This document shows, in pieces, positions 1 to 64,000 of a stretch of DNA of 64,000 nt. The stretch is from Cymbidium sinense (taxonomy: Eukaryota > Streptophyta > Magnoliopsida > Asparagales > Orchidaceae). The stretch is from the NCBI GenBank assembly GCA_021442155.1, contig CM038214.1, positions 22,717,808 to 22,781,807 on the forward strand, written 5' to 3'. The translations under genes and the position numbers were made by a program. The notes under the pieces were generated by a model, which worked only from the letters and a program-made list of their open reading frames with translations, had not been told where the DNA came from and ran no database searches. Numbering within the stretch: the first letter of the stretch is position 1; every line of letters starts with the position of its first letter.

Positions 1-1660
1 TTAAATTTTTTTTACGTGGTGGTTGTGGGTGGCTGTTATTGGTTGGTTGGTTGGTATTTGTTATAGTTTATCCACTTCTTTGTGTCGGAGACTAATGGTT
101 TAATTTTGGATTGGATTTGGCAAGGTGGAGGTTATTTGTTGACTATTATTTCTTCTTTTTTTGTGGATTGGGTTTTGGTGGTCGGTTTTGCTGGTTTGGG
201 TTTGTTTCTTTTGGTTGTTGTTTCAGCCTCTTCCTATAATGGTCTTCCTCTCTTGGCTGTAGTTGTTTTTATTTTTGTTGTCATTTTGGTTGGCTGATTA
301 AAGGCTATTTAGTGGCTATTATTTTTCTTTGAGATCTAGTGACTTGGTTTGGTGTATTGGTTCCTAACTTGGTTGTGGTTATGATGCTTGCACTCATTAA
401 TATTTCTCCTACTTTTTGTTGTTGGCTTTGGTGCTATTCTATTATATTTTTGCTGCTCTTGATGGATGGATTTTAGTTTCTTACTTATCTTTTCTCATTT
501 TTATTTTTGGCTAGCTATTCACCTCACCTGGATTAGAATTTTTGCTGCTTTGGTTGATGATGTTGTTTGCTTCAACCCTTTTCGTGGATTATCTTGGGTG
601 GTTTTGGCATGATGGATGATGTTGGTCTTTTCACAGATTTAGATTTTCTGCTGCTTTCGTGATTGGCTGGGAGGTTATGTTGACTAGCTGGCTTGGTTGG
701 CTATTTTGGTTGGCAGGGTTGGTTGGATGGGTGGCTATTTTGGCCTTCCTTTCCTGCTCTGTTAGTGACATGTTGGTTGGCTTGCTCCTGTTATGGTTCT
801 CCTCTCTTGGTTGTTGCTGCTTCCTTTTTTTGGTTTGGGTGATAGCCTCAGCTTTTCTTATTTTCTTGTGGAGGACATGAGTACTTATGTATTTTTCTTT
901 TTGGTCTTTGTTTTTGTTTATTTGTGTTGTTAAGGTCATGATGCTTGCTCCCATTGATGTTGTTGTTCCTCTTTGGTGGTGGCTTTGGTGGTGTTCTACT
1001 ATACTGCTACTGTCCTTGATGGTTGGTTGATTTTCTACCTTATTGGGCTTATTTGTTTTGGTGGCTTTATGGTTGGCTATTATGTCTGCTGCTTGGAGGA
1101 GTTTGCAGCCTTGTAGGATGATGGACTTGGGATGATGAGCTACAAAAGGTATGCTGACAATGATGGCCTAGATGTTTCCCTCTCTATCTTCTTTTGGCTA
1201 GTAGCACTATATGTAATTGTAACCCTTATTTGCAAGTTTGGATGCTTACATATAGTGTTTCTCCTTGAGATGATTATAACAGAGCCTGAGCCTTTTCTTT
1301 ACTTTGCTCCTTTTCTTTGCTCATACTCTTTATGCTTGCTTAATTGTACTCATCCTTTCATTAGTATGTTGCAGATTTCTTTTATAGGTTGGGAGAATCT
1401 TGCAGGTGGATCTAGCTGGTATCAAAGGACCTCGTGAATGTTGTTATTGGGCACATGGATCTATGGTTGTTGCTAATTTGGTTTTGCCTTTGCTTTCATT
1501 ATTGTTTTTTTTTCTTATATTATTGTAATAGTTAGGGGGTTTATCTCTTTAGGACTTATTGTAGCTCTTTGAGCATCAGTTTAGAGATTTACCCCCATTA
1601 AATACTTTGTACTTTTCTTTATGGCAATAAAATTCCCTTAATTTCTTTAAAAAAGAAGAA
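1..1660 (+). mobile_element. 3' portion of a plant L1-type LINE, ending in poly-A
   Basis: The stretch is T- and G-rich with no coding frame of useful length. Its last 170 bases look like a plant L1 3' UTR: a run of T, a TTAGGGGG segment echoed by TACCCCC (1560-1600), then GCAATAAAATTCCC (1624-1637) as a probable poly-A signal, and a short A-rich tail at 1648-1660. Immediately after the tail come only 13 telomere-like bases before GRP copy 1. The 1-1100 part (GGTTGG-rich) is assigned to the element only by continuity. It could be the missing 3' half of the same family as the LINE at 10266-14722; that is inference. Confidence 0.55.
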
Positions 1661-1673
1661 CCTAAACCCTAAG

Positions 1674-2151
1674 AATGGGCAGAACCTCGACGCCAGGAAC
1701 ATCACTGTCAACCAGGCTCAATCTAGATATAATGAGGGGGAAAGGCAGAAGCGGAGATTATTGCAGTGGTGGTGGGGTATCTGGAGGTGTGGTGAATATG
1801 GAGGTGGTGGTCGGAGCAGTGGTGGTTATGGAGGTGAGAGGAGCGATGGTGGTTATAGCCGTGGTGGTGGTGGATGGAGAAATCGAGGATATGATGGTAG
1901 ATTCCACTACTCGAGGTGGTGGTTCTGATGGAAATTGGATAAACTTAAAATGATCGATCTGCTTCTGCTATATATAACTATGGCTTTACAGTAGAGACGG
2001 TTCTAGTTATCTATGAGTTTTGATTTGATCTATGCATGCTCATTTTTTATTTATGCCATCTCTTGTGTCTTAGAAAACTTTGTGCGTTACTTGGTTAATG
2101 AAATTGAAAAAAAGAAATGTTGAATTTGAACTTGCTCTCTATTTAAAAAAA
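1674..2151 (+). pseudogene. GRP fragment copy 1 (end of RRM + glycine-rich tail + 3' UTR)
   Basis: The first 18 codons read NGQNLDARNITVNQAQSR, the C-terminal end of the RNA-recognition motif of plant glycine-rich RNA-binding proteins of the GRP7/GRP8 type, which are RNA chaperones and splicing regulators. The frame stays open for 84 codons to TGA at 1926-1928. The middle (about 1734-1800) is scrambled by indels that cancel out, then the glycine-rich tail returns (YGGGGRSSGGYGG, SRGGGG). The final GSDGNW-like end is out of frame. A 3' UTR shared with the other copies runs to an A-run at about 2144-2151. No start codon, RNP1/RNP2 or promoter is present, so it is a 5'-truncated fragment. Confidence 0.85.
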
Positions 2152-2384
2152 CCAAAACCCTAAACCCTCAACTAAACCTGAACCATAAGCATTAAACCCG
2201 AAAACTTAAAAACCTTAACCTAAACTAAATAAAATAAAATAAAATAAAACCTAAACTAAAATAAAGTTAAAATTAAAAAAAACCTAAACTAAAATGTAAA
2301 CCTAAACCTAAAACAAAAAAAAAAATAATATAAAAACATATGAACTACTAAAATATAAATCATAAATATAAGTCATATACATAA
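2152..2384 (+). repeat. Degenerate telomere-like satellite
   Basis: CCCTAAACCCT at the left edge passes into CCTAAAC and AAAATAAAATAAA. It has the same strand orientation as the rest of the array and ends where LINE-derived sequence becomes recognisable. Confidence 0.85.
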
Positions 2385-3160
2385 TAAGTCTAGGTCTACC
2401 TCTGCTAAAATAAAATAATGCATCTACTCTCATCATATATAAAATAAAACTAATCTTAAAAATAACCTAACTCAGAATAATAAAATAACTCATCCACTGA
2501 ATCCTCTCTCTAAAAAGTCTTATGCTTCTCTATAAAATAATTAAGTGGAACTTTCTATCACACAACAGCCGATGCATTCCTCCACTTCAACCATCCAACT
2601 TGAATTCTACTAATAACATCTCCATCTATTTCACCATCATTTTGAACAATAGAGCCTAAATATCTAAATTGCTCACTCTTACTAATGACTTGTTGACCTA
2701 ATGTCACAACACTACCACTAAAACTTCTACAACTAAAATTACACTCCATATATTCAGTTTTAGATCTACTTAAATGAAAACCTTTAGACTCTAATGTTGA
2801 CCTCCATAATTCAAGTTTCTCTCGGACTCCCTCTCTAGTCTTATCAACAAGAAGAATGCCATCAGCAAAAAAGCATACACCAAGGTACATCTTTCTGTAA
2901 ATGCCTAGTAAGAACATTCATAATTAAAGCAAAAAAGATAAGGGCTTAAAGCTGATCCATGATGTAATCCAATTGAAATGGGAAAATATTTTGTCAATCC
3001 TCCTTGTGTTTGGACACAAGTAATAGATCTAGTATACATATCCTTAATGATTTGAAATAGCTCTAGTAATTGCCGGTCCCAAGTCCCGATGTGAAAAGTG
3101 GAGGGTTACGATAGGTAGTTGACAGCTAGCGTAAAACTTGTCGAAATAATCATGACATGA
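2385..3160 (-). mobile_element. LINE fragment with reverse-transcriptase core, catalytic motif mutated
   Basis: On the - strand, 2917-2558 encodes 119 residues covering the palm region of a plant LINE reverse transcriptase. The catalytic Tyr/Phe-Ala-Asp-Asp motif reads FADG (2858-2869), followed by ILLVD and then the conserved SKTEYMEC and FRYLGS motifs. The second catalytic Asp is Gly, so activity would be lost. Sequence matching the homologous LINE at 17171-19957 continues to about 2385 but dissolves into telomere-like bases. The segment at 3075-3160 (reverse complement of CCGGTCCCAAGTCCCGATG and following) appears to be a different part of a LINE joined by internal deletion; this last point is from memory of plant LINEs and less certain. 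Confidence 0.8.
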
Positions 3161-5397
3161 ATCCTTTAAACTTAAACCTAAAAAACAAAATAAATTAAAA
3201 ATTAAAAACTAAATTAAAATAAAATAAATAAAAACATAAACTAAACTAAAAAGTAAAAAACATAAACAAAATAAAAACTAAACAGAAAATAAAAATAAAA
3301 TAAAACTAAAATAAAATAAAATAAAAACTAAAAAAAGATAAACCTAAAATAAAAACTAAAATTAAATAAAAAATAAAACTATATCCTAAACTAAAAAAAG
3401 ACTAAACCTAAAATAAAAATAAAAGAAACCTAAATCTAAACTAAAATGAACAAAACTAAAATAAATAAAACCTAAACCTACACCTAAAATAAACTAAACC
3501 TAAACATAAACCTAAACCCTAAATAAAATAAAATAAACTAAAAATAAACCTAAACCTAAACTAAAAAAGTAAAACTTAAAAATAAACCAAATTTAAAACC
3601 TAAACCTAAACCTTAAACAATAAAATAAAAACCTAAACCAAAACCTAAAAATAAAAAAATTAACCTAAACATAAAAAAAAACTAAATACAAAAACCTAAA
3701 CTAATAAAAACATAAAATAAATAAACTAAAATAAAAAATATATATATATGAAAAATAAACTAAACTAAATAAAAATAAAAAAGAAAATATACTAAAATAA
3801 ATAAAAAAGAAACTAAATAAACTAAATAAACATAAACCTACCAGTTTACTGAATTTAAAAAAAATTAAAAAATTTTAAAATTTTTTAAAAAAAACCCTAA
3901 CCCTGAACCCTAAATCCTAAACCTACAACCTTAAACCCTAAACCATAAACCTTAAAACCCTAAACTCTAAACCCTAAACCCCACAACCTACAACCTACAA
4001 CCCTAAACCCTAAACCCCAAACTATAAAACCTAAATCCTAAACCCTAAAAACCTGAAAACTTAAACCTAACCTAAATAAAACAAAAAAATAATATAAATA
4101 ATGAAACCTAAGCCTTAAAAAAACAAAAATAAAATAAAACAAAAGCCAAAACTAAAACATAAACCTAACCTAAACCTAAACTAAAACCAAAACTTAAACC
4201 TACAATTAAAATAAAATAAAAAATAATAATAAAATAAATAAAAATCTAAACTAAACTAAAAAATAAAATAGACCTAAGAATAAAAAACCTTAATAAAATA
4301 AAAACTAAATGTAAAATAAACATAAAATAAAACTAAACTAAAATAAAATAAAAACTAAATAAAAACCTAAACCTGGAAAAAAAACCTAAAAATAAATAAT
4401 TATAATAAAACCTAAACCCTAAATTAAATAAAAAACTTGACCTTAAAATAAAAATAAAATATAAAATATAAAATAAACCTAATCATAATAAAAAAGAAAC
4501 TGACTAAAATAAATAAAATCTAATCCTAAACCTAAAATAAACATAACCTAAACCCTAAACTAAAAAAATTAAAAAAAACTAAAAATAAACCAAAACCTAA
4601 ACATAAAAAGATAACCTAAAAATAAACCTAAAATAAAAATCTAAACAAAAAATTAATACTAAAAACCTAAACCTTATCCTAAAAATAAATAATAAAACCT
4701 AAACACAAAAAATAAAATAAAATTAAAATTAAACTAAAAAATAAACATAAACCTAAACCTAAACCTGAAAAATAAATTAAAATAAAAAACCTAAACTAAA
4801 ATAAATAAACCTAAAATAAATAAATTAAATTATATAAAAATAAAAAAGCCTCAATAATAATAAAAAATAAAATAGACTAAAATAAATAAAAATTAAATTA
4901 AATAAACCTAAACCTACTAATTTACTTAATTAAAAAAAACCTAAATCTTAAATCCTAAACCTTAAATGCTAAATCCTAAACCCTAAACCCTAGACCTTAA
5001 ACCTTAAAACTAACCCTAAACCTTGAACCCTAAACCCTAACCTAAACCTAAACCTAAACCTAAACCTAAACTAAACTAAACCCTAATAAAACCCTAAACC
5101 TAAACCTAAACCCTAAACTAAACCTAAACCTTAAACACTAAACTAACCTAAACCTTAAATAAACCTAAACACTAACTTAAACCTAACCCTAAACCTAAAC
5201 CCTATAACCTTAAACCTTAAACCCTAAATCCTAAACCCTAACTAAACCTAACCCTAAACCCTAAACTAAAAATAAAGTTTAAAACTAAACCTAAACCTTA
5301 AACTCAACCTAAACCCTAAACCTACCTCAAACCCTAAACCTAAACCTAAATAATTAATAAATTTATACCCTATAACCTAATAAACCTAAACCATAAG
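3161..5397 (+). repeat. Telomere-like higher-order satellite, two units
   Basis: Only A, C and T on the + strand for long stretches. The recurrent box (CAGTTTACTGAATTTAAAA form) is at 3841-3860 and again at 4917-4937. After each box the sequence restarts with cleaner CCCTAAACCC (3890-4060, 4975-5340) and then slides into CTAAAATAAA. The order of landmarks matches later units, so this is a tandem array and not random low complexity. No gene is visible. Confidence 0.9.
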
Positions 5398-5855
5398 AAT
5401 GGGAATAACCTTGACGAAAAATCAATGTCAGCCAAGCTCAATCTAGATCTTGCGGTGGAGGAGAAGGTGGAGGCGAATCGTAGTGGTGGGGATGAGGTGC
5501 CGGGTGGATATGGAGGTGGTGGTTATGGAGGTCGGAGGAGAGACATAGGTTATAGCCATGGTGGTGGCTGAGGGAGAGATCTAAGATATGATTGTGGATC
5601 ATGTCACTCAAGAGGTCAGGGTGGTTCTACTAGGAACTAGAGAAATTGAAGAATGACAGATCCAATCTATTGCTTATGGAACTGTGTCTTTATAGTAGAG
5701 ATGATTCTAATTATCTAAGGTTTTTGATTTGCTCAATGCGAGCTCATTTTTTATCTATGTCGTCGCTTGTATCTTGGATAACTTGGTGTGTTATTTGATT
5801 TATGAAATCAAAAAAAGAAATATTGAATCTGAATTTATTCTCTATTAAAAAAAAA
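5398..5855 (+). pseudogene. GRP fragment copy 2, frameshifted
   Basis: It starts at the same AATGGG junction as the other copies, directly after a CCATAAG telomere-like edge. A small deletion inside the RNITVN codons (about 5411-5425) throws the RRM frame out. The glycine-rich part is recognisable at 5455-5580 (GGAGGTGGTGGTTATGGAGG) and the shared 3' UTR runs to an A-run at 5847-5855. It carries CAA at the QAQSR codon, as copies 1 and 3 do. Confidence 0.85.
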
Positions 5856-7310
5856 CCAAAAACCATAATTCTTAAATTAAAACCTAAACCCTAGAACAAA
5901 AACCTAAAACATAAACCCTATACTACGAAACTTAAAAACCCTAAACCTTAAACCCTAAACCCTAAATCTAAAACACTAAACCCTAAACCATAAACCATAA
6001 AACCTTAAACCCTAAATCATAAGCCCTAAACCCTAATCTCTAAACATTAAATCCTAAACCATAAACCATAAACCCTTAAACCCTAAACCCTAAACCCTAA
6101 ACCCTAAACCCTAAACCCTACAACCCTAAACCCTAAACCCTAAACCCTAAACCCTAAACCCTAAACCTTAAACCCTAAAAACCTAAAAGGCTAAACTTAA
6201 ACAAAATAAAACTTAATAATAAAATAAATAAATAAGCCTAAACTTAAATAAAATAAAATAAAAACCTAATCCTAAAAAATAAAATAAAAAAATAAAAATA
6301 AATTAAAATAAAATAAATAAACACCTAAACTGTACGAAAAAATAAAATAAACCAAAGAATAAAAACCTAAATAAGATAAAAACTAAATGTGAAATAAAAA
6401 TAAAAAAACCTAAAATAAAATTAAAAAAAACTAAATAAAATCCTAAACCTAAAAAATAAACCTAAAAATAAATAAAAAATAAATCATGAACCTGAAACTA
6501 AAAATTAAAACTAAAACTAAAATACAAATAAAATAAACCTAAACCTAAACTAAAATAAAAATAACCTAAACTAAAAGCTAAAATAAACTAAACCTAAATA
6601 CCTAAACTAAATAAAATAAAATAAACTAAAAATAAATCTGAACCTAAATTGAAAATGAAACCTACATAAACATAAAATAAAAACCTAAAACTTAAACCTA
6701 AAAAAATAAAATAAAAACATAAACCTAAACTTAAAAGTAAAAAATAAAACCTAAACTTAAAAAATAATTTGAAAATAAAACTAAGCTAAAAAAATAAGCA
6801 TAAACCTAAGCCTAAACCTAAGAAAATAAACTAAAATAAAATACCTAAATAAAAATAAATAAACCTAAAATAAATTAATTAAACTAAACAAAAATAAAAA
6901 ATAAACCAAAATAAAAATGAAAAATAAAGTAAACTAAAATAAATAAAAAATAAACTAAATAATACTAAACCTAAAATTTTACTTAAGTTAAAAAAATATT
7001 TAAAGAAAATAAAAAAAATAAAAAACCCTAACCCTAAACCTTAAATATTAAAATTAACCCTAAACCCTAAACCTAAACCCTAAACCCTACACCCTAAAAT
7101 ACCATAATCTCTAACCTAAACCTAAACCATGAAATCATAAACCCTAAAACCCTAAACCCTAAACCCTAAACCCTAACCCTTAAAACCTGAACATTAAACT
7201 CTAAACCCCAAACCCTAAACCTAAATCTAAAGTAACTAAATAAATTAAAAAATAAATCTAAACCCTAAATCCTAATAAACCTAATTCTAAAGATAAACCT
7301 AAACCCTTAG
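5856..7310 (+). repeat. Telomere-like satellite with the cleanest heptamer run
   Basis: It begins with CCCTAAA-rich DNA (5900-6180), degrades to AAATAAA (6200-6960), shows a weak box at 6977-6996, then a second CCCTAAA-rich start (7022-7210) and the leader AGTAACTAAATAAATTAAAA at 7231-7250 just before GRP copy 3. No gene is visible. Confidence 0.9.
6081..6165 (+). repeat. Near-perfect plant telomere heptamers (CCCTAAA)n
   Basis: Five perfect CCCTAAA units at 6081-6115, a three-base interruption (CAA at 6121-6123), then six perfect units at 6124-6165. This is the longest run of exact plant telomere repeat in the window. The C-rich strand is the + strand, so a contiguous telomere would lie leftward. 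The run is embedded at an interior position, so it is an interstitial or subtelomeric tract. Confidence 0.95.
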
Positions 7311-7778
7311 AATGGGCAGAACCATGACGATAGGAACATCACCATCAACTAGGCTCAATCTAGATCTAGTGGGAGGCTAGGAAGTAAGCATCAAAGGATG
7401 GTGTAGAATCAAGGTGTGGTGGAGGTTGTAGTTAGAGCAAAGGGTGGTTATGGAGGTGGGAGGAGCATGAAGGTTACATCCATGGTGGTGGTGGAGGAAG
7501 AGATCGAGGATATGATGGTGGATCTCGCTACTCGAGAGGCGAGGTGGTTCTGATGGGAACTGGAGAAATCGAAGAATGGTTGATCCGATTTACTACATAT
7601 GAAACTTTATCTTTATAGTATAGATGGTTTTAGTTATCGAGGGTTTTTGATTTGCTCTATGCATGATCATTTTTTATCTATGTCGTTGCTTGTGTCTTAG
7701 GAAACTTGGTGTGTTACATGGTTGATGAAATCAAAAAGAAGAAATGTTCAATCTGAATTTGTTCTCTGTTAAAAAAAA
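7311..7778 (+). pseudogene. GRP fragment copy 3, early stop
   Basis: Reads NGQN, then a His for Leu, then RNITIN followed by TAG where the other copies have the Gln of NQAQSR (CAG/CAA to TAG, a C-to-T type change). The glycine-rich region is rearranged at 7370-7480. The distal part (GGAAGAGATCGAGGATATG to the GATGGGAACTGGAGAAA end at about 7550-7568) is well preserved and shows the ancestral C-terminus GSDGNWRN out of frame. The 3' UTR runs to an A-run at 7771-7778. Confidence 0.85.
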
Positions 7779-9493
7779 TCCAAAAACCTAAAACCCAAAA
7801 ATAAAACTTCAACCCTAAACCTAAACCCTAAACCCTAAACCCTAAAAAAAAAAAAACTAACCCAATACCTTAATCCCTAAACCCTAAAACATATAATGTC
7901 AAACCCCTAAACCTTGAACCCAAAACCCTAAAAACTTAAAAACCTAAACCAAACTAAATAAAACCTAAAAATAAAATAAATAAATAAAATAAACTTAAAT
8001 AAAATAATATAATAAAATAAAATAAAAACCAAAACTAAAACCTAAACCTAAAAATAAATTAGAATAAGAAATAAAAACTAAATTAAAATAGAATAAATAA
8101 AAACTAAAAATAAACTAAAAAATAAAATAAATAAAAATAATAAAAAAACCTAAATAAAATAAAAACTAATCAAAAAATAAAAATAAATCCAAACTAAAAT
8201 AAAATAAAATAAAACTAATTAAAAACCTAAACCTAAAAAATAAACCTAAAATTAAATAAAAAATAAAACCTAAACCTAAATTAAACTAAAATAAATAAAT
8301 CCTAAGCCTAAAACTAACATAAACTAAACCTAAACCCTAAACTAAATAAAATAAAATAAACTAAAAATAAACCTAAACCTAAACTAAAAAAGTAAAACCT
8401 AAAAATAAAATTAAAATAAAAACCTAAAATCTAAACCTAAAAAAATAAAAAAAACCTAAACCTAAACCTAAAAATAAAAAAACTAAAACCTAAACCTAAA
8501 AAATAAAATTAAAATAAAACTGAACTAAAAAATAAATATAAACCTAAACCTAAACCTAAAAAATAAAATAAAATAAAAAACCTAAACTAAAATAAATAAA
8601 CCTAAAAGAAATAAAAGAAACTTAATAAAACTAAAAAAATAAACCAAATGAAAATAAAATTTAAAATAAACTAAAATAAATAAAAATAAACTAAATAAAC
8701 TAAAAGAACCTAAACATGCCAGTTTACTTAATTTAAAAATAAACCTAAACTAAAACCTAAACCTAAACCCTGAACCTATACCCTACAACCTTAAAAAATT
8801 TTATAAAAAAAACCCTAACACTAAACCCTAACAAAAAGCCCTAAAACTAACCAAAAACCCTAAACCTAAAACTTAAATCCTTAACCTTTAATCCTAAAGC
8901 CCTAAACATGAAAACCCAAAACCAAAACCTTAAACCCTAAACCCTAAAATAAAAAAAACCCAATCCCTTAACCCTAAACCTTAAAACTTACCCTAAGTCC
9001 TAAACATTAAGCCTACAACACTAACCTGCAATAATAAACCCTAAAGCTTAAAAACCCCTTAACCTTAAACCCTTAAAGCATACACCCTAAAACCCTAAAC
9101 CTTAAAACCTAAATCATAAAGTAAACTAAATAAACTTAAACTTACTAATTTACTTAATTTAAAAAAATTCTAAACCCTAAACCCTAAAACTAACCCTAAA
9201 CCCTAAACCCTAAACCTACAACACTAAACTTATAACCCTAAACTTTAAACCCTAAAAAAACTTAAACCGTAAAACCTAAACCCTAAACCCTAAGCCCTAA
9301 ACGCTAACCCTAAACCTTAAACCCTAAAAGCACAAACCTTAATATCCTAAACACTAAACCCTAAATCTTAAACCGTAAACCTTAAACCATAAACCCTTAA
9401 CCCCAAACCCTAAACCTAAACCTAAAGTAACTAAATAAATTAAAAGATTAACCTAAGCCATAAAACCTAATAAACCTAAACCTGAACCCTAAG
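7779..9493 (+). repeat. Telomere-like higher-order satellite
   Basis: CCCTAAA-rich start (7800-7950), a long CTAAAATAAA body (7950-8700), box at 8718-8737, another CCCTAAA-rich stretch, box at 9144-9166, then CCCTAAA-rich DNA and the leader AAAGTAACTAAATAAATTAA at 9424-9444 leading to GRP copy 4. The two boxes only 426 bp apart mark a shortened unit. Confidence 0.9.
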
Positions 9494-9927
9494 AATGTGC
9501 AAAACCTTGACAGTAGGAACATCACCATCAACCAAGCTTAGTCTAGACCCAGGAAAGGCGTAAGAGCAATTGTAGTGGTGGTGGGGATCTAGAGGTGCTA
9601 GTGGAAGTGGTAGTGGGAGCAGTGGTAATGGAGGCGGAGGGAGTGATGAGGTTAAATTGGTGGCGAGAGAGATCATGGATATGATGGTGGATCCAACTAC
9701 TGAGAGGCCGGGGTTTTGATGGGAATTAGAAACTAAAGAACAATCGATGTTCAAATTGTGTCTTTATAGTAGAGATGGTTCTAGTTATCTAAGGTTTTGA
9801 TTTGCTCTATGTGTGCTCATTCTTGATCTATGTTGTCACTTGTGTCTTACAAAACATGGTGTGTTACTAGATTGATGAAATAAAAAAGAAGAAATGTTGA
9901 ATCTGAATTTATTCTCTGTTAAAAAAA
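9494..9927 (+). pseudogene. GRP fragment copy 4, early stop
   Basis: Reads N-V-QNLDSRNITINQA and then TAG (CAG to TAG in QAQSR), the same nonsense change seen in copies 5 and 7. The glycine-rich stretch (9560-9720) is shortened and frame-shifted. The 3' UTR is complete to an A-run at 9921-9927. The antisense strand reads as a proline/leucine-rich open frame here; that is a shadow of the GGN codons. Confidence 0.85.
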
Positions 9928-10265
9928 TACCAAAAAACCTAAGTCCTAAACTTAAACCTAAACCCTAAACATAAAACCTAAACCCTAAATCTTAAACCCT
10001 AAACCTTAAAACTAACCCTAAACTCTCAAACCTAAGCCTACTACACTAAACCTACAACCCTCAACCCTCAACCATAAACCAAGAAAAACCCTAAACCCTA
10101 AACCCTACTCCCTAAACCCTAAACCCTAAACCTTAAACCTAAAACCTTAACCCTAAACCCTAAACACTAAAACCATAAACCTTAAAACCTAAACCCTAAA
10201 CCCTTACCCTAAAGTAAACTAAAAAGTAAACCTAAACCCTAAAACCTAATAAAACTAAACCTAAA
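9928..10265 (+). repeat. Telomere-like satellite ending in a GRP leader
   Basis: CCCTAAA-rich DNA, then a degenerate leader (AAAGTAAACTAAAAAG at 10211-10226) and CCTAAACCCTAAAACCTAAT. In other units this leader is followed after 55-82 bp by a GRP fragment. Here the LINE at 10266 begins at the expected place instead. Confidence 0.85.
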
Positions 10266-11627
10266 TTAGTAAGCATGAGACATCAACTCACGTTGACTCC
10301 CCCGCTTTTTGTACACTAAACCACTTGCCTGCCATCGACCTCATGCTCTGGTGATTCCCCTTTTCCCCTATCATTTTTGGCATTTTGGTCACTACTTGAC
10401 AGTTGTTTGGTGTGATTCTCACTGGATTCTTTCTGGATTTAATGGCCAGTAGCCACTTTCATATTTTACTTAGAGTGATGCCATGGCCTGGCATCTTCCC
10501 TGATGATTCCATGATTGAAACTGACGGATCCAATGGATCCTAGTAGGGCATTAACTACCTTAGTTTTGTCTACTTCAAAATCATTCAAAGACATCCTCAC
10601 TAGTTAGGATAGCTATTCAGGTGAGTCCTTGGAACTTATTTTGACTTCTTTTTTTCTTATGGTTATGTGCTCTGATCTGATTATGTAAAAGCTTGCTAAG
10701 CCATTGGAATTCACTTTAGTTGGAAAGTTTACTCTTTGTAGGCTAAATCTAGAAAACATTCGCTATTTCCATCATAGTATGAAACTTTCAAGTGCTTTTT
10801 TGATTGGTTTAATTAATACCCACCACATTTTGATTCAGTTAACAAATGATTTGGATTACTCATATATTGTTGCTCATTGTTCTTATTTTGTTTTTAATTT
10901 CCAAATGAGGTTGTTGAAATGGACTCCACTATTTGATATTAGGGAAGAATTCCTAATCATTATGGTTTGGATTTCTCTCCCCATCCTTGTTGAATTGGAC
11001 ATTACCGAAAAAAGAAATTGGGATTTGAAAATTATGGTTATATGAAAGTTGACTTTGAAAATTTTCTATCTTTTATTCTCATTGTAAAATCTATGGGCAT
11101 GATAATTTTAAATGTTTCATTCTGCATGCTCACCTAAAAAAGAAAATTCATGCTATAGAAACTATTGTTCCTAACCCTAGGCTGACCAATGTTAAATATC
11201 AAAAAGTTAATTAAAAAAAAGGATTCATTCAAAGTTCTTAATAAGGCTATTATACCTCTTATTTCTTTTATGAAATTAAAGGTTTCTAATGTGGAAAATA
11301 ATAATTTCTCTAAACTTTTGAATGGAGATTTTTTTCCTCTGAGTCGATCCCCGCATCCTTACCAATTTTGATTGATGAAAATGAAGCTTTAATTGAAAAT
11401 ATTAATGATGATATCAATGTTATGCATCATTTGAATTCAATGGAGAATATGGCTTTGGTTTCTCATGATATTCAGTTTTAAAACGACTTTACTTTAGTTC
11501 AAGATGATTTAAATCCTCAAAAGATTTGGTTTTGTCTAATAATCTGGGTATCAAAGAAGAAGGGCTAAAATGTTCACACTTCTTAATAAATCTATTTTGA
11601 CTCCTCACTTATATACCCAATGCTCAT

Positions 11628-11864
11628 TTGCCTTTAATGAATTCTAATGGATTGAAAGAAGGAGAACTCACTTCTATACATGAGACTTCCCCTAAATGTA
11701 TGACTAATGTTGCTAAATCCTTCTTCGATGATGATTCTATGGGAAAAGGAAATTGTTTCCAAACTTATCATGCTAAAAGAAAACAAATGTTAAAAATTCC
11801 CTCCCAAATTGTCCAAAACACTAGATCTCTACAACCTCCCTCTCCTAAATTAACCTTTTCTTAA
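11628..11864 (+). pseudogene. ORF1-like remnant of the LINE
   Basis: A 78-codon open frame rich in Lys and Ser, lying between the LINE 5' region and the endonuclease. I do not recognise a CCHC knuckle or other domain in it. Its position matches the end of ORF1 or the ORF1/ORF2 spacer in plant L1 elements; no function can be claimed. Confidence 0.3.
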
Positions 11865-11899
11865 CCCCTTTTTATTTCTTTATGTTTAATTTTCTTATT

Positions 11900-12700
11900 T
11901 AGAATGTTAGAGGGATCGGTACCCTCTCTATTTGTAACCATATTAGAAACTTTTTATTGATAATATTTCTTTCTTACTTTATTTTGGAGCCTTTTATTCA
12001 TGCAAACAAAATTAACCATGTTGATAGAATGATCAATAAATTTTTCTCTAATGTTAGTAATAAAACTTGGTGTTTTGGAATAATTTTGTGGAGGTTTCTA
12101 TTCTGATGATTTCCAACAAGTTGTCAATGCTCAAATATCTTATGGTGACTATTTTGCATTGGGCTCTTTTCTATGCATCTTGTAATATATCGGTAGAAAT
12201 CTTCTTTAGGAAAATTTAAGGAATTTGGCTACCTCTGTTAATAAATGTTGGTTTGTTGGTGGGGATTTCAACACTATTTTATTATTTTCTAAACAAAGTG
12301 GTGGTTTCTCTCTTAATATTCATTCCATGGAAGAATTTTCCAATATGATCCCTCATTGTAATTTGATTGATATTGGCTTTAAGGGTTCAAATTTTACTTA
12401 GCAAAACTCTAGACTTTGGCAAAGGATGGACCAGATTCTTTTTAATACTCATTGAATTACTCAGTGGCTTACTTCTATCGATCATTTAAGCAAAACCTTA
12501 TTGGAACATGCTCCTTTTTTGGTTTCTATTAAAGATAACTCTAAAAGATTAAAAATTTCTCTCAATTTAGATTTCAGAACATGTGGATTCAACATATTGA
12601 TTTCCTTAATGTCATGGCTAACAATTGGAAAGCTACATCCTAACAATTCAATTATAAGGATGATTGGTTTAAGCTTAAAAGACTTAAATAAAATCTAGGT
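11900..12700 (+). pseudogene. LINE ORF2 endonuclease domain, nonsense-mutated
   Basis: The family nicks target DNA to prime reverse transcription. In one frame (phase of 12264) the hallmark GDFNTIL is seen (12261-12281), then DIGFKGSNFT, the DQILFN motif and HAPFL (12507-12521), where the family normally has SDH before the PL; the Asp of that SDH is not present (EH instead). Two in-frame stops replace probable Trp codons (TAG near 12400, TGA near 12454). Upstream sequence (IHANKINHVDRMINK at about 11996-12040) is in the family style but in broken frames. Confidence 0.75.
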
Positions 12701-12748
12701 TGGTGGAACAAGCATTATTTTTAAAACCATTTTGCTAATATCAAAGAA

Positions 12749-14270
12749 ATGGAAAAATTGGTTTGTGATCTTGAAGTCTCTATTAGGTTTGATCTTACTA
12801 AGATTAAGGGCTTGAATGGGGTGAAAGATAAACTTATTAATTTTCAAAATATGGAAGAGACTTATTGGAGCCAAAAAGCTACTAGCAAACATATTATGGA
12901 TGGTGACAGAAATACTAGATATTTCCATGCTTTAGTTAATAAAAAGAGAGCTTTAAATAATATTCAAAAAATTAATGATGACAATGGAGAATGGATTACG
13001 AGAATAATGATATTAAGGATTACCATTAATTGCTTTAGAAACTTAATAAGAGTTGCTCTTATGAAGTTATCTCTAAATAAATCACTTGATTCTATTATAA
13101 TGATAATGATTTGCTTACTATTGTACCTAATGAAGAGGAAATTTTTAAAGTTCTTAATAGCATGAACATAGATTTTGTTACTGGTCTGGAGGGTTTCACT
13201 ACCTAATCTTTTTCAAAAATGTTGGTCTATTATTAAAAATGATTTGGTTGAGGCAATGGCTGATTTTTCTAATGGTAATCCTTTTCCTAGATATTTTTCT
13301 AGCACTTTTATTATTCTCATGCCTAAGAAAGATAATCCAGACTATTGGAGTGATTTTAGACCTATTAGTCTTTGTACCTTCTTCAATAAGGCGATTTCCA
13401 AATTTCTAATACTGATCCTTTACTTCATAGGATTATCTCTCTAAACCAAATTGGTTTTGTTAGAGATAGATCTATTTTGATAATATTACGCTTGCTCACC
13501 ATTTAATTCATGATTTAGATGCTAAGACTAGAGGTGGCAACATTATTCAAATTAGATATTACCAAAGCTTTTGACAATATATCTTGGGATTTCCTTATCC
13601 ATATTTTGAATTTATTTGGGTTTACTAATAAATTTATCTTTCTTATTAAAAATTGTATTAATAATGCTTGGTTTTCTATTTTGCTTAATGGGGATGCCTT
13701 GGGCTTCTTTCCTTCTTCCCATGGCCAAAGACAAGGGGATCTTCTATCTCCAGCATTATTTATTATTATTGATGAGTACTTATCTAGGAGCATCAAAGAT
13801 CTATTCTTAAACAATCCTAGAATGTATTATAAAACTCTTGGTGGTCTTCTGGTTTCTCATTTAAGCTTTATAGATGATTTCATTATTTTTTGCAAAGCTT
13901 CTATTCATCATATCAAGAATCTCAAGATTTTTTTAAATAAATTTGGTAGAGAAAGTGGTCTATTTATCAATGATAACAAAAGTTGTTTTATTACTTCTTC
14001 AAGCATCAACAATAATAAAATTAATCAAATCCAACATATGACTAACATAAAACATCAACACCTTCCTCTTTAGTACTTGGGTGCTCCTCTTTTTAAAGGT
14101 CCAAAATGATCCCATTTTTTTGATGAGTTAATTCAAAAAGTTTTAAATAAAATTTCTATTGGGAATTTCATTTACTTTCCTTTGGTGCTCACTATTCTTA
14201 AAAGCACTCTCAATTCAATGCCTCTTTATTTGATTCAAACTATTATCCCCAATACTCTTATCAATTGATG
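12749..14270 (+). pseudogene. LINE ORF2 reverse transcriptase, frameshifted
   Basis: The linker has the conserved EETYWSQKA and GDRNTRYFHA motifs (12850-12940). RT fingers follow at 13200-13420 (FSSTFIILMPKKDNP, DFRPISLC). After a frameshift near 13445-13515 the palm continues at 13519-14073: LDITKAFDNISWDFL, GQRQGDLLSP, and the catalytic motif FIDD at 13867-13878, so both Asp residues survive. A TAG at 14071-14073 interrupts before YLGAPLFKG. Three reading phases are used across ORF2, so no full protein can be made. Confidence 0.85.
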
Positions 14271-14722
14271 CTTCTTAATAAATATTTTTGTGGATCCAAT
14301 AATTCTACTAAAAGAATGCATTGGACTTCTAGTGTAAATGTTGTGGTCCCTTGGGTGAAGGTGGTCTCAGTTGCAAACTAATTCATGAAGCTATTATTGT
14401 CTTCTCTCATAAGCTCTAGTGGAATTTTGGAAAGAATGGTAGCCTTTGGGCTAATTTTATGATGAAAAAAAATTGCCAGGTAAACACCCTCTTATTTGTG
14501 CTTATAAAGTTGGTGACTCTCTGGGTTTGGAAATGGCTTTGCTCCATTAAATGGGTTGTTGAACCCTTAATATCTTGGGGTATTCATTAGGTTCTTCTCT
14601 CTTTGGAAAGACAATTGGATTGGCAATGGCTCTATTGACTCCCTTTTATTTACCCACTCTCTGCATATCAAAGTTAACTCTTTCAAGCATAATAACACTT
14701 GGAATGAAAACAAACTAGAATT

Positions 14723-17170
14723 ATAAATAAATATAAAATAAAATAAAATAAAATAAATAAAAAATAAACTAAATAAATTAAATAAACTAAACCTACGGTT
14801 TACTTAATTTAAAAACCCAAATCAAAACCTACAACCCTAAACCTTAAAAAAACCAAAGTAAAACCTAAACCCTAAACCCTAACCCTAAACCATAACCCTA
14901 AACCATAAACCCTAAATAAAATAAACTAAAATAAAATAAATATAAACCCAAATAATTAACCTAAAAAATATAAAAAAAAAACCAAATCTTAAACTAAAAA
15001 AAAAACCTAAACCTAAAATAAAAATAAAATAAAAATAAATCTAAACTAAAATAAATAAACCAGATAAATAAAACCTACACCTAAACCTAAAATAAATTAA
15101 ACCTAAACCTTAAACTAAATAAAATAAAACTAAAATAAACTAAAACCTAAACTAAAAAATAAAACTTAAATATAAACCTAAAATAAAACCTAAACCTAAA
15201 AAAAAAAAAATAAAACCTAAACCTAAACCTAATTGAAAAAACCTAATCCAAAAAAATAAAATAAAATCAAACTAAACTAAAAAAATAAACATAAATTAAA
15301 AAAATCCTAAAAAATAAACTATAATAAAATTCTAAACTAAAATAAATAAACTAAACTAAATAAAATAAAATATAAACTTAAATAAAATCTAAAATAAACT
15401 AAATAAACCTAAACCTATCGGGTTTTAATTTAAAGAAAATCCTAAAACCCACAAAACCCTAAACACAACATTAAATCCTAAAACCCTAAACCCTAAACAA
15501 ATTAAATAAAAACTAAATAAAAACTTAAAACTACAAAATAAACCTAAACCAAGTAAATAAAAATAAAACATAAACCCTAAATTAAAAAAAACCTAAAAAA
15601 ATAGAAATCAATCAAATAAATAAAATAAAATCCTAAAAAAAAATAAATAAACTAATATAAATAAAAACACCTAAAGCTAAAATAAACTAAACCTAAACAT
15701 TAAACTAAATAAAATAAAATAAAATAAAATAAAACATAAACATAAACTAAAAAATAAAACCTAAAAATAAACCTAAAATATAAACTCTAAGCCTAAACCT
15801 AAAAGAATATAGTAAAAAGCTCAATCTAAAACTACAAATTAAAAATAAAATGTAAACATAAAAAATAAAATAAAAATAAAACTAAACTAAAAAATAAGCA
15901 TAGACCTAAACCTAAACCTAAAAAATAAAATAAAAATAGATAAATTAAAAACTTAAACTTAAACTTAAACCTAAACCCAAAAATAAAAAAAATAAAAAAA
16001 CTAAATTAAAATAAATTAAATAAAATCATAAACTAAACTAAAAATTAAAATAAACTTAAAAGTTGAAAAACCTAAATAAAATAAAATCTAAGAGAAAAAT
16101 AAAAATAAAAATAAAATAAACCTAAAATAAAATAAAAATACCTAAATTAAAAAAATAGAATAAAAATCTAAACCTAAACCTAAAAAAAAAGAAAATCCTA
16201 AACATACAAAATAAAATAAATATAAAACTAGAAAATAAACATAAACTAAACTTAAACCTATAAAGTAAACTAAAATAAAAATCTTAAACTACAAACAAAT
16301 AAATCTAAAATTAATAAAAATTAAAAAAATAAAAAAATAAAAATAAAATAAAATAAATAAAATTAAAATAAATAAATAATAAACTAAATAAACCTAAACC
16401 TACTTACATTTTAAAAAAACCCTAAACCCTAATCTCTAAAAAACGCTAAACACAAACTAAACCCTAAATCCACATTAAACTAAAATAAAATAAATTATGA
16501 AAAATAAAATTCTAAACCTAAAGAATAAAATTTAAAATAAAGCATAAAATAAATTAAAATAAAACCTAAACCCTAAACTAAAATAACCTAAACCTAAAAT
16601 GAAAATAAAATAAACCTAAACCTAAACTAAAATAAACTAAACTAAAAAAAAAATAAGCCACCTAAACCTAAAATAAAAATAAACCTAAACTAAATAAAAT
16701 AAAATAAATTAAAAAAACTACATACAAAAAAATAAAATAAAATAAACCTATAAAACTTAAAACTAAACCTATAAAAAATAAAATAAAACATAAACCTAAA
16801 CATAAAACTAAAATAAATCTAAAAAAAAATAAAAATAAAACTAAAACTAAAAATAAACTTAAACCTAAAAATAAACTAAAATAAAACCTAAACCAAAATA
16901 AAAAACTTAAAATTAATAAAGTAAACTAAATAAAAAAATTTAAACCTAAATAAAAGATAAATAAACTAAATAAACCTAAACCTATCGGTTTAACTTTAAA
17001 AAGAATCCTAAATAAACCCATCCTAAACACTAAATCCATAACTAAACTAAAACTAAAAAAATAAAAATAAAACTTAAACCTAAAAAAAAAACCTAAAAAT
17101 AAAACCTAAAAGTAAATAAAAATAAAACATAAACCCTAAACTAAAAAAAAACATAAACCTAAAATAAAAT
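14723..17170 (+). repeat. Telomere-like higher-order satellite, four boxes
   Basis: Boxes at 14796-14815, 15418-15440, 16401-16420 and 16985-17002 divide the stretch into units of about 620, 980 and 585 bp. Near-exact CCCTAAA is brief (14870-14915, 15440-15500); most is CTAAAATAAA. No GRP fragment occurs in these four units, showing that GRP-less units also tandemly repeat. Confidence 0.9.
17155..17170 (+). repeat. Probable target-site duplication, left side, of the LINE at 17171-19957
   Basis: AAACCTAAAATAAAAT here matches AAACCTAAAATTAAAAT at 19958-19974 apart from one extra T. If the LINE is removed, the satellite rejoins: the landmark CCCTAAACTAAAAAAA lies 28 bases left of the junction and the next box lies about 440 bases right of it, close to the 400-505 base spacing in uninterrupted units. 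The low complexity of the target weakens the match taken alone. Confidence 0.6.
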
Positions 17171-17639
17171 CAACATAAAAACAACAACAAGCCTTTATCC
17201 CACTAAGATGACTACATGAGTCCTTCGTCTCCATTGTGTCCTATTATGTTTCAAATTCTCATTTAATTCCAGTATACTAAGGTATTTTTTTATGCATCTT
17301 AACCAAGTCACTTTAGGCCTACCTCTACCTTTCTTAACATAAGGCAAATCTAATGTATCTACTCTCCTAATTAGATGCTTTATGTGGCCAAATCATCTAA
17401 GGCAACTCTCTCTAATCTTATCTTCCACTGGAGCTACTCCAACTTTTCTTGAACATACTCATTTCACATTTTATCTCTAAGAGTAAAGCCACTCATCCAA
17501 CTGAGCATCCTCATCTCTGTAACACTTAACTTAGTCTTATGCTTCTTTTTTTAGAACATTCACCATAAGTCATTCGTCTTACCACCATATTATAAAATTT
17601 TCCCTTAAGTTTAAGTGGAACTTTTCTATCACAATGGCC

Positions 17640-18710
17640 AAATGCATTCCTCCACTTCAACCATCTAACTTGAATTCTACTAATAACATCTTCATCTATG
17701 TCATCATCATTTTGAACAATAGAGCCTAAATATCTGAATCACTCACTCTTATTAATTACTTGTTCACCTAATGTCACAACACTACCACTATAACTTCTAC
17801 AACTAAAATTACACTCTATATATTTAGTTTTAGATCTACTTAAACAAAAACCTTTAGACTCTAATGTTGACCTCCATAATTAAAGTTTTCTTGGACTCCC
17901 TCTAGTTTTCAACAAGAAGAATGTCATCCGCATATACCAAGGTACATCTTCTTATAAATGCCTATTAAGAACATCCATAACTAAAGCAAAAGGATAAGGG
18001 CTTAAAGTTGATCCTTGATGTAATCCTGAAATGGGAAAATATTTTATCAATCCTCTTTGTGTTTGGACACAGTAATAGCTCTAGTATACATATCCTTAAT
18101 GACTTGAAAATAACCAATATTAACTCCTTTCTATTCTAGAACTCTCCAAAGAACATCTCTTGAAACTTCATTAAAATCTTTCTCTAAATCAATAAATATT
18201 GTTTGTAGATCCTCCTTACTTTCTCAATAATTCTCCATCAAACCTCTTAACAAATGTATATCATCCATAGTAAATCTACTTAGCATGAAACCAAACTGAT
18301 TGTGAGAAACTTTTGTATCACATTGTAACCTATGCTCAATTACTCTCTCCCATAATTTTAATGTATGACACATTAAATTAATTCCTCTATAATTTGCACA
18401 CTCTTGTGCATCACCTTTATTCTTAAATATGGAACCAACAAATTCTTCCTCCACTCTTCTAGCATCTCTTTAGCCTTTAAAATAACATTAAAAAAAATTT
18501 GTAAACCAAGAAATTCCTTGATCTCCTAAACATTTCCATACTTCTATTAGAATATCATCAGGTCCTACTATTTTTTTACATTTCATTTTCTTTAAAGCTT
18601 CTCTAACTTCAGATTTACTAATACGATAATAAAAATAAAATTCTCTATTTTTGTTTAGGGTATTAAGGTTGCTAAAATCAATCGTAGTTTCAGTATCCTT
18701 CATTGAAAAG
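17640..18710 (-). pseudogene. LINE reverse transcriptase remnant (YADD retained)
   Basis: Read right to left: KKMKCKKIVGPDDI (about 18600-18545), VGSIFKNKGDAQECANYRGI (18440-18381), LWERVIEHRL, NQFGF and LLRGLMENY (18224-18250), then DLEKDFNEV and the catalytic YADD at 17934-17923. Frames change several times between these motifs and stops are frequent. The family copies the LINE RNA at the nicked target. The catalytic Asp pair is intact here but lost (FADG) in the related fragment at 2385-3160. Confidence 0.85.
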
Positions 18711-18736
18711 TTTCAAAATATCTCATCCACCTATTT

Positions 18737-19039
18737 TCAATATCCTTTTGTAAGAAAAAGCACTTTATTATTTTCATCCTTAATACACCTCACTTGAACT
18801 AGGTCTTTACTTCTCCTATCTCTTTGGTTGGTTAACTTATACATACATCTTTTACCTTCTTTGGTATCTAAATAATTGTATAAATTACTAACAGTTAAAT
18901 TTTTTGCATCATATATTGCTTTCTTAGAATCTCTACAGGCCACTTTATATATTTCCCAATTCTCCAAGTTTTTATATCTAAACCAAATTTTACAACAATG
19001 CTTCTTATTTCTTATATTTTCTTGCAAACTCGACTCCAC
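18737..19039 (-). pseudogene. LINE linker between endonuclease and RT
   Basis: A 100-codon open frame with KKAIYDAKN, YNYLDTKEGKRCMYKLTNQR and VRCIKDENNKVL, matching the basic linker of this plant LINE type. It is out of frame with the flanking RT block. The complementary open frame at 18876-19127 is a shadow. Confidence 0.7.
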
Positions 19040-19479
19040 CTATTTTATTAAAGAAGCTTTTCCATTTTATTCTCCAAGCACTTTTTTAGCAACTTGCTTA
19101 ATTTTACTTGCTACTTTTTTCACATAACATTAGCTTCTTTATGAACATCCCAAATTCTAAACTCTTATAGCTTGCACTTAAAAATATTTTTATTTATGTT
19201 CTTTAAGTGTCCCCATCTAATCATAGGACAATAATTTGATTTATTTTTACTCTTACAATCTTTCATCTTAAAATGTAAAACTAACAATCAATGTGGGTAC
19301 TTGAACTTTCACTTGGAATGACCTTAAAATCTTTACAATCTAAACAATCTATTTTTTCTTATCAAAAAATAATTAGTTTGTATTTTACTAGATCCATTTT
19401 TATAAGTAATAATATGTTCATTTCTTTTCTTAAGTAAAGTATTTGAAACTACAAAATCATAAGCTAAAGAAAATCTAAT

Positions 19480-19957
19480 AAGTCTTACCTTCTTCATTAG
19501 TCACTCCAAATCTATAACCACCATGAATACTTTTAAAATCTTCTACACTTTCCAACATGTCCATTTAAATCTCCTCCAATAAATACTTTTTCTTCAAGAG
19601 ATATCTTTTGTATTAATCCCTCTAATTCATTCCAAAATATTTCTTTTGAGCTTACATCCAAACCTACTTGAGGAGCATAAACACTTATAACATTGAGAAT
19701 CTTAGTATCAAAAATAATCTTTAAAGCTATAATTCTATCTCCACATCTATTAATATTTATAACAATATCCTTCTTTATCTATAATCACACCTACACCATT
19801 TCTAGTTCGACTTCTACTTAAATACCAAAGTTTAAAACCTAAACTATCAATCTCCTTGGCCTCCTCCCCAACCCATTTAGTTTCTTGAGCACATAAAATT
19901 TTTATTATTCTATGAACCATAATATCTATTAATTCCATTAATTTACTTGTAAGAGTT
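19480..19957 (-). pseudogene. LINE endonuclease remnant
   Basis: 19938-19750 reads ELIDIMVHRIIKILCAQETKW, then GFKLWYLSRSRTRNGVGVII. The QETKW and NGVGVI motifs identify the exonuclease-endonuclease-phosphatase fold of plant LINEs, often mis-annotated as craniofacial development protein 2-like. The catalytic Glu of QETKW is present. Downstream a second block (about 19610-19545) carries a probable GGDLNGHVG motif in another frame. The 5' truncation lies just before this domain. Confidence 0.8.
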
Positions 19958-21311
19958 AAACCTAAAATTAAAATAAAATAAAATAAACTTAAACCGAAAC
20001 TAAAATAAACTAAACTAAAATAAATAGAACCTACACCTAATGCTAAAATAAACTAAACCTAAACCTTAAACTAAATAAAATAAAATAAATTTAAAATAAA
20101 ACTAAATCTAAACCAAAAAATAAAACCTAAAAATTAAAAAAATTCAAAACCTAAAACCTAAACCTGAAAAAATTAAATAAAAACCTAAACCTAAACCTAA
20201 AAATTAAAAATAAAACTAAACCTAAAAATTAAAATAAAAATAAAACTAAACATAAATCTAAACCTAAACCTAAACCTAAAAAATAAACTAAAATAATAAA
20301 CCAAAATGAAAATAAATAAACATAAAATAAATAAACTAAACTAAACAAAAATAAAATATAAACCTAATTAAAATATAAAATAAACTAAATAAACCTAAAA
20401 GTTTACTTAATTTAAAAAAAAACCTAAATAACTAAACCTAAACCCTAAACCCTAAACCCTAAACCTAAAAAAATAAAATAAAAACTAAATAAAACCTAAA
20501 CCTAAAAAATAAACCTAAAATAAAACCTAAAAATAAATAAAATAATGCATAAACCTTTAACTAAAAAAACCTAATCTAAAATAAAAATAAAATAAACAAA
20601 ATAAAATAATCCAAACCTAAAATAAAATAAACTAAAATAAAATAAATAAAACCTATACCTAAACCTCAATAAACTAAAGCTAAACCTAAATCGAAATTAA
20701 ATAAAATAAGATTATCAAAAAATAAACGTAAACATAAAAATAAACCTAAAATAAAAATCGATGACCAAAACCTAAAAATATAAAATAAAAACTTAAAAAT
20801 AAACCTAAAAATAAAAAATAGAAAATAAAACTTAAACTTAAAAAGTAAAATAAAAATAAAACTCAACTAAAAAAATAAACCTAAACCTAAACCTAAACCT
20901 AAAAAAATAAACTAAAATAAAAAACCTAAATTAAGATAAATAAACCTCAAATAAACAAACTAAATTAAATCAAAATAAAATATAAACCTAAATAAAAAAT
21001 AAATTAAACTAAAATAAATAAAAAAATAAACTAATTATATTAAATAAACCTAAACCTATCGGTTTACTTAATTTTTAAAAAAATTAAAATCTTAAACCCT
21101 AAACCCTAAACCTACAACCCTAAGAAATCTAAAACCCTAAACCTTGAACCCTAACCCTAAAGCATAAACCCTAAAACCCTAAACCCTAAAACCAAAACCC
21201 TAAACCCTAAACCCTAAACCTTAAACACCAAGCTTTAAACCTAAACCTAAAGTAACTAAATAAATTAAAAATAAACTTAAATCATAAAACTTGATAAACC
21301 TAAGCCCTAAG
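19958..21311 (+). repeat. Telomere-like higher-order satellite, two boxes and a GRP leader
   Basis: It begins with the right-hand copy of the LINE target-site duplication. Boxes at 20400-20420 and 21059-21080 are 659 bp apart. CCCTAAA-rich DNA follows at 21090-21230, then the leader AGTAACTAAATAAATTAAAA at 21251-21270, which precedes GRP copy 5. Confidence 0.9.
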
Positions 21312-21770
21312 AATGGGCATAACTGTGACAACAAGAATATCACAATCAACAAGGCTTAGTCTAGATCTTGCGGTAGAGGCGAAGGCGGTGGCGGCGGTTA
21401 TCATAGTGGTGATGGGGGATATGGAGGTGGTGGTTGGAGCAGCGGTGGTTATGGGAGTGAAAGCAAGGTTACACAACAGTGGTGGAGGAGAGATCAGGGT
21501 TATGATGGTGTTTCTCACTACTTAAGAGGTCGGGGTGGTTCCAATGGGAGCTGGAGAAACTTAAGAATGGCTAATCCGATTTACTACTTATGGAACTATG
21601 TCTTTATAGTAGGGATGGTTCTAGTTATGTAGGGGTTTTGATTTGCTATATGCGTGCTCATTTTTGAACTATGTTGCCACTTGTGTCTTAGAAAACATGG
21701 TGTGTTACTTAGTTGATGAAATCCAAAAGAAGAAATGTTGAATTTGAATTTTTTTTCTCTTTAAAAAAAA
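21312..21770 (+). pseudogene. GRP fragment copy 5, early stop
   Basis: Reads NGHNCDNKNITINKA and then TAG, the same QA-stop as copies 4 and 7. Several substitutions affect the RRM end (Leu to Cys, Arg to Lys). Glycine-rich coding is visible at 21365-21480 and the RGYDG-like distal part at 21490-21560 in other frames. The shared 3' UTR ends in an A-run at 21763-21770. Confidence 0.85.
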
Positions 21771-24646
21771 TCAAAAACCATAAATCTTTAACTAAACCCT
21801 AAGCTTTAAACCTAAAACCTAAACTCTGAACCCTAAACCCTAAAATTCCTAAATCCTGAACCCTAAACCCTAAACCTAAAACTCTAAAACCTTAAAACTT
21901 AAGCCCTAAACCCTAAAACCTAAACCCTAAACCTAAACCTAAACCACAAACCCCCCAAACCTCAGACTAAATAACTAAATAAACCCACCTAAACCACAAA
22001 GCTAAAAACCTAAACCTAAACTAAATAAAACCAAAAAATAAAATAAATAAAAAACCTAAACCAAAATAAAATAAAATAAAAATATAAACCAAAACCTAAA
22101 CCTAAAAAGAAAATAAAACAAGAAATAAATAAAAACCTAAACTAAACTAAAAAAATAAAAAATGTAAATAAAATAAAAATTAAACCTAAAATAAAAATAA
22201 AATAAAATAAAAACTAAATAAAAACCTAAACCTAATAAATGAACCTAACAATAAATAAAAAATAAAACCTAAACCCTAAACTAAAAAAAAACCTAAAAGT
22301 AAAATAAAAATAAATTAAACCTAAATCTAAACTAAAATAAATAAAACATAAACCTAAACCTAAAATAAACTAAACCTGAACCTAAACCTAAACTAAATAA
22401 AATAAAATAAACTAAAAATAAACCTAAACCTAAACTAAAAAAATAAAACCTTAAAATAAACCTAAAATAAAAACTGACACTAAACCTAAAAAAATAAAAA
22501 AAATATAAAACCTAAACCTAATCCTAAAAATTAAAAATAAAGCTTAAACCTAAAAAATAAAATAAAAATAAAACAAAATAAAAAAATAAACAGAAATCTA
22601 AACCTAAACCTAAAAAATGAACTAAAATAAAAAACATAAACTTAAATAAATAAACCTAAAATAAATAAATTATGTAATAAAATAAAATGAACTATATAAA
22701 TTGAAAAAAATAAAATAAGCTCAAATATATAGAAAATAAACTAATTAACCTAAACCTACCAGTTTACATAATTTAAAAAAATAATAAAAAATAAAAATAA
22801 TAAAAATAATAAAAAATCCCTAACCCTAAACCCTAAACCCTAAAAACCCTAAACCTAAACCAAACCCTAAACCACAAAAACCTAAACTAAACGAAATAAA
22901 ACCTAAAACTTAAATTAAAAAAAAAATAAATGTAAATAAAATAAAAACCTAAACTAAAACCTAAACCAAAACCTAAAAATTAAATAAATTAAAAAATAAA
23001 CTATAATAAAATAAATAAAAACCTAAACAAAATTGAAAAAAATAAAATATACCTAAAAACAAAAAACCTAAATAAAATAAAATGAACATAAAATAAAGTT
23101 AAAATAAACCTAAAATATAATAAAATAAAAACTAAATAATAACATAAACCTAAAAAATAAAATAAACCTAAAAATAAAACTTAAACCCTAAACTAGGAAA
23201 TGAAACCTAAACCTAAAATAAATAAAATAAAATAAACCTAAACCTGTACTAAAATAAACTAAAATAAAATAAATAAAACCTAAATCTAAACCTAAACCTA
23301 AACTAAATAAAAGAGAATAAACTAAAATAAACCTAAACCTAAAGAATAAATAAATCCTAAAAGAAAACCTAAACCAAATAATAAATAAAAAACTAAACTA
23401 AAAAAATATACTAAACCTAAACATAAAAAATAAACCAAAATAAAAAAACCTAAACTAAAATAAATAAACTAAAATAAATGAACTAAACTAAATAAAAAAC
23501 AAAAATGAACCCAAATAAAATAAAATAAAATGAACTAAAATAAATAAAAACATAAACTAAATAAATTAAATAAACTAAACTTACCGGTTTACTTAATTTA
23601 AAAAAAAATAAAATAAAATAATAATAAGAAGAAAAAAAACCCTAACCCAAAACCTAATTCTAAACCCTAAACAACCCTAAACCCTAACTCTGACCCTAAA
23701 CCCTAAACCTAAACCCAAAACCCTGCCTAAACCCTAAACTAGGCCACTTAACCCTAAAACCCCAACCCTAAAGCACTAAACCCAAAACTCTGACCCCCTA
23801 ACCATTATGCCCTAAACCCTAAATAAAATTAACCTAAAATAAAATAAATTATAAACTAAATAAAACCTAAACCTAAACAATAAACCTAAAAATAAACCTA
23901 AACCCTAAACTAAAAACCTAAACCTAAAATAAAAAAATAAAATAAACCTAAAAAATAAATAAACTAAACTAAAATAAATAAAACCTAAACCTAAACCTAA
24001 ATAAACAACCTTAAAATATAATAAATAAACTAAAATTAACAAACCTAAATGTAAAATAAACATATAAAACCTATAATAAAAGCCTAAAACCTAAACCTAA
24101 AAAAAAATAAATAAACCTAAATCTAAAATTAAAATAAAACCTAAACTTGCTAAAAAATAACATAAAACTAAAACTAAACTAAAAAATAAACATAAACCTA
24201 AACCAAAACTAAAAAAAATACCTAAACTAAATTAAATAAACATAAAATAAATAAACTAAACAAAATAAAAATAAAATATAAACCTAAATAAAATATAAAA
24301 TAAACTAAATAAGAATAAACCAAAACCTAGTTTACCTAATGTTTTAAAAAAACCATAAATAGTAAACCTTAAACCCTAACACTAAATCCTAAACCCTAAA
24401 CTCTAAACCTAAAATAAAGTAAAATAAAAACTAAATAAAACCTAAACCTAAAAGATAAACCTAAAAATAAAACCTAAAGTTAAATAAAATTAAAACATAA
24501 ACCTAACTAAAAAAAAACTTAAACCTAAAATAAAAAAATAAAATAAACAAAATTAATTAAACCTAACCTAAACTAAAATAAATAAAACCTAAACCTAAAT
24601 GTAAAATAAACCTAAACCCTAAAACCTAATAAACATAAACCCTAAG
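21771..24646 (+). repeat. Telomere-like higher-order satellite, three boxes
   Basis: CCCTAAA-rich after GRP copy 5 (21780-21960), then CTAAAATAAA. Boxes at 22758-22780, 23583-23605 and 24329-24350 (about 825 and 745 bp spacing). Cleaner telomeric DNA restarts after the boxes (22815-22870, 23640-23820). The leader before GRP copy 6 is shortened. Confidence 0.9.
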
Positions 24647-25116
24647 AATGGGCAGAACCTTGATGGCAGGAACATCACCATCAACCAGACTCAGTCTAGA
24701 TTTGGCTGTGGAGGTGAAGATGAAGGTGGTGGTTATCGTAGTGGTGGTGGGGGATCTGGAGTTACTGGTGGATATGGAGGTGGTGGTTGGCGCAGTGGTG
24801 GTTTTGGAGGCGGGAAGAGCGATGGAGGTTCTGACCATTGTGGTGGTGGAGGGAGAGATGAGGATATCATGGTGGATCCTCAATAGGTCTTGGTGGTTGA
24901 TCAACTAGAAACTTAAGAATGACTTTGATCAGCTACTTATGGGCGTGTCTTTATAGTCTAAACGGTTCTAATTACTTATAGATTTTGATTTTCCCTATGC
25001 GTGCCCATTTTTGAACTATGTTGCCACTTGTGTCATAGAAAAAATCGTGTGTTATTTGGTTGATGAAATCGAAAAGAAGAAATGTTGAATCTGAATTTGT
25101 TCTCTATTTAAAAAAA
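24647..25116 (+). pseudogene. GRP fragment copy 6, the best-preserved reading frame
   Basis: The RRM frame is open from 24647 for 79 codons to TAG at 24884-24886. It reads NGQNLDGRNITINQTQSR, then an almost canonical glycine-rich tail with GGGYRSGGGGSG, GGYGGGGWRSGGFGGG and CGGGGRDED. A deletion near 24860-24890 removes the usual RGYDG and NWRN ending. The UTR matches the other copies and ends in an A-run at 25110-25116. There is still no start codon in frame, no RNP1/RNP2 and no visible promoter, so translation is unlikely unless it is spliced to an upstream exon. Confidence 0.88.
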
Positions 25117-28100
25117 CCAAAACCCTAAATCCTAACTAAAACTTGAACCTTAAACCTAAAATTAAATCATAAACTAAAACCCTAAACCTAAACCCTAAAC
25201 CCCAAACCCTAAAACCTAAATAAACCCAAAACCCAAAAAAAAGCTTAAAACTTAAACCTAAACTAAATAAGACTAAAAAATAAAGAAATAAAAAAAAACA
25301 TAAAAAATAAAATAAAATAAAAACTAAAACTAAAACTAAAACCTAAACTTAAACCTAAACCTATACCTAAAAAGGAAATAAAATAAAGAATTAATAAAAA
25401 ATAAAATAAACTAAAAAAATGAAAAACCTAAATAAAATAAAAATTGAACCTAAAACAAAATAAAATAATCTTAAAAATAAAATAAAATAAAACTAAATGA
25501 AACCAAAACCTAATAAATAAACCTAAGATAAAATCTAAAATGAATAAAAAATACTTAAACTATAAACTAAAAAACCTAAACCTAAATTTAACATGAACTA
25601 AACTAAAATAAACTAAACTAAAATAAATAAAACCTAAACCTAAACCTAAATTAAGTAAAATAAATAAACTAAAATAAACCTAAATAAACTAAAAATAAAA
25701 TTGAAAAAAAAAACCTAAAATAAAACCTAAAACCTAAACTAAATAAAAACAAAAACCTAAACTAAACCTAAAATAAAAATAAAAGCAAAACCTAAAAAAT
25801 AAAATAACAATAAAACTAAACTAAAAATAATCCTAAGCTAAAAAATAAACTAAAATAAATAAACCTAAAATAAATAAACTAAACTAAATAAAGAAAAAAT
25901 GAACCTAAATAAAATAAAAATAAAAATAAAATAAATAATAAATAAAAATAAACTAAATATAAAAAATAAACTAATAAACCTAAAGCTAAATCCATAATTA
26001 AAAAATAAAAATAAAAATAAAATAAAAAATAAAAATAACCTAAATAACAAAATTAATTAATAAAACCAAAAACCCTGAACTACAAACCTAAATCTAAATA
26101 TAAAATCTAAACTCTAAACCCTAAACCACACCTAAACTAAACCCTAATCCCTAAAACCCTAAACCATAAATCCTAAAACCCTAAACCCTAAAACTTGGTA
26201 CCTAAACCCTAAAAACACAAACACTAAACCCTAAATAAACCCAAAACTTTAAATCTTAAAAGATAAAACCTAAACCTTAAAAAAAAAAACCTAAAAATAA
26301 AATAAAAAACTTAAACCTAAATAAAAAGAAAATAAAAACCAAGCCTAAACCTAAACTAAACCTAAAAATAAAATAAAATATAAAATAAAAAAACTAAATA
26401 AAAATAAAATAAATAAAACACATAACTAAAAATAAAATAAACCTGAATCAAAACCCTAAATTAAACAAAACCAAACATAAAATAAAGATAAAACAAACAA
26501 AATAAAACTAAATAAAACCAAAACCTAAAATAAACCTAAAATAAATAAAATAAAACATGAACCATAAAATAAAAAAAAACCATAAACTAAATAAACTAAA
26601 CTATAATAAATAAAACCTAAACCTGAACCTAAAATAAATTATACCTAAACCAAAAACTAAATATAATAAAATAAGCTTAAAATAAACCTAATTCTATGCC
26701 AATAAATAGAACCTAAAAATAATCCTAAAAAAATAAAATTAAAAACTTAAACATAAACCTAAAAGTAAAAAAATAAAACCTAAACCTAAAAATAAAATAA
26801 AAATAAAACTAACTAAAAAACATAAACCTTAACCTAAAAAAATAAACTAAAATAAAAACCTAACGAATAAATAAACCTAAAATAAATAAACTAAACTAAA
26901 TAAAAAATAAAAATAAACCTAAATAAAAATAAAAAATAATCTAAAATAAAATAAATAAAAAATAAACTAGATAAACTAAATAAACCTAAACTTATTAATT
27001 TACTTAATTTAAAGAATTAAAAAATAAAATGAAAAATAAAATAAAATAACCCCTAACCTAAACTAAACCACTAAACCCTAAACCTTACCACCTAAATCCA
27101 CAACTAAAACTAAACCATTAAACCTAAAATATAAATAAAGAAACCTAAACCAAATGATTAAAATAAAATAAAATAAATACATAAACTTAAACTAATCCAC
27201 CTAATAAAATAAAAATAAAACTAAACAAAAATAAAATAAATAAAACTAAACTAAACTAAATAAAATAAAACCTAAATAAAATAAAATTAAACCTAAAATA
27301 TAAACCTAAAATATAATAAATAAAATCTAATAAAATTATTATAAACACAATACAAAATAAACCAACCTAAACCTATAAAATAATAATAAACCTAAATAAA
27401 ATAAAACCTAAACCTAATAAAATAAAATATAAAATAAAACCTAAACCTAAAAATAAACTAAAGATAAAAACTAAACTAAAATAAAATAAACTAAAATAAA
27501 CAAAACTAATTAAAAAAATAAAATAAACTTAAATAAAAATAAATTAAACAAAATAAATAAAAAATAAACTAAATGATCCTAAACCTACCAGTTTACTTAA
27601 TTTTAAAAAAAATATAAAATATAAAATAAAATATAAAAATAAAAAAAACCCTAAACTTAATTCGTAAACCCTAAAACTAACCATAAACCCTAAACTCAAA
27701 ACATTAAACCTACAACCCTCATCCATAAACCTTAAACCCTAAACCTGATCCCTAAATCCTAAACCCTAACCCCTAAAAAACCCTAAACACTAAGCCATAA
27801 ACCCTACGCTAACCATAAATCACAAAACCCTAAAACACAAAAACTAAAAACTAAAATAGCCAAACTAAATAAAACCTAAAAATAAAAAAAAAATAAAAAA
27901 CCTAAACCTAAATAAAAAATTTATATTATATTAAAAATAATAAAAAATAAAATCTAATCTAAAACCTAAAGCTAAACCTAAAATAAAATAAAATAAATTA
28001 ATAAAAATAAAATAAAATATAATAAATTAAAACCTAAACTCAAATAGAATAAATAACCTATATAAAATAATAACCACAAAATAAAATAAAATAAACCTAA

Positions 28101-29400
28101 AATAAAATAAAATAAAACTAAATAAAAACATAAACCTAAAAATAAACCTAAAATAAAACCAAAATAAATAAAAAATAAATAAACCCTAAACAAAAGAAAA
28201 AAATCTAAAATAAAAAATAAAATAAAATAAAATAAAATAAATTAAATAAACTAAACTAAATAAACTAAACTTGGACCTAACTAAATAAAATAAAATAAAT
28301 TAAAATAAACCTAAACCTAAACTAAAATAATAAAACCTAAAATAAAAAACCTAAAAGCTAAACTAAAGAAATAAAAAAAATCATAAACCTAATCCTAAAA
28401 GAAAATAAAAACTAAACCTATAAAATAAAATAAAAATAAAACAAAAATAAATAAACATAAACCTAAACCTAAACATAAAAAATGAACTAAAATAAAAGCC
28501 TAACCCTAAACCCAAAACCCTAAACCTTAAACTAAAAAACCTAAACCCTAAACCCTAAACCCTAATCTAAAAAACCCTAAACCCTAAATCCACAAACCCT
28601 AAACCTTAAAATGTTAAACCTAAACCCAGTAAAACGTAAACCCTAAATGCTAAACCCATAAAAAACTTGAACCCCAACCCTACACCTAAACCCTACACAC
28701 CCAACCATAAACCCTAAACCCTGAGCCTAAAAAACCTAAACTGAGCTAAATCTAGATAAAAAATAAATAAATAAAACTAAACCAAATAAAATAAATATAA
28801 AATAACATGGAACATAAAAACCTAAACCTAAACCTAAAAATATAATAAAAAAATTAAAAACTAGCTAAAATAAAATTAATAAAACCTAAACTAAACTAAA
28901 AAATGCTTAAATAAAATAAAAAACTAAACCTAAAATAAAATAAAATAAATTTAAAACTAAATAAAACCTAAACTAAACTATAAACCTAAAATAAATCCTA
29001 AAATAAATAAAAAATAAAACAAACTAAAGAGAAACCTAAACCTAATATAAAAAATAAAGTAAACCTAAAATAAACTAAACCTAAACCTAAACCTAAACTA
29101 AATAAAATAACATAAACTAAAAATAAATCGAAACCAAATCTAAAAAATAAAACCTAAAAATAAAATAAAAATAAAAACTAAACCTAAACCTAAAATTAAA
29201 AAAATAAAACCTAAATAAAATAAAAAATAAAAAACTAAAAAAACTAAACCTAAACTGAAAATAAATAAACTAAAATAAAGAAACTAAAAATAAAATTAAA
29301 CTAAATAAAAAAAAAATAAACTAAATCAAAATGAAAATAAAATAAACTAAAATAAATGATCTAAACTAAATAAACTCTGGTTTATTTTAAAATAAATAAA
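25117..29400 (+). repeat. Telomere-like satellite, A-rich, with boxes
   Basis: CCCTAAA-rich at 25125-25260, then long AAATAAA/CTAAA stretches. Boxes at 26995-27015, 27587-27612 and 29377-29392. Restarts of cleaner telomeric DNA occur at 26075-26250, 27650-27800 and 28500-28740, each degrading rightward. No gene is visible. Open frames on the - strand here encode only Phe, Leu, Ile and Tyr-rich text from TTTTATTTTA. Confidence 0.88.
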
Positions 29401-30000
29401 ATAAATAAAAAAACCTTAACCCTAAACCACTACTAAAAAATAAACTCTAAACCAAACCTGCTCTACACTACCCTACCTAAACTAAACCCACCTAAAACTA
29501 CCAACGACCAAATTGTAAAATCCTACCATGATAAACTAGGCCATAACTAAAAAAACTCTAAAATCCAACCAGCCAAAGTGACCTAACCCTAGGCCTAAAC
29601 TAAACTGACCCTACTTAAACTAGGCCCTGAAAAACCTGATGTATGCCTGACAGATCCTCATACTAAACCCAGGCCACACCTGACCCACTGAGCCCAACTA
29701 AACTGACCTGGGCCACAAACCCAAACTAAATCCTAAAGTCTGAGCCAAACTTAAAGACTAAACCTATAAAACTAAAACCCCACCAAACCCAACCTACCAA
29801 ACCAACCTAACCAGACCCTAAAACTAACCCAAACCCTAAACCCTAAAGCTAAACTGAGCCCTACCTGCCCCAAACCCTAAAACTCAGACATTACCTAAAC
29901 CCAAACTAAACCATTAAAACCTAACTGAGCCTAAAACCCTAATGACCTGACTAACCCACCCTGAAAACCTAAACTAAACTATCCTTAAAACAAACCTAAA
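29401..30000 (+). repeat. C-rich, G-containing divergent telomere-like block
   Basis: Unlike its neighbours this block has many C and some G: CTGACC, CTAGGCC, GGGCCAC and CCTAACCAGACC mingle with CCCTAAAC. It looks like telomeric repeat altered by substitution (for example CCCTAAAC to CCCTGAAC or GCCTAAAC) and not by loss of C. It starts after a weak box at 29377 and ends by about 29995, where CTAAAATAAA resumes. Confidence 0.7.
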
Positions 30001-31087
30001 TCTAAACTAAATAAAACCTAAAATAAAAATAAAAGACCTAACTTAAATAAGATAAAAATAAAAAAATAAAACCTAAAACTAAACCTAAACCTAAAATATA
30101 AAATAAATAAAATAAACTAATAAAAATAAACTAAAATAAAATAAATAAAACATAGACAAAACTAAAAAATAAACCTAGATATAAAAGTAAATCAAATAAA
30201 ATTTAAACATAAAACAAAAAAAATAAAACCTAAAATAAATTAAAATAAAATAAAAAAAACTAAACTTAAAATAAATAAAAAAATAAATAAAAAATAAAAC
30301 TTAAACCCTAAAATAAAAAACCTAAAAAAATAAAATAAAATAAAATAAATAAAGTAAACTTAAACCTAAACTAAAATAAATAAAACCTAAACATAAACCT
30401 AATATCTAAACCTAAACCTAAACTAAATAAAATAAAATAAACTAAACCTAAACTAAAATAAAACCTAAAATAAAAAGTAAAATAAAACCTAAAATCTAAA
30501 CCTAAAAAAATAAAATAAAACCTAAACCTAAACCTAAAACCTAAATCTAAAAATAAAATAAAACATTACTCAACTAAAAGTAAACCTAAACATAAACTTA
30601 AAAGAAAATAAACTAAAATAAATAAACTTAAAGTAAATAAAATAAATAAAATAAAAACAAAAAAATAAATAAACTAAACTAAATAAAAAAAATAAACTAA
30701 ATAAACCTAAACCTACTGGTTTACTTAATTAAAAAAACCTAAACCAATTCATAAACTGATCCATAAACCCTAAACACTAAACCTAAACCCTAAAACATCC
30801 TAAACCCTAATCTTAAACCCTAAATAACCCACAAACTTACAGCCTAAAAAATCCTAAACCCTAAAACCTAAACCCTAAACCCTAAATGCTTACCCTAAAC
30901 CCTAAATCTGAAAAGCATAAACCTTAAATTCCTAAAACCGTAAACCCTAAACCCTAAACACTAAACCTAAACCTAAACAAACCATAAACCTAAACCCTAA
31001 ACTCCAAACCATAAACCTAAACTAAATAAATTAAAAAATAAACATAAACCTAAACTAATTAACCTAAACCTAAACCTAAACCTTAAG
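30001..31087 (+). repeat. Telomere-like satellite with one box and a GRP leader
   Basis: CTAAAATAAA body, box at 30717-30738, then CCCTAAA-rich DNA (30740-31010) and a leader remnant ACTAAATAAATTAAAAAA (31021-31038) before GRP copy 7. Confidence 0.9.
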
Positions 31088-31541
31088 AATGGGCCAAACC
31101 TTGACAGCAGGAACATCACCGTCAACATGGCTTAGTTTAGATCTAGCGATGGAGGGGAAGATGGAGGTGGTGATTTTCATAGTTGTAGTGGGGATTCTGG
31201 AGGTGTTGATAGATTTTGAGGTGGTGATGTAGTCTTTGGTTATGGGCGGAGGAGCGATGAAGGTTATAGTCATGGTCATGGTAGAGGGAGAGATCAGGGA
31301 TATGATAGTGGATCCTGCTACTCGAAAGGCCATGGTGATTTTGATGGGAACTGTAGAAACTAAAGAATGGCTGATCTGATCGCTGCTTATGGAATGGTGT
31401 CTTTGGTTTTTCTCTATCTGTGCTCATTTTTTATCTATGTTGTTGCATATGTCTTAGAAAACTTGGTGTGTTACATGGTTGATGAAATCAAAAAGAATAA
31501 ATGTTGAATCTGAATCTATTCTCTATTAAAATTAAAAAAAA
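31088..31541 (+). pseudogene. GRP fragment copy 7, early stop
   Basis: Reads NGPNLDSRNITVNMA and then TAG, sharing the QA-stop with copies 4 and 5. The glycine codons have drifted strongly (31140-31290), e.g. GTGGTGATTTTCATAG. The 3' UTR is shortened by a deletion near 31385-31410 and ends in a broken A-run at 31528-31541. It is the most diverged copy. Confidence 0.8.
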
Positions 31542-33620
31542 TGAAAATCTCTAAACCTTAAACTAAAACCTGAACCCTAGATCTAAAACATAAACTTCAA
31601 CCCTATATTCTAAACCCTAAAAACCCTAAACCCTAAATGCTAAACCCTAAACCTAAACCCTAAAAAACCTAAACCTAAACCCTAGACACTAAAAGCTAAA
31701 AAATCTAAATCTAAAGTAAATAAAACTTAAAATAAATAAATAAAACCCTAAACCAAAATAAAATATAAAATAAAATAAAATAAAACCTTAACTAAAACCT
31801 ATACCTAAACCTAAACCTAAAAGAAAAAAAATAAAATAAAACTAAATTAAAGTAAAAAAAAAATAAAAACCTAAACTAAACTAAAAAATAAAAAGTAAAT
31901 GTAAAATAAAAGTAAAATAAACCAAAAATAAAATAAAATAAGAACTAAATAAAAACCTAAACCTAAAAATATACTTAAAAATAAAACCCAAAAAAACAAA
32001 CAATAAAACCTAAACCCTAAACTAAAAAAAACCTAAACTAAAATAAAATAAATTAAATCTAAACTAAAATAAAATTAACTAAACTAAAATAAATAAAACC
32101 TAAACCTAAAATTAACTAAACTAAGCCTAAATAAAATAAAATAAACTAAAATGAAACCTAAACTAAAAATAAGACTAAAATAAACCTAAAACCTAAGCTT
32201 AAAAAATAAAATAAAACCTAAACCTAAACAAAATATAAAACTAAAACCTAAACCTAAACCTAAAAATAAATTTAAATAAAACCTAAACTAAGATAAATAA
32301 ACCTAAAATAAACAAACTAAACTAAATAAAAAAATAAAACTAGACCTAAAAAAAAATAAAAAAAATAAAGTAAAATAAAATAAATAAAAAAATAAACTAA
32401 ATAAACCAAAATCTACGGTTTAGTTAATTTAAAATAAATAAAAAAAATGAAATAAAACCAACCTAAGTACCTAAAAACACTAAGCCCTAAACCTAAACTA
32501 ACCCTAAATCCTAAAACTAAATAAAACAAACCCTAAACCCAAACCCTCAATCCTAAACCTAAATTGTAAACCCTAAAAACAAAACTTAAAAACATAAACC
32601 TATAAACAAAACCAAATAAAATAAATAAAAAACCAAAAAAACTAAATAAAATAAAAAATAAAATAAAATAAACCAAAACTAAAACCTAAACCTAAACATG
32701 AACCTAAACCTAAATGTAAAAAATAAGATAAAATAAAAATAAAACTAAAATAAAATAAAATAAATAAAACCAAAACTAAACTATAAAAAATAAAAATTAA
32801 AATTAAAAAACCTAATTAAAATAAAAACTAAACATAAAATATAAATAAAATAAACTAAAATAAAATAAAGTTAAATAGATACCTAAACCTAAAATCCTAA
32901 AGCTAAACCTAAAAAATGTAAACCTAAATTAAACAAAATAAAATAAACCTAAACCTAAGTAAAATAAAATAAATAAAGTAAATAAAGCTAAACCTAAACT
33001 AAAAGAAATAAACCTAAACCCAAGTAAATAAAATAAAATAAACTAAAAAAATAAACCTAAACATAAACTAAAAAATATAATGTAAAAATAAACTTAAAAT
33101 AAAAACTAAAACCAAAACCTAAAAAATAAAATAAAAACCTAAACCTAAACCTCAAAATAAAAATCTTAAACATAAAAATAAAATAAAAATAAACTAAACA
33201 AAAATAAACATAAACCTAAACCTAAACTTAAAAATAAACTAAAATATAAATCTAAACTAAAATAAATAACAAAATAAATAAACTAAACTAAATAAATAAA
33301 ATATATATACCTGAATAAATAAAATAAACTAAACTTAAACTACCTGGGTTTCTTAATTTAAAAAAAACTTGTAATCCTAAATCACGCTAAACCCTAAAAA
33401 CCAAAACCTTAACCCAAATCCTGACCTTAAACCACACCCTAAACCCTAAACCCTAAAACCTAAACCTAAACCCCCTGATAAAATCTAAAATAAAACCCTA
33501 AAACTAAACTAAACTAAACCTTAAACCCTAAAACCCTAATGCCTAAACCCTAAACCTAAAACCCCAAAACCCTAAAGACCTGACTCCAAACTTTAAAAAT
33601 AAAATAAATAATAAACCAAA
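31542..33620 (+). repeat. Telomere-like satellite, two boxes
   Basis: CCCTAAA-rich (31600-31700), CTAAAATAAA body, box at 32415-32435, second unit, box at 33344-33367, then telomeric DNA (33370-33600). It ends in AAATAAATAATAAACC where the unrelated 12.3 kb block begins. Confidence 0.9.
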
Positions 33621-33747
33621 AGAATAAGATGTCATTGGGGTAGATCTAAAGAATGACCTAATCATAACATTGTTGTGGTATAAAGAAAATGTCTCCAGAA
33701 ACTTTCTCTTTTAGAGATTTGAATACCTAAACCCTAACCCTAAATCA
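33621..33747. other. Junction of the satellite with the 12.3 kb foreign block
   Basis: About 100 bases of unique sequence (33621-33720, with TCTCCAGAAACTTTCTC) are followed by a last fragment of telomeric repeat, CCTAAACCCTAACCCTAAAT (33726-33745), and then by the 340 bp satellite. The telomeric scrap inside the junction suggests a repair event or a second breakpoint. Confidence 0.6.
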
Positions 33748-35180
33748 TATTATAATACCATATATTATAATATAATGTAAATCATATATTTGAGCATGTA
33801 GTGATGTGTTTTGGATGTTATAAGATGTTTTGAAATGTTTAGTATATTATGGTATTGTACTTATAGTCCATATTAATATAAATCATAAAAATATTAATTT
33901 AATAAATCGATGATGAAATTTGTAAAATTTGAAGTGGAATTAGGTTGTAGTACCAAAGGTGCTAACCACTTGTTGTCCAAAAAAATAAGATTGTATGTTC
34001 AAAATAAATATTGTATGTTGTAGCATAACATCAAATATCATAATATATTGCTCTGCGCATTTTAAGTTCTTTTAGTATTTTATAATCATGCAGTCGTTGC
34101 CTACACTAGCATTATTTATAAAAATGTTAATTTAGGCTTTAAAATGGTGGAATTTGGCCAAATTCATAATAGGTAGAGCATGGCATCATAATATATTGTT
34201 TTAATTTAAAATATGTAAATGTACCAAAATATTTAGCTTTTTATTATTTAGACTATTTTATGAATTTTTATCTTAAGAAATCCTTGTGATATGATATGCA
34301 ATATAATAAATATATATGTTATGGTGTATTATAATATAGGATGCTATAACATAGTGTGCATCATACATTAAATCATACTATTGTGTAATACTACTTGTTG
34401 TTTAGCATATTTTAGTTGGTTATAGTATGATGTAGTAGAGTTTGAACCGGTATAATTCATAAAATAAGGATTTAAAAGGCTAAGATGATGGAATTTGGCT
34501 GAATTTAAGGTAAGCTTTAGGGAACATCATTGGGGTTGTGCTATGGTGTGTCATTTGATCAAAAAATGTAATTTTGCATCCAAAATAAATGTTCATTTTC
34601 AACCAATTTTTTAATTTTTGTGCTTAAAGTGATTTAGTTTAAGATGTAATGTAAGATAATAGTAAATGAAAGCATATTAAAATATAATGTACATAACAAT
34701 ATAACTTCACATATATATAAATAATGTTGTGTTACTAAATGTTATTGTACATTTTAGTATGTTTTACTTTTGTTATAATACATTGGGTCAAAACTCACAA
34801 AAATAATTTGAAGGTTAATATATATGAATAAATTTGGCCAAATTCATGGCTGCTAAACAACCAAAATTATGTTATTTTGTACCATTTCTAATAGAAAAAT
34901 AACAATTTTACATCCAAAATGAACTTTATTCATATTTTAAGAAAATTTTATTATTTGTCCCTTTTATGTGATTTTAATGAGGTGTAATGTTAGACAATAT
35001 ATTATATTATAACAAATTATAATTAGTGTGTTAATTCTATAATATGTTTAGCATGATATTGTATAGTTAGTTTGAGCTTGCACCATCACAAATCATAAAA
35101 TGTTAATTATAATGTTAAGATGATGTAATTTGAACAAATACATTATTTAGCTCTTGGTTAAAGTATTAAAGGTGTTCATA
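33748..35180 (+). repeat. AT-rich tandem satellite of about 340 bp, five degenerate monomers
   Basis: The same order of landmarks recurs: a TATTTTAG-type phrase with a TATAGT/TATAAT run, CATAAAATNTTAATT, AAGATGATGGAATTTGG and CCAAATTCAT. The phrase starts at about 33841, 34073, 34415, 34757 and 35047 (spacings about 232, 342, 342, 290), and the TTTGGCCAAATTCAT element recurs at about 34151, 34493, 34837 and 35127. Monomers are strongly diverged. No coding frame is visible. Confidence 0.7.
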
Positions 35181-35747
35181 AGAGAAGAAATAAGATTTGA
35201 TGAGAATTCCATGTCAAGGACATGGAGGGAGATCCATTAGAAATCATGCCTTGGACATGGCATGTAAGTGGTTTATAGGGCATATAAGAAGAAAATTTGT
35301 TGGGGATAAGGTTTGAATTTGATTTTTATATATGATTTATGGAAAGAAGATCCATTGGGATAAGAATCTATAATCCACTATACATTAAGATCAAATTGGC
35401 TTTAATTTGTTTTGGTTTAATTGATGTGGAGCACATCTACTGAGATATGCTCTAGTCGGCGAGTATATGAACCTTCCACTAGAAGCGGTTTGGGCTATCC
35501 ACTTGGGATTTATTTGAGTTTGATTTCATAGATTTTTTGGGGATATTAGTTGGGAATAAGAGTTTGGTTGGACTTCTTATTTTGACTCTTGAAGTTGGTT
35601 TAATTAAGCTCCACTAGAGGTTGGTTTTGAATTTGATTTTTTGCTCGACTTATATATGATCTAGGGCTCCATTGGAGAATGGTGTGATTTTAATCCATTA
35701 GTGAAAATCATATAGGGTTTAATTTGTGTTAATTTATGGAATTTGTG

Positions 35748-36405
35748 GTGTGATGGGCCCAGAAGGGGATATATCATTATCACGCCTCAAATTTACAAAT
35801 CCAAAGGGATATTCTAATTTGCGAGGGTAAAGCTAGCCAACCTAAAGGGGTGCCTTTTTGATGGTTGTGCTTGGGAAAAAGGTGTAGAAGACTTACATCT
35901 TCGAGCGAGGAACAACTGGCGTGACTGTTGGATGCACAACAAATCAAACTTGACCTAGGATGATTATTGAGTGAATGCTAGGACTTATATCAACTCAAAA
36001 GTAGTGAAGCTTAATTTTATTATAGTTTCATTTGATTTGATATGGTTTATTTGGTTTAGTTTGATTTCAAATTGAGGGCATATCTGCTAGGGATGTTAGC
36101 TTGGTCAAATTTGATAGATTTAATTTATGGACCATTTGGTGTGTGATGTACCCAGAGAAGGCTATACTTGTCCTATCTTAGATTTACAAATCCAAAGGCA
36201 TAGACTACTAGCCGTGGGGTAGAACAAGCCAACTTAAGGGGTTCCCTTTCTGTGCAACGGCGTGGGAAGAAGGTGTAGCGACTTACATCTTCTAAAGTAG
36301 GGAAGAACCACTAGGTGACCTGTTGGTAGCAAATAAATATAACACGACTTAGGGGAGACTATTGAGTGAATGTCGTTGGGGACTTATACCAACTCAAGAG
36401 TATTC
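35748..36405 (+). repeat. Direct duplication of a roughly 260 bp module
   Basis: 35748-36005 and 36140-36405 share in order: GTGATG..CCCAGA, TTTACAAATCCAAAG, AAGCCAAC/AGCCAACC with AAGGGG, GGGAA(A/G)AAGGTGTAG, ACTTACATCTTC, TATTGAGTGAATG and ACTTATA(T/C)CAACTCAA. A third partial start is at 36534. The copies are perhaps 70-75 percent alike by eye. Confidence 0.75.
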
Positions 36406-36924
36406 AGGTGATTCCTATAGGGAGTTTTCTTGAGCCAAAGATAAGATGTCTGCTTGGGAAAGATGCGCTAGGGGTGTCCTAATTCACAAGTGAATATATA
36501 TTTTGTTTGTATGTTTGCATAGATCCTTTTATTGTGTGATGGACCACACTGAGAATGGGCTATGTCACACCTATCTTAGATTTATTAGACCAAAGAATCG
36601 CATCCACGGATGGATTCTCCAACCACAAGGTGGTTAATAGGAAAGAGGAACCAATCCTAAGTAGTGTCTAAATGGGGTGAAAGGATGTGATCCAAATATA
36701 GTGCCCACAAATGAGGTTGAGGGCGTTATTCTAAGGTGTTCAGTTGCCAACTCAAGGAGAAAGTGTAGCAAACTTATGTCTGCCAAGAGTGGTGTATCCT
36801 AAGGTGAGAGAACCAACCAATCTAAGGTGTATCATAGATAGTGAGAACCAACCAAGGTGCCTGGTGCAATGATCAATCTTGAAAGAAAATGTGTAGGCTT
36901 ATAACTTTATAAGTGGCGATCATA

Positions 36925-37145
36925 GGGATAGTCCATCATTGGTGGGACATATGTTGCTCGACCTAAGCGACTACTGCGGGAGCTCAGGAAGGTGACCAGA
37001 CTTGAAGCGGTCAAGAGGAGCCATTAGGGCAACATGTGATAGTCATTGGCGGGACATATGTTCCGACCTTGGCGGCTACTAAGGGAGCCTCGAGGAAGGG
37101 AGACCTGACTTGAAGCAGTCAAGAGGCAAGGAGCCATTAGGGCAC
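36925..37145 (+). repeat. Direct duplication of a roughly 105 bp module
   Basis: CATTGGTGGGACATATGTT (36938) to GAGCCATTAGGGCA (37031) is repeated as CATTGGCGGGACATATGTT (37046) to GAGCCATTAGGGCA (37142). Both contain GACTTGAAGC(G/A)GTCAAGAGG. The copies are close, so this duplication is younger than the 260 bp one. Confidence 0.85.
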
Positions 37146-37759
37146 TTAACCTAAACCTCAAATATACTAGACTCAATGTGAAGGCTAATCAAGAAGAAAG
37201 CATAGAGACCCACATCCTCTTAGATAAAGCCAACATGAGTTACCAACCATGCAGGAAGGCCTACCAAATAAGGTGCTCATCGGTGTGCGGTGGCCAAAGG
37301 AAGGAAAGCGTAGGTTACATCCTCCAAAGCGGAAAGACCACTAGGGTGACACTAGAAGGGTAGCACGTCAGTGACTGCGATCTTGGTGACTACGTTGGGG
37401 CATTATCTAAACTCAGAGTAGCCCAAGACAAAAGATATGTGTTTATTTTATATGTTTGTGTATCATTTATGTTTGTGTTATGTCGATAAAGGATAGGATG
37501 CCGCTCGGGTTCCTTACACCTACCCTAAACACATCGTGGCAGATTCACAAATAAGAATACTTTTATAATGGAAGAGATTGAATTAAAAATGGAATTTTCA
37601 TTGATGATAATTATTTGTAAACATGATTTATAATATTTTTAAGTGGAGCCCATTGATTGGAAGCATTCTCCTTATGATTAATAAGGCGATAAGATGCATC
37701 TTGGTAGGCCTTTTCTATGAAAAAAAGACCTTCCTAAGTGGGTTCAAACTTGCCTCCCA

Positions 37760-37978
37760 TCATGATGGGTGATAATGGTGACAATCATTATCCTTAGAGT
37801 TAAAATAAGCTCTCCTACTTAAAAAAAGCTTTAGGATGGACCAACTTATTATGAGCTGAATCATATTAGCTTTGTACAACTTAAGGTTTTGGCATGCCCA
37901 TAGGTGTCTCTCCTCCAAACCTTCGAGCTCTTCTAACCATAACTTGGCGTTCTGCTCTATTGTGATCTTGCTACCCAA
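37760..37978 (-). pseudogene. Post-integrase region of gypsy pol
   Basis: A 72-codon open frame with LWLEELEGLEERHLWACQNL and then LKLYKANM, resembling the charged helical segment following the integrase core in plant gypsy elements (a LEELEE..A...L..Y...M pattern). It is in a different reading phase from the integrase core, so at least one frameshift lies between 37980 and 38160. Confidence 0.65.
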
Positions 37979-38159
37979 AGCTATATTTAGTGATGGGAGT
38001 TGGACTTCTAATGGTAGATAAGCTTGGACACTAAGGAGAAAGGAGTAGATTGAGTTGGAGTTTTATATGTGGTGTGGTAGGCCCTCAAGGCTTCAACTAA
38101 GCATTATTGCTTTTTTTATTGTGAGTGTCTTCTTGTATTTGGATGAGAGTTTTATTGAA

Positions 38160-38837
38160 GGATTTTGCTAATCCATTTGCCCTCATGTAGTTGATGGTAG
38201 AATATCTCCAATATATGTTGTGTCTTTGGGAAAAGTTGTTGATCTCAGTGCTCTTGAATGCAATACCATTATCAAATATAATTTATCGAGGCACTCCGAA
38301 CCTATATACAATATGGTTCCAAAAACACTAGAGCACATGCTAAGCTATGACCTCTCTGAGCGAAATCACCTTCGCCCATTTGGAAAAGTAATCAGTAACA
38401 ACTAAGATTAATCGATGATCCTTGGAAGAAGGAGGATCAATCAAACCCACTTTGTTGGTACCCCAACACTCAAATGGCCATGAGGCCAATGTAGGATGTA
38501 GAATATTAGGCGGTTGGTGTAGGACCACAATGTGTATTTGACATTGGTGGCATCGCCTAGCCGTATCCATGCAATCTTTGATCATCGATGGCTAGTAGTA
38601 TCCTAGTCTTTTGATCTTGGCTTTCATCTTCGGACCGGATTGGTTGGCTCCACATAATCCTAAGTGTACCTCAATCATGATCTTATGGGCTTCGTGCTTG
38701 TATAAACAACATAACCACATATGATCAAAAGACCACCGACACAAGACACCATCCACAAGCTCATAGGAAAGTGCTCTCGGTTCATCATGGGCTTGGAACT
38801 TCTCTTGAGGTAGATTGCCTTTATTTAGATAATCCAT
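38160..38837 (-). pseudogene. Gypsy integrase, one frame with stops and two lost catalytic residues
   Basis: The enzyme normally joins element DNA to the host genome. A single reading phase runs from 38837 to about 38160 with stops at 38594-38592, 38342-38340, 38330-38328 and 38285-38283. The zinc-binding part has EVHLGLCGAN (second His replaced by Asn) and CHQC. The core reads WGTNKVG, where the first catalytic Asp is Asn (38456-38454). The second Asp is kept in IIFDNG (38273-38271). ANGLAK has Lys for the catalytic Glu (38165-38163). The last two are 35 residues apart, as in D,D-35-E integrases. The protein would be inactive even without the stops. Confidence 0.88.
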
Positions 38838-38974
38838 GAATGGTTGCCTCCAATCTAACTCCTCATCCTTCTTTGCAATGGCAACCTCCTTCTCAAGAGA
38901 GTACTTTTTGATGAGTTCAATATCAAAAAGGGATAATACTTGTCTATTTTGGACTTTATTGATATGGACTCATC

Positions 38975-39200
38975 CTCCGACATGCCAACTCCTTGGCAAG
39001 CTTGGCTAAAGCTTGGACATTCTCTCCTCGAGGAATCTTACAAATGGTAACCTCTTGGATTTGGGCCAACAACTCCATGTACTTATGGTAATGATGGATT
39101 TTGGGCTTTATAACTTTATAAGACTCAATGATTTGGTTGATAACTAGTTGAGAATCCCCAAAGATGTTGATGTTCTATATGCTTAGAGTAACTAACTCAG
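38975..39200 (-). pseudogene. Gypsy RNase H C-terminal part
   Basis: Reads GDSQLVINQ (GDS about 39159-39151), then HHYHKYMELL, VTICKIPRGENVQA and LAKLAKELA. The family normally has Asn-x-x-Ala-Asp just before ALAKLA; here the Ala-Asp pair, which contains the last catalytic Asp, appears deleted (about 39020-39010). The enzyme would degrade the RNA strand during reverse transcription. Confidence 0.75.
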
Positions 39201-39240
39201 ATAGGCAATCAAAGCCTCATATTCGACTTCATTGTGTAAG

Positions 39241-41840
39241 GATTGGACGATGACATGAGAATGATCAAAACTACATTCAAATGTTCAAAACTAAATCAAA
39301 CTAAATCAAAAAATCAAGCCAAAAGCCTATCTCATGGACTTAGCCAAATCTTAATCCAAATCAAGTCAAACTAAATTGATTTTCTCACAAATCAATCATA
39401 TTTTCAATCATCTTCACAAATTTAAATGAAATATACATTTAAATAATCAGAACTAAATCAATCCAAATCAAAATCCAAACCTAACATGACCAAACTCCAT
39501 GGACTTAGCTAAATTCCTTCATTCCAAAACCCAAATTCAATTTATTTTCTCAAGAATCAATCATACCTTCAACTATATTCATAAATATAAATGAAATCTA
39601 TAATAATCAAGCTAAACTAAAATCAACCCAAGTCAAACCCAACTTAACCCTTTTGACTTGAAATTTTCAAATTAACCAAAACCCATTTAAACCCAAGCCA
39701 ATTGCAATTAAATTCATATATCAATCCCAAATCCATATATAAACTCAACTAAATCAACCTCAACCCAAAATGAAGCCTAAACAATTGGTCCACTTTACCC
39801 AAAGTGGCCAATTTTACCTATCGAGCCAAGTTCTAATAGTCCATTGGATTGAACCAAGCCCATCAAAACCTTCTCATCATGATTGTTAATCACCCTAGGT
39901 TGATCAATTATCACAAATTGGGTCAAATCAAGTCAACTTGATCATTTGACCAAGTCAACCACTTAACCCATATGAGTCCAAACTAGCCAAATTACAACTA
40001 AGCCAAATCCCTTGAAACCAATGATTCATACCAAATCAAAATAAATTTGAATATGACTTTACCTTCAACTGTCAAACCAAAACCAATTGGCTCCCTTAAG
40101 TTGACCCAAATTGACCTAAAAGACCAAATTAGGTCAAATCAAAATATAAACCAAATTGATTGCAACCAATGGCTCAAGTTCATTCCAATTGATTGTTGAA
40201 TTTTACCAAAGCCATGGTTGGACCCAATTGAGCCCAATTGATGTATTTAGCCCAATTTGACCTAAAGGTTCATCAAAACCAATCCAAATTAATTTAAACC
40301 AAAGCTTAAAATAATCTTCAATTAGTCCACTAAACTAACAAACACCCAACCCAAGCTAATTTGGCTAATTTAATCAAATTGGTCAACTTAACCCATTTGA
40401 CCAAAATGAATTCAAATGAGCCAAAATTAAATCTAAGCTAAACTAAACCAAACCAACCAAACATCCTAAATGATCATATGAATTTAACCCAACCCTTGGT
40501 TTGACCAAATTTGACCAATTGGTCAACTTGACCCAACCTAACCCAATTTGACCTAAATGAGCCAAATAGAGCCAAACCTAACCAAATCAACTCCAATTGA
40601 CTTGAAATTTTGGCTAACCCACTTTTGGCTCATTTAAAATCTGCCCAAATCAAATTTAATGCCCAATGATCATTCTACCTTTGGGTCAAGGGCATCACAT
40701 GAGACAAATCACTCATGTACATGGTCATTTCCATTCTTTGGCCACTTGGTAATCTCCCAATGGTCCACCTAGGTATCTAGGTCCGCAACCTTGGTGGTTG
40801 GGTGAGCCATGACCCATGGGAGGTGAAATCACATCACCCTCCCCATTGGAGCATTTGAAACCCATAAGACACCATGATTCCTCCTTTGCACCACCTCCAA
40901 ACCTTTAGCTAACCAAGCCAAAACTCCTCCTCCACCCATGACTCCTTGAGATGGCTGGATGGCCACTAGAATCCAAACTCGATCCCGCATCCAATCAATA
41001 TGAAGGGGGGTATACATTCCTCGAGCCATAGCTACACAAGATGAGCCTAAAGCTATTTCCTCCCAAGCTCATTCCTCGATCAAAAAATGCCATTCCCATC
41101 AGTCCCAAAATAGGACACTCCCATTTTTGACCTAGCTTTTCTATTTCTCCATCAAACTCAAATTTACTTTGCACGCACCATCCTTAGGCCACGTCGAGCA
41201 AGAACAAAGCATCTCCCAAGTTTCCCATGCACCAGAGGTGGGACTTTGATCAAAGTCGTGCTCCAAATCAACAATTCATGGCCTTCTAAGTGAACAATGA
41301 TGAATTGATCCAATTGCTTCTCAACAAGGCTTCAACTCCAATAGATGAAGCTTCATCAATTGTTTGAGCTACTGTCTTTTGCTCCTGAGGTATGCTTCCA
41401 AAACTAAACCTTAGCCAAAATGGGTTGGAGATTTTGAAGAAAACTTACATCTCATGCGTTCTTATCGTTGGATCCTCTCTGATCGATATCATGAAGGTGT
41501 GGGATCCTTTTGGAGTTGATCCAAGCTTCGAAAGCTCAAAGTGAGCAATGGTGGGCACTCCATTCTCTCACTTTCGCATGACATTAGATCAAGCACCATC
41601 TCCACATGATCGAAATGGAAAATCAAGATTAAATCTTCTAGATCGATTTGATTTAATCTTATTAAGTTGTTAGATTAATCATGGTCGTCCTATCATAGAT
41701 TGGATGGTGGGCGAAAGAGCATCCACCATGCCGTAAGCGAGTTGGATAAGTTTTAAGTAACCACCGCTGCCATGAAAGCACGTGTTTGTGCCCGCGTCCT
41801 GCGCCATGTGGTGCTAATAATTAGGCTTTATTAGGCTTAA
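39241..41840. other. Non-coding DNA rich in TTGACC/GGTCAA words, probably retroelement-derived
   Basis: 39270-40680 is A- and C-rich on the + strand, with many AACCAAATTGACC, GGTCAACTTGACCC and AACCCAATTTGACC words, a quasi-repeat with no fixed period. 40680-41840 is more complex sequence with no convincing frame; the 66-codon open frame at 41029-40829 on the - strand has no recognisable domain. It may be the long untranslated part or LTR of a gypsy element. I see no gene. Confidence 0.5.
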
Positions 41841-42910
41841 TTAATCATTTTTAATGGTTGAAACTTCTAAAAAGCATAAAAAATTATAGAGAAATAAAAT
41901 AATGCAAATAAATACTCATTTTAAAAGTATTTTAGAGGAGAATTAATTAAAATTTATCTTAACTAATTTTGAATAGTAATTAAGGTTTAATTGAAAAATT
42001 AATTAGCTTAATTACTTTTTTATTACTTGAGCAATTAATCCTAAATTGTGTGAGTTAATTTAATGGGATGACATCACTCCCATGATTTTCTTGGGATTTA
42101 TTGCTCACTTAATTAAGAAAATTGTCTAATTAAACCTTAACTACTCTTTTAAGTTAATTAATGATTAATTAATCCTATGAATAGTAATAAACTAGTTAAT
42201 TAAGTTTATCAATCATTGTTCAACAGTAAGTGAACTAAGATTTTCTTGGGATTTTCTTGGGATTTATTGCTCACATAATGCAAGTTTATTTTCATGCATA
42301 TCATGTTGGCTCATAATTATTTAGTTAATTACTTTAAAGTGACATTAGTAAGGGTAATTAATTCATCTAATTAAGGGTTCAACATTAACCCATAAAATCA
42401 ACTTAATTAAATTTCCTAAAATTAAATCAAATCACTAATGTGGAATGGGTTTAAAATAACAAGTGATGATTTCTCTTCTCCTCTTAAAATCAAATAAAAT
42501 CCAAAACTTAATTAAAGAAGCTTTGGTATGCTTTAAATAATCTTATTTGATTTGATTATCATTAAGAACTAGTTTGGTTGAATAAATCACATGCTTATAT
42601 TTGATTGTCCTCTTTCCAATCATGTTAAATTTGGTATGTCATTTGAATTCATGCATCCATCTTTTCAAAATCAAGTAAAAAGAAAATGAATTTTTTATGT
42701 AAGCTTGCAGTGTTGATTTAATTTAATATATGCATGGCTATTATCACTATTAAATAATAATGTAATTTTCAAAAGCTTATAAATGAATAATAATATGTTT
42801 TATGATGCTAGTTATAATTACATAAGAAATGGATGTTTATAGATTAAGTGTATGAATGTTGAGTTCTCTTTCCTATATTCATGTGTTGATTTATATAAGA
42901 TTAAATGGTA
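41841..42910. other. AT-rich region without a visible gene
   Basis: Many TTAATTAA words. A 23-base phrase TTTTCTTGGGATTTATTGCT (plus CAC) occurs twice, at about 42086 and 42252, with a partial third copy just upstream of the second. No open frame, RNA gene or terminal repeat is recognised. Confidence 0.5.
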
Positions 42911-43625
42911 ATTGGTATATAGTTTGAACACAGGAACATGAGGCTTTTAGCTAGCCCCAAGGAGGTCATTTGATTACCTCACTTCCCTAGTTTAACAATG
43001 CCACGCACCTATTTGATTTCATTCTTATGTATTTCAACATTAGAATTTGGTTAGAGCTTTAATTCATATATATAAATGATTCAATAAAGAAAATACAATC
43101 TTTTCATGGCTTTCTTTACCTCATTTATTTATACATCCATGTGTGTCCAAGAAAAAACCAAGTATATAGTCTAGACATCCGAGAATATGAGTCTTTAGTT
43201 AGCCCAAAGAAGGTCAATTGATTACCTCACTTCCCTAGTTTAACAATGAGATGTAATTGCCTATATCTTTGTACATGAATATGTATATGTGATTAGTGAA
43301 TGAAAATCCCATTTTACATTAAAATTGCATGCATTCATAATTGACTAAGTGGCTGATTTAATTAGCCATATGATTTGGAGATTACTTTTTATGTTCATGT
43401 ATACGAATTTACATATGTTTGAATGCAAATGGGTATATAGTCTGGACATCCGAAGAATACGAGGCTTTAGCTAGGTCCAAGGAGATCATTTGATTACCTC
43501 ACTTCCCTTGTTTAACAACGACACATGCCTATTTAATTTCATTCATATGTCTTTTTTGTATAAGAATTTGGATAAAGTTTTAAATTAATATGTTTAAATA
43601 ATTCAATCAAATAAAATATAAATTC
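42911..43625 (+). repeat. Three tandem copies of a 250-270 bp unit
   Basis: The core phrase GTATATAGT(T/C)(T/G)... GAGGCTTTTAGCTAG ... AAGGAGGTCA.TTGATTACCTCACTTCCCTAGTTTAACAA starts at about 42917, 43163 and 43434 (spacings about 247 and 271). After the core, copies 1 and 3 also share ATTTCATTC.TATGT and AGAATTTGG. The CCTCACTTCCCTAGTTTAAC core is almost invariant while the spacers have diverged, so the core may be constrained or recently converted. Confidence 0.85.
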
Positions 43626-45963
43626 TAAACATGCAAATAAATTCATCATTTATGTGTTCTAAAATATGTTGCATGTATAGATATACATAGGATTAAATCA
43701 TATGCATGTTACATGTGATGGAAAGGAATGATTTAATATATGTCTTGTAGTAATTGAATTAAATTAATCTTATGCCTTTCATTATGAATAGGATTATTTA
43801 AAGTGAACCTAAACTTAGGATTAATTAAATCATTTAATAAGCCATTCACTAAAGAGAACTAAATTAATTTATTATACTTTAGAAAGTAATTTAACAAAAA
43901 TTAAAATTCTCAAATCAATTAAACTACTTCAAGTGAAATCAATCATTCATGTTAAATTGAATCCCTACACTTAGAAAATACAACACTAATGCCTAACAAG
44001 ACTTTCCACGAAGCCTTACACACATTAGAATTAAGTCACCACTTCTAGCTCCAAGTTAGGATGGTGTATGATGTGATATATGATTTTTTATGATGTATTA
44101 TTTTAGATTGGATGTTAGGGTGTACGGTTTATAGATTAGATGATAGGCCAATATTTTCCAAATCATGTTTTCTATAATGTATTATGCTTAAGGGATGCTT
44201 AAAATAAATGTGAATGCTCTATTTACAATGGCTTAAATCCTTAAGCATAATCCAAAGTTATGACGTGGGCTTAGTTACCAATGTGCTAAGTCAAATACTT
44301 GGGATTATATGTATATTTAGCTAACCTCTATTTTGAAAGTGTAGTTATATTTACTTTTCCCACATAAATGTAATTTTTGTAATAGGAATTAGGATTAGTG
44401 CTATGGGGGATTAGGATGGCCACTGGCCAGAAGGCTTTGTCCTAGGGTGTGATGCCTTTAAAATAAGCACCATCCAAATCAAAGAAAGAACCAAATCAAA
44501 AAAAAGATATGAAGAAAGAAGACCCCATAGCATTTAATATAATTATAATTATTCTTTCAGATTTTTCATGTTGTATAAGGGTGAGCTCACCCATCTTTTC
44601 CCTCTTGGGTTGTACTGGTAAACCCTTTATTATTCTATGATAGTTTATATAATATTTTTATGTTATGTTTACATTATGCATTAGATGGCATGCTTTTCAT
44701 AGTTTCTTAAATGATTGATGCTTTAATGTGTGTCTTGGATTAGGCTCTTAGGATAAAATAAATTTTCTACCCAACTAATCACTCATAATTAAATTTTAAA
44801 CAATTCATAACCTCATCATAAACCCTAAGACATAAATAAGATAATTAAAAGATTTAACATCATGCATGCATATTCTTTCTCTCTTGAACATGAAGGATCT
44901 CCATCCTTGCACAAAAAAGAATGCTTGACCTGTGAGGGCCTCCCTTGTGGTGGAGAACACCATTTCTAGTTGATTTGACCCATAACCTATTTCAGCATGC
45001 ATTTAGGAATAAAAAATTTTAAAGCCTCTATTAAAATAATGTTAATGAAATAAAATTTGAAAAGATTTTTCATCTATAGATTATGTCATATGCTTATACC
45101 ACTCTTGCTATAATCTCTCTTAGTGTGTTTAGTACTTTAGTCTCTTTCTAATTAAATACCAGCTATCTTGTAATTTATAAGGCCAGACTACATGGATATA
45201 TAATCATAGGAGGAGTTAGCTGGTGGCTACTCCAGGTGGTTATAAGTCCAGAAGTCAGACAATTTATTCTCTCTTGTGGAGGTAAACCCTTATGTCCACC
45301 TATCACTTAAATTTTGGTCGTTCTTTAGTTCGTACTAAAGCTCCCTAAATTTAGGATCTGAGGTAGCTATTTCCTTCGGGCTACGAGCATAAATCCTCAC
45401 CTCTTAGGCATTCTCACAACCTTGTGTTAATGGATTATAAGCCCTAGTAATCTAATTAAATTTTAACTCAAAACATATAAATCTTCTCAACTTCAAAATT
45501 ATAAAGCCCAATCATATGATAAATTAGAATGATCACAAGGCTTCCTAGTATCATGAGCATTTCCTACTTCTTTCATTTGGATTCAAAAAATAAGTCTTCT
45601 CCTTGAACTTTCCCAATTGATTTTCCAAATACAACAAATCCTTAGATAGTCTAACCTTGAAATCTTTGAAGATAATAATTGTCTACTTTAATCGAGAGTA
45701 TTCTTAGGAAATTTCATTTCCTAAGATGTAATTAACTATGGAGGCTTACCTCCATAGAGAACTTAAGAACCTAGTTTAAAGTAAACCCTACTTTATTTAT
45801 CCATGTAAAGTAGGGAAAAATCTACTACATTCAATACCCATCATGCTTTAGGAGTCCTTATTATGTTATTAGGTCCATTTTAGGGTGATGCCTCTATCTT
45901 TCGAGATAGTACATTATACCTCAATGTTGTACCCGATTACCTCAAAAAGTATCCCCTACCAAT
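43626..45963. other. AT-rich unique-looking DNA to the right edge of the foreign block
   Basis: No convincing coding frame (the 65-codon frame at 45002-44805 on the - strand has no domain). 44030-44640 contains ATGATGT-rich sequence and a pyrimidine-rich stretch ending near TTTTCCCTCTTGGGTTG. 45120-45420 and 45640-45960 have moderate complexity. The block ends near 45963, where AAATAAATAAAAAATAAAACC of the satellite resumes mid-unit. Confidence 0.45.
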
Positions 45964-46700
45964 ACATCCAAAAATAAATAAAAAATAAAACCTACACCCT
46001 AAACTGAAAAAAAACCTAAACCTAAATTGAAAATAAATAAAATAAAATAAAATAAACCTCAACCAAAACTAAAATAAACTAAACTAAAATAAATAAAATC
46101 TAAACCTAAACCTAAACCTAAACCCTAAACTAAAATAAATAAATAAACTAAAAATTAACCTAAACCTAAACAAAAAAAATAAAACCTAAAATTTAAAATA
46201 AAAACCTAAAACGTAAACCTAAAAAAATAAAATAAAAACATAAACCTAAACCTAAAAATTAAAAATAAAACCTAAACCTAAAAACTAAAATAAAAATAAA
46301 ACTAAACTAAAAAATAAACCTAAACTAAAATAAATAAACTTAAAACAAATAAATAAAACTAAATAAAAATAAAAATAAACCTAAATAAAAATAAAAAATT
46401 AATAAATTAAATTAAATAAAAAATAAACTAAATAAACCTAAACCTACTAGTTTACTTATTTTAAAAAAAAATAAAAAAATAAAAAATAAAAAAATGAAAC
46501 CCTAACCTTAAACCATAAAACTAACCCTAAACCTACAATCCAAACCCTAAACCCTAAAAACACTAAAACCTTAATCCCAAATCCAACCCTAAACCATAAA
46601 CCCTAAATCCAAAACCCTAAACCTAAACCTAAAGTAACTAAATATATTAAAATATAAACCTAAACCTTAAAACCTAATAAATCTAAAACTAAACAATAAG
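45964..46700 (+). repeat. Telomere-like satellite with box and GRP leader
   Basis: It re-enters the unit at the landmark CCCTAAACTGAAAAAAAACC (45997-46016), continues through the CTAAAATAAA body, the box at 46447-46470, CCCTAAA-rich DNA, and the leader AAGTAACTAAATATATTAAA (46632-46651) before GRP copy 8. Confidence 0.9.
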
Positions 46701-47147
46701 AATGGTAACCTTGACTATAGGAACATCACCATCAACCAAGCTCAGTCCAGATCTGACAGTGGCGAAAAAGGTGGAGGCGGCAGTTATCGCAATGGTGGTG
46801 GGGGATTTGGAGGTGCGTGGATATGGAGGTGGTGGTGGTGGTTATGGAGGTGGGAGGAAGGGCAGGTTACCAGTGATGGTAGAAAGAGATCGGGGATATG
46901 GTGGATCCAACTCGAGAGGTTGGGGTGTTTCGATGGCTTGGAAAGCGAAGAAATCAATCATCTACTACTTGTGAAACTATATCTTTATAGTAGAGACGGT
47001 TCTAGTGATCTAGGGTTTTTGATTTGCTCTATGTGTGCTCATTTTTGATCTATGTCATCACTTGTGCCTTAGAAAACTTGATGTGTTACTTGGTTGATGA
47101 AATTGAAAAGAAATGTTGAATCTGAATTTATTCTTTGTTAATAAATA
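46701..47147 (+). pseudogene. GRP fragment copy 8, frameshifted in the glycine tail
   Basis: Reads NGNLDYRNITINQAQSR (short deletion after NG), then GEKGGGGSYRNGGGGFGGA before a small deletion near 46813-46818 shifts the frame into Trp-rich nonsense. CAG is retained at QAQSR, as in copy 6. The distal part (AGATCGGGGATATGG at about 46887) and the shared 3' UTR are present, ending in a degenerate A-rich tail near 47139-47147. Confidence 0.85.
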
Positions 47148-48344
47148 AGTAAAATAGAGAAAAACAATAAAACTAAAACCTAAACCCTATACTTAAAACC
47201 TAAAACCTAAACCCTAAACCCTAAACCCTAAACTAAATAAACCTAAACTTAACAATTTACTCAATTTTTTTTTTTTTAAAAACTCTAAACCCTAAACCCA
47301 AACTCTAAATCCTAAACAAACACTAAACACCAAAACTAACCCAAAATTTAGAACCCTAAACCTAAACTAAACCCTAAACCACAAATCATAAACCCTAAAC
47401 CCTAAACCTAAACCTAAACCACCTTAACCCTATGTTAAACTCTAAACCAATCCTCCACTACCACACCTCCCACAAACCTAAACCTCTACTAAATACTTAT
47501 AATATAAAACCTAAACTAAAACATAAACCTAAACCTATAAAATAAAATAAAGTAAAAATAAACTAAAATAAAATAATTAAAACCTAAACTAAACTAAAAA
47601 CCTAAATAAAAAATATAAAACTAAATAAAAATAAAAAGATAAACTAAAATAAAATAATTAAAACCTAAACTAAACTAAAAATAAAATAATGTAAATAACC
47701 AAATAAAATAAAAACTAAACATAAAATAAAAATAAAATAAACTTAAAATAAAATAAAATAAACTAAATAAAAACCTAAACATAAAAAATAAACCTAAAAA
47801 TAAAAAAAATTAAAACCTAAACCCTAAACTAAAAAAAAATCTAAACCTAAAATAAAAATAAAATAAACCTAAACATATTATAATATAAACTAAACTAAAA
47901 TAAATAAAACCTAAACCTAAACCTAAACCTAAACTAAATAGAATAAAATAAAGTAAAAATAAACCTAAACTAAAAAATAAAACCTAAAAATATACCTAAA
48001 ATGAAAACCTAAAACCTAAAAAACCCTAAACCCTAAAATGCTAAAATCCTAAAGCTAAACTAAATAAAACCTAAAAATAAAATAAAGACACTTAAACAAA
48101 AAAAATAAAATAAAAACATAAACTAAAACCTAAACCTAAACCTAAAATTAAAAAGAAAATAAAATAAAAAATAAAAACTAAACTAAAATAAATAAATAAA
48201 ATCCTAAACTAAACTAAAATATAAGAAAACTAAATAAAATAAAAAATAAACCCAAAATAAAAATAAAATTAAATAAAATTAAATAAAACCTAAACCTAAA
48301 AAATAAACCTACAAGTACAACATAAACCTAAACTAAATAGAAGG
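47148..48344 (+). repeat. Telomere-like satellite
   Basis: CCCTAAA-rich (47180-47235), a box followed by a 13-T run (47251-47280), another CCCTAAA-rich stretch, then CTAAAATAAA with the landmark CCCTAAACTAAAAAAAAATC at 47821-47840. No GRP fragment. It ends at unique sequence near 48345. Confidence 0.88.
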
Positions 48345-48650
48345 AAAAAATACATCAACCGAAAGAAAGGAAGTGAAATTACTCTTAAAGGTGGATGGCA
48401 AAGAATATGTATCTTTTTTTATAATCAATAATCTCTAAGTACAATATGAGATCCATTATCGGTAATAGTTAGACATAAATTCATTGGCATTCTACCTTTA
48501 ATAATATTAAGTAATGAAAAGAATATTCAAACTCATAATTATCATTTTTACACTTGATAAATTAGAATAAATTATATAAAATACTTTATTCTTGATTTAA
48601 TATTGATAACTAGAAGTAATTCTTAAATAGTAGACATAATATAAAACTTT
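48345..48650. other. Short unique insert of unknown origin
   Basis: About 305 bases with normal complexity (CATCAACCGAAAGAAAGGAA, GATCCATTATCGGTAATAG). No open frame above 60 codons and no RNA gene recognised. An organelle-derived or transposon fragment is possible; I could not identify it. Confidence 0.5.
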
Positions 48651-48752
48651 ATTCTTATTTTTTAGGTTTTTTTTTTTTTTAGGTTTAGAAGATTATTTTA
48701 TTCTTTTAGGTTTAGGTTTTAGGTTTTATTTTAGTTATTATTTTTTAGTTTC
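48651..48752 (-). repeat. Inverted telomere-like segment (TTTAGG orientation)
   Basis: For about 100 bases the + strand switches to the G/T-rich form (TTTTTTAGGTTT, TTTTAGGTTTAGGTTTTAGG). At 48744-48757 it flips back through TTTAG-TTTC-CTAAA to CCTAAACCCTAAACCC. The order TTTAGG then CCTAAA is the head-to-head arrangement seen at telomere-telomere joins, though only a short left arm is present. Confidence 0.85.
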
Positions 48753-51700
48753 CTAAACCCTAAACCCTAAAATAAATAAACTAAACTAAACAAAAAAAAT
48801 CAACTAAATAAACTAAATAAACCTAAACTTATCGGTTTACTTAATTTTAAAAAAAAACCCTGAACCCTAAATCCTAAACCATAAAACTAACACTAAACCC
48901 TAAACCCTAAACCCTAAACCTACAACCCTAAACCCTAAACCTTATAAAACCCTAAACACTAAACCCTAAATAAAAAATATAATTAAAAATTTTTAAAAAA
49001 CCCTAAGCCTAAACCCAAAATCCTAAATCGTAAACCCTCAACCTAGAACCCAAAGCCCTAAACCCTAAGAACTAAACCCTAATCCATAAAACCCTAAACC
49101 ATAAACCCTAAACACTAAATCTTAAACCCCAAACCCTAAACTTTAAACCTATTATCCTAACCCCTAAACCCTATACCCTAAATCTTAAACCCAAAACCCC
49201 AAACCCAAAACCCTAAACCCTAAACCTTAAAAACTTAAAAGCCTAAACCTAAAAATTAAAAAAAATTAAAAAAAATAAAAACCTAAACCTAAACCTAAAA
49301 AAAAAAATAAATAAAGACTAAACTAAAATCAAATGATCAAGAATGTAAACTAAACTTAAAAAAAATAAACCTAAAATAAAAACCTAAATAAAATAAAACC
49401 CAAACATAAAAAAAACCTAAAATAAAATAACATAAAAACCTAAACCTAAAAAATAAATTAAAATTTAAACCTAAACCCTAAATTTTAAAAAAAAAACTAA
49501 ACCTAAAAGTAAAAAAATAAAACCAAAACCTAAAGAATAAAATAAATATAAAACTAAACTAAAAAATAAGCATAAACCTACACATGAACCTAAAAAATAA
49601 ACTAGAATTAAAAACCTAAACAAAATAAAATAAACCTTAAACAAATAAACTAAACTAAATATAAATAAAGAATAAACCTAAATAAAATAAAATTCGATAA
49701 ACTAAAATAAATAAAAAATGAACTAAATTAAAACAAAATTAATTAAACTAAATAACTAAACCTACACATGAAAACCACAAAAACCACAAATCATAAAACC
49801 TAAACTAACTCTAAACCTAAACCATAACTAACTCTAACCCTAAACCTAAACTAAAAAACTTACCCCCCACCACAAAAAACTCAGTACCTAAACTCTCAAT
49901 CCACAAACCCTAAAACCCTAAACCCTAAAACCTAAATCCTAAACCTTAAACCACAAACCCTAAAACCACCCTAAATCCTAAACCCCACCTAAACCTACTA
50001 AACCCTAAACTCCTAAACCCTAAACCTAAACCCTGACTAAACCCTAAATAGTAAACCTAAACCCTAAAAACTAAACTAAAAACTCCTACAAAACATAAAC
50101 CTAAAATAAATAAACCTTAAAAATTTAAACCTAAATAAAATCATAAAATAAAAGATAAAACCTAAACTAAAACTTCATAAACCTAAAAAAAATAAAAAAT
50201 AAGTAAAATAAATGAAATAAAACCTAAACTAGACTAAAAATAAAATAAACCTAAGAATAAAACCTAGATAAAATTAAAACTAAATGTAAAATAAAATAAA
50301 ATAAACCAAATAAAATAAAATAAAACCTAAACCAAAAAGAATAAAAATAAAAAAAAACCTCATCCTCCCTAAAAAAACTAAACCTAAACTTAAACTAAAA
50401 TAAATAAACCTCAACCTAAACTTAAAATAAACTAAACCTAAACTTAAACCTAAACTAAATGAAATAAAATACACTAAAATAAACCTAAACCTAAAAATAA
50501 AATAAAACTAAAAATAAATAAATAAAACTAAACTAAAAAAAATAAAATAAAAACTTAAACCTAAACCTAAAAATAAAAAATAAAACCTAAACCTAAAAAA
50601 TAAAATAAAAATAAAACTCAACTAAAAAAATAAACTTAAAAAATAAAATAAAAACCTAAACCCTAAACTTAAAAAAAAAACCTAAACCTAAAAGAAAAAA
50701 AAAACCTAAATCTAAACTAAAATAAACTAAACCTAAACCCAAAAATAAATAAAATAGAATAAACTAGAGAAAACCTAAACTAAACTATAAAATAAAACCT
50801 TAAAATAAACCTAAAATAAAATCCTAAAACCTAAACCTAAAAATAATAAAATAAAAATGTAAACCTAAAGCAAAAAATAAAAAATAAAGTCTAAACCTAA
50901 AAAAACCAAAATGAAAATAAAACCAAATTAAAAAATAAGCATTAACATAAAGCAAAAAAATAAACTAAAATAAAAAACTTAAACTAAAATTAGTAAACCT
51001 AAAATAAATAAACTAAACAAAATAGAAATAAAAAATAAACCTAAAAATAATAATAATAATAAATAAACTAAACTTAAACCTCTGGTTTAGAAAAAATATT
51101 TCAAACCACACTAAACCCTAAACCTAAACTCTAAACCCTAAACCACCCAAACCATAAACCTAACATCCTACAACCCTAAACCCTAAAACCTAAATTTAAA
51201 TCTTAAACTAAACCCCTAAACCTAAACCCTAAATCCTAAACCCTAAACCCTAATGCTAAACCCTAAATGTAAACCCTAACTAAACCCTAAACATAAACCC
51301 TAAACCACCCTAAACCTAAACCTAAAATTTAAAACCTAAACCTAAACTAATAAACCTATAAAAAATTTAAACTTAAACCTAACTAAAATCATAAAATAAA
51401 ATAAAATAAAACTAAACCTAAACCTAAACCTAAATAAAATAAAATAAAAGTAAAAATAAAATAAATAAAATGTAAACTAGACTAAAAAATATAATAAACC
51501 TAAGAATAAAAACCTAAATAAAATTAAAACTAAAAGTAAAATAAAATAAAAACTAAAATAAAATAAAATGAAAACCTAAAAAAAAACATAAAAGTAAATA
51601 AAAAAAATTAAAGCACAACCCCAAACTAAAAAAAACTAAACCAAATATGAAAATAAAATAAACAAAATAAAATAAACTAATATAAATAAAGTCTCAACCT

Positions 51701-54373
51701 AAACCTAAAAGAAATTAAACCTAAACCTAGACCTAAACTAAATGAAATAAGATAAACTAAATATAAACCTAAACTTAAACTAAAAAATAAAACCTAAAAA
51801 TAAACATAAAATAAAAACCTAAAATCTAAACCTAAAAAAATAAAATAAAAACCTAAACTTGAACCTAATAATAAAAAATAAAACCTAAACCTAAAAATAA
51901 AATAAAAATAAAACTCAACTAAAAAATAAACTTAAACCTAAACCTAAACCTAAAAAATAAACTAATATAAGAAACCTAAAATATAATAAATAAACCTAAA
52001 ATAAAATAAAATAAAGACTTAAACTCTAAACTTTAAATAAACCTAAACCAAAAATAAACAAAAAAAACCTAAACTTAAACTAAAATAAACTAAACTAAAA
52101 TAAATAAAACCTAAACCTAAACTTAAAATAAACTAAACCTATACCTAAAACTAAATAAAATAAAATAAACTAAAAGAAAACCTAAACCTAAACTATAAAA
52201 TAAAACCTCAAAATAAACCTAAATGAAAGCCTAAACCAAAACCTAAAATAAAATAAAACCTAAACCTAAACAAAAAAATAAAAAATAAAAACCTAATTTA
52301 AAATTAAAATAAAACTAAATTAAAAATAAGCATTACACATAAACTAAAAAAATAAACTAAAATTAAAAAAATTAAACTAAAATAACTTAAACCTAAAAAT
52401 AAACTAAACAAAATAAAATAAAAATTAACCTAAATAAAATAAAATAAACAAATTAAATACACAACTATTGTTGGCATAAATTAAAACCCAAACCCAAAAC
52501 CCTAAACTCTAAACTAAACCTAAACCCTAAAGTAACCCTAAACCATAAACATAAACCTACAACCCTAAACCCTAAACACACCTTTAAAAATAACTCAAAC
52601 CTCACCCTAAATCCTAAACTCTAAACCCTCACACCTAAACCCTAAACCCTAAACTCTAAACTAACCCTAAACCCTATACCTAAACCCTAAAATCGTGGAC
52701 CTAAAGCATAACACAAAACCTTAAACTTAAACCCTACCCAACTACTGACCCTGTTCTATTCCTAAACACTAATCTTGTGCCTAAAACCTAAACCCTAAAG
52801 CAAACACTAACACTAACCTAAACCCTAATCCTAAACCCTAAACCCTAAAAATTGAAAACCTAATCCTGTAATAAAACCAAAAAAAAATAAATAAACCTAA
52901 ACCTATATAGAATAATAAAAAATAAATAAAATAAAACATACTAAACATAAACCTAAATTTATAAATAAAATAAAAAGTAAAATAAATGAAAACTAAACTA
53001 AACTAAAAATAGAATAACCTAAGAATAAAAGCTAAATAAAATAATAACTAAACTTCATATAAAATAAAAAAAACCTAAAATAAAATAAAATAAAACTAAA
53101 TAAAAACTTAAACCAAAAATATAAACCTAAAAATAAATTAAAAAAATAAAACATAAACCATAAACTAAAAAAACCTAAACCTAAAATAAACATAAAATAA
53201 AATAAACCTAAACCAAAATTAAAATAGACTAAATTTAAATAAATAAAACTTAAACGTAAATAAACCAAACTAAACTAAATAAAATAAAATAAGCTAAAAT
53301 AAACCTAAACCTAAATTATAAAATAAAACCTAAAATAAAATAAAATAAAACCCTAAAACCTAAACTTAAAAAGTAAAATAAAACCTAAACTATTATAATT
53401 AAAAAAAATAAAACCTAAACCTAAAAAATAATATGAAAATAAAATCAACTAAAAATAAAGTTAAACTTAAACCTAAACCTAAACCTAAAAAACAAACTAA
53501 AATAAAAAAAGCCTAAACTAAAATAAATAAACTAAAAATAAACAAACAAAACTAAATAAAAAAATAAACTTAAATAAAAATTAAAAATAAACTTAATATA
53601 CTAGATAAACTTAAACATATGGGTTTACGTAAATAAAATAAAAACTAAACGTAAAATAAAAAAACCTAAAATAAAATAGAATAAAAACTAAATAAAAACC
53701 TAAACCAGAAAAAAAACCTAAAACCCTAAAATAAATAAAATAAAAGCTAAACCCTAAACTAAAAAAATCTAAACATAAAATAAATAAAATAAAGTAAACC
53801 TTAACCTAAACTAAAATAAAATAAACTAAATAAATAAAACCTAAACCTTAACTTAAAAAATACTAAACCTAAACCCTAGATTAAATAAATAAAATAAACT
53901 AAAAATAGGATTAAACCTAAACTAAAAAATAAAAGCTAAAAATAATCTTGAAAAAAAAACTAAAACCTAAACCTAAAAAAAAAAAATAAAACTTAAACCT
54001 AAACCAAAAAAAAACAATAAAATCAAACCAAAAAGAAAATAAAAAAACTAAACTTAAAAAATAAACATAAACCTAAACATAAACCTAAAAAAATAAACTA
54101 AAATTAAAACCTAAATTAAAAATAAATAAACCAGAAATAAATAAACTAAACTAAATAATAAAATTAAACACTTAAATAAAAAATTAAATAAACTAAAATA
54201 AATAAAAGATTAACTAAATAAACTAAATAAACCTATACTTATTAGTTTACTTAATTAAAAAAATTGTAAACATTAAACTAACCCAAAACCAACAACCCTA
54301 AACCCTAAATAAATAAATAAAATAAAAAATCTTAAAATCCCAAAAAAATGTAAAACCCTAAGTAAAAAACCTA
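48753..54373 (+). repeat. Telomere-like higher-order satellite up to the assembly gap
   Basis: Boxes at 48833-48858, 51080-51100, 53620-53635 and 54241-54262. CCCTAAA-rich restarts occur at 48860-49240, 49760-50080, 51100-51330 and 52480-52860. The rest is CTAAAATAAA. No GRP fragment is found in these 5.6 kb, in contrast to the left half. No gene is visible; the open frames at 50474-50280 and 53268-53032 on the - strand are low-complexity artefacts. Confidence 0.9.
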
Positions 54374-54473
54374 NNNNNNNNNNNNNNNNNNNNNNNNNNN
54401 NNNNNNNNNNNNNNNNNNNNNNNNNNNNNNNNNNNNNNNNNNNNNNNNNNNNNNNNNNNNNNNNNNNNNNNNN
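54374..54473. other. Assembly gap of exactly 100 N
   Basis: N from 54374 to 54473. A round 100 is a conventional placeholder for a join of unknown length. The repeat family differs on the two sides, so sequences left and right need not be neighbours in the chromosome. Confidence 0.98.
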
Positions 54474-57428
54474 AATAATTAAATTACTAATAATAAAACT
54501 AATAAAATAAGACATTTAATAATAAAAGCTAATAAAACTAATAACTAATATAATAAACTAAAACTTAAAACTAAGTATAATAATAATAATAAGAGATTGG
54601 AATTAATAAAACTGAGATAATAATAACATCCCAATAAACTAACTAAAGCTATAATAAGCCATAATGGCAAACTATTTCAATAATGGCTAATAAAACTAAT
54701 AACTAAACTAATAATCTAAATTAATAAACAAAAGACTAATAATAATAATGACTAAAATTAAACTAACTAAAATAAATAATAATAAAATAAATAAACTAAT
54801 TTAAAGACTTATAACTAATGACTAAATGATAACTAAACTAGCTAACTAGTAACTAAGCTAATAAAAACTAATAAACTAATAATAAACTGAGCTATAATAA
54901 CTAAAATAAAATAATTGCTATTAGAGCAAATAATAATAACATATTAATAAACTAAAATAAACAAACTAACTAATAAACTAAAGACTAAAGACTAAGACTA
55001 ACTATGACAAATTAACTAAAATGGAAAAAACTAAACTAAAACAGTAATAAACTAAATAAACTAAACAAGAATGACAATAATAACTAGTAAATAATAAATA
55101 ACAATAAACTATTAAATGCTTATAATAATAACTAAAACTAAAATAATTAATAATAATGATTAAACTAATAAGAATTAGGACTAAATAAATGAGCTAAAAT
55201 AAGAGTAAATAAACTAACTAAAAAGATTAATAAACTAATAACTAAATAAAGACTAATAAAATAAACTAATAGCTAAGACTAATAAAAGATAAAATAAAAC
55301 TAATGACAACTTCTAATAAACTAATAATGACTAACTAATTAATGAGATTAATAACTAACTAGATTATTAGTAAAACTAAAAAGCTAAAAAATGAACTAAT
55401 GAGCTAATAACTAAGAAACTAATAATGATAAATGATAGGTAATAACTAATAAATAATGGTAGCTAATAATCGATAAAACTAATAATAATATTAACTAATA
55501 TAATAAACTAATAAACTATTAATAATAATAAAGTAATAAAACTATAAGTAAAAATAATATTAAAATTAGTGAATTAAAACTAAACCTACTAATAAACTAA
55601 AGACTAAACAAAAAATAAAGCTAATATGAGTAAAACCTAAATCGGATAAACTAATAGTATAAATAATAGCTAATAAAACTAACTAACTAATAAGTAATTA
55701 ACTAAAACTAATAATAAAATAATAAACTAAATAAAACTAATAAGAACTAACTAATAAACAACTAACTAATGATTAAAGAAACTAACTAATAATGAGTAAT
55801 AAAATAATAATAAGTAATACCAACTAACTAATAACTAAATAACTAACAAAACTTAAATAGTGGTAATAAACATATTAAACAAATAATAATAATAAACTAA
55901 CTAACTAATAAACTAATGGCTAAACTAACTAATAATATAATTAACTAACTAAAAACTAAATAATAAACTAATAAAATAAAATTATTAACTATAATAAATA
56001 AACTCATAACTAAAACTAATAATAATGAATAATAATAATTAAAAACTAAATAATAGTAATAAACTATTAATAACTAACTAAGCCCAATAAGATTGATTAA
56101 TAATAAATAAATAAATAACTAATATAATAACTATTAAAGACTAAGCCAATAATAAAAAAAATAAAACTAATAAACTAACTAATAACTAATAAAACTAATA
56201 ATTTAACTAATAATGCATACTAACTAATAAATAACTAATAACAAATGACTAACTAATAACTAATAACTAATTAATAAGAACTAAATTAATAACTAATAAA
56301 AAAATAATAAATTAACTAACTGGCAAAAATAATAACTAATGACTAATAATGAACTAAACTAAACTAATTAAACTAATAATTAAACTAAATAATAACCAAT
56401 AACTAATGATGACTAATAAACTAATGATAGCTAAATAAACTAAAACTAAAAGGTAATAATAAAGGTAATGATTGACTAACTAATGTGACTATTAATCTAA
56501 AACTAAAACTAGTAAAACTAAAAGCAAAGCTAATTAAGACTAAGGCTAATAGTAATGATTAAACTAGAAACAAAGGCTAAAGCCAATGACTAATAATGAG
56601 CTAAGCTAACTAAACTAAATAGCTAAGATAATAACTAATGACTAAAATAAATTAACTGACAACTATTTAACTAATTAAAATAATAACTATTAATAATAAA
56701 CTAATAATAAATAATGAAACTAAGCGATGGCAACTAATAAAACTAAAATGAGCTAACTAATAACTAATTAATAAATAACTAAAACTAAAATAATAATAAA
56801 GCTAATAACTAAAGACTAGCTAATAACATAAATAATTGTAACTAACTAATAAGATAATAAAACTAACTATTTAAGATTAATAAAATCTAATTTAAAGACT
56901 AATAACTAACTAAAACTATTATAATGAAACTAAAATAATAAAGACTAAACTAAAAACTAACTATCTAAATAAATAAAATCACTAATAATTAAACCTAATA
57001 AAACTAATAAAATAATAACTAACCAATAAAGTAATAATAATAAAATAACTAACTAATAATAATAATTAATAACTTGGTAAGAATGGCAATAAATGGCGAA
57101 TAATAGAATTAATAAAATCAACTAATAAAACTAACTAATAACTAATAATAATAATAATAAAGCTAACTAAACTAGCTAAAATTAATAATAACTAACTAAT
57201 AACAAACTAATAATAATAAATTAATAACTAATAATAACTAAACTAAACTAATAACTAATAACTAATAACTAATAAAACCAAAATAATTAACTAAAATTAA
57301 ACCTAAAACTAATAAAACTAATAACTAAATAACTAACCAATAATAACTAAAAACTAAACTAATAATTAAACTAACTAATAACAAATAAACTAAAACCTAA
57401 ATAACTAATAAACTAAAACTAATAAACT
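54474..57428 (+). repeat. CTAATAA-type low-complexity satellite, A-rich arm
   Basis: Built of ACTAATAATAA, AACTAACTAATAA and TAAAACTAATAA words with no fixed period visible. C is confined almost wholly to CTAA words and G is rare. The CCTAAA word of the left-hand satellite is nearly absent; a few AACCTAA/AACCTAATAAA words occur (e.g. 56993, 57300, 57395). No gene is visible. Confidence 0.88.
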
Positions 57429-57740
57429 ACCACTAATTCCTATGAGTAGCGAGTGAGGGAGTTGGTGTTTTCTCGAGCATAGTGGTTCCACATAAGCTCT
57501 CAGCAGGCAGGGACCAACTACGGTAGTGCCTTTTACCTTTGATGTATGTCATAACCATAACTTTTCCTTTTTAGCACATTTAGCTTTCTATTTATAGCAT
57601 TGACTTTTGCTTTGACTTTGCAGGTAACCCACCTCCTCAGTCAGAGATGTGCAGAGAGCACTCATTGCCTCCCATAAAGAGGTGCCTTCTTCATTTGGTT
57701 ATATCATGTAGCGACATGAGGAGCCGGTATGCTTCTATGG
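57429..57740. other. 312 bp unique island beside the strand flip
   Basis: Normal-complexity sequence with about 45 percent G+C by eye: GAGTGAGGGAGTTGGTG, AAGCTCTCAGCAGGCAGGG, CATTGCCTCCCATAAAGAGG. A TTTGCAGGTAACCC phrase (57619-57632) resembles a splice acceptor, but no supporting frame is seen. I do not recognise the origin. It is the only complex sequence between the gap and the window end. Confidence 0.6.
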
Positions 57741-57780
57741 ATAATAAAATAACTAACAAAACTAATAATAATAGTTTTAT
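57741..57780. repeat. Inversion point of the CTAATAA satellite, short hairpin
   Basis: A-rich orientation continues for about 30 bases right of the island (ATAATAAAATAACTAAC) and then flips. The sequence at the flip is AAAACTA, a 7-base spacer ATAATAA, then TAGTTTT (57758-57778), a small perfect inverted repeat. Right of it every word is the reverse complement of the left arm. Confidence 0.85.
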
Positions 57781-60700
57781 TAGGTTTATTATGACTAATG
57801 TTTAGTTTAGTTCTTTAGTTTTAGTTATTATTATTATTAGGTTTTATTAGTTAGTATTATTAGTTTATTTTATTATTATTAATTATTATTATTATTATTA
57901 GTTATTTAATTATTAGTTAGGTTTATCTTATTAGTTAGTTATTATTATTATTAGTTAGTTTTATTTTATCCATTTTATTTGTTTAGTTATTAGTTTTATT
58001 AGTTTATTTATTAGGTTTTTTAGTTTATTAGTTATTAGTTTAGTTTCTTAGTTATTATTATTAGTTATTATTAGTTTTTAGTTATTATTTTATTTATTAG
58101 TTATTTAGTAGTTTAGTTTTTTAGTAAGTTAGTTATTATTATTATTATTAGTTAGTTTAGTTTTAGTTATTAGTTAGTTTATTTATTAGTTTATTAGTTC
58201 TACTTTTTTAGTTATTTATTATTAGTTTTATTATTAGTTATTAGTTTAGTTATTATTAGTTGGTTATTAGCTATTAGATAGTGATTAGTTATTGGTTATT
58301 TATTGGGTTTATTATTGGTTATTATTAGTTTGTTGGTTTTCATTTAGTTATTATTATTTAGTTAGTTTAGTTATTAGTTAAGTTATTAGTTTTTAGTTAG
58401 TTATTAGTTATTATTATTATTAGTTATTTAGTTATTAGTTATTATTATTAGTTTAGTTATTAGTTTATTAGTTTAGTTAGTTTAGTTATTAGTTTAGTTT
58501 TTATTATATTTTTAATAGTTAGTTTGTTTTATTTTATTAGTTTAGTTATTAATTTTATTAGTTATATTATTATTATTTATTAGTTGGTTTTATTTAATTT
58601 AGTTTAATTATTAATTTTATTATTGTTATTATTTTTATTTTTTTATTATTCATTTTTTGTTGGTTTTTGGTTATTAGTTATTAGTTTAGTTATTAGTTTA
58701 GTTATTTTTATTAGTTTAGTTATTTAATTATTATTTTAGTTTTAATTAGTTAGTTTTAGTTATTAGTTTTTTTAAGTTTTATTAGTTTAGTTATTAGTAA
58801 TTAGTTAGTTAGTTTAGTTATTTTTAATTTTAATTATTAGTTTAGTTATTAGTTATTATTAGTTTTAGTTTATTAATTATTATTATTATTTTAGTTATTA
58901 GTTTAGTTATTAATTAAGTTATTAGTTAGTTATTATTTAATTATTATTAGTTTTATTTAGTTATTAATTATTAGTTTTATAAGTTATTTATTAGTTAGTT
59001 TGTTATTATTATTAATTTATTAGTTTATTATTAGTTATTATTTAGTTATTATTATTTATTAGTTTATTGTATTATTAATTATTAGTTTAGTTAATTTTCT
59101 AGTTATTATTATTTATGAATTTTTGTTGTGGTTATTAGTTTAGTTATTTAGTTAGCTTTATTAGTTATTTAGTTAGTTTTATTATTAGGTTTATTTTTTT
59201 AGTTATTAGTTTTTTTGTTAGTTATTTATTTTATTAGTTAAGTTTTTTATTATTAGTTTAGTTAGTTATTTTATTAGTTATTAGTTAGTTGGTTAGTTAG
59301 TTTTGTTATTAATTTAGTTAATTTATTAGTTAGTTTAATTTTTAGTTTTAGTTATTAGTTATTATTTATTAGTTAGTTTTTATTAGTTTTATTATTTATT
59401 TATTAGTTTTTTTATTTTTAGGTTTATTAGTTAGCTATTATTAATTAGTTATTAGTTTATTATTAGTTTGTTAGTTTAGTTATTAGTTATTAGTTATTAG
59501 TTTTTATTAGTTAGTTATTACTTAGTAATTAGTTTAGTTATTATTTAGGTATAGTTAGTTTTTGGTTATTAGTTGGTTTTAGTTTTTATCGATTAGTTAG
59601 TTTTTTATTATTAGTTATTAGTTTATTTATTTTTCTTATTTTTTATTAGTTAGTTAGTTATTTTATTTAGTTTTATTAGTTACTACTTTTTAGTTATTAT
59701 TTTTAGTTTTTTAGTTTAGTTTATTAGTTTGTTATTAGTTATTAGTTTAGTTATTAGTTTAGTTATTATTAGTTAGTTTTAGTTTAGTTAGTTATTTATT
59801 ATTAGATTTTAGTTTTTTTATTATTAGTTAGTTAGTTTAGTTATTAGTTTATTAGTTATTATTATTATTAGTTAGTTATTTAGTTTAGTTATTATTTGTT
59901 ATTTTATTGGTTATTAGTTAGTTAGTTTTTAGTTTATTAGTTTAGTTTATTAGTTATTTAGTTTTTTAGTTTAGTTTAGTTATTTAGATTTTATTATTAG
60001 GATTTTAGTTTTAGTTAGTTTTAGTTATTAGTTTATTAATTAATTTTTAGTTTAGTTAGTTTTTATTAGTTATTAGTTAGTTTTATTAGTTATTAGTTCA
60101 TTTACTTTATTATTTATTAATAATTAAATAGTTACTTATTTTATTTAGTTTTATTAATTATTAGTTTTTAGTTATTATTATTCATTTTTTAGTTTATTTT
60201 ATTAGAAAGTTATTAGTTATTAGTTTAATTATTATTTGTTAGTTTTAGTTTAGTTAGTTATTTATTATTAGTTTTTAGTTTTATTATTATTTGTTAGTTA
60301 GTTTAATTATTAACTTATTAGTTATTATTATTAGTGAGTTATTTAGTTTAGTTATTATTAGTTATTAGTTGGTTGGTTTTAGTTTATTAGTTTAGTTATT
60401 ATTATTAGTTTAGTTATTATTATTAGTTTAGTTATTATTATTAGTTTAGTTATTATTATTAGTTTAGTCGGTTATTTAGTTTTAGTTTATTAGTTTTTAG
60501 TTTTGGTTTATTAGTTATTATTAGTTCTAATTTTATTAGTTTTAGTTTATTATTTATTTGTTATTGGTTATTATTATTTAGTTTATTAGTTTAGTATTTA
60601 TTATTTTTTATTAGTTTAGTTATTTTTTATTATTAGTTATTATTATTATTATTAATTTAGTTATTTGGTTTTAGTTTATTAGTTTTTTAGTTATTAGTTA

Positions 60701-63700
60701 TTATTAGTTAGTTTTATTATTATTAGTTTATTGGTTAGTAGTTTTTTCTATTATTAGGTTTAGTTTATTATTTTTTGGTTTTATTTATTAGATTTATTAG
60801 TTTATTATTATTTTATTAGTTATTAGGTTTTATTAGTTTTAGTTTACTATTTGTTTATTAGTTATTAATTTTAGTTATTTATTGGTAGGTATTCATTTTA
60901 CTAGGTTTTTTGTTTTTTTAGTTATTTATTAGGTTTAGTTTTAGTTTTATTAGTTTATTATTATTATTATATATTTATTATAAGTTATTATTAGTTTATT
61001 TAGTTATTAGTTTTAATTTTATTAGTTTTATTAGTTATTATTTGTCTTTTAGTTTAGTTTTTTAGTAGTTATTATTTTAGTTAGTAATTTTTTATTATTT
61101 ATTAGTTATTTTTTTGTTTTCATTAGTTTATTTAGTTATTTAGATTAGTTTTTATTAGTTATGTTTAGTTAGTTTTTATTTTATTAGTTTATTAGTTTTA
61201 TTATTAGTAGTTATTATGTATTATTTTTGTTTTAGTTGGTTATTAGTTATTATTTTAGATTTTAGTTTATTATTAGTTACGTGGTTATTAAATATTATTA
61301 TTAGTTTAGTTATTAGTTTATTAGTTTAGTTAGTTTAGTTATTAGTTTAGTTATTAGTTGGTTGTCATTGGTATTTTTAGTTTTTTAGTTTTTTAGTTAG
61401 TTATTATTATTATTATTATTTAGTTTTAGTTTAGTTATTAGTTATTAGTTTAGTTAGTTTAATTTTTTATTATTTTGTTTTATTGGTTAGTTTTAGTTTT
61501 GTTATTGGTTATTATTTAGTTATTTATTTATTTTTATTATTTAGTTTATTAGGTTTTATTGGTTATTAGTTAGTTATTTAGTTATTAGTTTATTAGTTAG
61601 TTAGTTTATTTTTTAGTTATTACTTTATTAGTTTTTAGTTATTTATTAGTTTCTTTAGTTATTAGGTTTAGTTATTTGGTTTAGTTTATTTTTTTATTAT
61701 TTGTTTATTAATTTATTAGTTATTATTTAGTTATTTAGTTTTATTTTTAGTTAGTTATTATTAGTTTTATTAGTTTTTATTAGTTATTAGGTTTAGTTTA
61801 GTTTTATTTAGTTATTTGTTTATTATTTACTATTAGTTAGTTATTAGTTTTTTAATTATTTGTTTAGTTTTATTATTAGTTTTTATTAGTTATTAGGTTA
61901 TATATTTATTAATTATTAGTTAATCATTATTAGTTATTATTAGTTTAGTTTCTTCTATTTAGTTTTAAGTTAATAATTATTAGTTTAATTAGTTTTAGTT
62001 AGTTTTGTTATTTAGTTATTTAGTTATTAGTTTTAGTTAATTATTAGTTATTATTATTACTTAGTTATTATTAGTTATTAGTTATTAGTTAGTTAGTTTA
62101 GTTTTTTTTCAATTTTATTAGTTTTTATTAATTTTTTTTAAGTTATTTATTATTAGCTTTTCAATTTTATTAATTATTAGTTGGTTATTTATTATTTAGT
62201 TAGTTATTAGTTTATTATTAGTTATTAGTTTAGTTATCATTAGTTAGTCATTAGTTTAGTTTGTTATTATTATTATTATTAGGTATTAGTTTATTAGTTA
62301 GTTTATTATAACTAGTTATTTATTAGTTTATTAGTTTTATTATTAGTTATTAGTTAGTTATTAATTTTGTTATTATTAGTTTATTAGTTTTAGTTAGTCA
62401 TTAGGTTATTAGTTTTAAGTTATTATTATTAGTTTTATTAGTAAGTTATTATTTAGTTATTATTAGTTTTCTTAGTTATTAGTTTAGTTTTAGTTTAATT
62501 GATTATTATTAGTTTATTATTAGTTAATTAGTTTTTAGTTAGTTATTAGTTAGTTTATTTTATTAGTTTTAGAGTAGTTATTTCTTATTATAATTATTAT
62601 TATTAGTTATTTAATTTTATTATTATTTAGTTAATAAGTTTTAGGTTTATTAGTTAATTTAGTTTTATTAATTTTATTTTATTAGTTATTATTAGTTTAT
62701 TAGTTTTAGGTTTTGTTTTTAGGTTTTTATTAGTTATTAGTTTTGTCTTTTAGTTATTTATTTAGTTATTATTAGTTATTTACTATTTAGTTATTAGTTT
62801 AGGTTTTAATTATTATTTAGTTATTAGTTATTAGTTAGTTTAGGTTTTATTAGTTAGTTATTAGTTATTAGTTTATTATTAGTTTTAGTTATTTAGTTGT
62901 TAGTTATTATTATTAGTTATTATTAGTTAGTTTTATTATTAGTTTTAGTTAGTTTAGTTAGTTACTAGTTATTTAGTTTATTTATTTTTTAGTTTATTAG
63001 TTTATTAGTTATTAGTTATTAGTTTTTAGTTTTTTAGTTATTAGTTTTTAGTTATTAGTTTTTAGTGAGTTAGATTTATTATTTTAGTTTTTTAGTTATT
63101 AATTTTTAGTTATTATTATTTTAGTTATTAGTTATTTAATTTAGTTTTTATTTATTATTTTATTAGTTTACTTTATTAGTTTATTAGTTTAGTTAATTTT
63201 TTTTATTAGTTATTAGTTAGTTTAGTTTTATTAGTTGGTTTTATTTAGTTATTTAGTTTAGTTATTTATTATTAGTTAGTTTTTTAATTTTTTTTAGTTA
63301 TTATTATTAGTTAGTTATTATGGTTAGTTATTTAATTATTAGTTAGATTTTTAGTTTAGTAGTTTTTTATTATTGGTTAGTTATTACTTTATTAGTTTTA
63401 ATTAGTTTTATTTAGTTAGTTATTATTAATTATTATTTATTTAGTTTTTAGTTAGTTATTAGGTTTAATTATTTATTATTTTAGTTAGTTAGTTTATTTA
63501 GTTTTGTTAGATTTTAGTTATTTAGTTTATTGTTATTAGTTATTATTAGTTATTATTTATTAGTTAGTTAGTTAGTTTATTAGTTATTTATTAGTTATTA
63601 GTTATTAGTTTATTAGTTTATTAGTTATTATTATTTTATTATTTTAGTTATTAATTATTATTTTATTAGGTTTAGTTTAGTTTTTTAGGTTTATTTTATT

Positions 63701-64000
63701 ATTAGTTTTAATTAGTTATTAGTTAGTTATTAGTTTAGTTTAGTTATTAGTTATTATTAGTTATTAGTTTATTAGTTATTTTGGTTTATTAGTTTATTTA
63801 TTATTTATTTTAGTTATTATTAGTTATTAGTTTTTTAGTTTTATTATTTTATTAGTTATTAGTTTAGTTAGTTTACTAATTTTATTATTAGTTATTAATT
63901 TTTTATTATTAGTTATTTAGTTATTTTATTAGTTTAGTTAGTCTTGTTATTATTATTATTTAGTTTATTAGTTATTAATTTATTAATTTTAGTTATTAGT
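57779..64000 (-). repeat. TTATTAG-type low-complexity satellite, T-rich arm
   Basis: TTATTAGTTAG, TTTAGTTATTAG and TTATTATTATTAG words fill the rest of the window; this is the reverse complement of the 54474-57428 repeat. At least 6.2 kb, longer than the left arm, and continuing past the window edge. Locally periodic blocks appear, such as TTATTATTAGTTTAG repeated about five times at 60387-60470. No gene is visible. Confidence 0.9.

What the first reader, a model, noticed from the sequence alone, without database searches (positions are those of the whole stretch)
1674..47147. A glycine-rich RNA-binding protein fragment is built into a telomere-like satellite as part of the repeating unit
Eight copies (starts 1674, 5398, 7311, 9494, 21312, 24647, 31088, 46701) share orientation, the same left edge (AAG|AATGGG or a close variant) and the same right edge (TTCTCT.TT plus A-run). 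Five or six share an upstream leader 55-82 bp before. Independent insertions would not give identical edges and one strand, so one capture followed by amplification with the array is the simplest reading. I do not know of a described satellite with this composition.
Basis: partly seen in the sequence, partly recalled or inferred. Interest (0 to 1): 0.88.

Follow-up and report, generated by a model that had tools for sequence, protein, structure and literature searches.

The report
Gene-fragment satellite in orchid genome
In this plant genome, probably an orchid's, a shortened copy of one ordinary gene's messenger RNA sits inside telomere-like repeat DNA and was multiplied with it to tens of thousands of places, which shows how a gene scrap can become part of a genome's repetitive DNA.

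Summary
Confirmed and extended. Eight copies lie at the stated places, on one strand, with the same edges or close variants. The parent gene is in the same 3.53-Gb assembly (L029): a two-exon glycine-rich RNA-binding protein gene. Copies match it only from mid exon 2 to the 3' end of the mRNA; where the gene runs on into TGATCATTC, copies have an A-run. So the insert is a 5'-truncated, polyadenylated mRNA copy. The telomere-GRP left junction occurs 51,602 times (<=3 mismatches; reversed control 3), the GRP-A-run right junction 65,214 times (control 69); the gene-like left context has one hit at <=1 mismatch, the gene. Ten of ten copies fetched from nine other large contigs and one small contig share edges and flanks; flank type goes with GRP sequence. 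One capture, then amplification, is well supported; repeated independent insertion is not. GRP is in 8 of about 24 gate-marked units here: frequent, not obligatory. Copies decay without codon constraint, with excess CG/CHG transitions: probably silent. How it spread between chromosomes is unknown. The two nearest proteins are orchid; species not named.

The parts
1674..2150 (+). GRP copy 1 (5'-truncated mRNA copy) with A-run; LINE-like repeat X ends about 15 bp left of it
5398..5855 (+). GRP copy 2 with A-run
7311..7778 (+). GRP copy 3 with A-run
9494..9927 (+). GRP copy 4 with A-run
21312..21769 (+). GRP copy 5 with A-run
24647..25115 (+). GRP copy 6 with A-run; member of the B subfamily
31088..31540 (+). 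GRP copy 7 with interrupted A-run
46701..47149 (+). GRP copy 8 with broken A-run
5328..5397 (+). leader of copy 2
   Evidence: nhmmer 43.9 bits
7214..7310 (+). leader of copy 3 (type A)
   Evidence: 68.1 bits
9409..9493 (+). leader of copy 4 (type A)
   Evidence: 74.4 bits
21235..21311 (+). leader of copy 5 (type A)
   Evidence: 58.9 bits
24567..24646 (+). leader of copy 6 (type B)
   Evidence: 46.0 bits
31004..31087 (+). leader of copy 7
   Evidence: 45.0 bits
46616..46700 (+). leader of copy 8 (type A)
   Evidence: 62.0 bits
10196..10279 (+). leader followed not by GRP but by the start of an X-like LINE (about 10270-14720)
   Evidence: 29.1 bits
3808..3863 (+). one of 24 gate motifs (CCTACCAGTTTACTTAATTTAAAAA), all plus strand, from 3808 to 54263
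   Evidence: profile trained on 13 of them; weakest 17 bits; 18 plus, 0 minus pattern hits
3180..54300 (+). telomere-like array, interrupted by non-satellite stretches (about 10.3-14.7, 17.2-19.9, 33.6-46.0 kb); words of C(0-3), T and an A-run cover 80% of the 27,497 array bases measured

Best explanation
A single mRNA of a glycine-rich RNA-binding protein gene was reverse transcribed, truncated at its 5' end inside exon 2, and inserted with its poly(A) tail into telomere-like satellite DNA (shown: truncation, an A-run that the gene lacks, one edge; inferred: which reverse transcriptase, probably a LINE's, since the GRP sense lies on the C-rich strand in all 34 copies examined, so that a poly(A) tail could prime on the TTT of the G-rich strand). 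The insert with its immediate flanks then multiplied with the satellite to more than 50,000 places on many chromosomes (shown), in an old star-like radiation and a younger B subfamily (shown in the tree), by duplication processes that are not identified (inferred: unequal exchange within arrays plus circle-mediated or repair-mediated transfer between chromosomes). The copies have no coding role and decay as methylated DNA (inferred from the mutation pattern).
For: Parent gene L029: the satellite profile aligns to L029:657-1146 only; left edge mid exon 2, right edge followed by an A-run where the gene has TGATCATTC. Same left edge genome-wide: 51,602 vs control 3, and 1 gene-context hit at <=1 mismatch. 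Right edge 65,214 vs control 69. Ten of ten copies on other contigs, picked by GRP similarity to copy 6, share edges and flanks. B-type proximal leader in those 10 of 10 against 4 of 23 others, Fisher p = 1.1e-5; these ten and copy 6 form a clade with support 99/95. One orientation to the array: 24 of 24 (weak for 1674, 2:1, and L012, 5:2) and 10 of 10. Founder-like frame open to the stop; codon positions differ alike (0.285, 0.287, 0.307); transitions at CG 33%, CHG 28%, CHH 10%, A and T 5 and 4%.
Against: The parent's only intron lies upstream of the captured part, so intron loss cannot be tested. No target-site duplication of GRP can be read in a repetitive target. Single flank pairs in the window rarely exceed array background. 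Three left-flank classes exist (A, B, X); A and B share about the last 40 bp, X about 15, so the flank has been remodelled, and 4 of 16 extra C1 copies had no adjacent leader hit at 22 bits. Three B-labelled copies lie outside the B clade. Consensus and parent differ by 9%, with indels of 6, 3 and 3 bases in 22-24 of 24 copies, so the founder may come from a lost paralogue or older allele.
Confidence: 0.85

Rival explanations
1. Many independent retropositions of the same mRNA into telomere-like arrays, all stopping at one point because reverse transcription halts there (for example at an RNA structure), with an insertion preference giving the shared leader.
For: The mostly star-like tree and the open founder frame are what repeated copying of a functional mRNA would also give; the fragment is G-rich.
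Against: The leader is not a general target: in 164 kb, of 12 plus- or minus-strand leader hits at 25 bits or more, 9 abut GRP, one is parted from copy 1674 by X, one is followed by an X-like LINE, and one is a partial minus-strand hit. Flank type goes with GRP sequence. The right flank after the A-run is shared too. Changes such as 165C>T and 464T>A are in 24 of 24 copies, though these could be the parent's own later changes.
Confidence: 0.06
2. The GRP module belongs to a mobile element (SINE-like, or a LINE carrying it by 3' transduction) that inserts into telomere-like DNA, so the copies are insertions rather than satellite units.
For: LINE-like repeat X ends about 15 bp left of GRP in copy 1674, in L012 and in L040 on C6; 99 X-leader junctions exist at <=3 mismatches (control 0), several next to GRP hits, others ending in CCCTAAA and not GRP junctions.
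Against: Most copies examined have no X. X has leader on its left and leader end plus GRP on its right at copy 1674, so it looks inserted into an existing leader-GRP unit. Left edges are uniform rather than variably truncated, and the right flank after the A-run is conserved satellite DNA. Transversions between copy 1674 and L012 (0.061) are near those between their X copies (0.058, or 0.041 over the last 4 kb), as expected if duplicated together.
Confidence: 0.06
3. An assembly artefact inflates the copy number.
For: 2174 contigs and a 100-N gap in the window.
Against: The 24 copies differ from one another by 17-38% in the multiple alignment, so they are not duplicated reads.
Confidence: 0.02

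Closest known systems
Interstitial telomeric-like repeats of plants (review PMC8621592 and Cycas study PMC9827991; passages read)
   Same: TTTAGGG-type repeats away from chromosome ends; the review's passages propose satellite-like amplification, possibly by rolling-circle copying of extrachromosomal circles
   Different: Here the arrays are mostly C(0-3)TA(n) variants with an mRNA fragment inside; the term 'gene fragment' has 0 hits in both papers
Processed (retro)pseudogenes made by LINE machinery (recalled)
   Same: 5' truncation, poly(A) tail not encoded at the gene
   Different: Amplified to >50,000 copies with its flanks instead of standing alone; intron loss not testable
Satellites born from retrotransposon-derived tandem repeats (PMC7004042; title and abstract start in the listing only)
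   Same: A piece of other sequence becomes part of a long-array repeat
   Different: Source is a host gene's mRNA, not a transposon
Drosophila AT-chX repeats with vasa-like sequence (vasa likeness recalled; passages of PMC8412364 read, describe a repetitive X-linked piRNA locus)
   Same: A host-gene-like fragment inside a repeat locus
   Different: One locus with small-RNA output; here genome-wide, no expression data

Membership tests
Processed pseudogene | poly(A) tail absent from the parent gene at that point | tested here: met
   L029 continues TGATCATTC after the homology; copies have an A-run
Processed pseudogene | full-length or 5'-truncated copy of mature mRNA | tested here: met
   homology begins mid exon 2 (L029:657) and ends where the A-run begins
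Processed pseudogene | introns removed | not testable with these tools
   the intron (L029:476-564) lies upstream of the captured part
Processed pseudogene | target-site duplication | tested here: inconclusive
   both flanks are telomere-like repeats
Satellite DNA | head-to-tail repeats of a common unit | tested here: met
   24 gate motifs on one strand and a recurring gate-leader-GRP order; unit length irregular and GRP absent from many units
Satellite DNA | high copy number genome-wide | tested here: met
   51,602 left and 65,214 right junctions, 74,889 gates, at <=3 mismatches
Interstitial telomeric repeats | TTTAGGG-type repeats at internal sites | tested here: met
   393,212 matches of (TTTAGGG)3 over both strands in 3.53 Gb; the window lies at 22.7 Mb of a 377-Mb contig
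LINE/SINE element | defined element ends with target-site duplications; variable 5' truncation between copies | tested here: not met
   one left edge in 8 of 8, 14 of 16 and 10 of 10 copies; flanks conserved satellite DNA; target-site duplications not assessable

The most novel reading that the evidence does not exclude
The tens of thousands of GRP-bearing units are not merely passive: transcripts or small RNAs from them, which would carry GRP coding and 3'UTR sequence, act back on the parent gene's mRNA or mark the arrays, so that a captured mRNA has become a genome-wide regulatory satellite.
Probability: 0.07. Interest if true: 0.85.

Novelty: new variant of a known kind. Interest (0 to 1): 0.6.

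Why it matters
It is a countable example of a host messenger RNA becoming part of a satellite at >50,000 copies, with an intact parent gene in the same assembly, fixed edges to count and subfamilies to trace. That makes the path from one retroposition to a genome-wide satellite testable step by step, and gives a tag inside otherwise featureless telomere-like repeats for tracing how such repeats move between chromosomes.

Tried and rejected
Rejected: one GRP copy per unit everywhere (8 copies, about 24 gates). Rejected: left edge at an exon boundary (it is inside exon 2). Rejected: the shared Q of NQAQSR as a pseudogene lesion (8 of 118 homologues and the parent have Q). Dropped: strand bias of listed exact matches, since only the first 100 places are listed and whole counts are balanced. 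Dropped: the internal-pattern count (27,372, control 1) as a denominator, because that stretch has fast-changing sites and the pattern held one variant base. Pattern sensitivity on 24 unselected copies is 15 left, 14 internal, 15 right, giving rough totals of 82,600, 46,900 and 104,300; only raw counts are claimed. Left out of the 24: a partial GRP hit at the end of L025 and 39-bp fragments in L004-L006. Not settled: whether X beside copy 1674 was duplicated with GRP or inserted more than once; the GRP tree does not pair W_1674 with L012 and their identity is average (rank 164 of 276), while transversions fit joint duplication. Two ORFs of X and the ORF at 38595-38969 had no Pfam hit; the related stretch in the window has DUF4283 and RVT_1. 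Rfam and PDB searches gave nothing. Literature: ten searches of the held open library, listings capped, showed no title or abstract start describing a GRP-bearing telomere-like satellite; passages of two Cymbidium genome papers (PMC8633000, PMC12120893) have no 'telomer' or 'satellite'; passages of PMC6947457 gave no such case.
Full report
Observation. The eight copies exist as stated. A blastn search with copy 1 returns those eight places and no others in the window, all on the plus strand; a profile of the eight finds no ninth. With 150-bp flanks the left edge AAG|AATGGG (or a close variant) and the right edge plus A-run line up; the A-run is interrupted in 31088 and broken in 46701. A leader of about 80 bp directly precedes seven of the eight. 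The mean pairwise score of the seven upstream flanks is reached by 0 of 1000 random and 0 of 1000 composition-matched sets from the same arrays. A weaker test tells less: 3 of 21 single pairs exceed the 99th percentile in the first 80 bp, 0 of 21 in the next 80, and 1 of 28 in the first 80 bp downstream.

The array. About 27.5 kb of the window was measured as array; 80% of it is made of words with zero to three C, one T and a run of A, that is CCCTAAA and shortened forms, with 2% G. A gate motif recurs 24 times, always on the plus strand, by a profile trained on 13 of them; the plain pattern gives 18 plus, 0 minus and 1 reversed-control hit. Only 8 of about 24 gate-marked units hold GRP. In a contiguous 164 kb (50 kb on either side of the window added) there are 12 GRP copies, all plus strand, and 12 leader hits at 25 bits or more: 9 abut GRP, one lies upstream of copy 1674 beyond repeat X, one (10196-10279) is followed by an X-like LINE, and one is a partial minus-strand hit.

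The parent gene. A protein search of the window's own genome (3,525,751,733 bases, 2174 contigs; 150 of 75,093 candidates scored) found a gene with two matching exons on C13. The fetched stretch L029 shows exon 1 at 361-475, an intron at 476-564 and exon 2 to the stop at 948-950. The satellite profile matches L029:657-1146 over its full length (451 bits). To the left the gene reads GGGATG where copies read CCCTAAG; to the right it continues TGATCATTC where copies have an A-run. So the insert came from a polyadenylated mRNA. The intron lies outside the captured part, so splicing cannot be tested. The two closest proteins are of Dendrobium chrysotoxum (94% over 51%) and Phalaenopsis equestris (92% over 53%), followed by a cactus protein (76% over 51%), so the plant is probably an orchid; the genus is not established.

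Genome-wide. A DNA search gave 11,728 first-look candidates, of which 40 were scored; all 40 are 80-100% identical and nearly full length. The left junction CCTAAGAATGGGCAGAACCTTGA occurs 26,183 + 25,419 times at up to three mismatches, against 1 + 2 for the reversed control. The gene-like left context gives 541 hits; the only one at one mismatch is the gene, 14 have two, and those listed at three look like junction variants (100 places listed). The right junction occurs 65,214 times (control 69) and the gate 74,889 times (control 94). (TTTAGGG)3 occurs 393,212 times (control 0). Of ten 10-kb samples at 1-20 Mb of C1, six hold GRP copies. Of 16 extra copies on C1, 12 have an adjacent leader hit at 22 bits; L012, one L013 copy and both L020 copies do not; 14 of 16 show the left edge by eye. 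Ten further copies, chosen only by GRP similarity to copy 6, on C2, C3, C6, C7, C9, C10, C15, C16, C19 and C1041, all share the left edge, A-run, leader and right flank.

Co-inheritance. Leaders fall into types A and B, with intermediates. All 10 copies picked by GRP body have the B form next to GRP, against 4 of 23 others (Fisher p = 1.1e-5). These ten and copy 6 form a clade with support 99/95; most of the rest is star-like, with the parent inside it, and three B-labelled copies (W_5398, L013_3736, L021_7350) lie outside. Pairwise difference among 24 copies averages 0.257, range 0.17 to 0.38. Identity within the 164 kb (0.840, 66 pairs) equals that to samples megabases away (0.841, 144 pairs), so spread was not merely local.

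Fate. The founder-like sequence is open to the stop. Codon positions vary alike, and transitions are concentrated at CG and CHG sites, the mark expected of neutral, methylated DNA; expression and methylation were not measured.

Nested repeat X. Upstream of copy 1674 lies a ~7.2-kb repeat whose A-rich end is 15 bp from GRP, with a leader on its other side. A possible target duplication (AACCTAAA on both sides) is not conclusive in such sequence. The stretch at 10270-14720, which carries DUF4283 and reverse-transcriptase domains, is 86% identical to X over 3.7 kb and also starts right after a leader, so X is a LINE-type element. X also ends 15 bp left of GRP at -19500 and on C6 in L040; 99 X-leader junctions are found at up to three mismatches, some of them not GRP junctions. 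Joint duplication of X and GRP fits the transversion distances; the GRP tree does not pair the two local copies, so repeated insertion at a favoured site is not excluded.

Conclusion. One retroposed mRNA fragment was captured by a telomere-like satellite and amplified with it genome-wide. Shown: mRNA origin, fixed edges, copy number, shared flanks, co-inheritance. Inferred: the enzyme that inserted it, the route between chromosomes, and silencing. It is a new variant of known kinds (interstitial telomeric satellite plus processed pseudogene), not a new class. The ten literature searches run showed no description of it.

Noticed in passing
window 10270-14720: LINE remnant (DUF4283 7e-9, RVT_1 1.4e-22), 86% like repeat X over 3.7 kb, begins right after a leader; its 3' part and any GRP are missing.
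   Followed up: partly
window 2558-2914, minus strand: Reverse-transcriptase-like fragment (RVT_1, 1.2e-5, under the curated cut-off) shortly after GRP copy 1.
   Followed up: no
window 58000-64000: GC skew is about +0.8 to +0.9 here against about -0.8 at 50-52 kb: the satellite runs in the opposite direction.
   Followed up: no
window 54374-54473: 100-N scaffold gap, after which a different AATAAT/CTAATAA-rich repeat begins.
   Followed up: no
window 3180-54300: Array words keep TAAA but vary in C number (0 to 3), as if the C-run of the telomere repeat had been shortened by degrees.
   Followed up: partly
L042 1-2500 (first bases of contig C1): The assembled end of the 377-Mb contig is the same satellite, with (by eye) a leader and the start of a GRP copy; the last 2.5 kb (L043) has no TTTAGGG or CCCTAAA.
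   Followed up: partly
window 1-1658, L011-L012, L040: LINE-like repeat X (~7.2 kb) abuts GRP at the same 15-bp offset at several places in the genome.
   Followed up: partly
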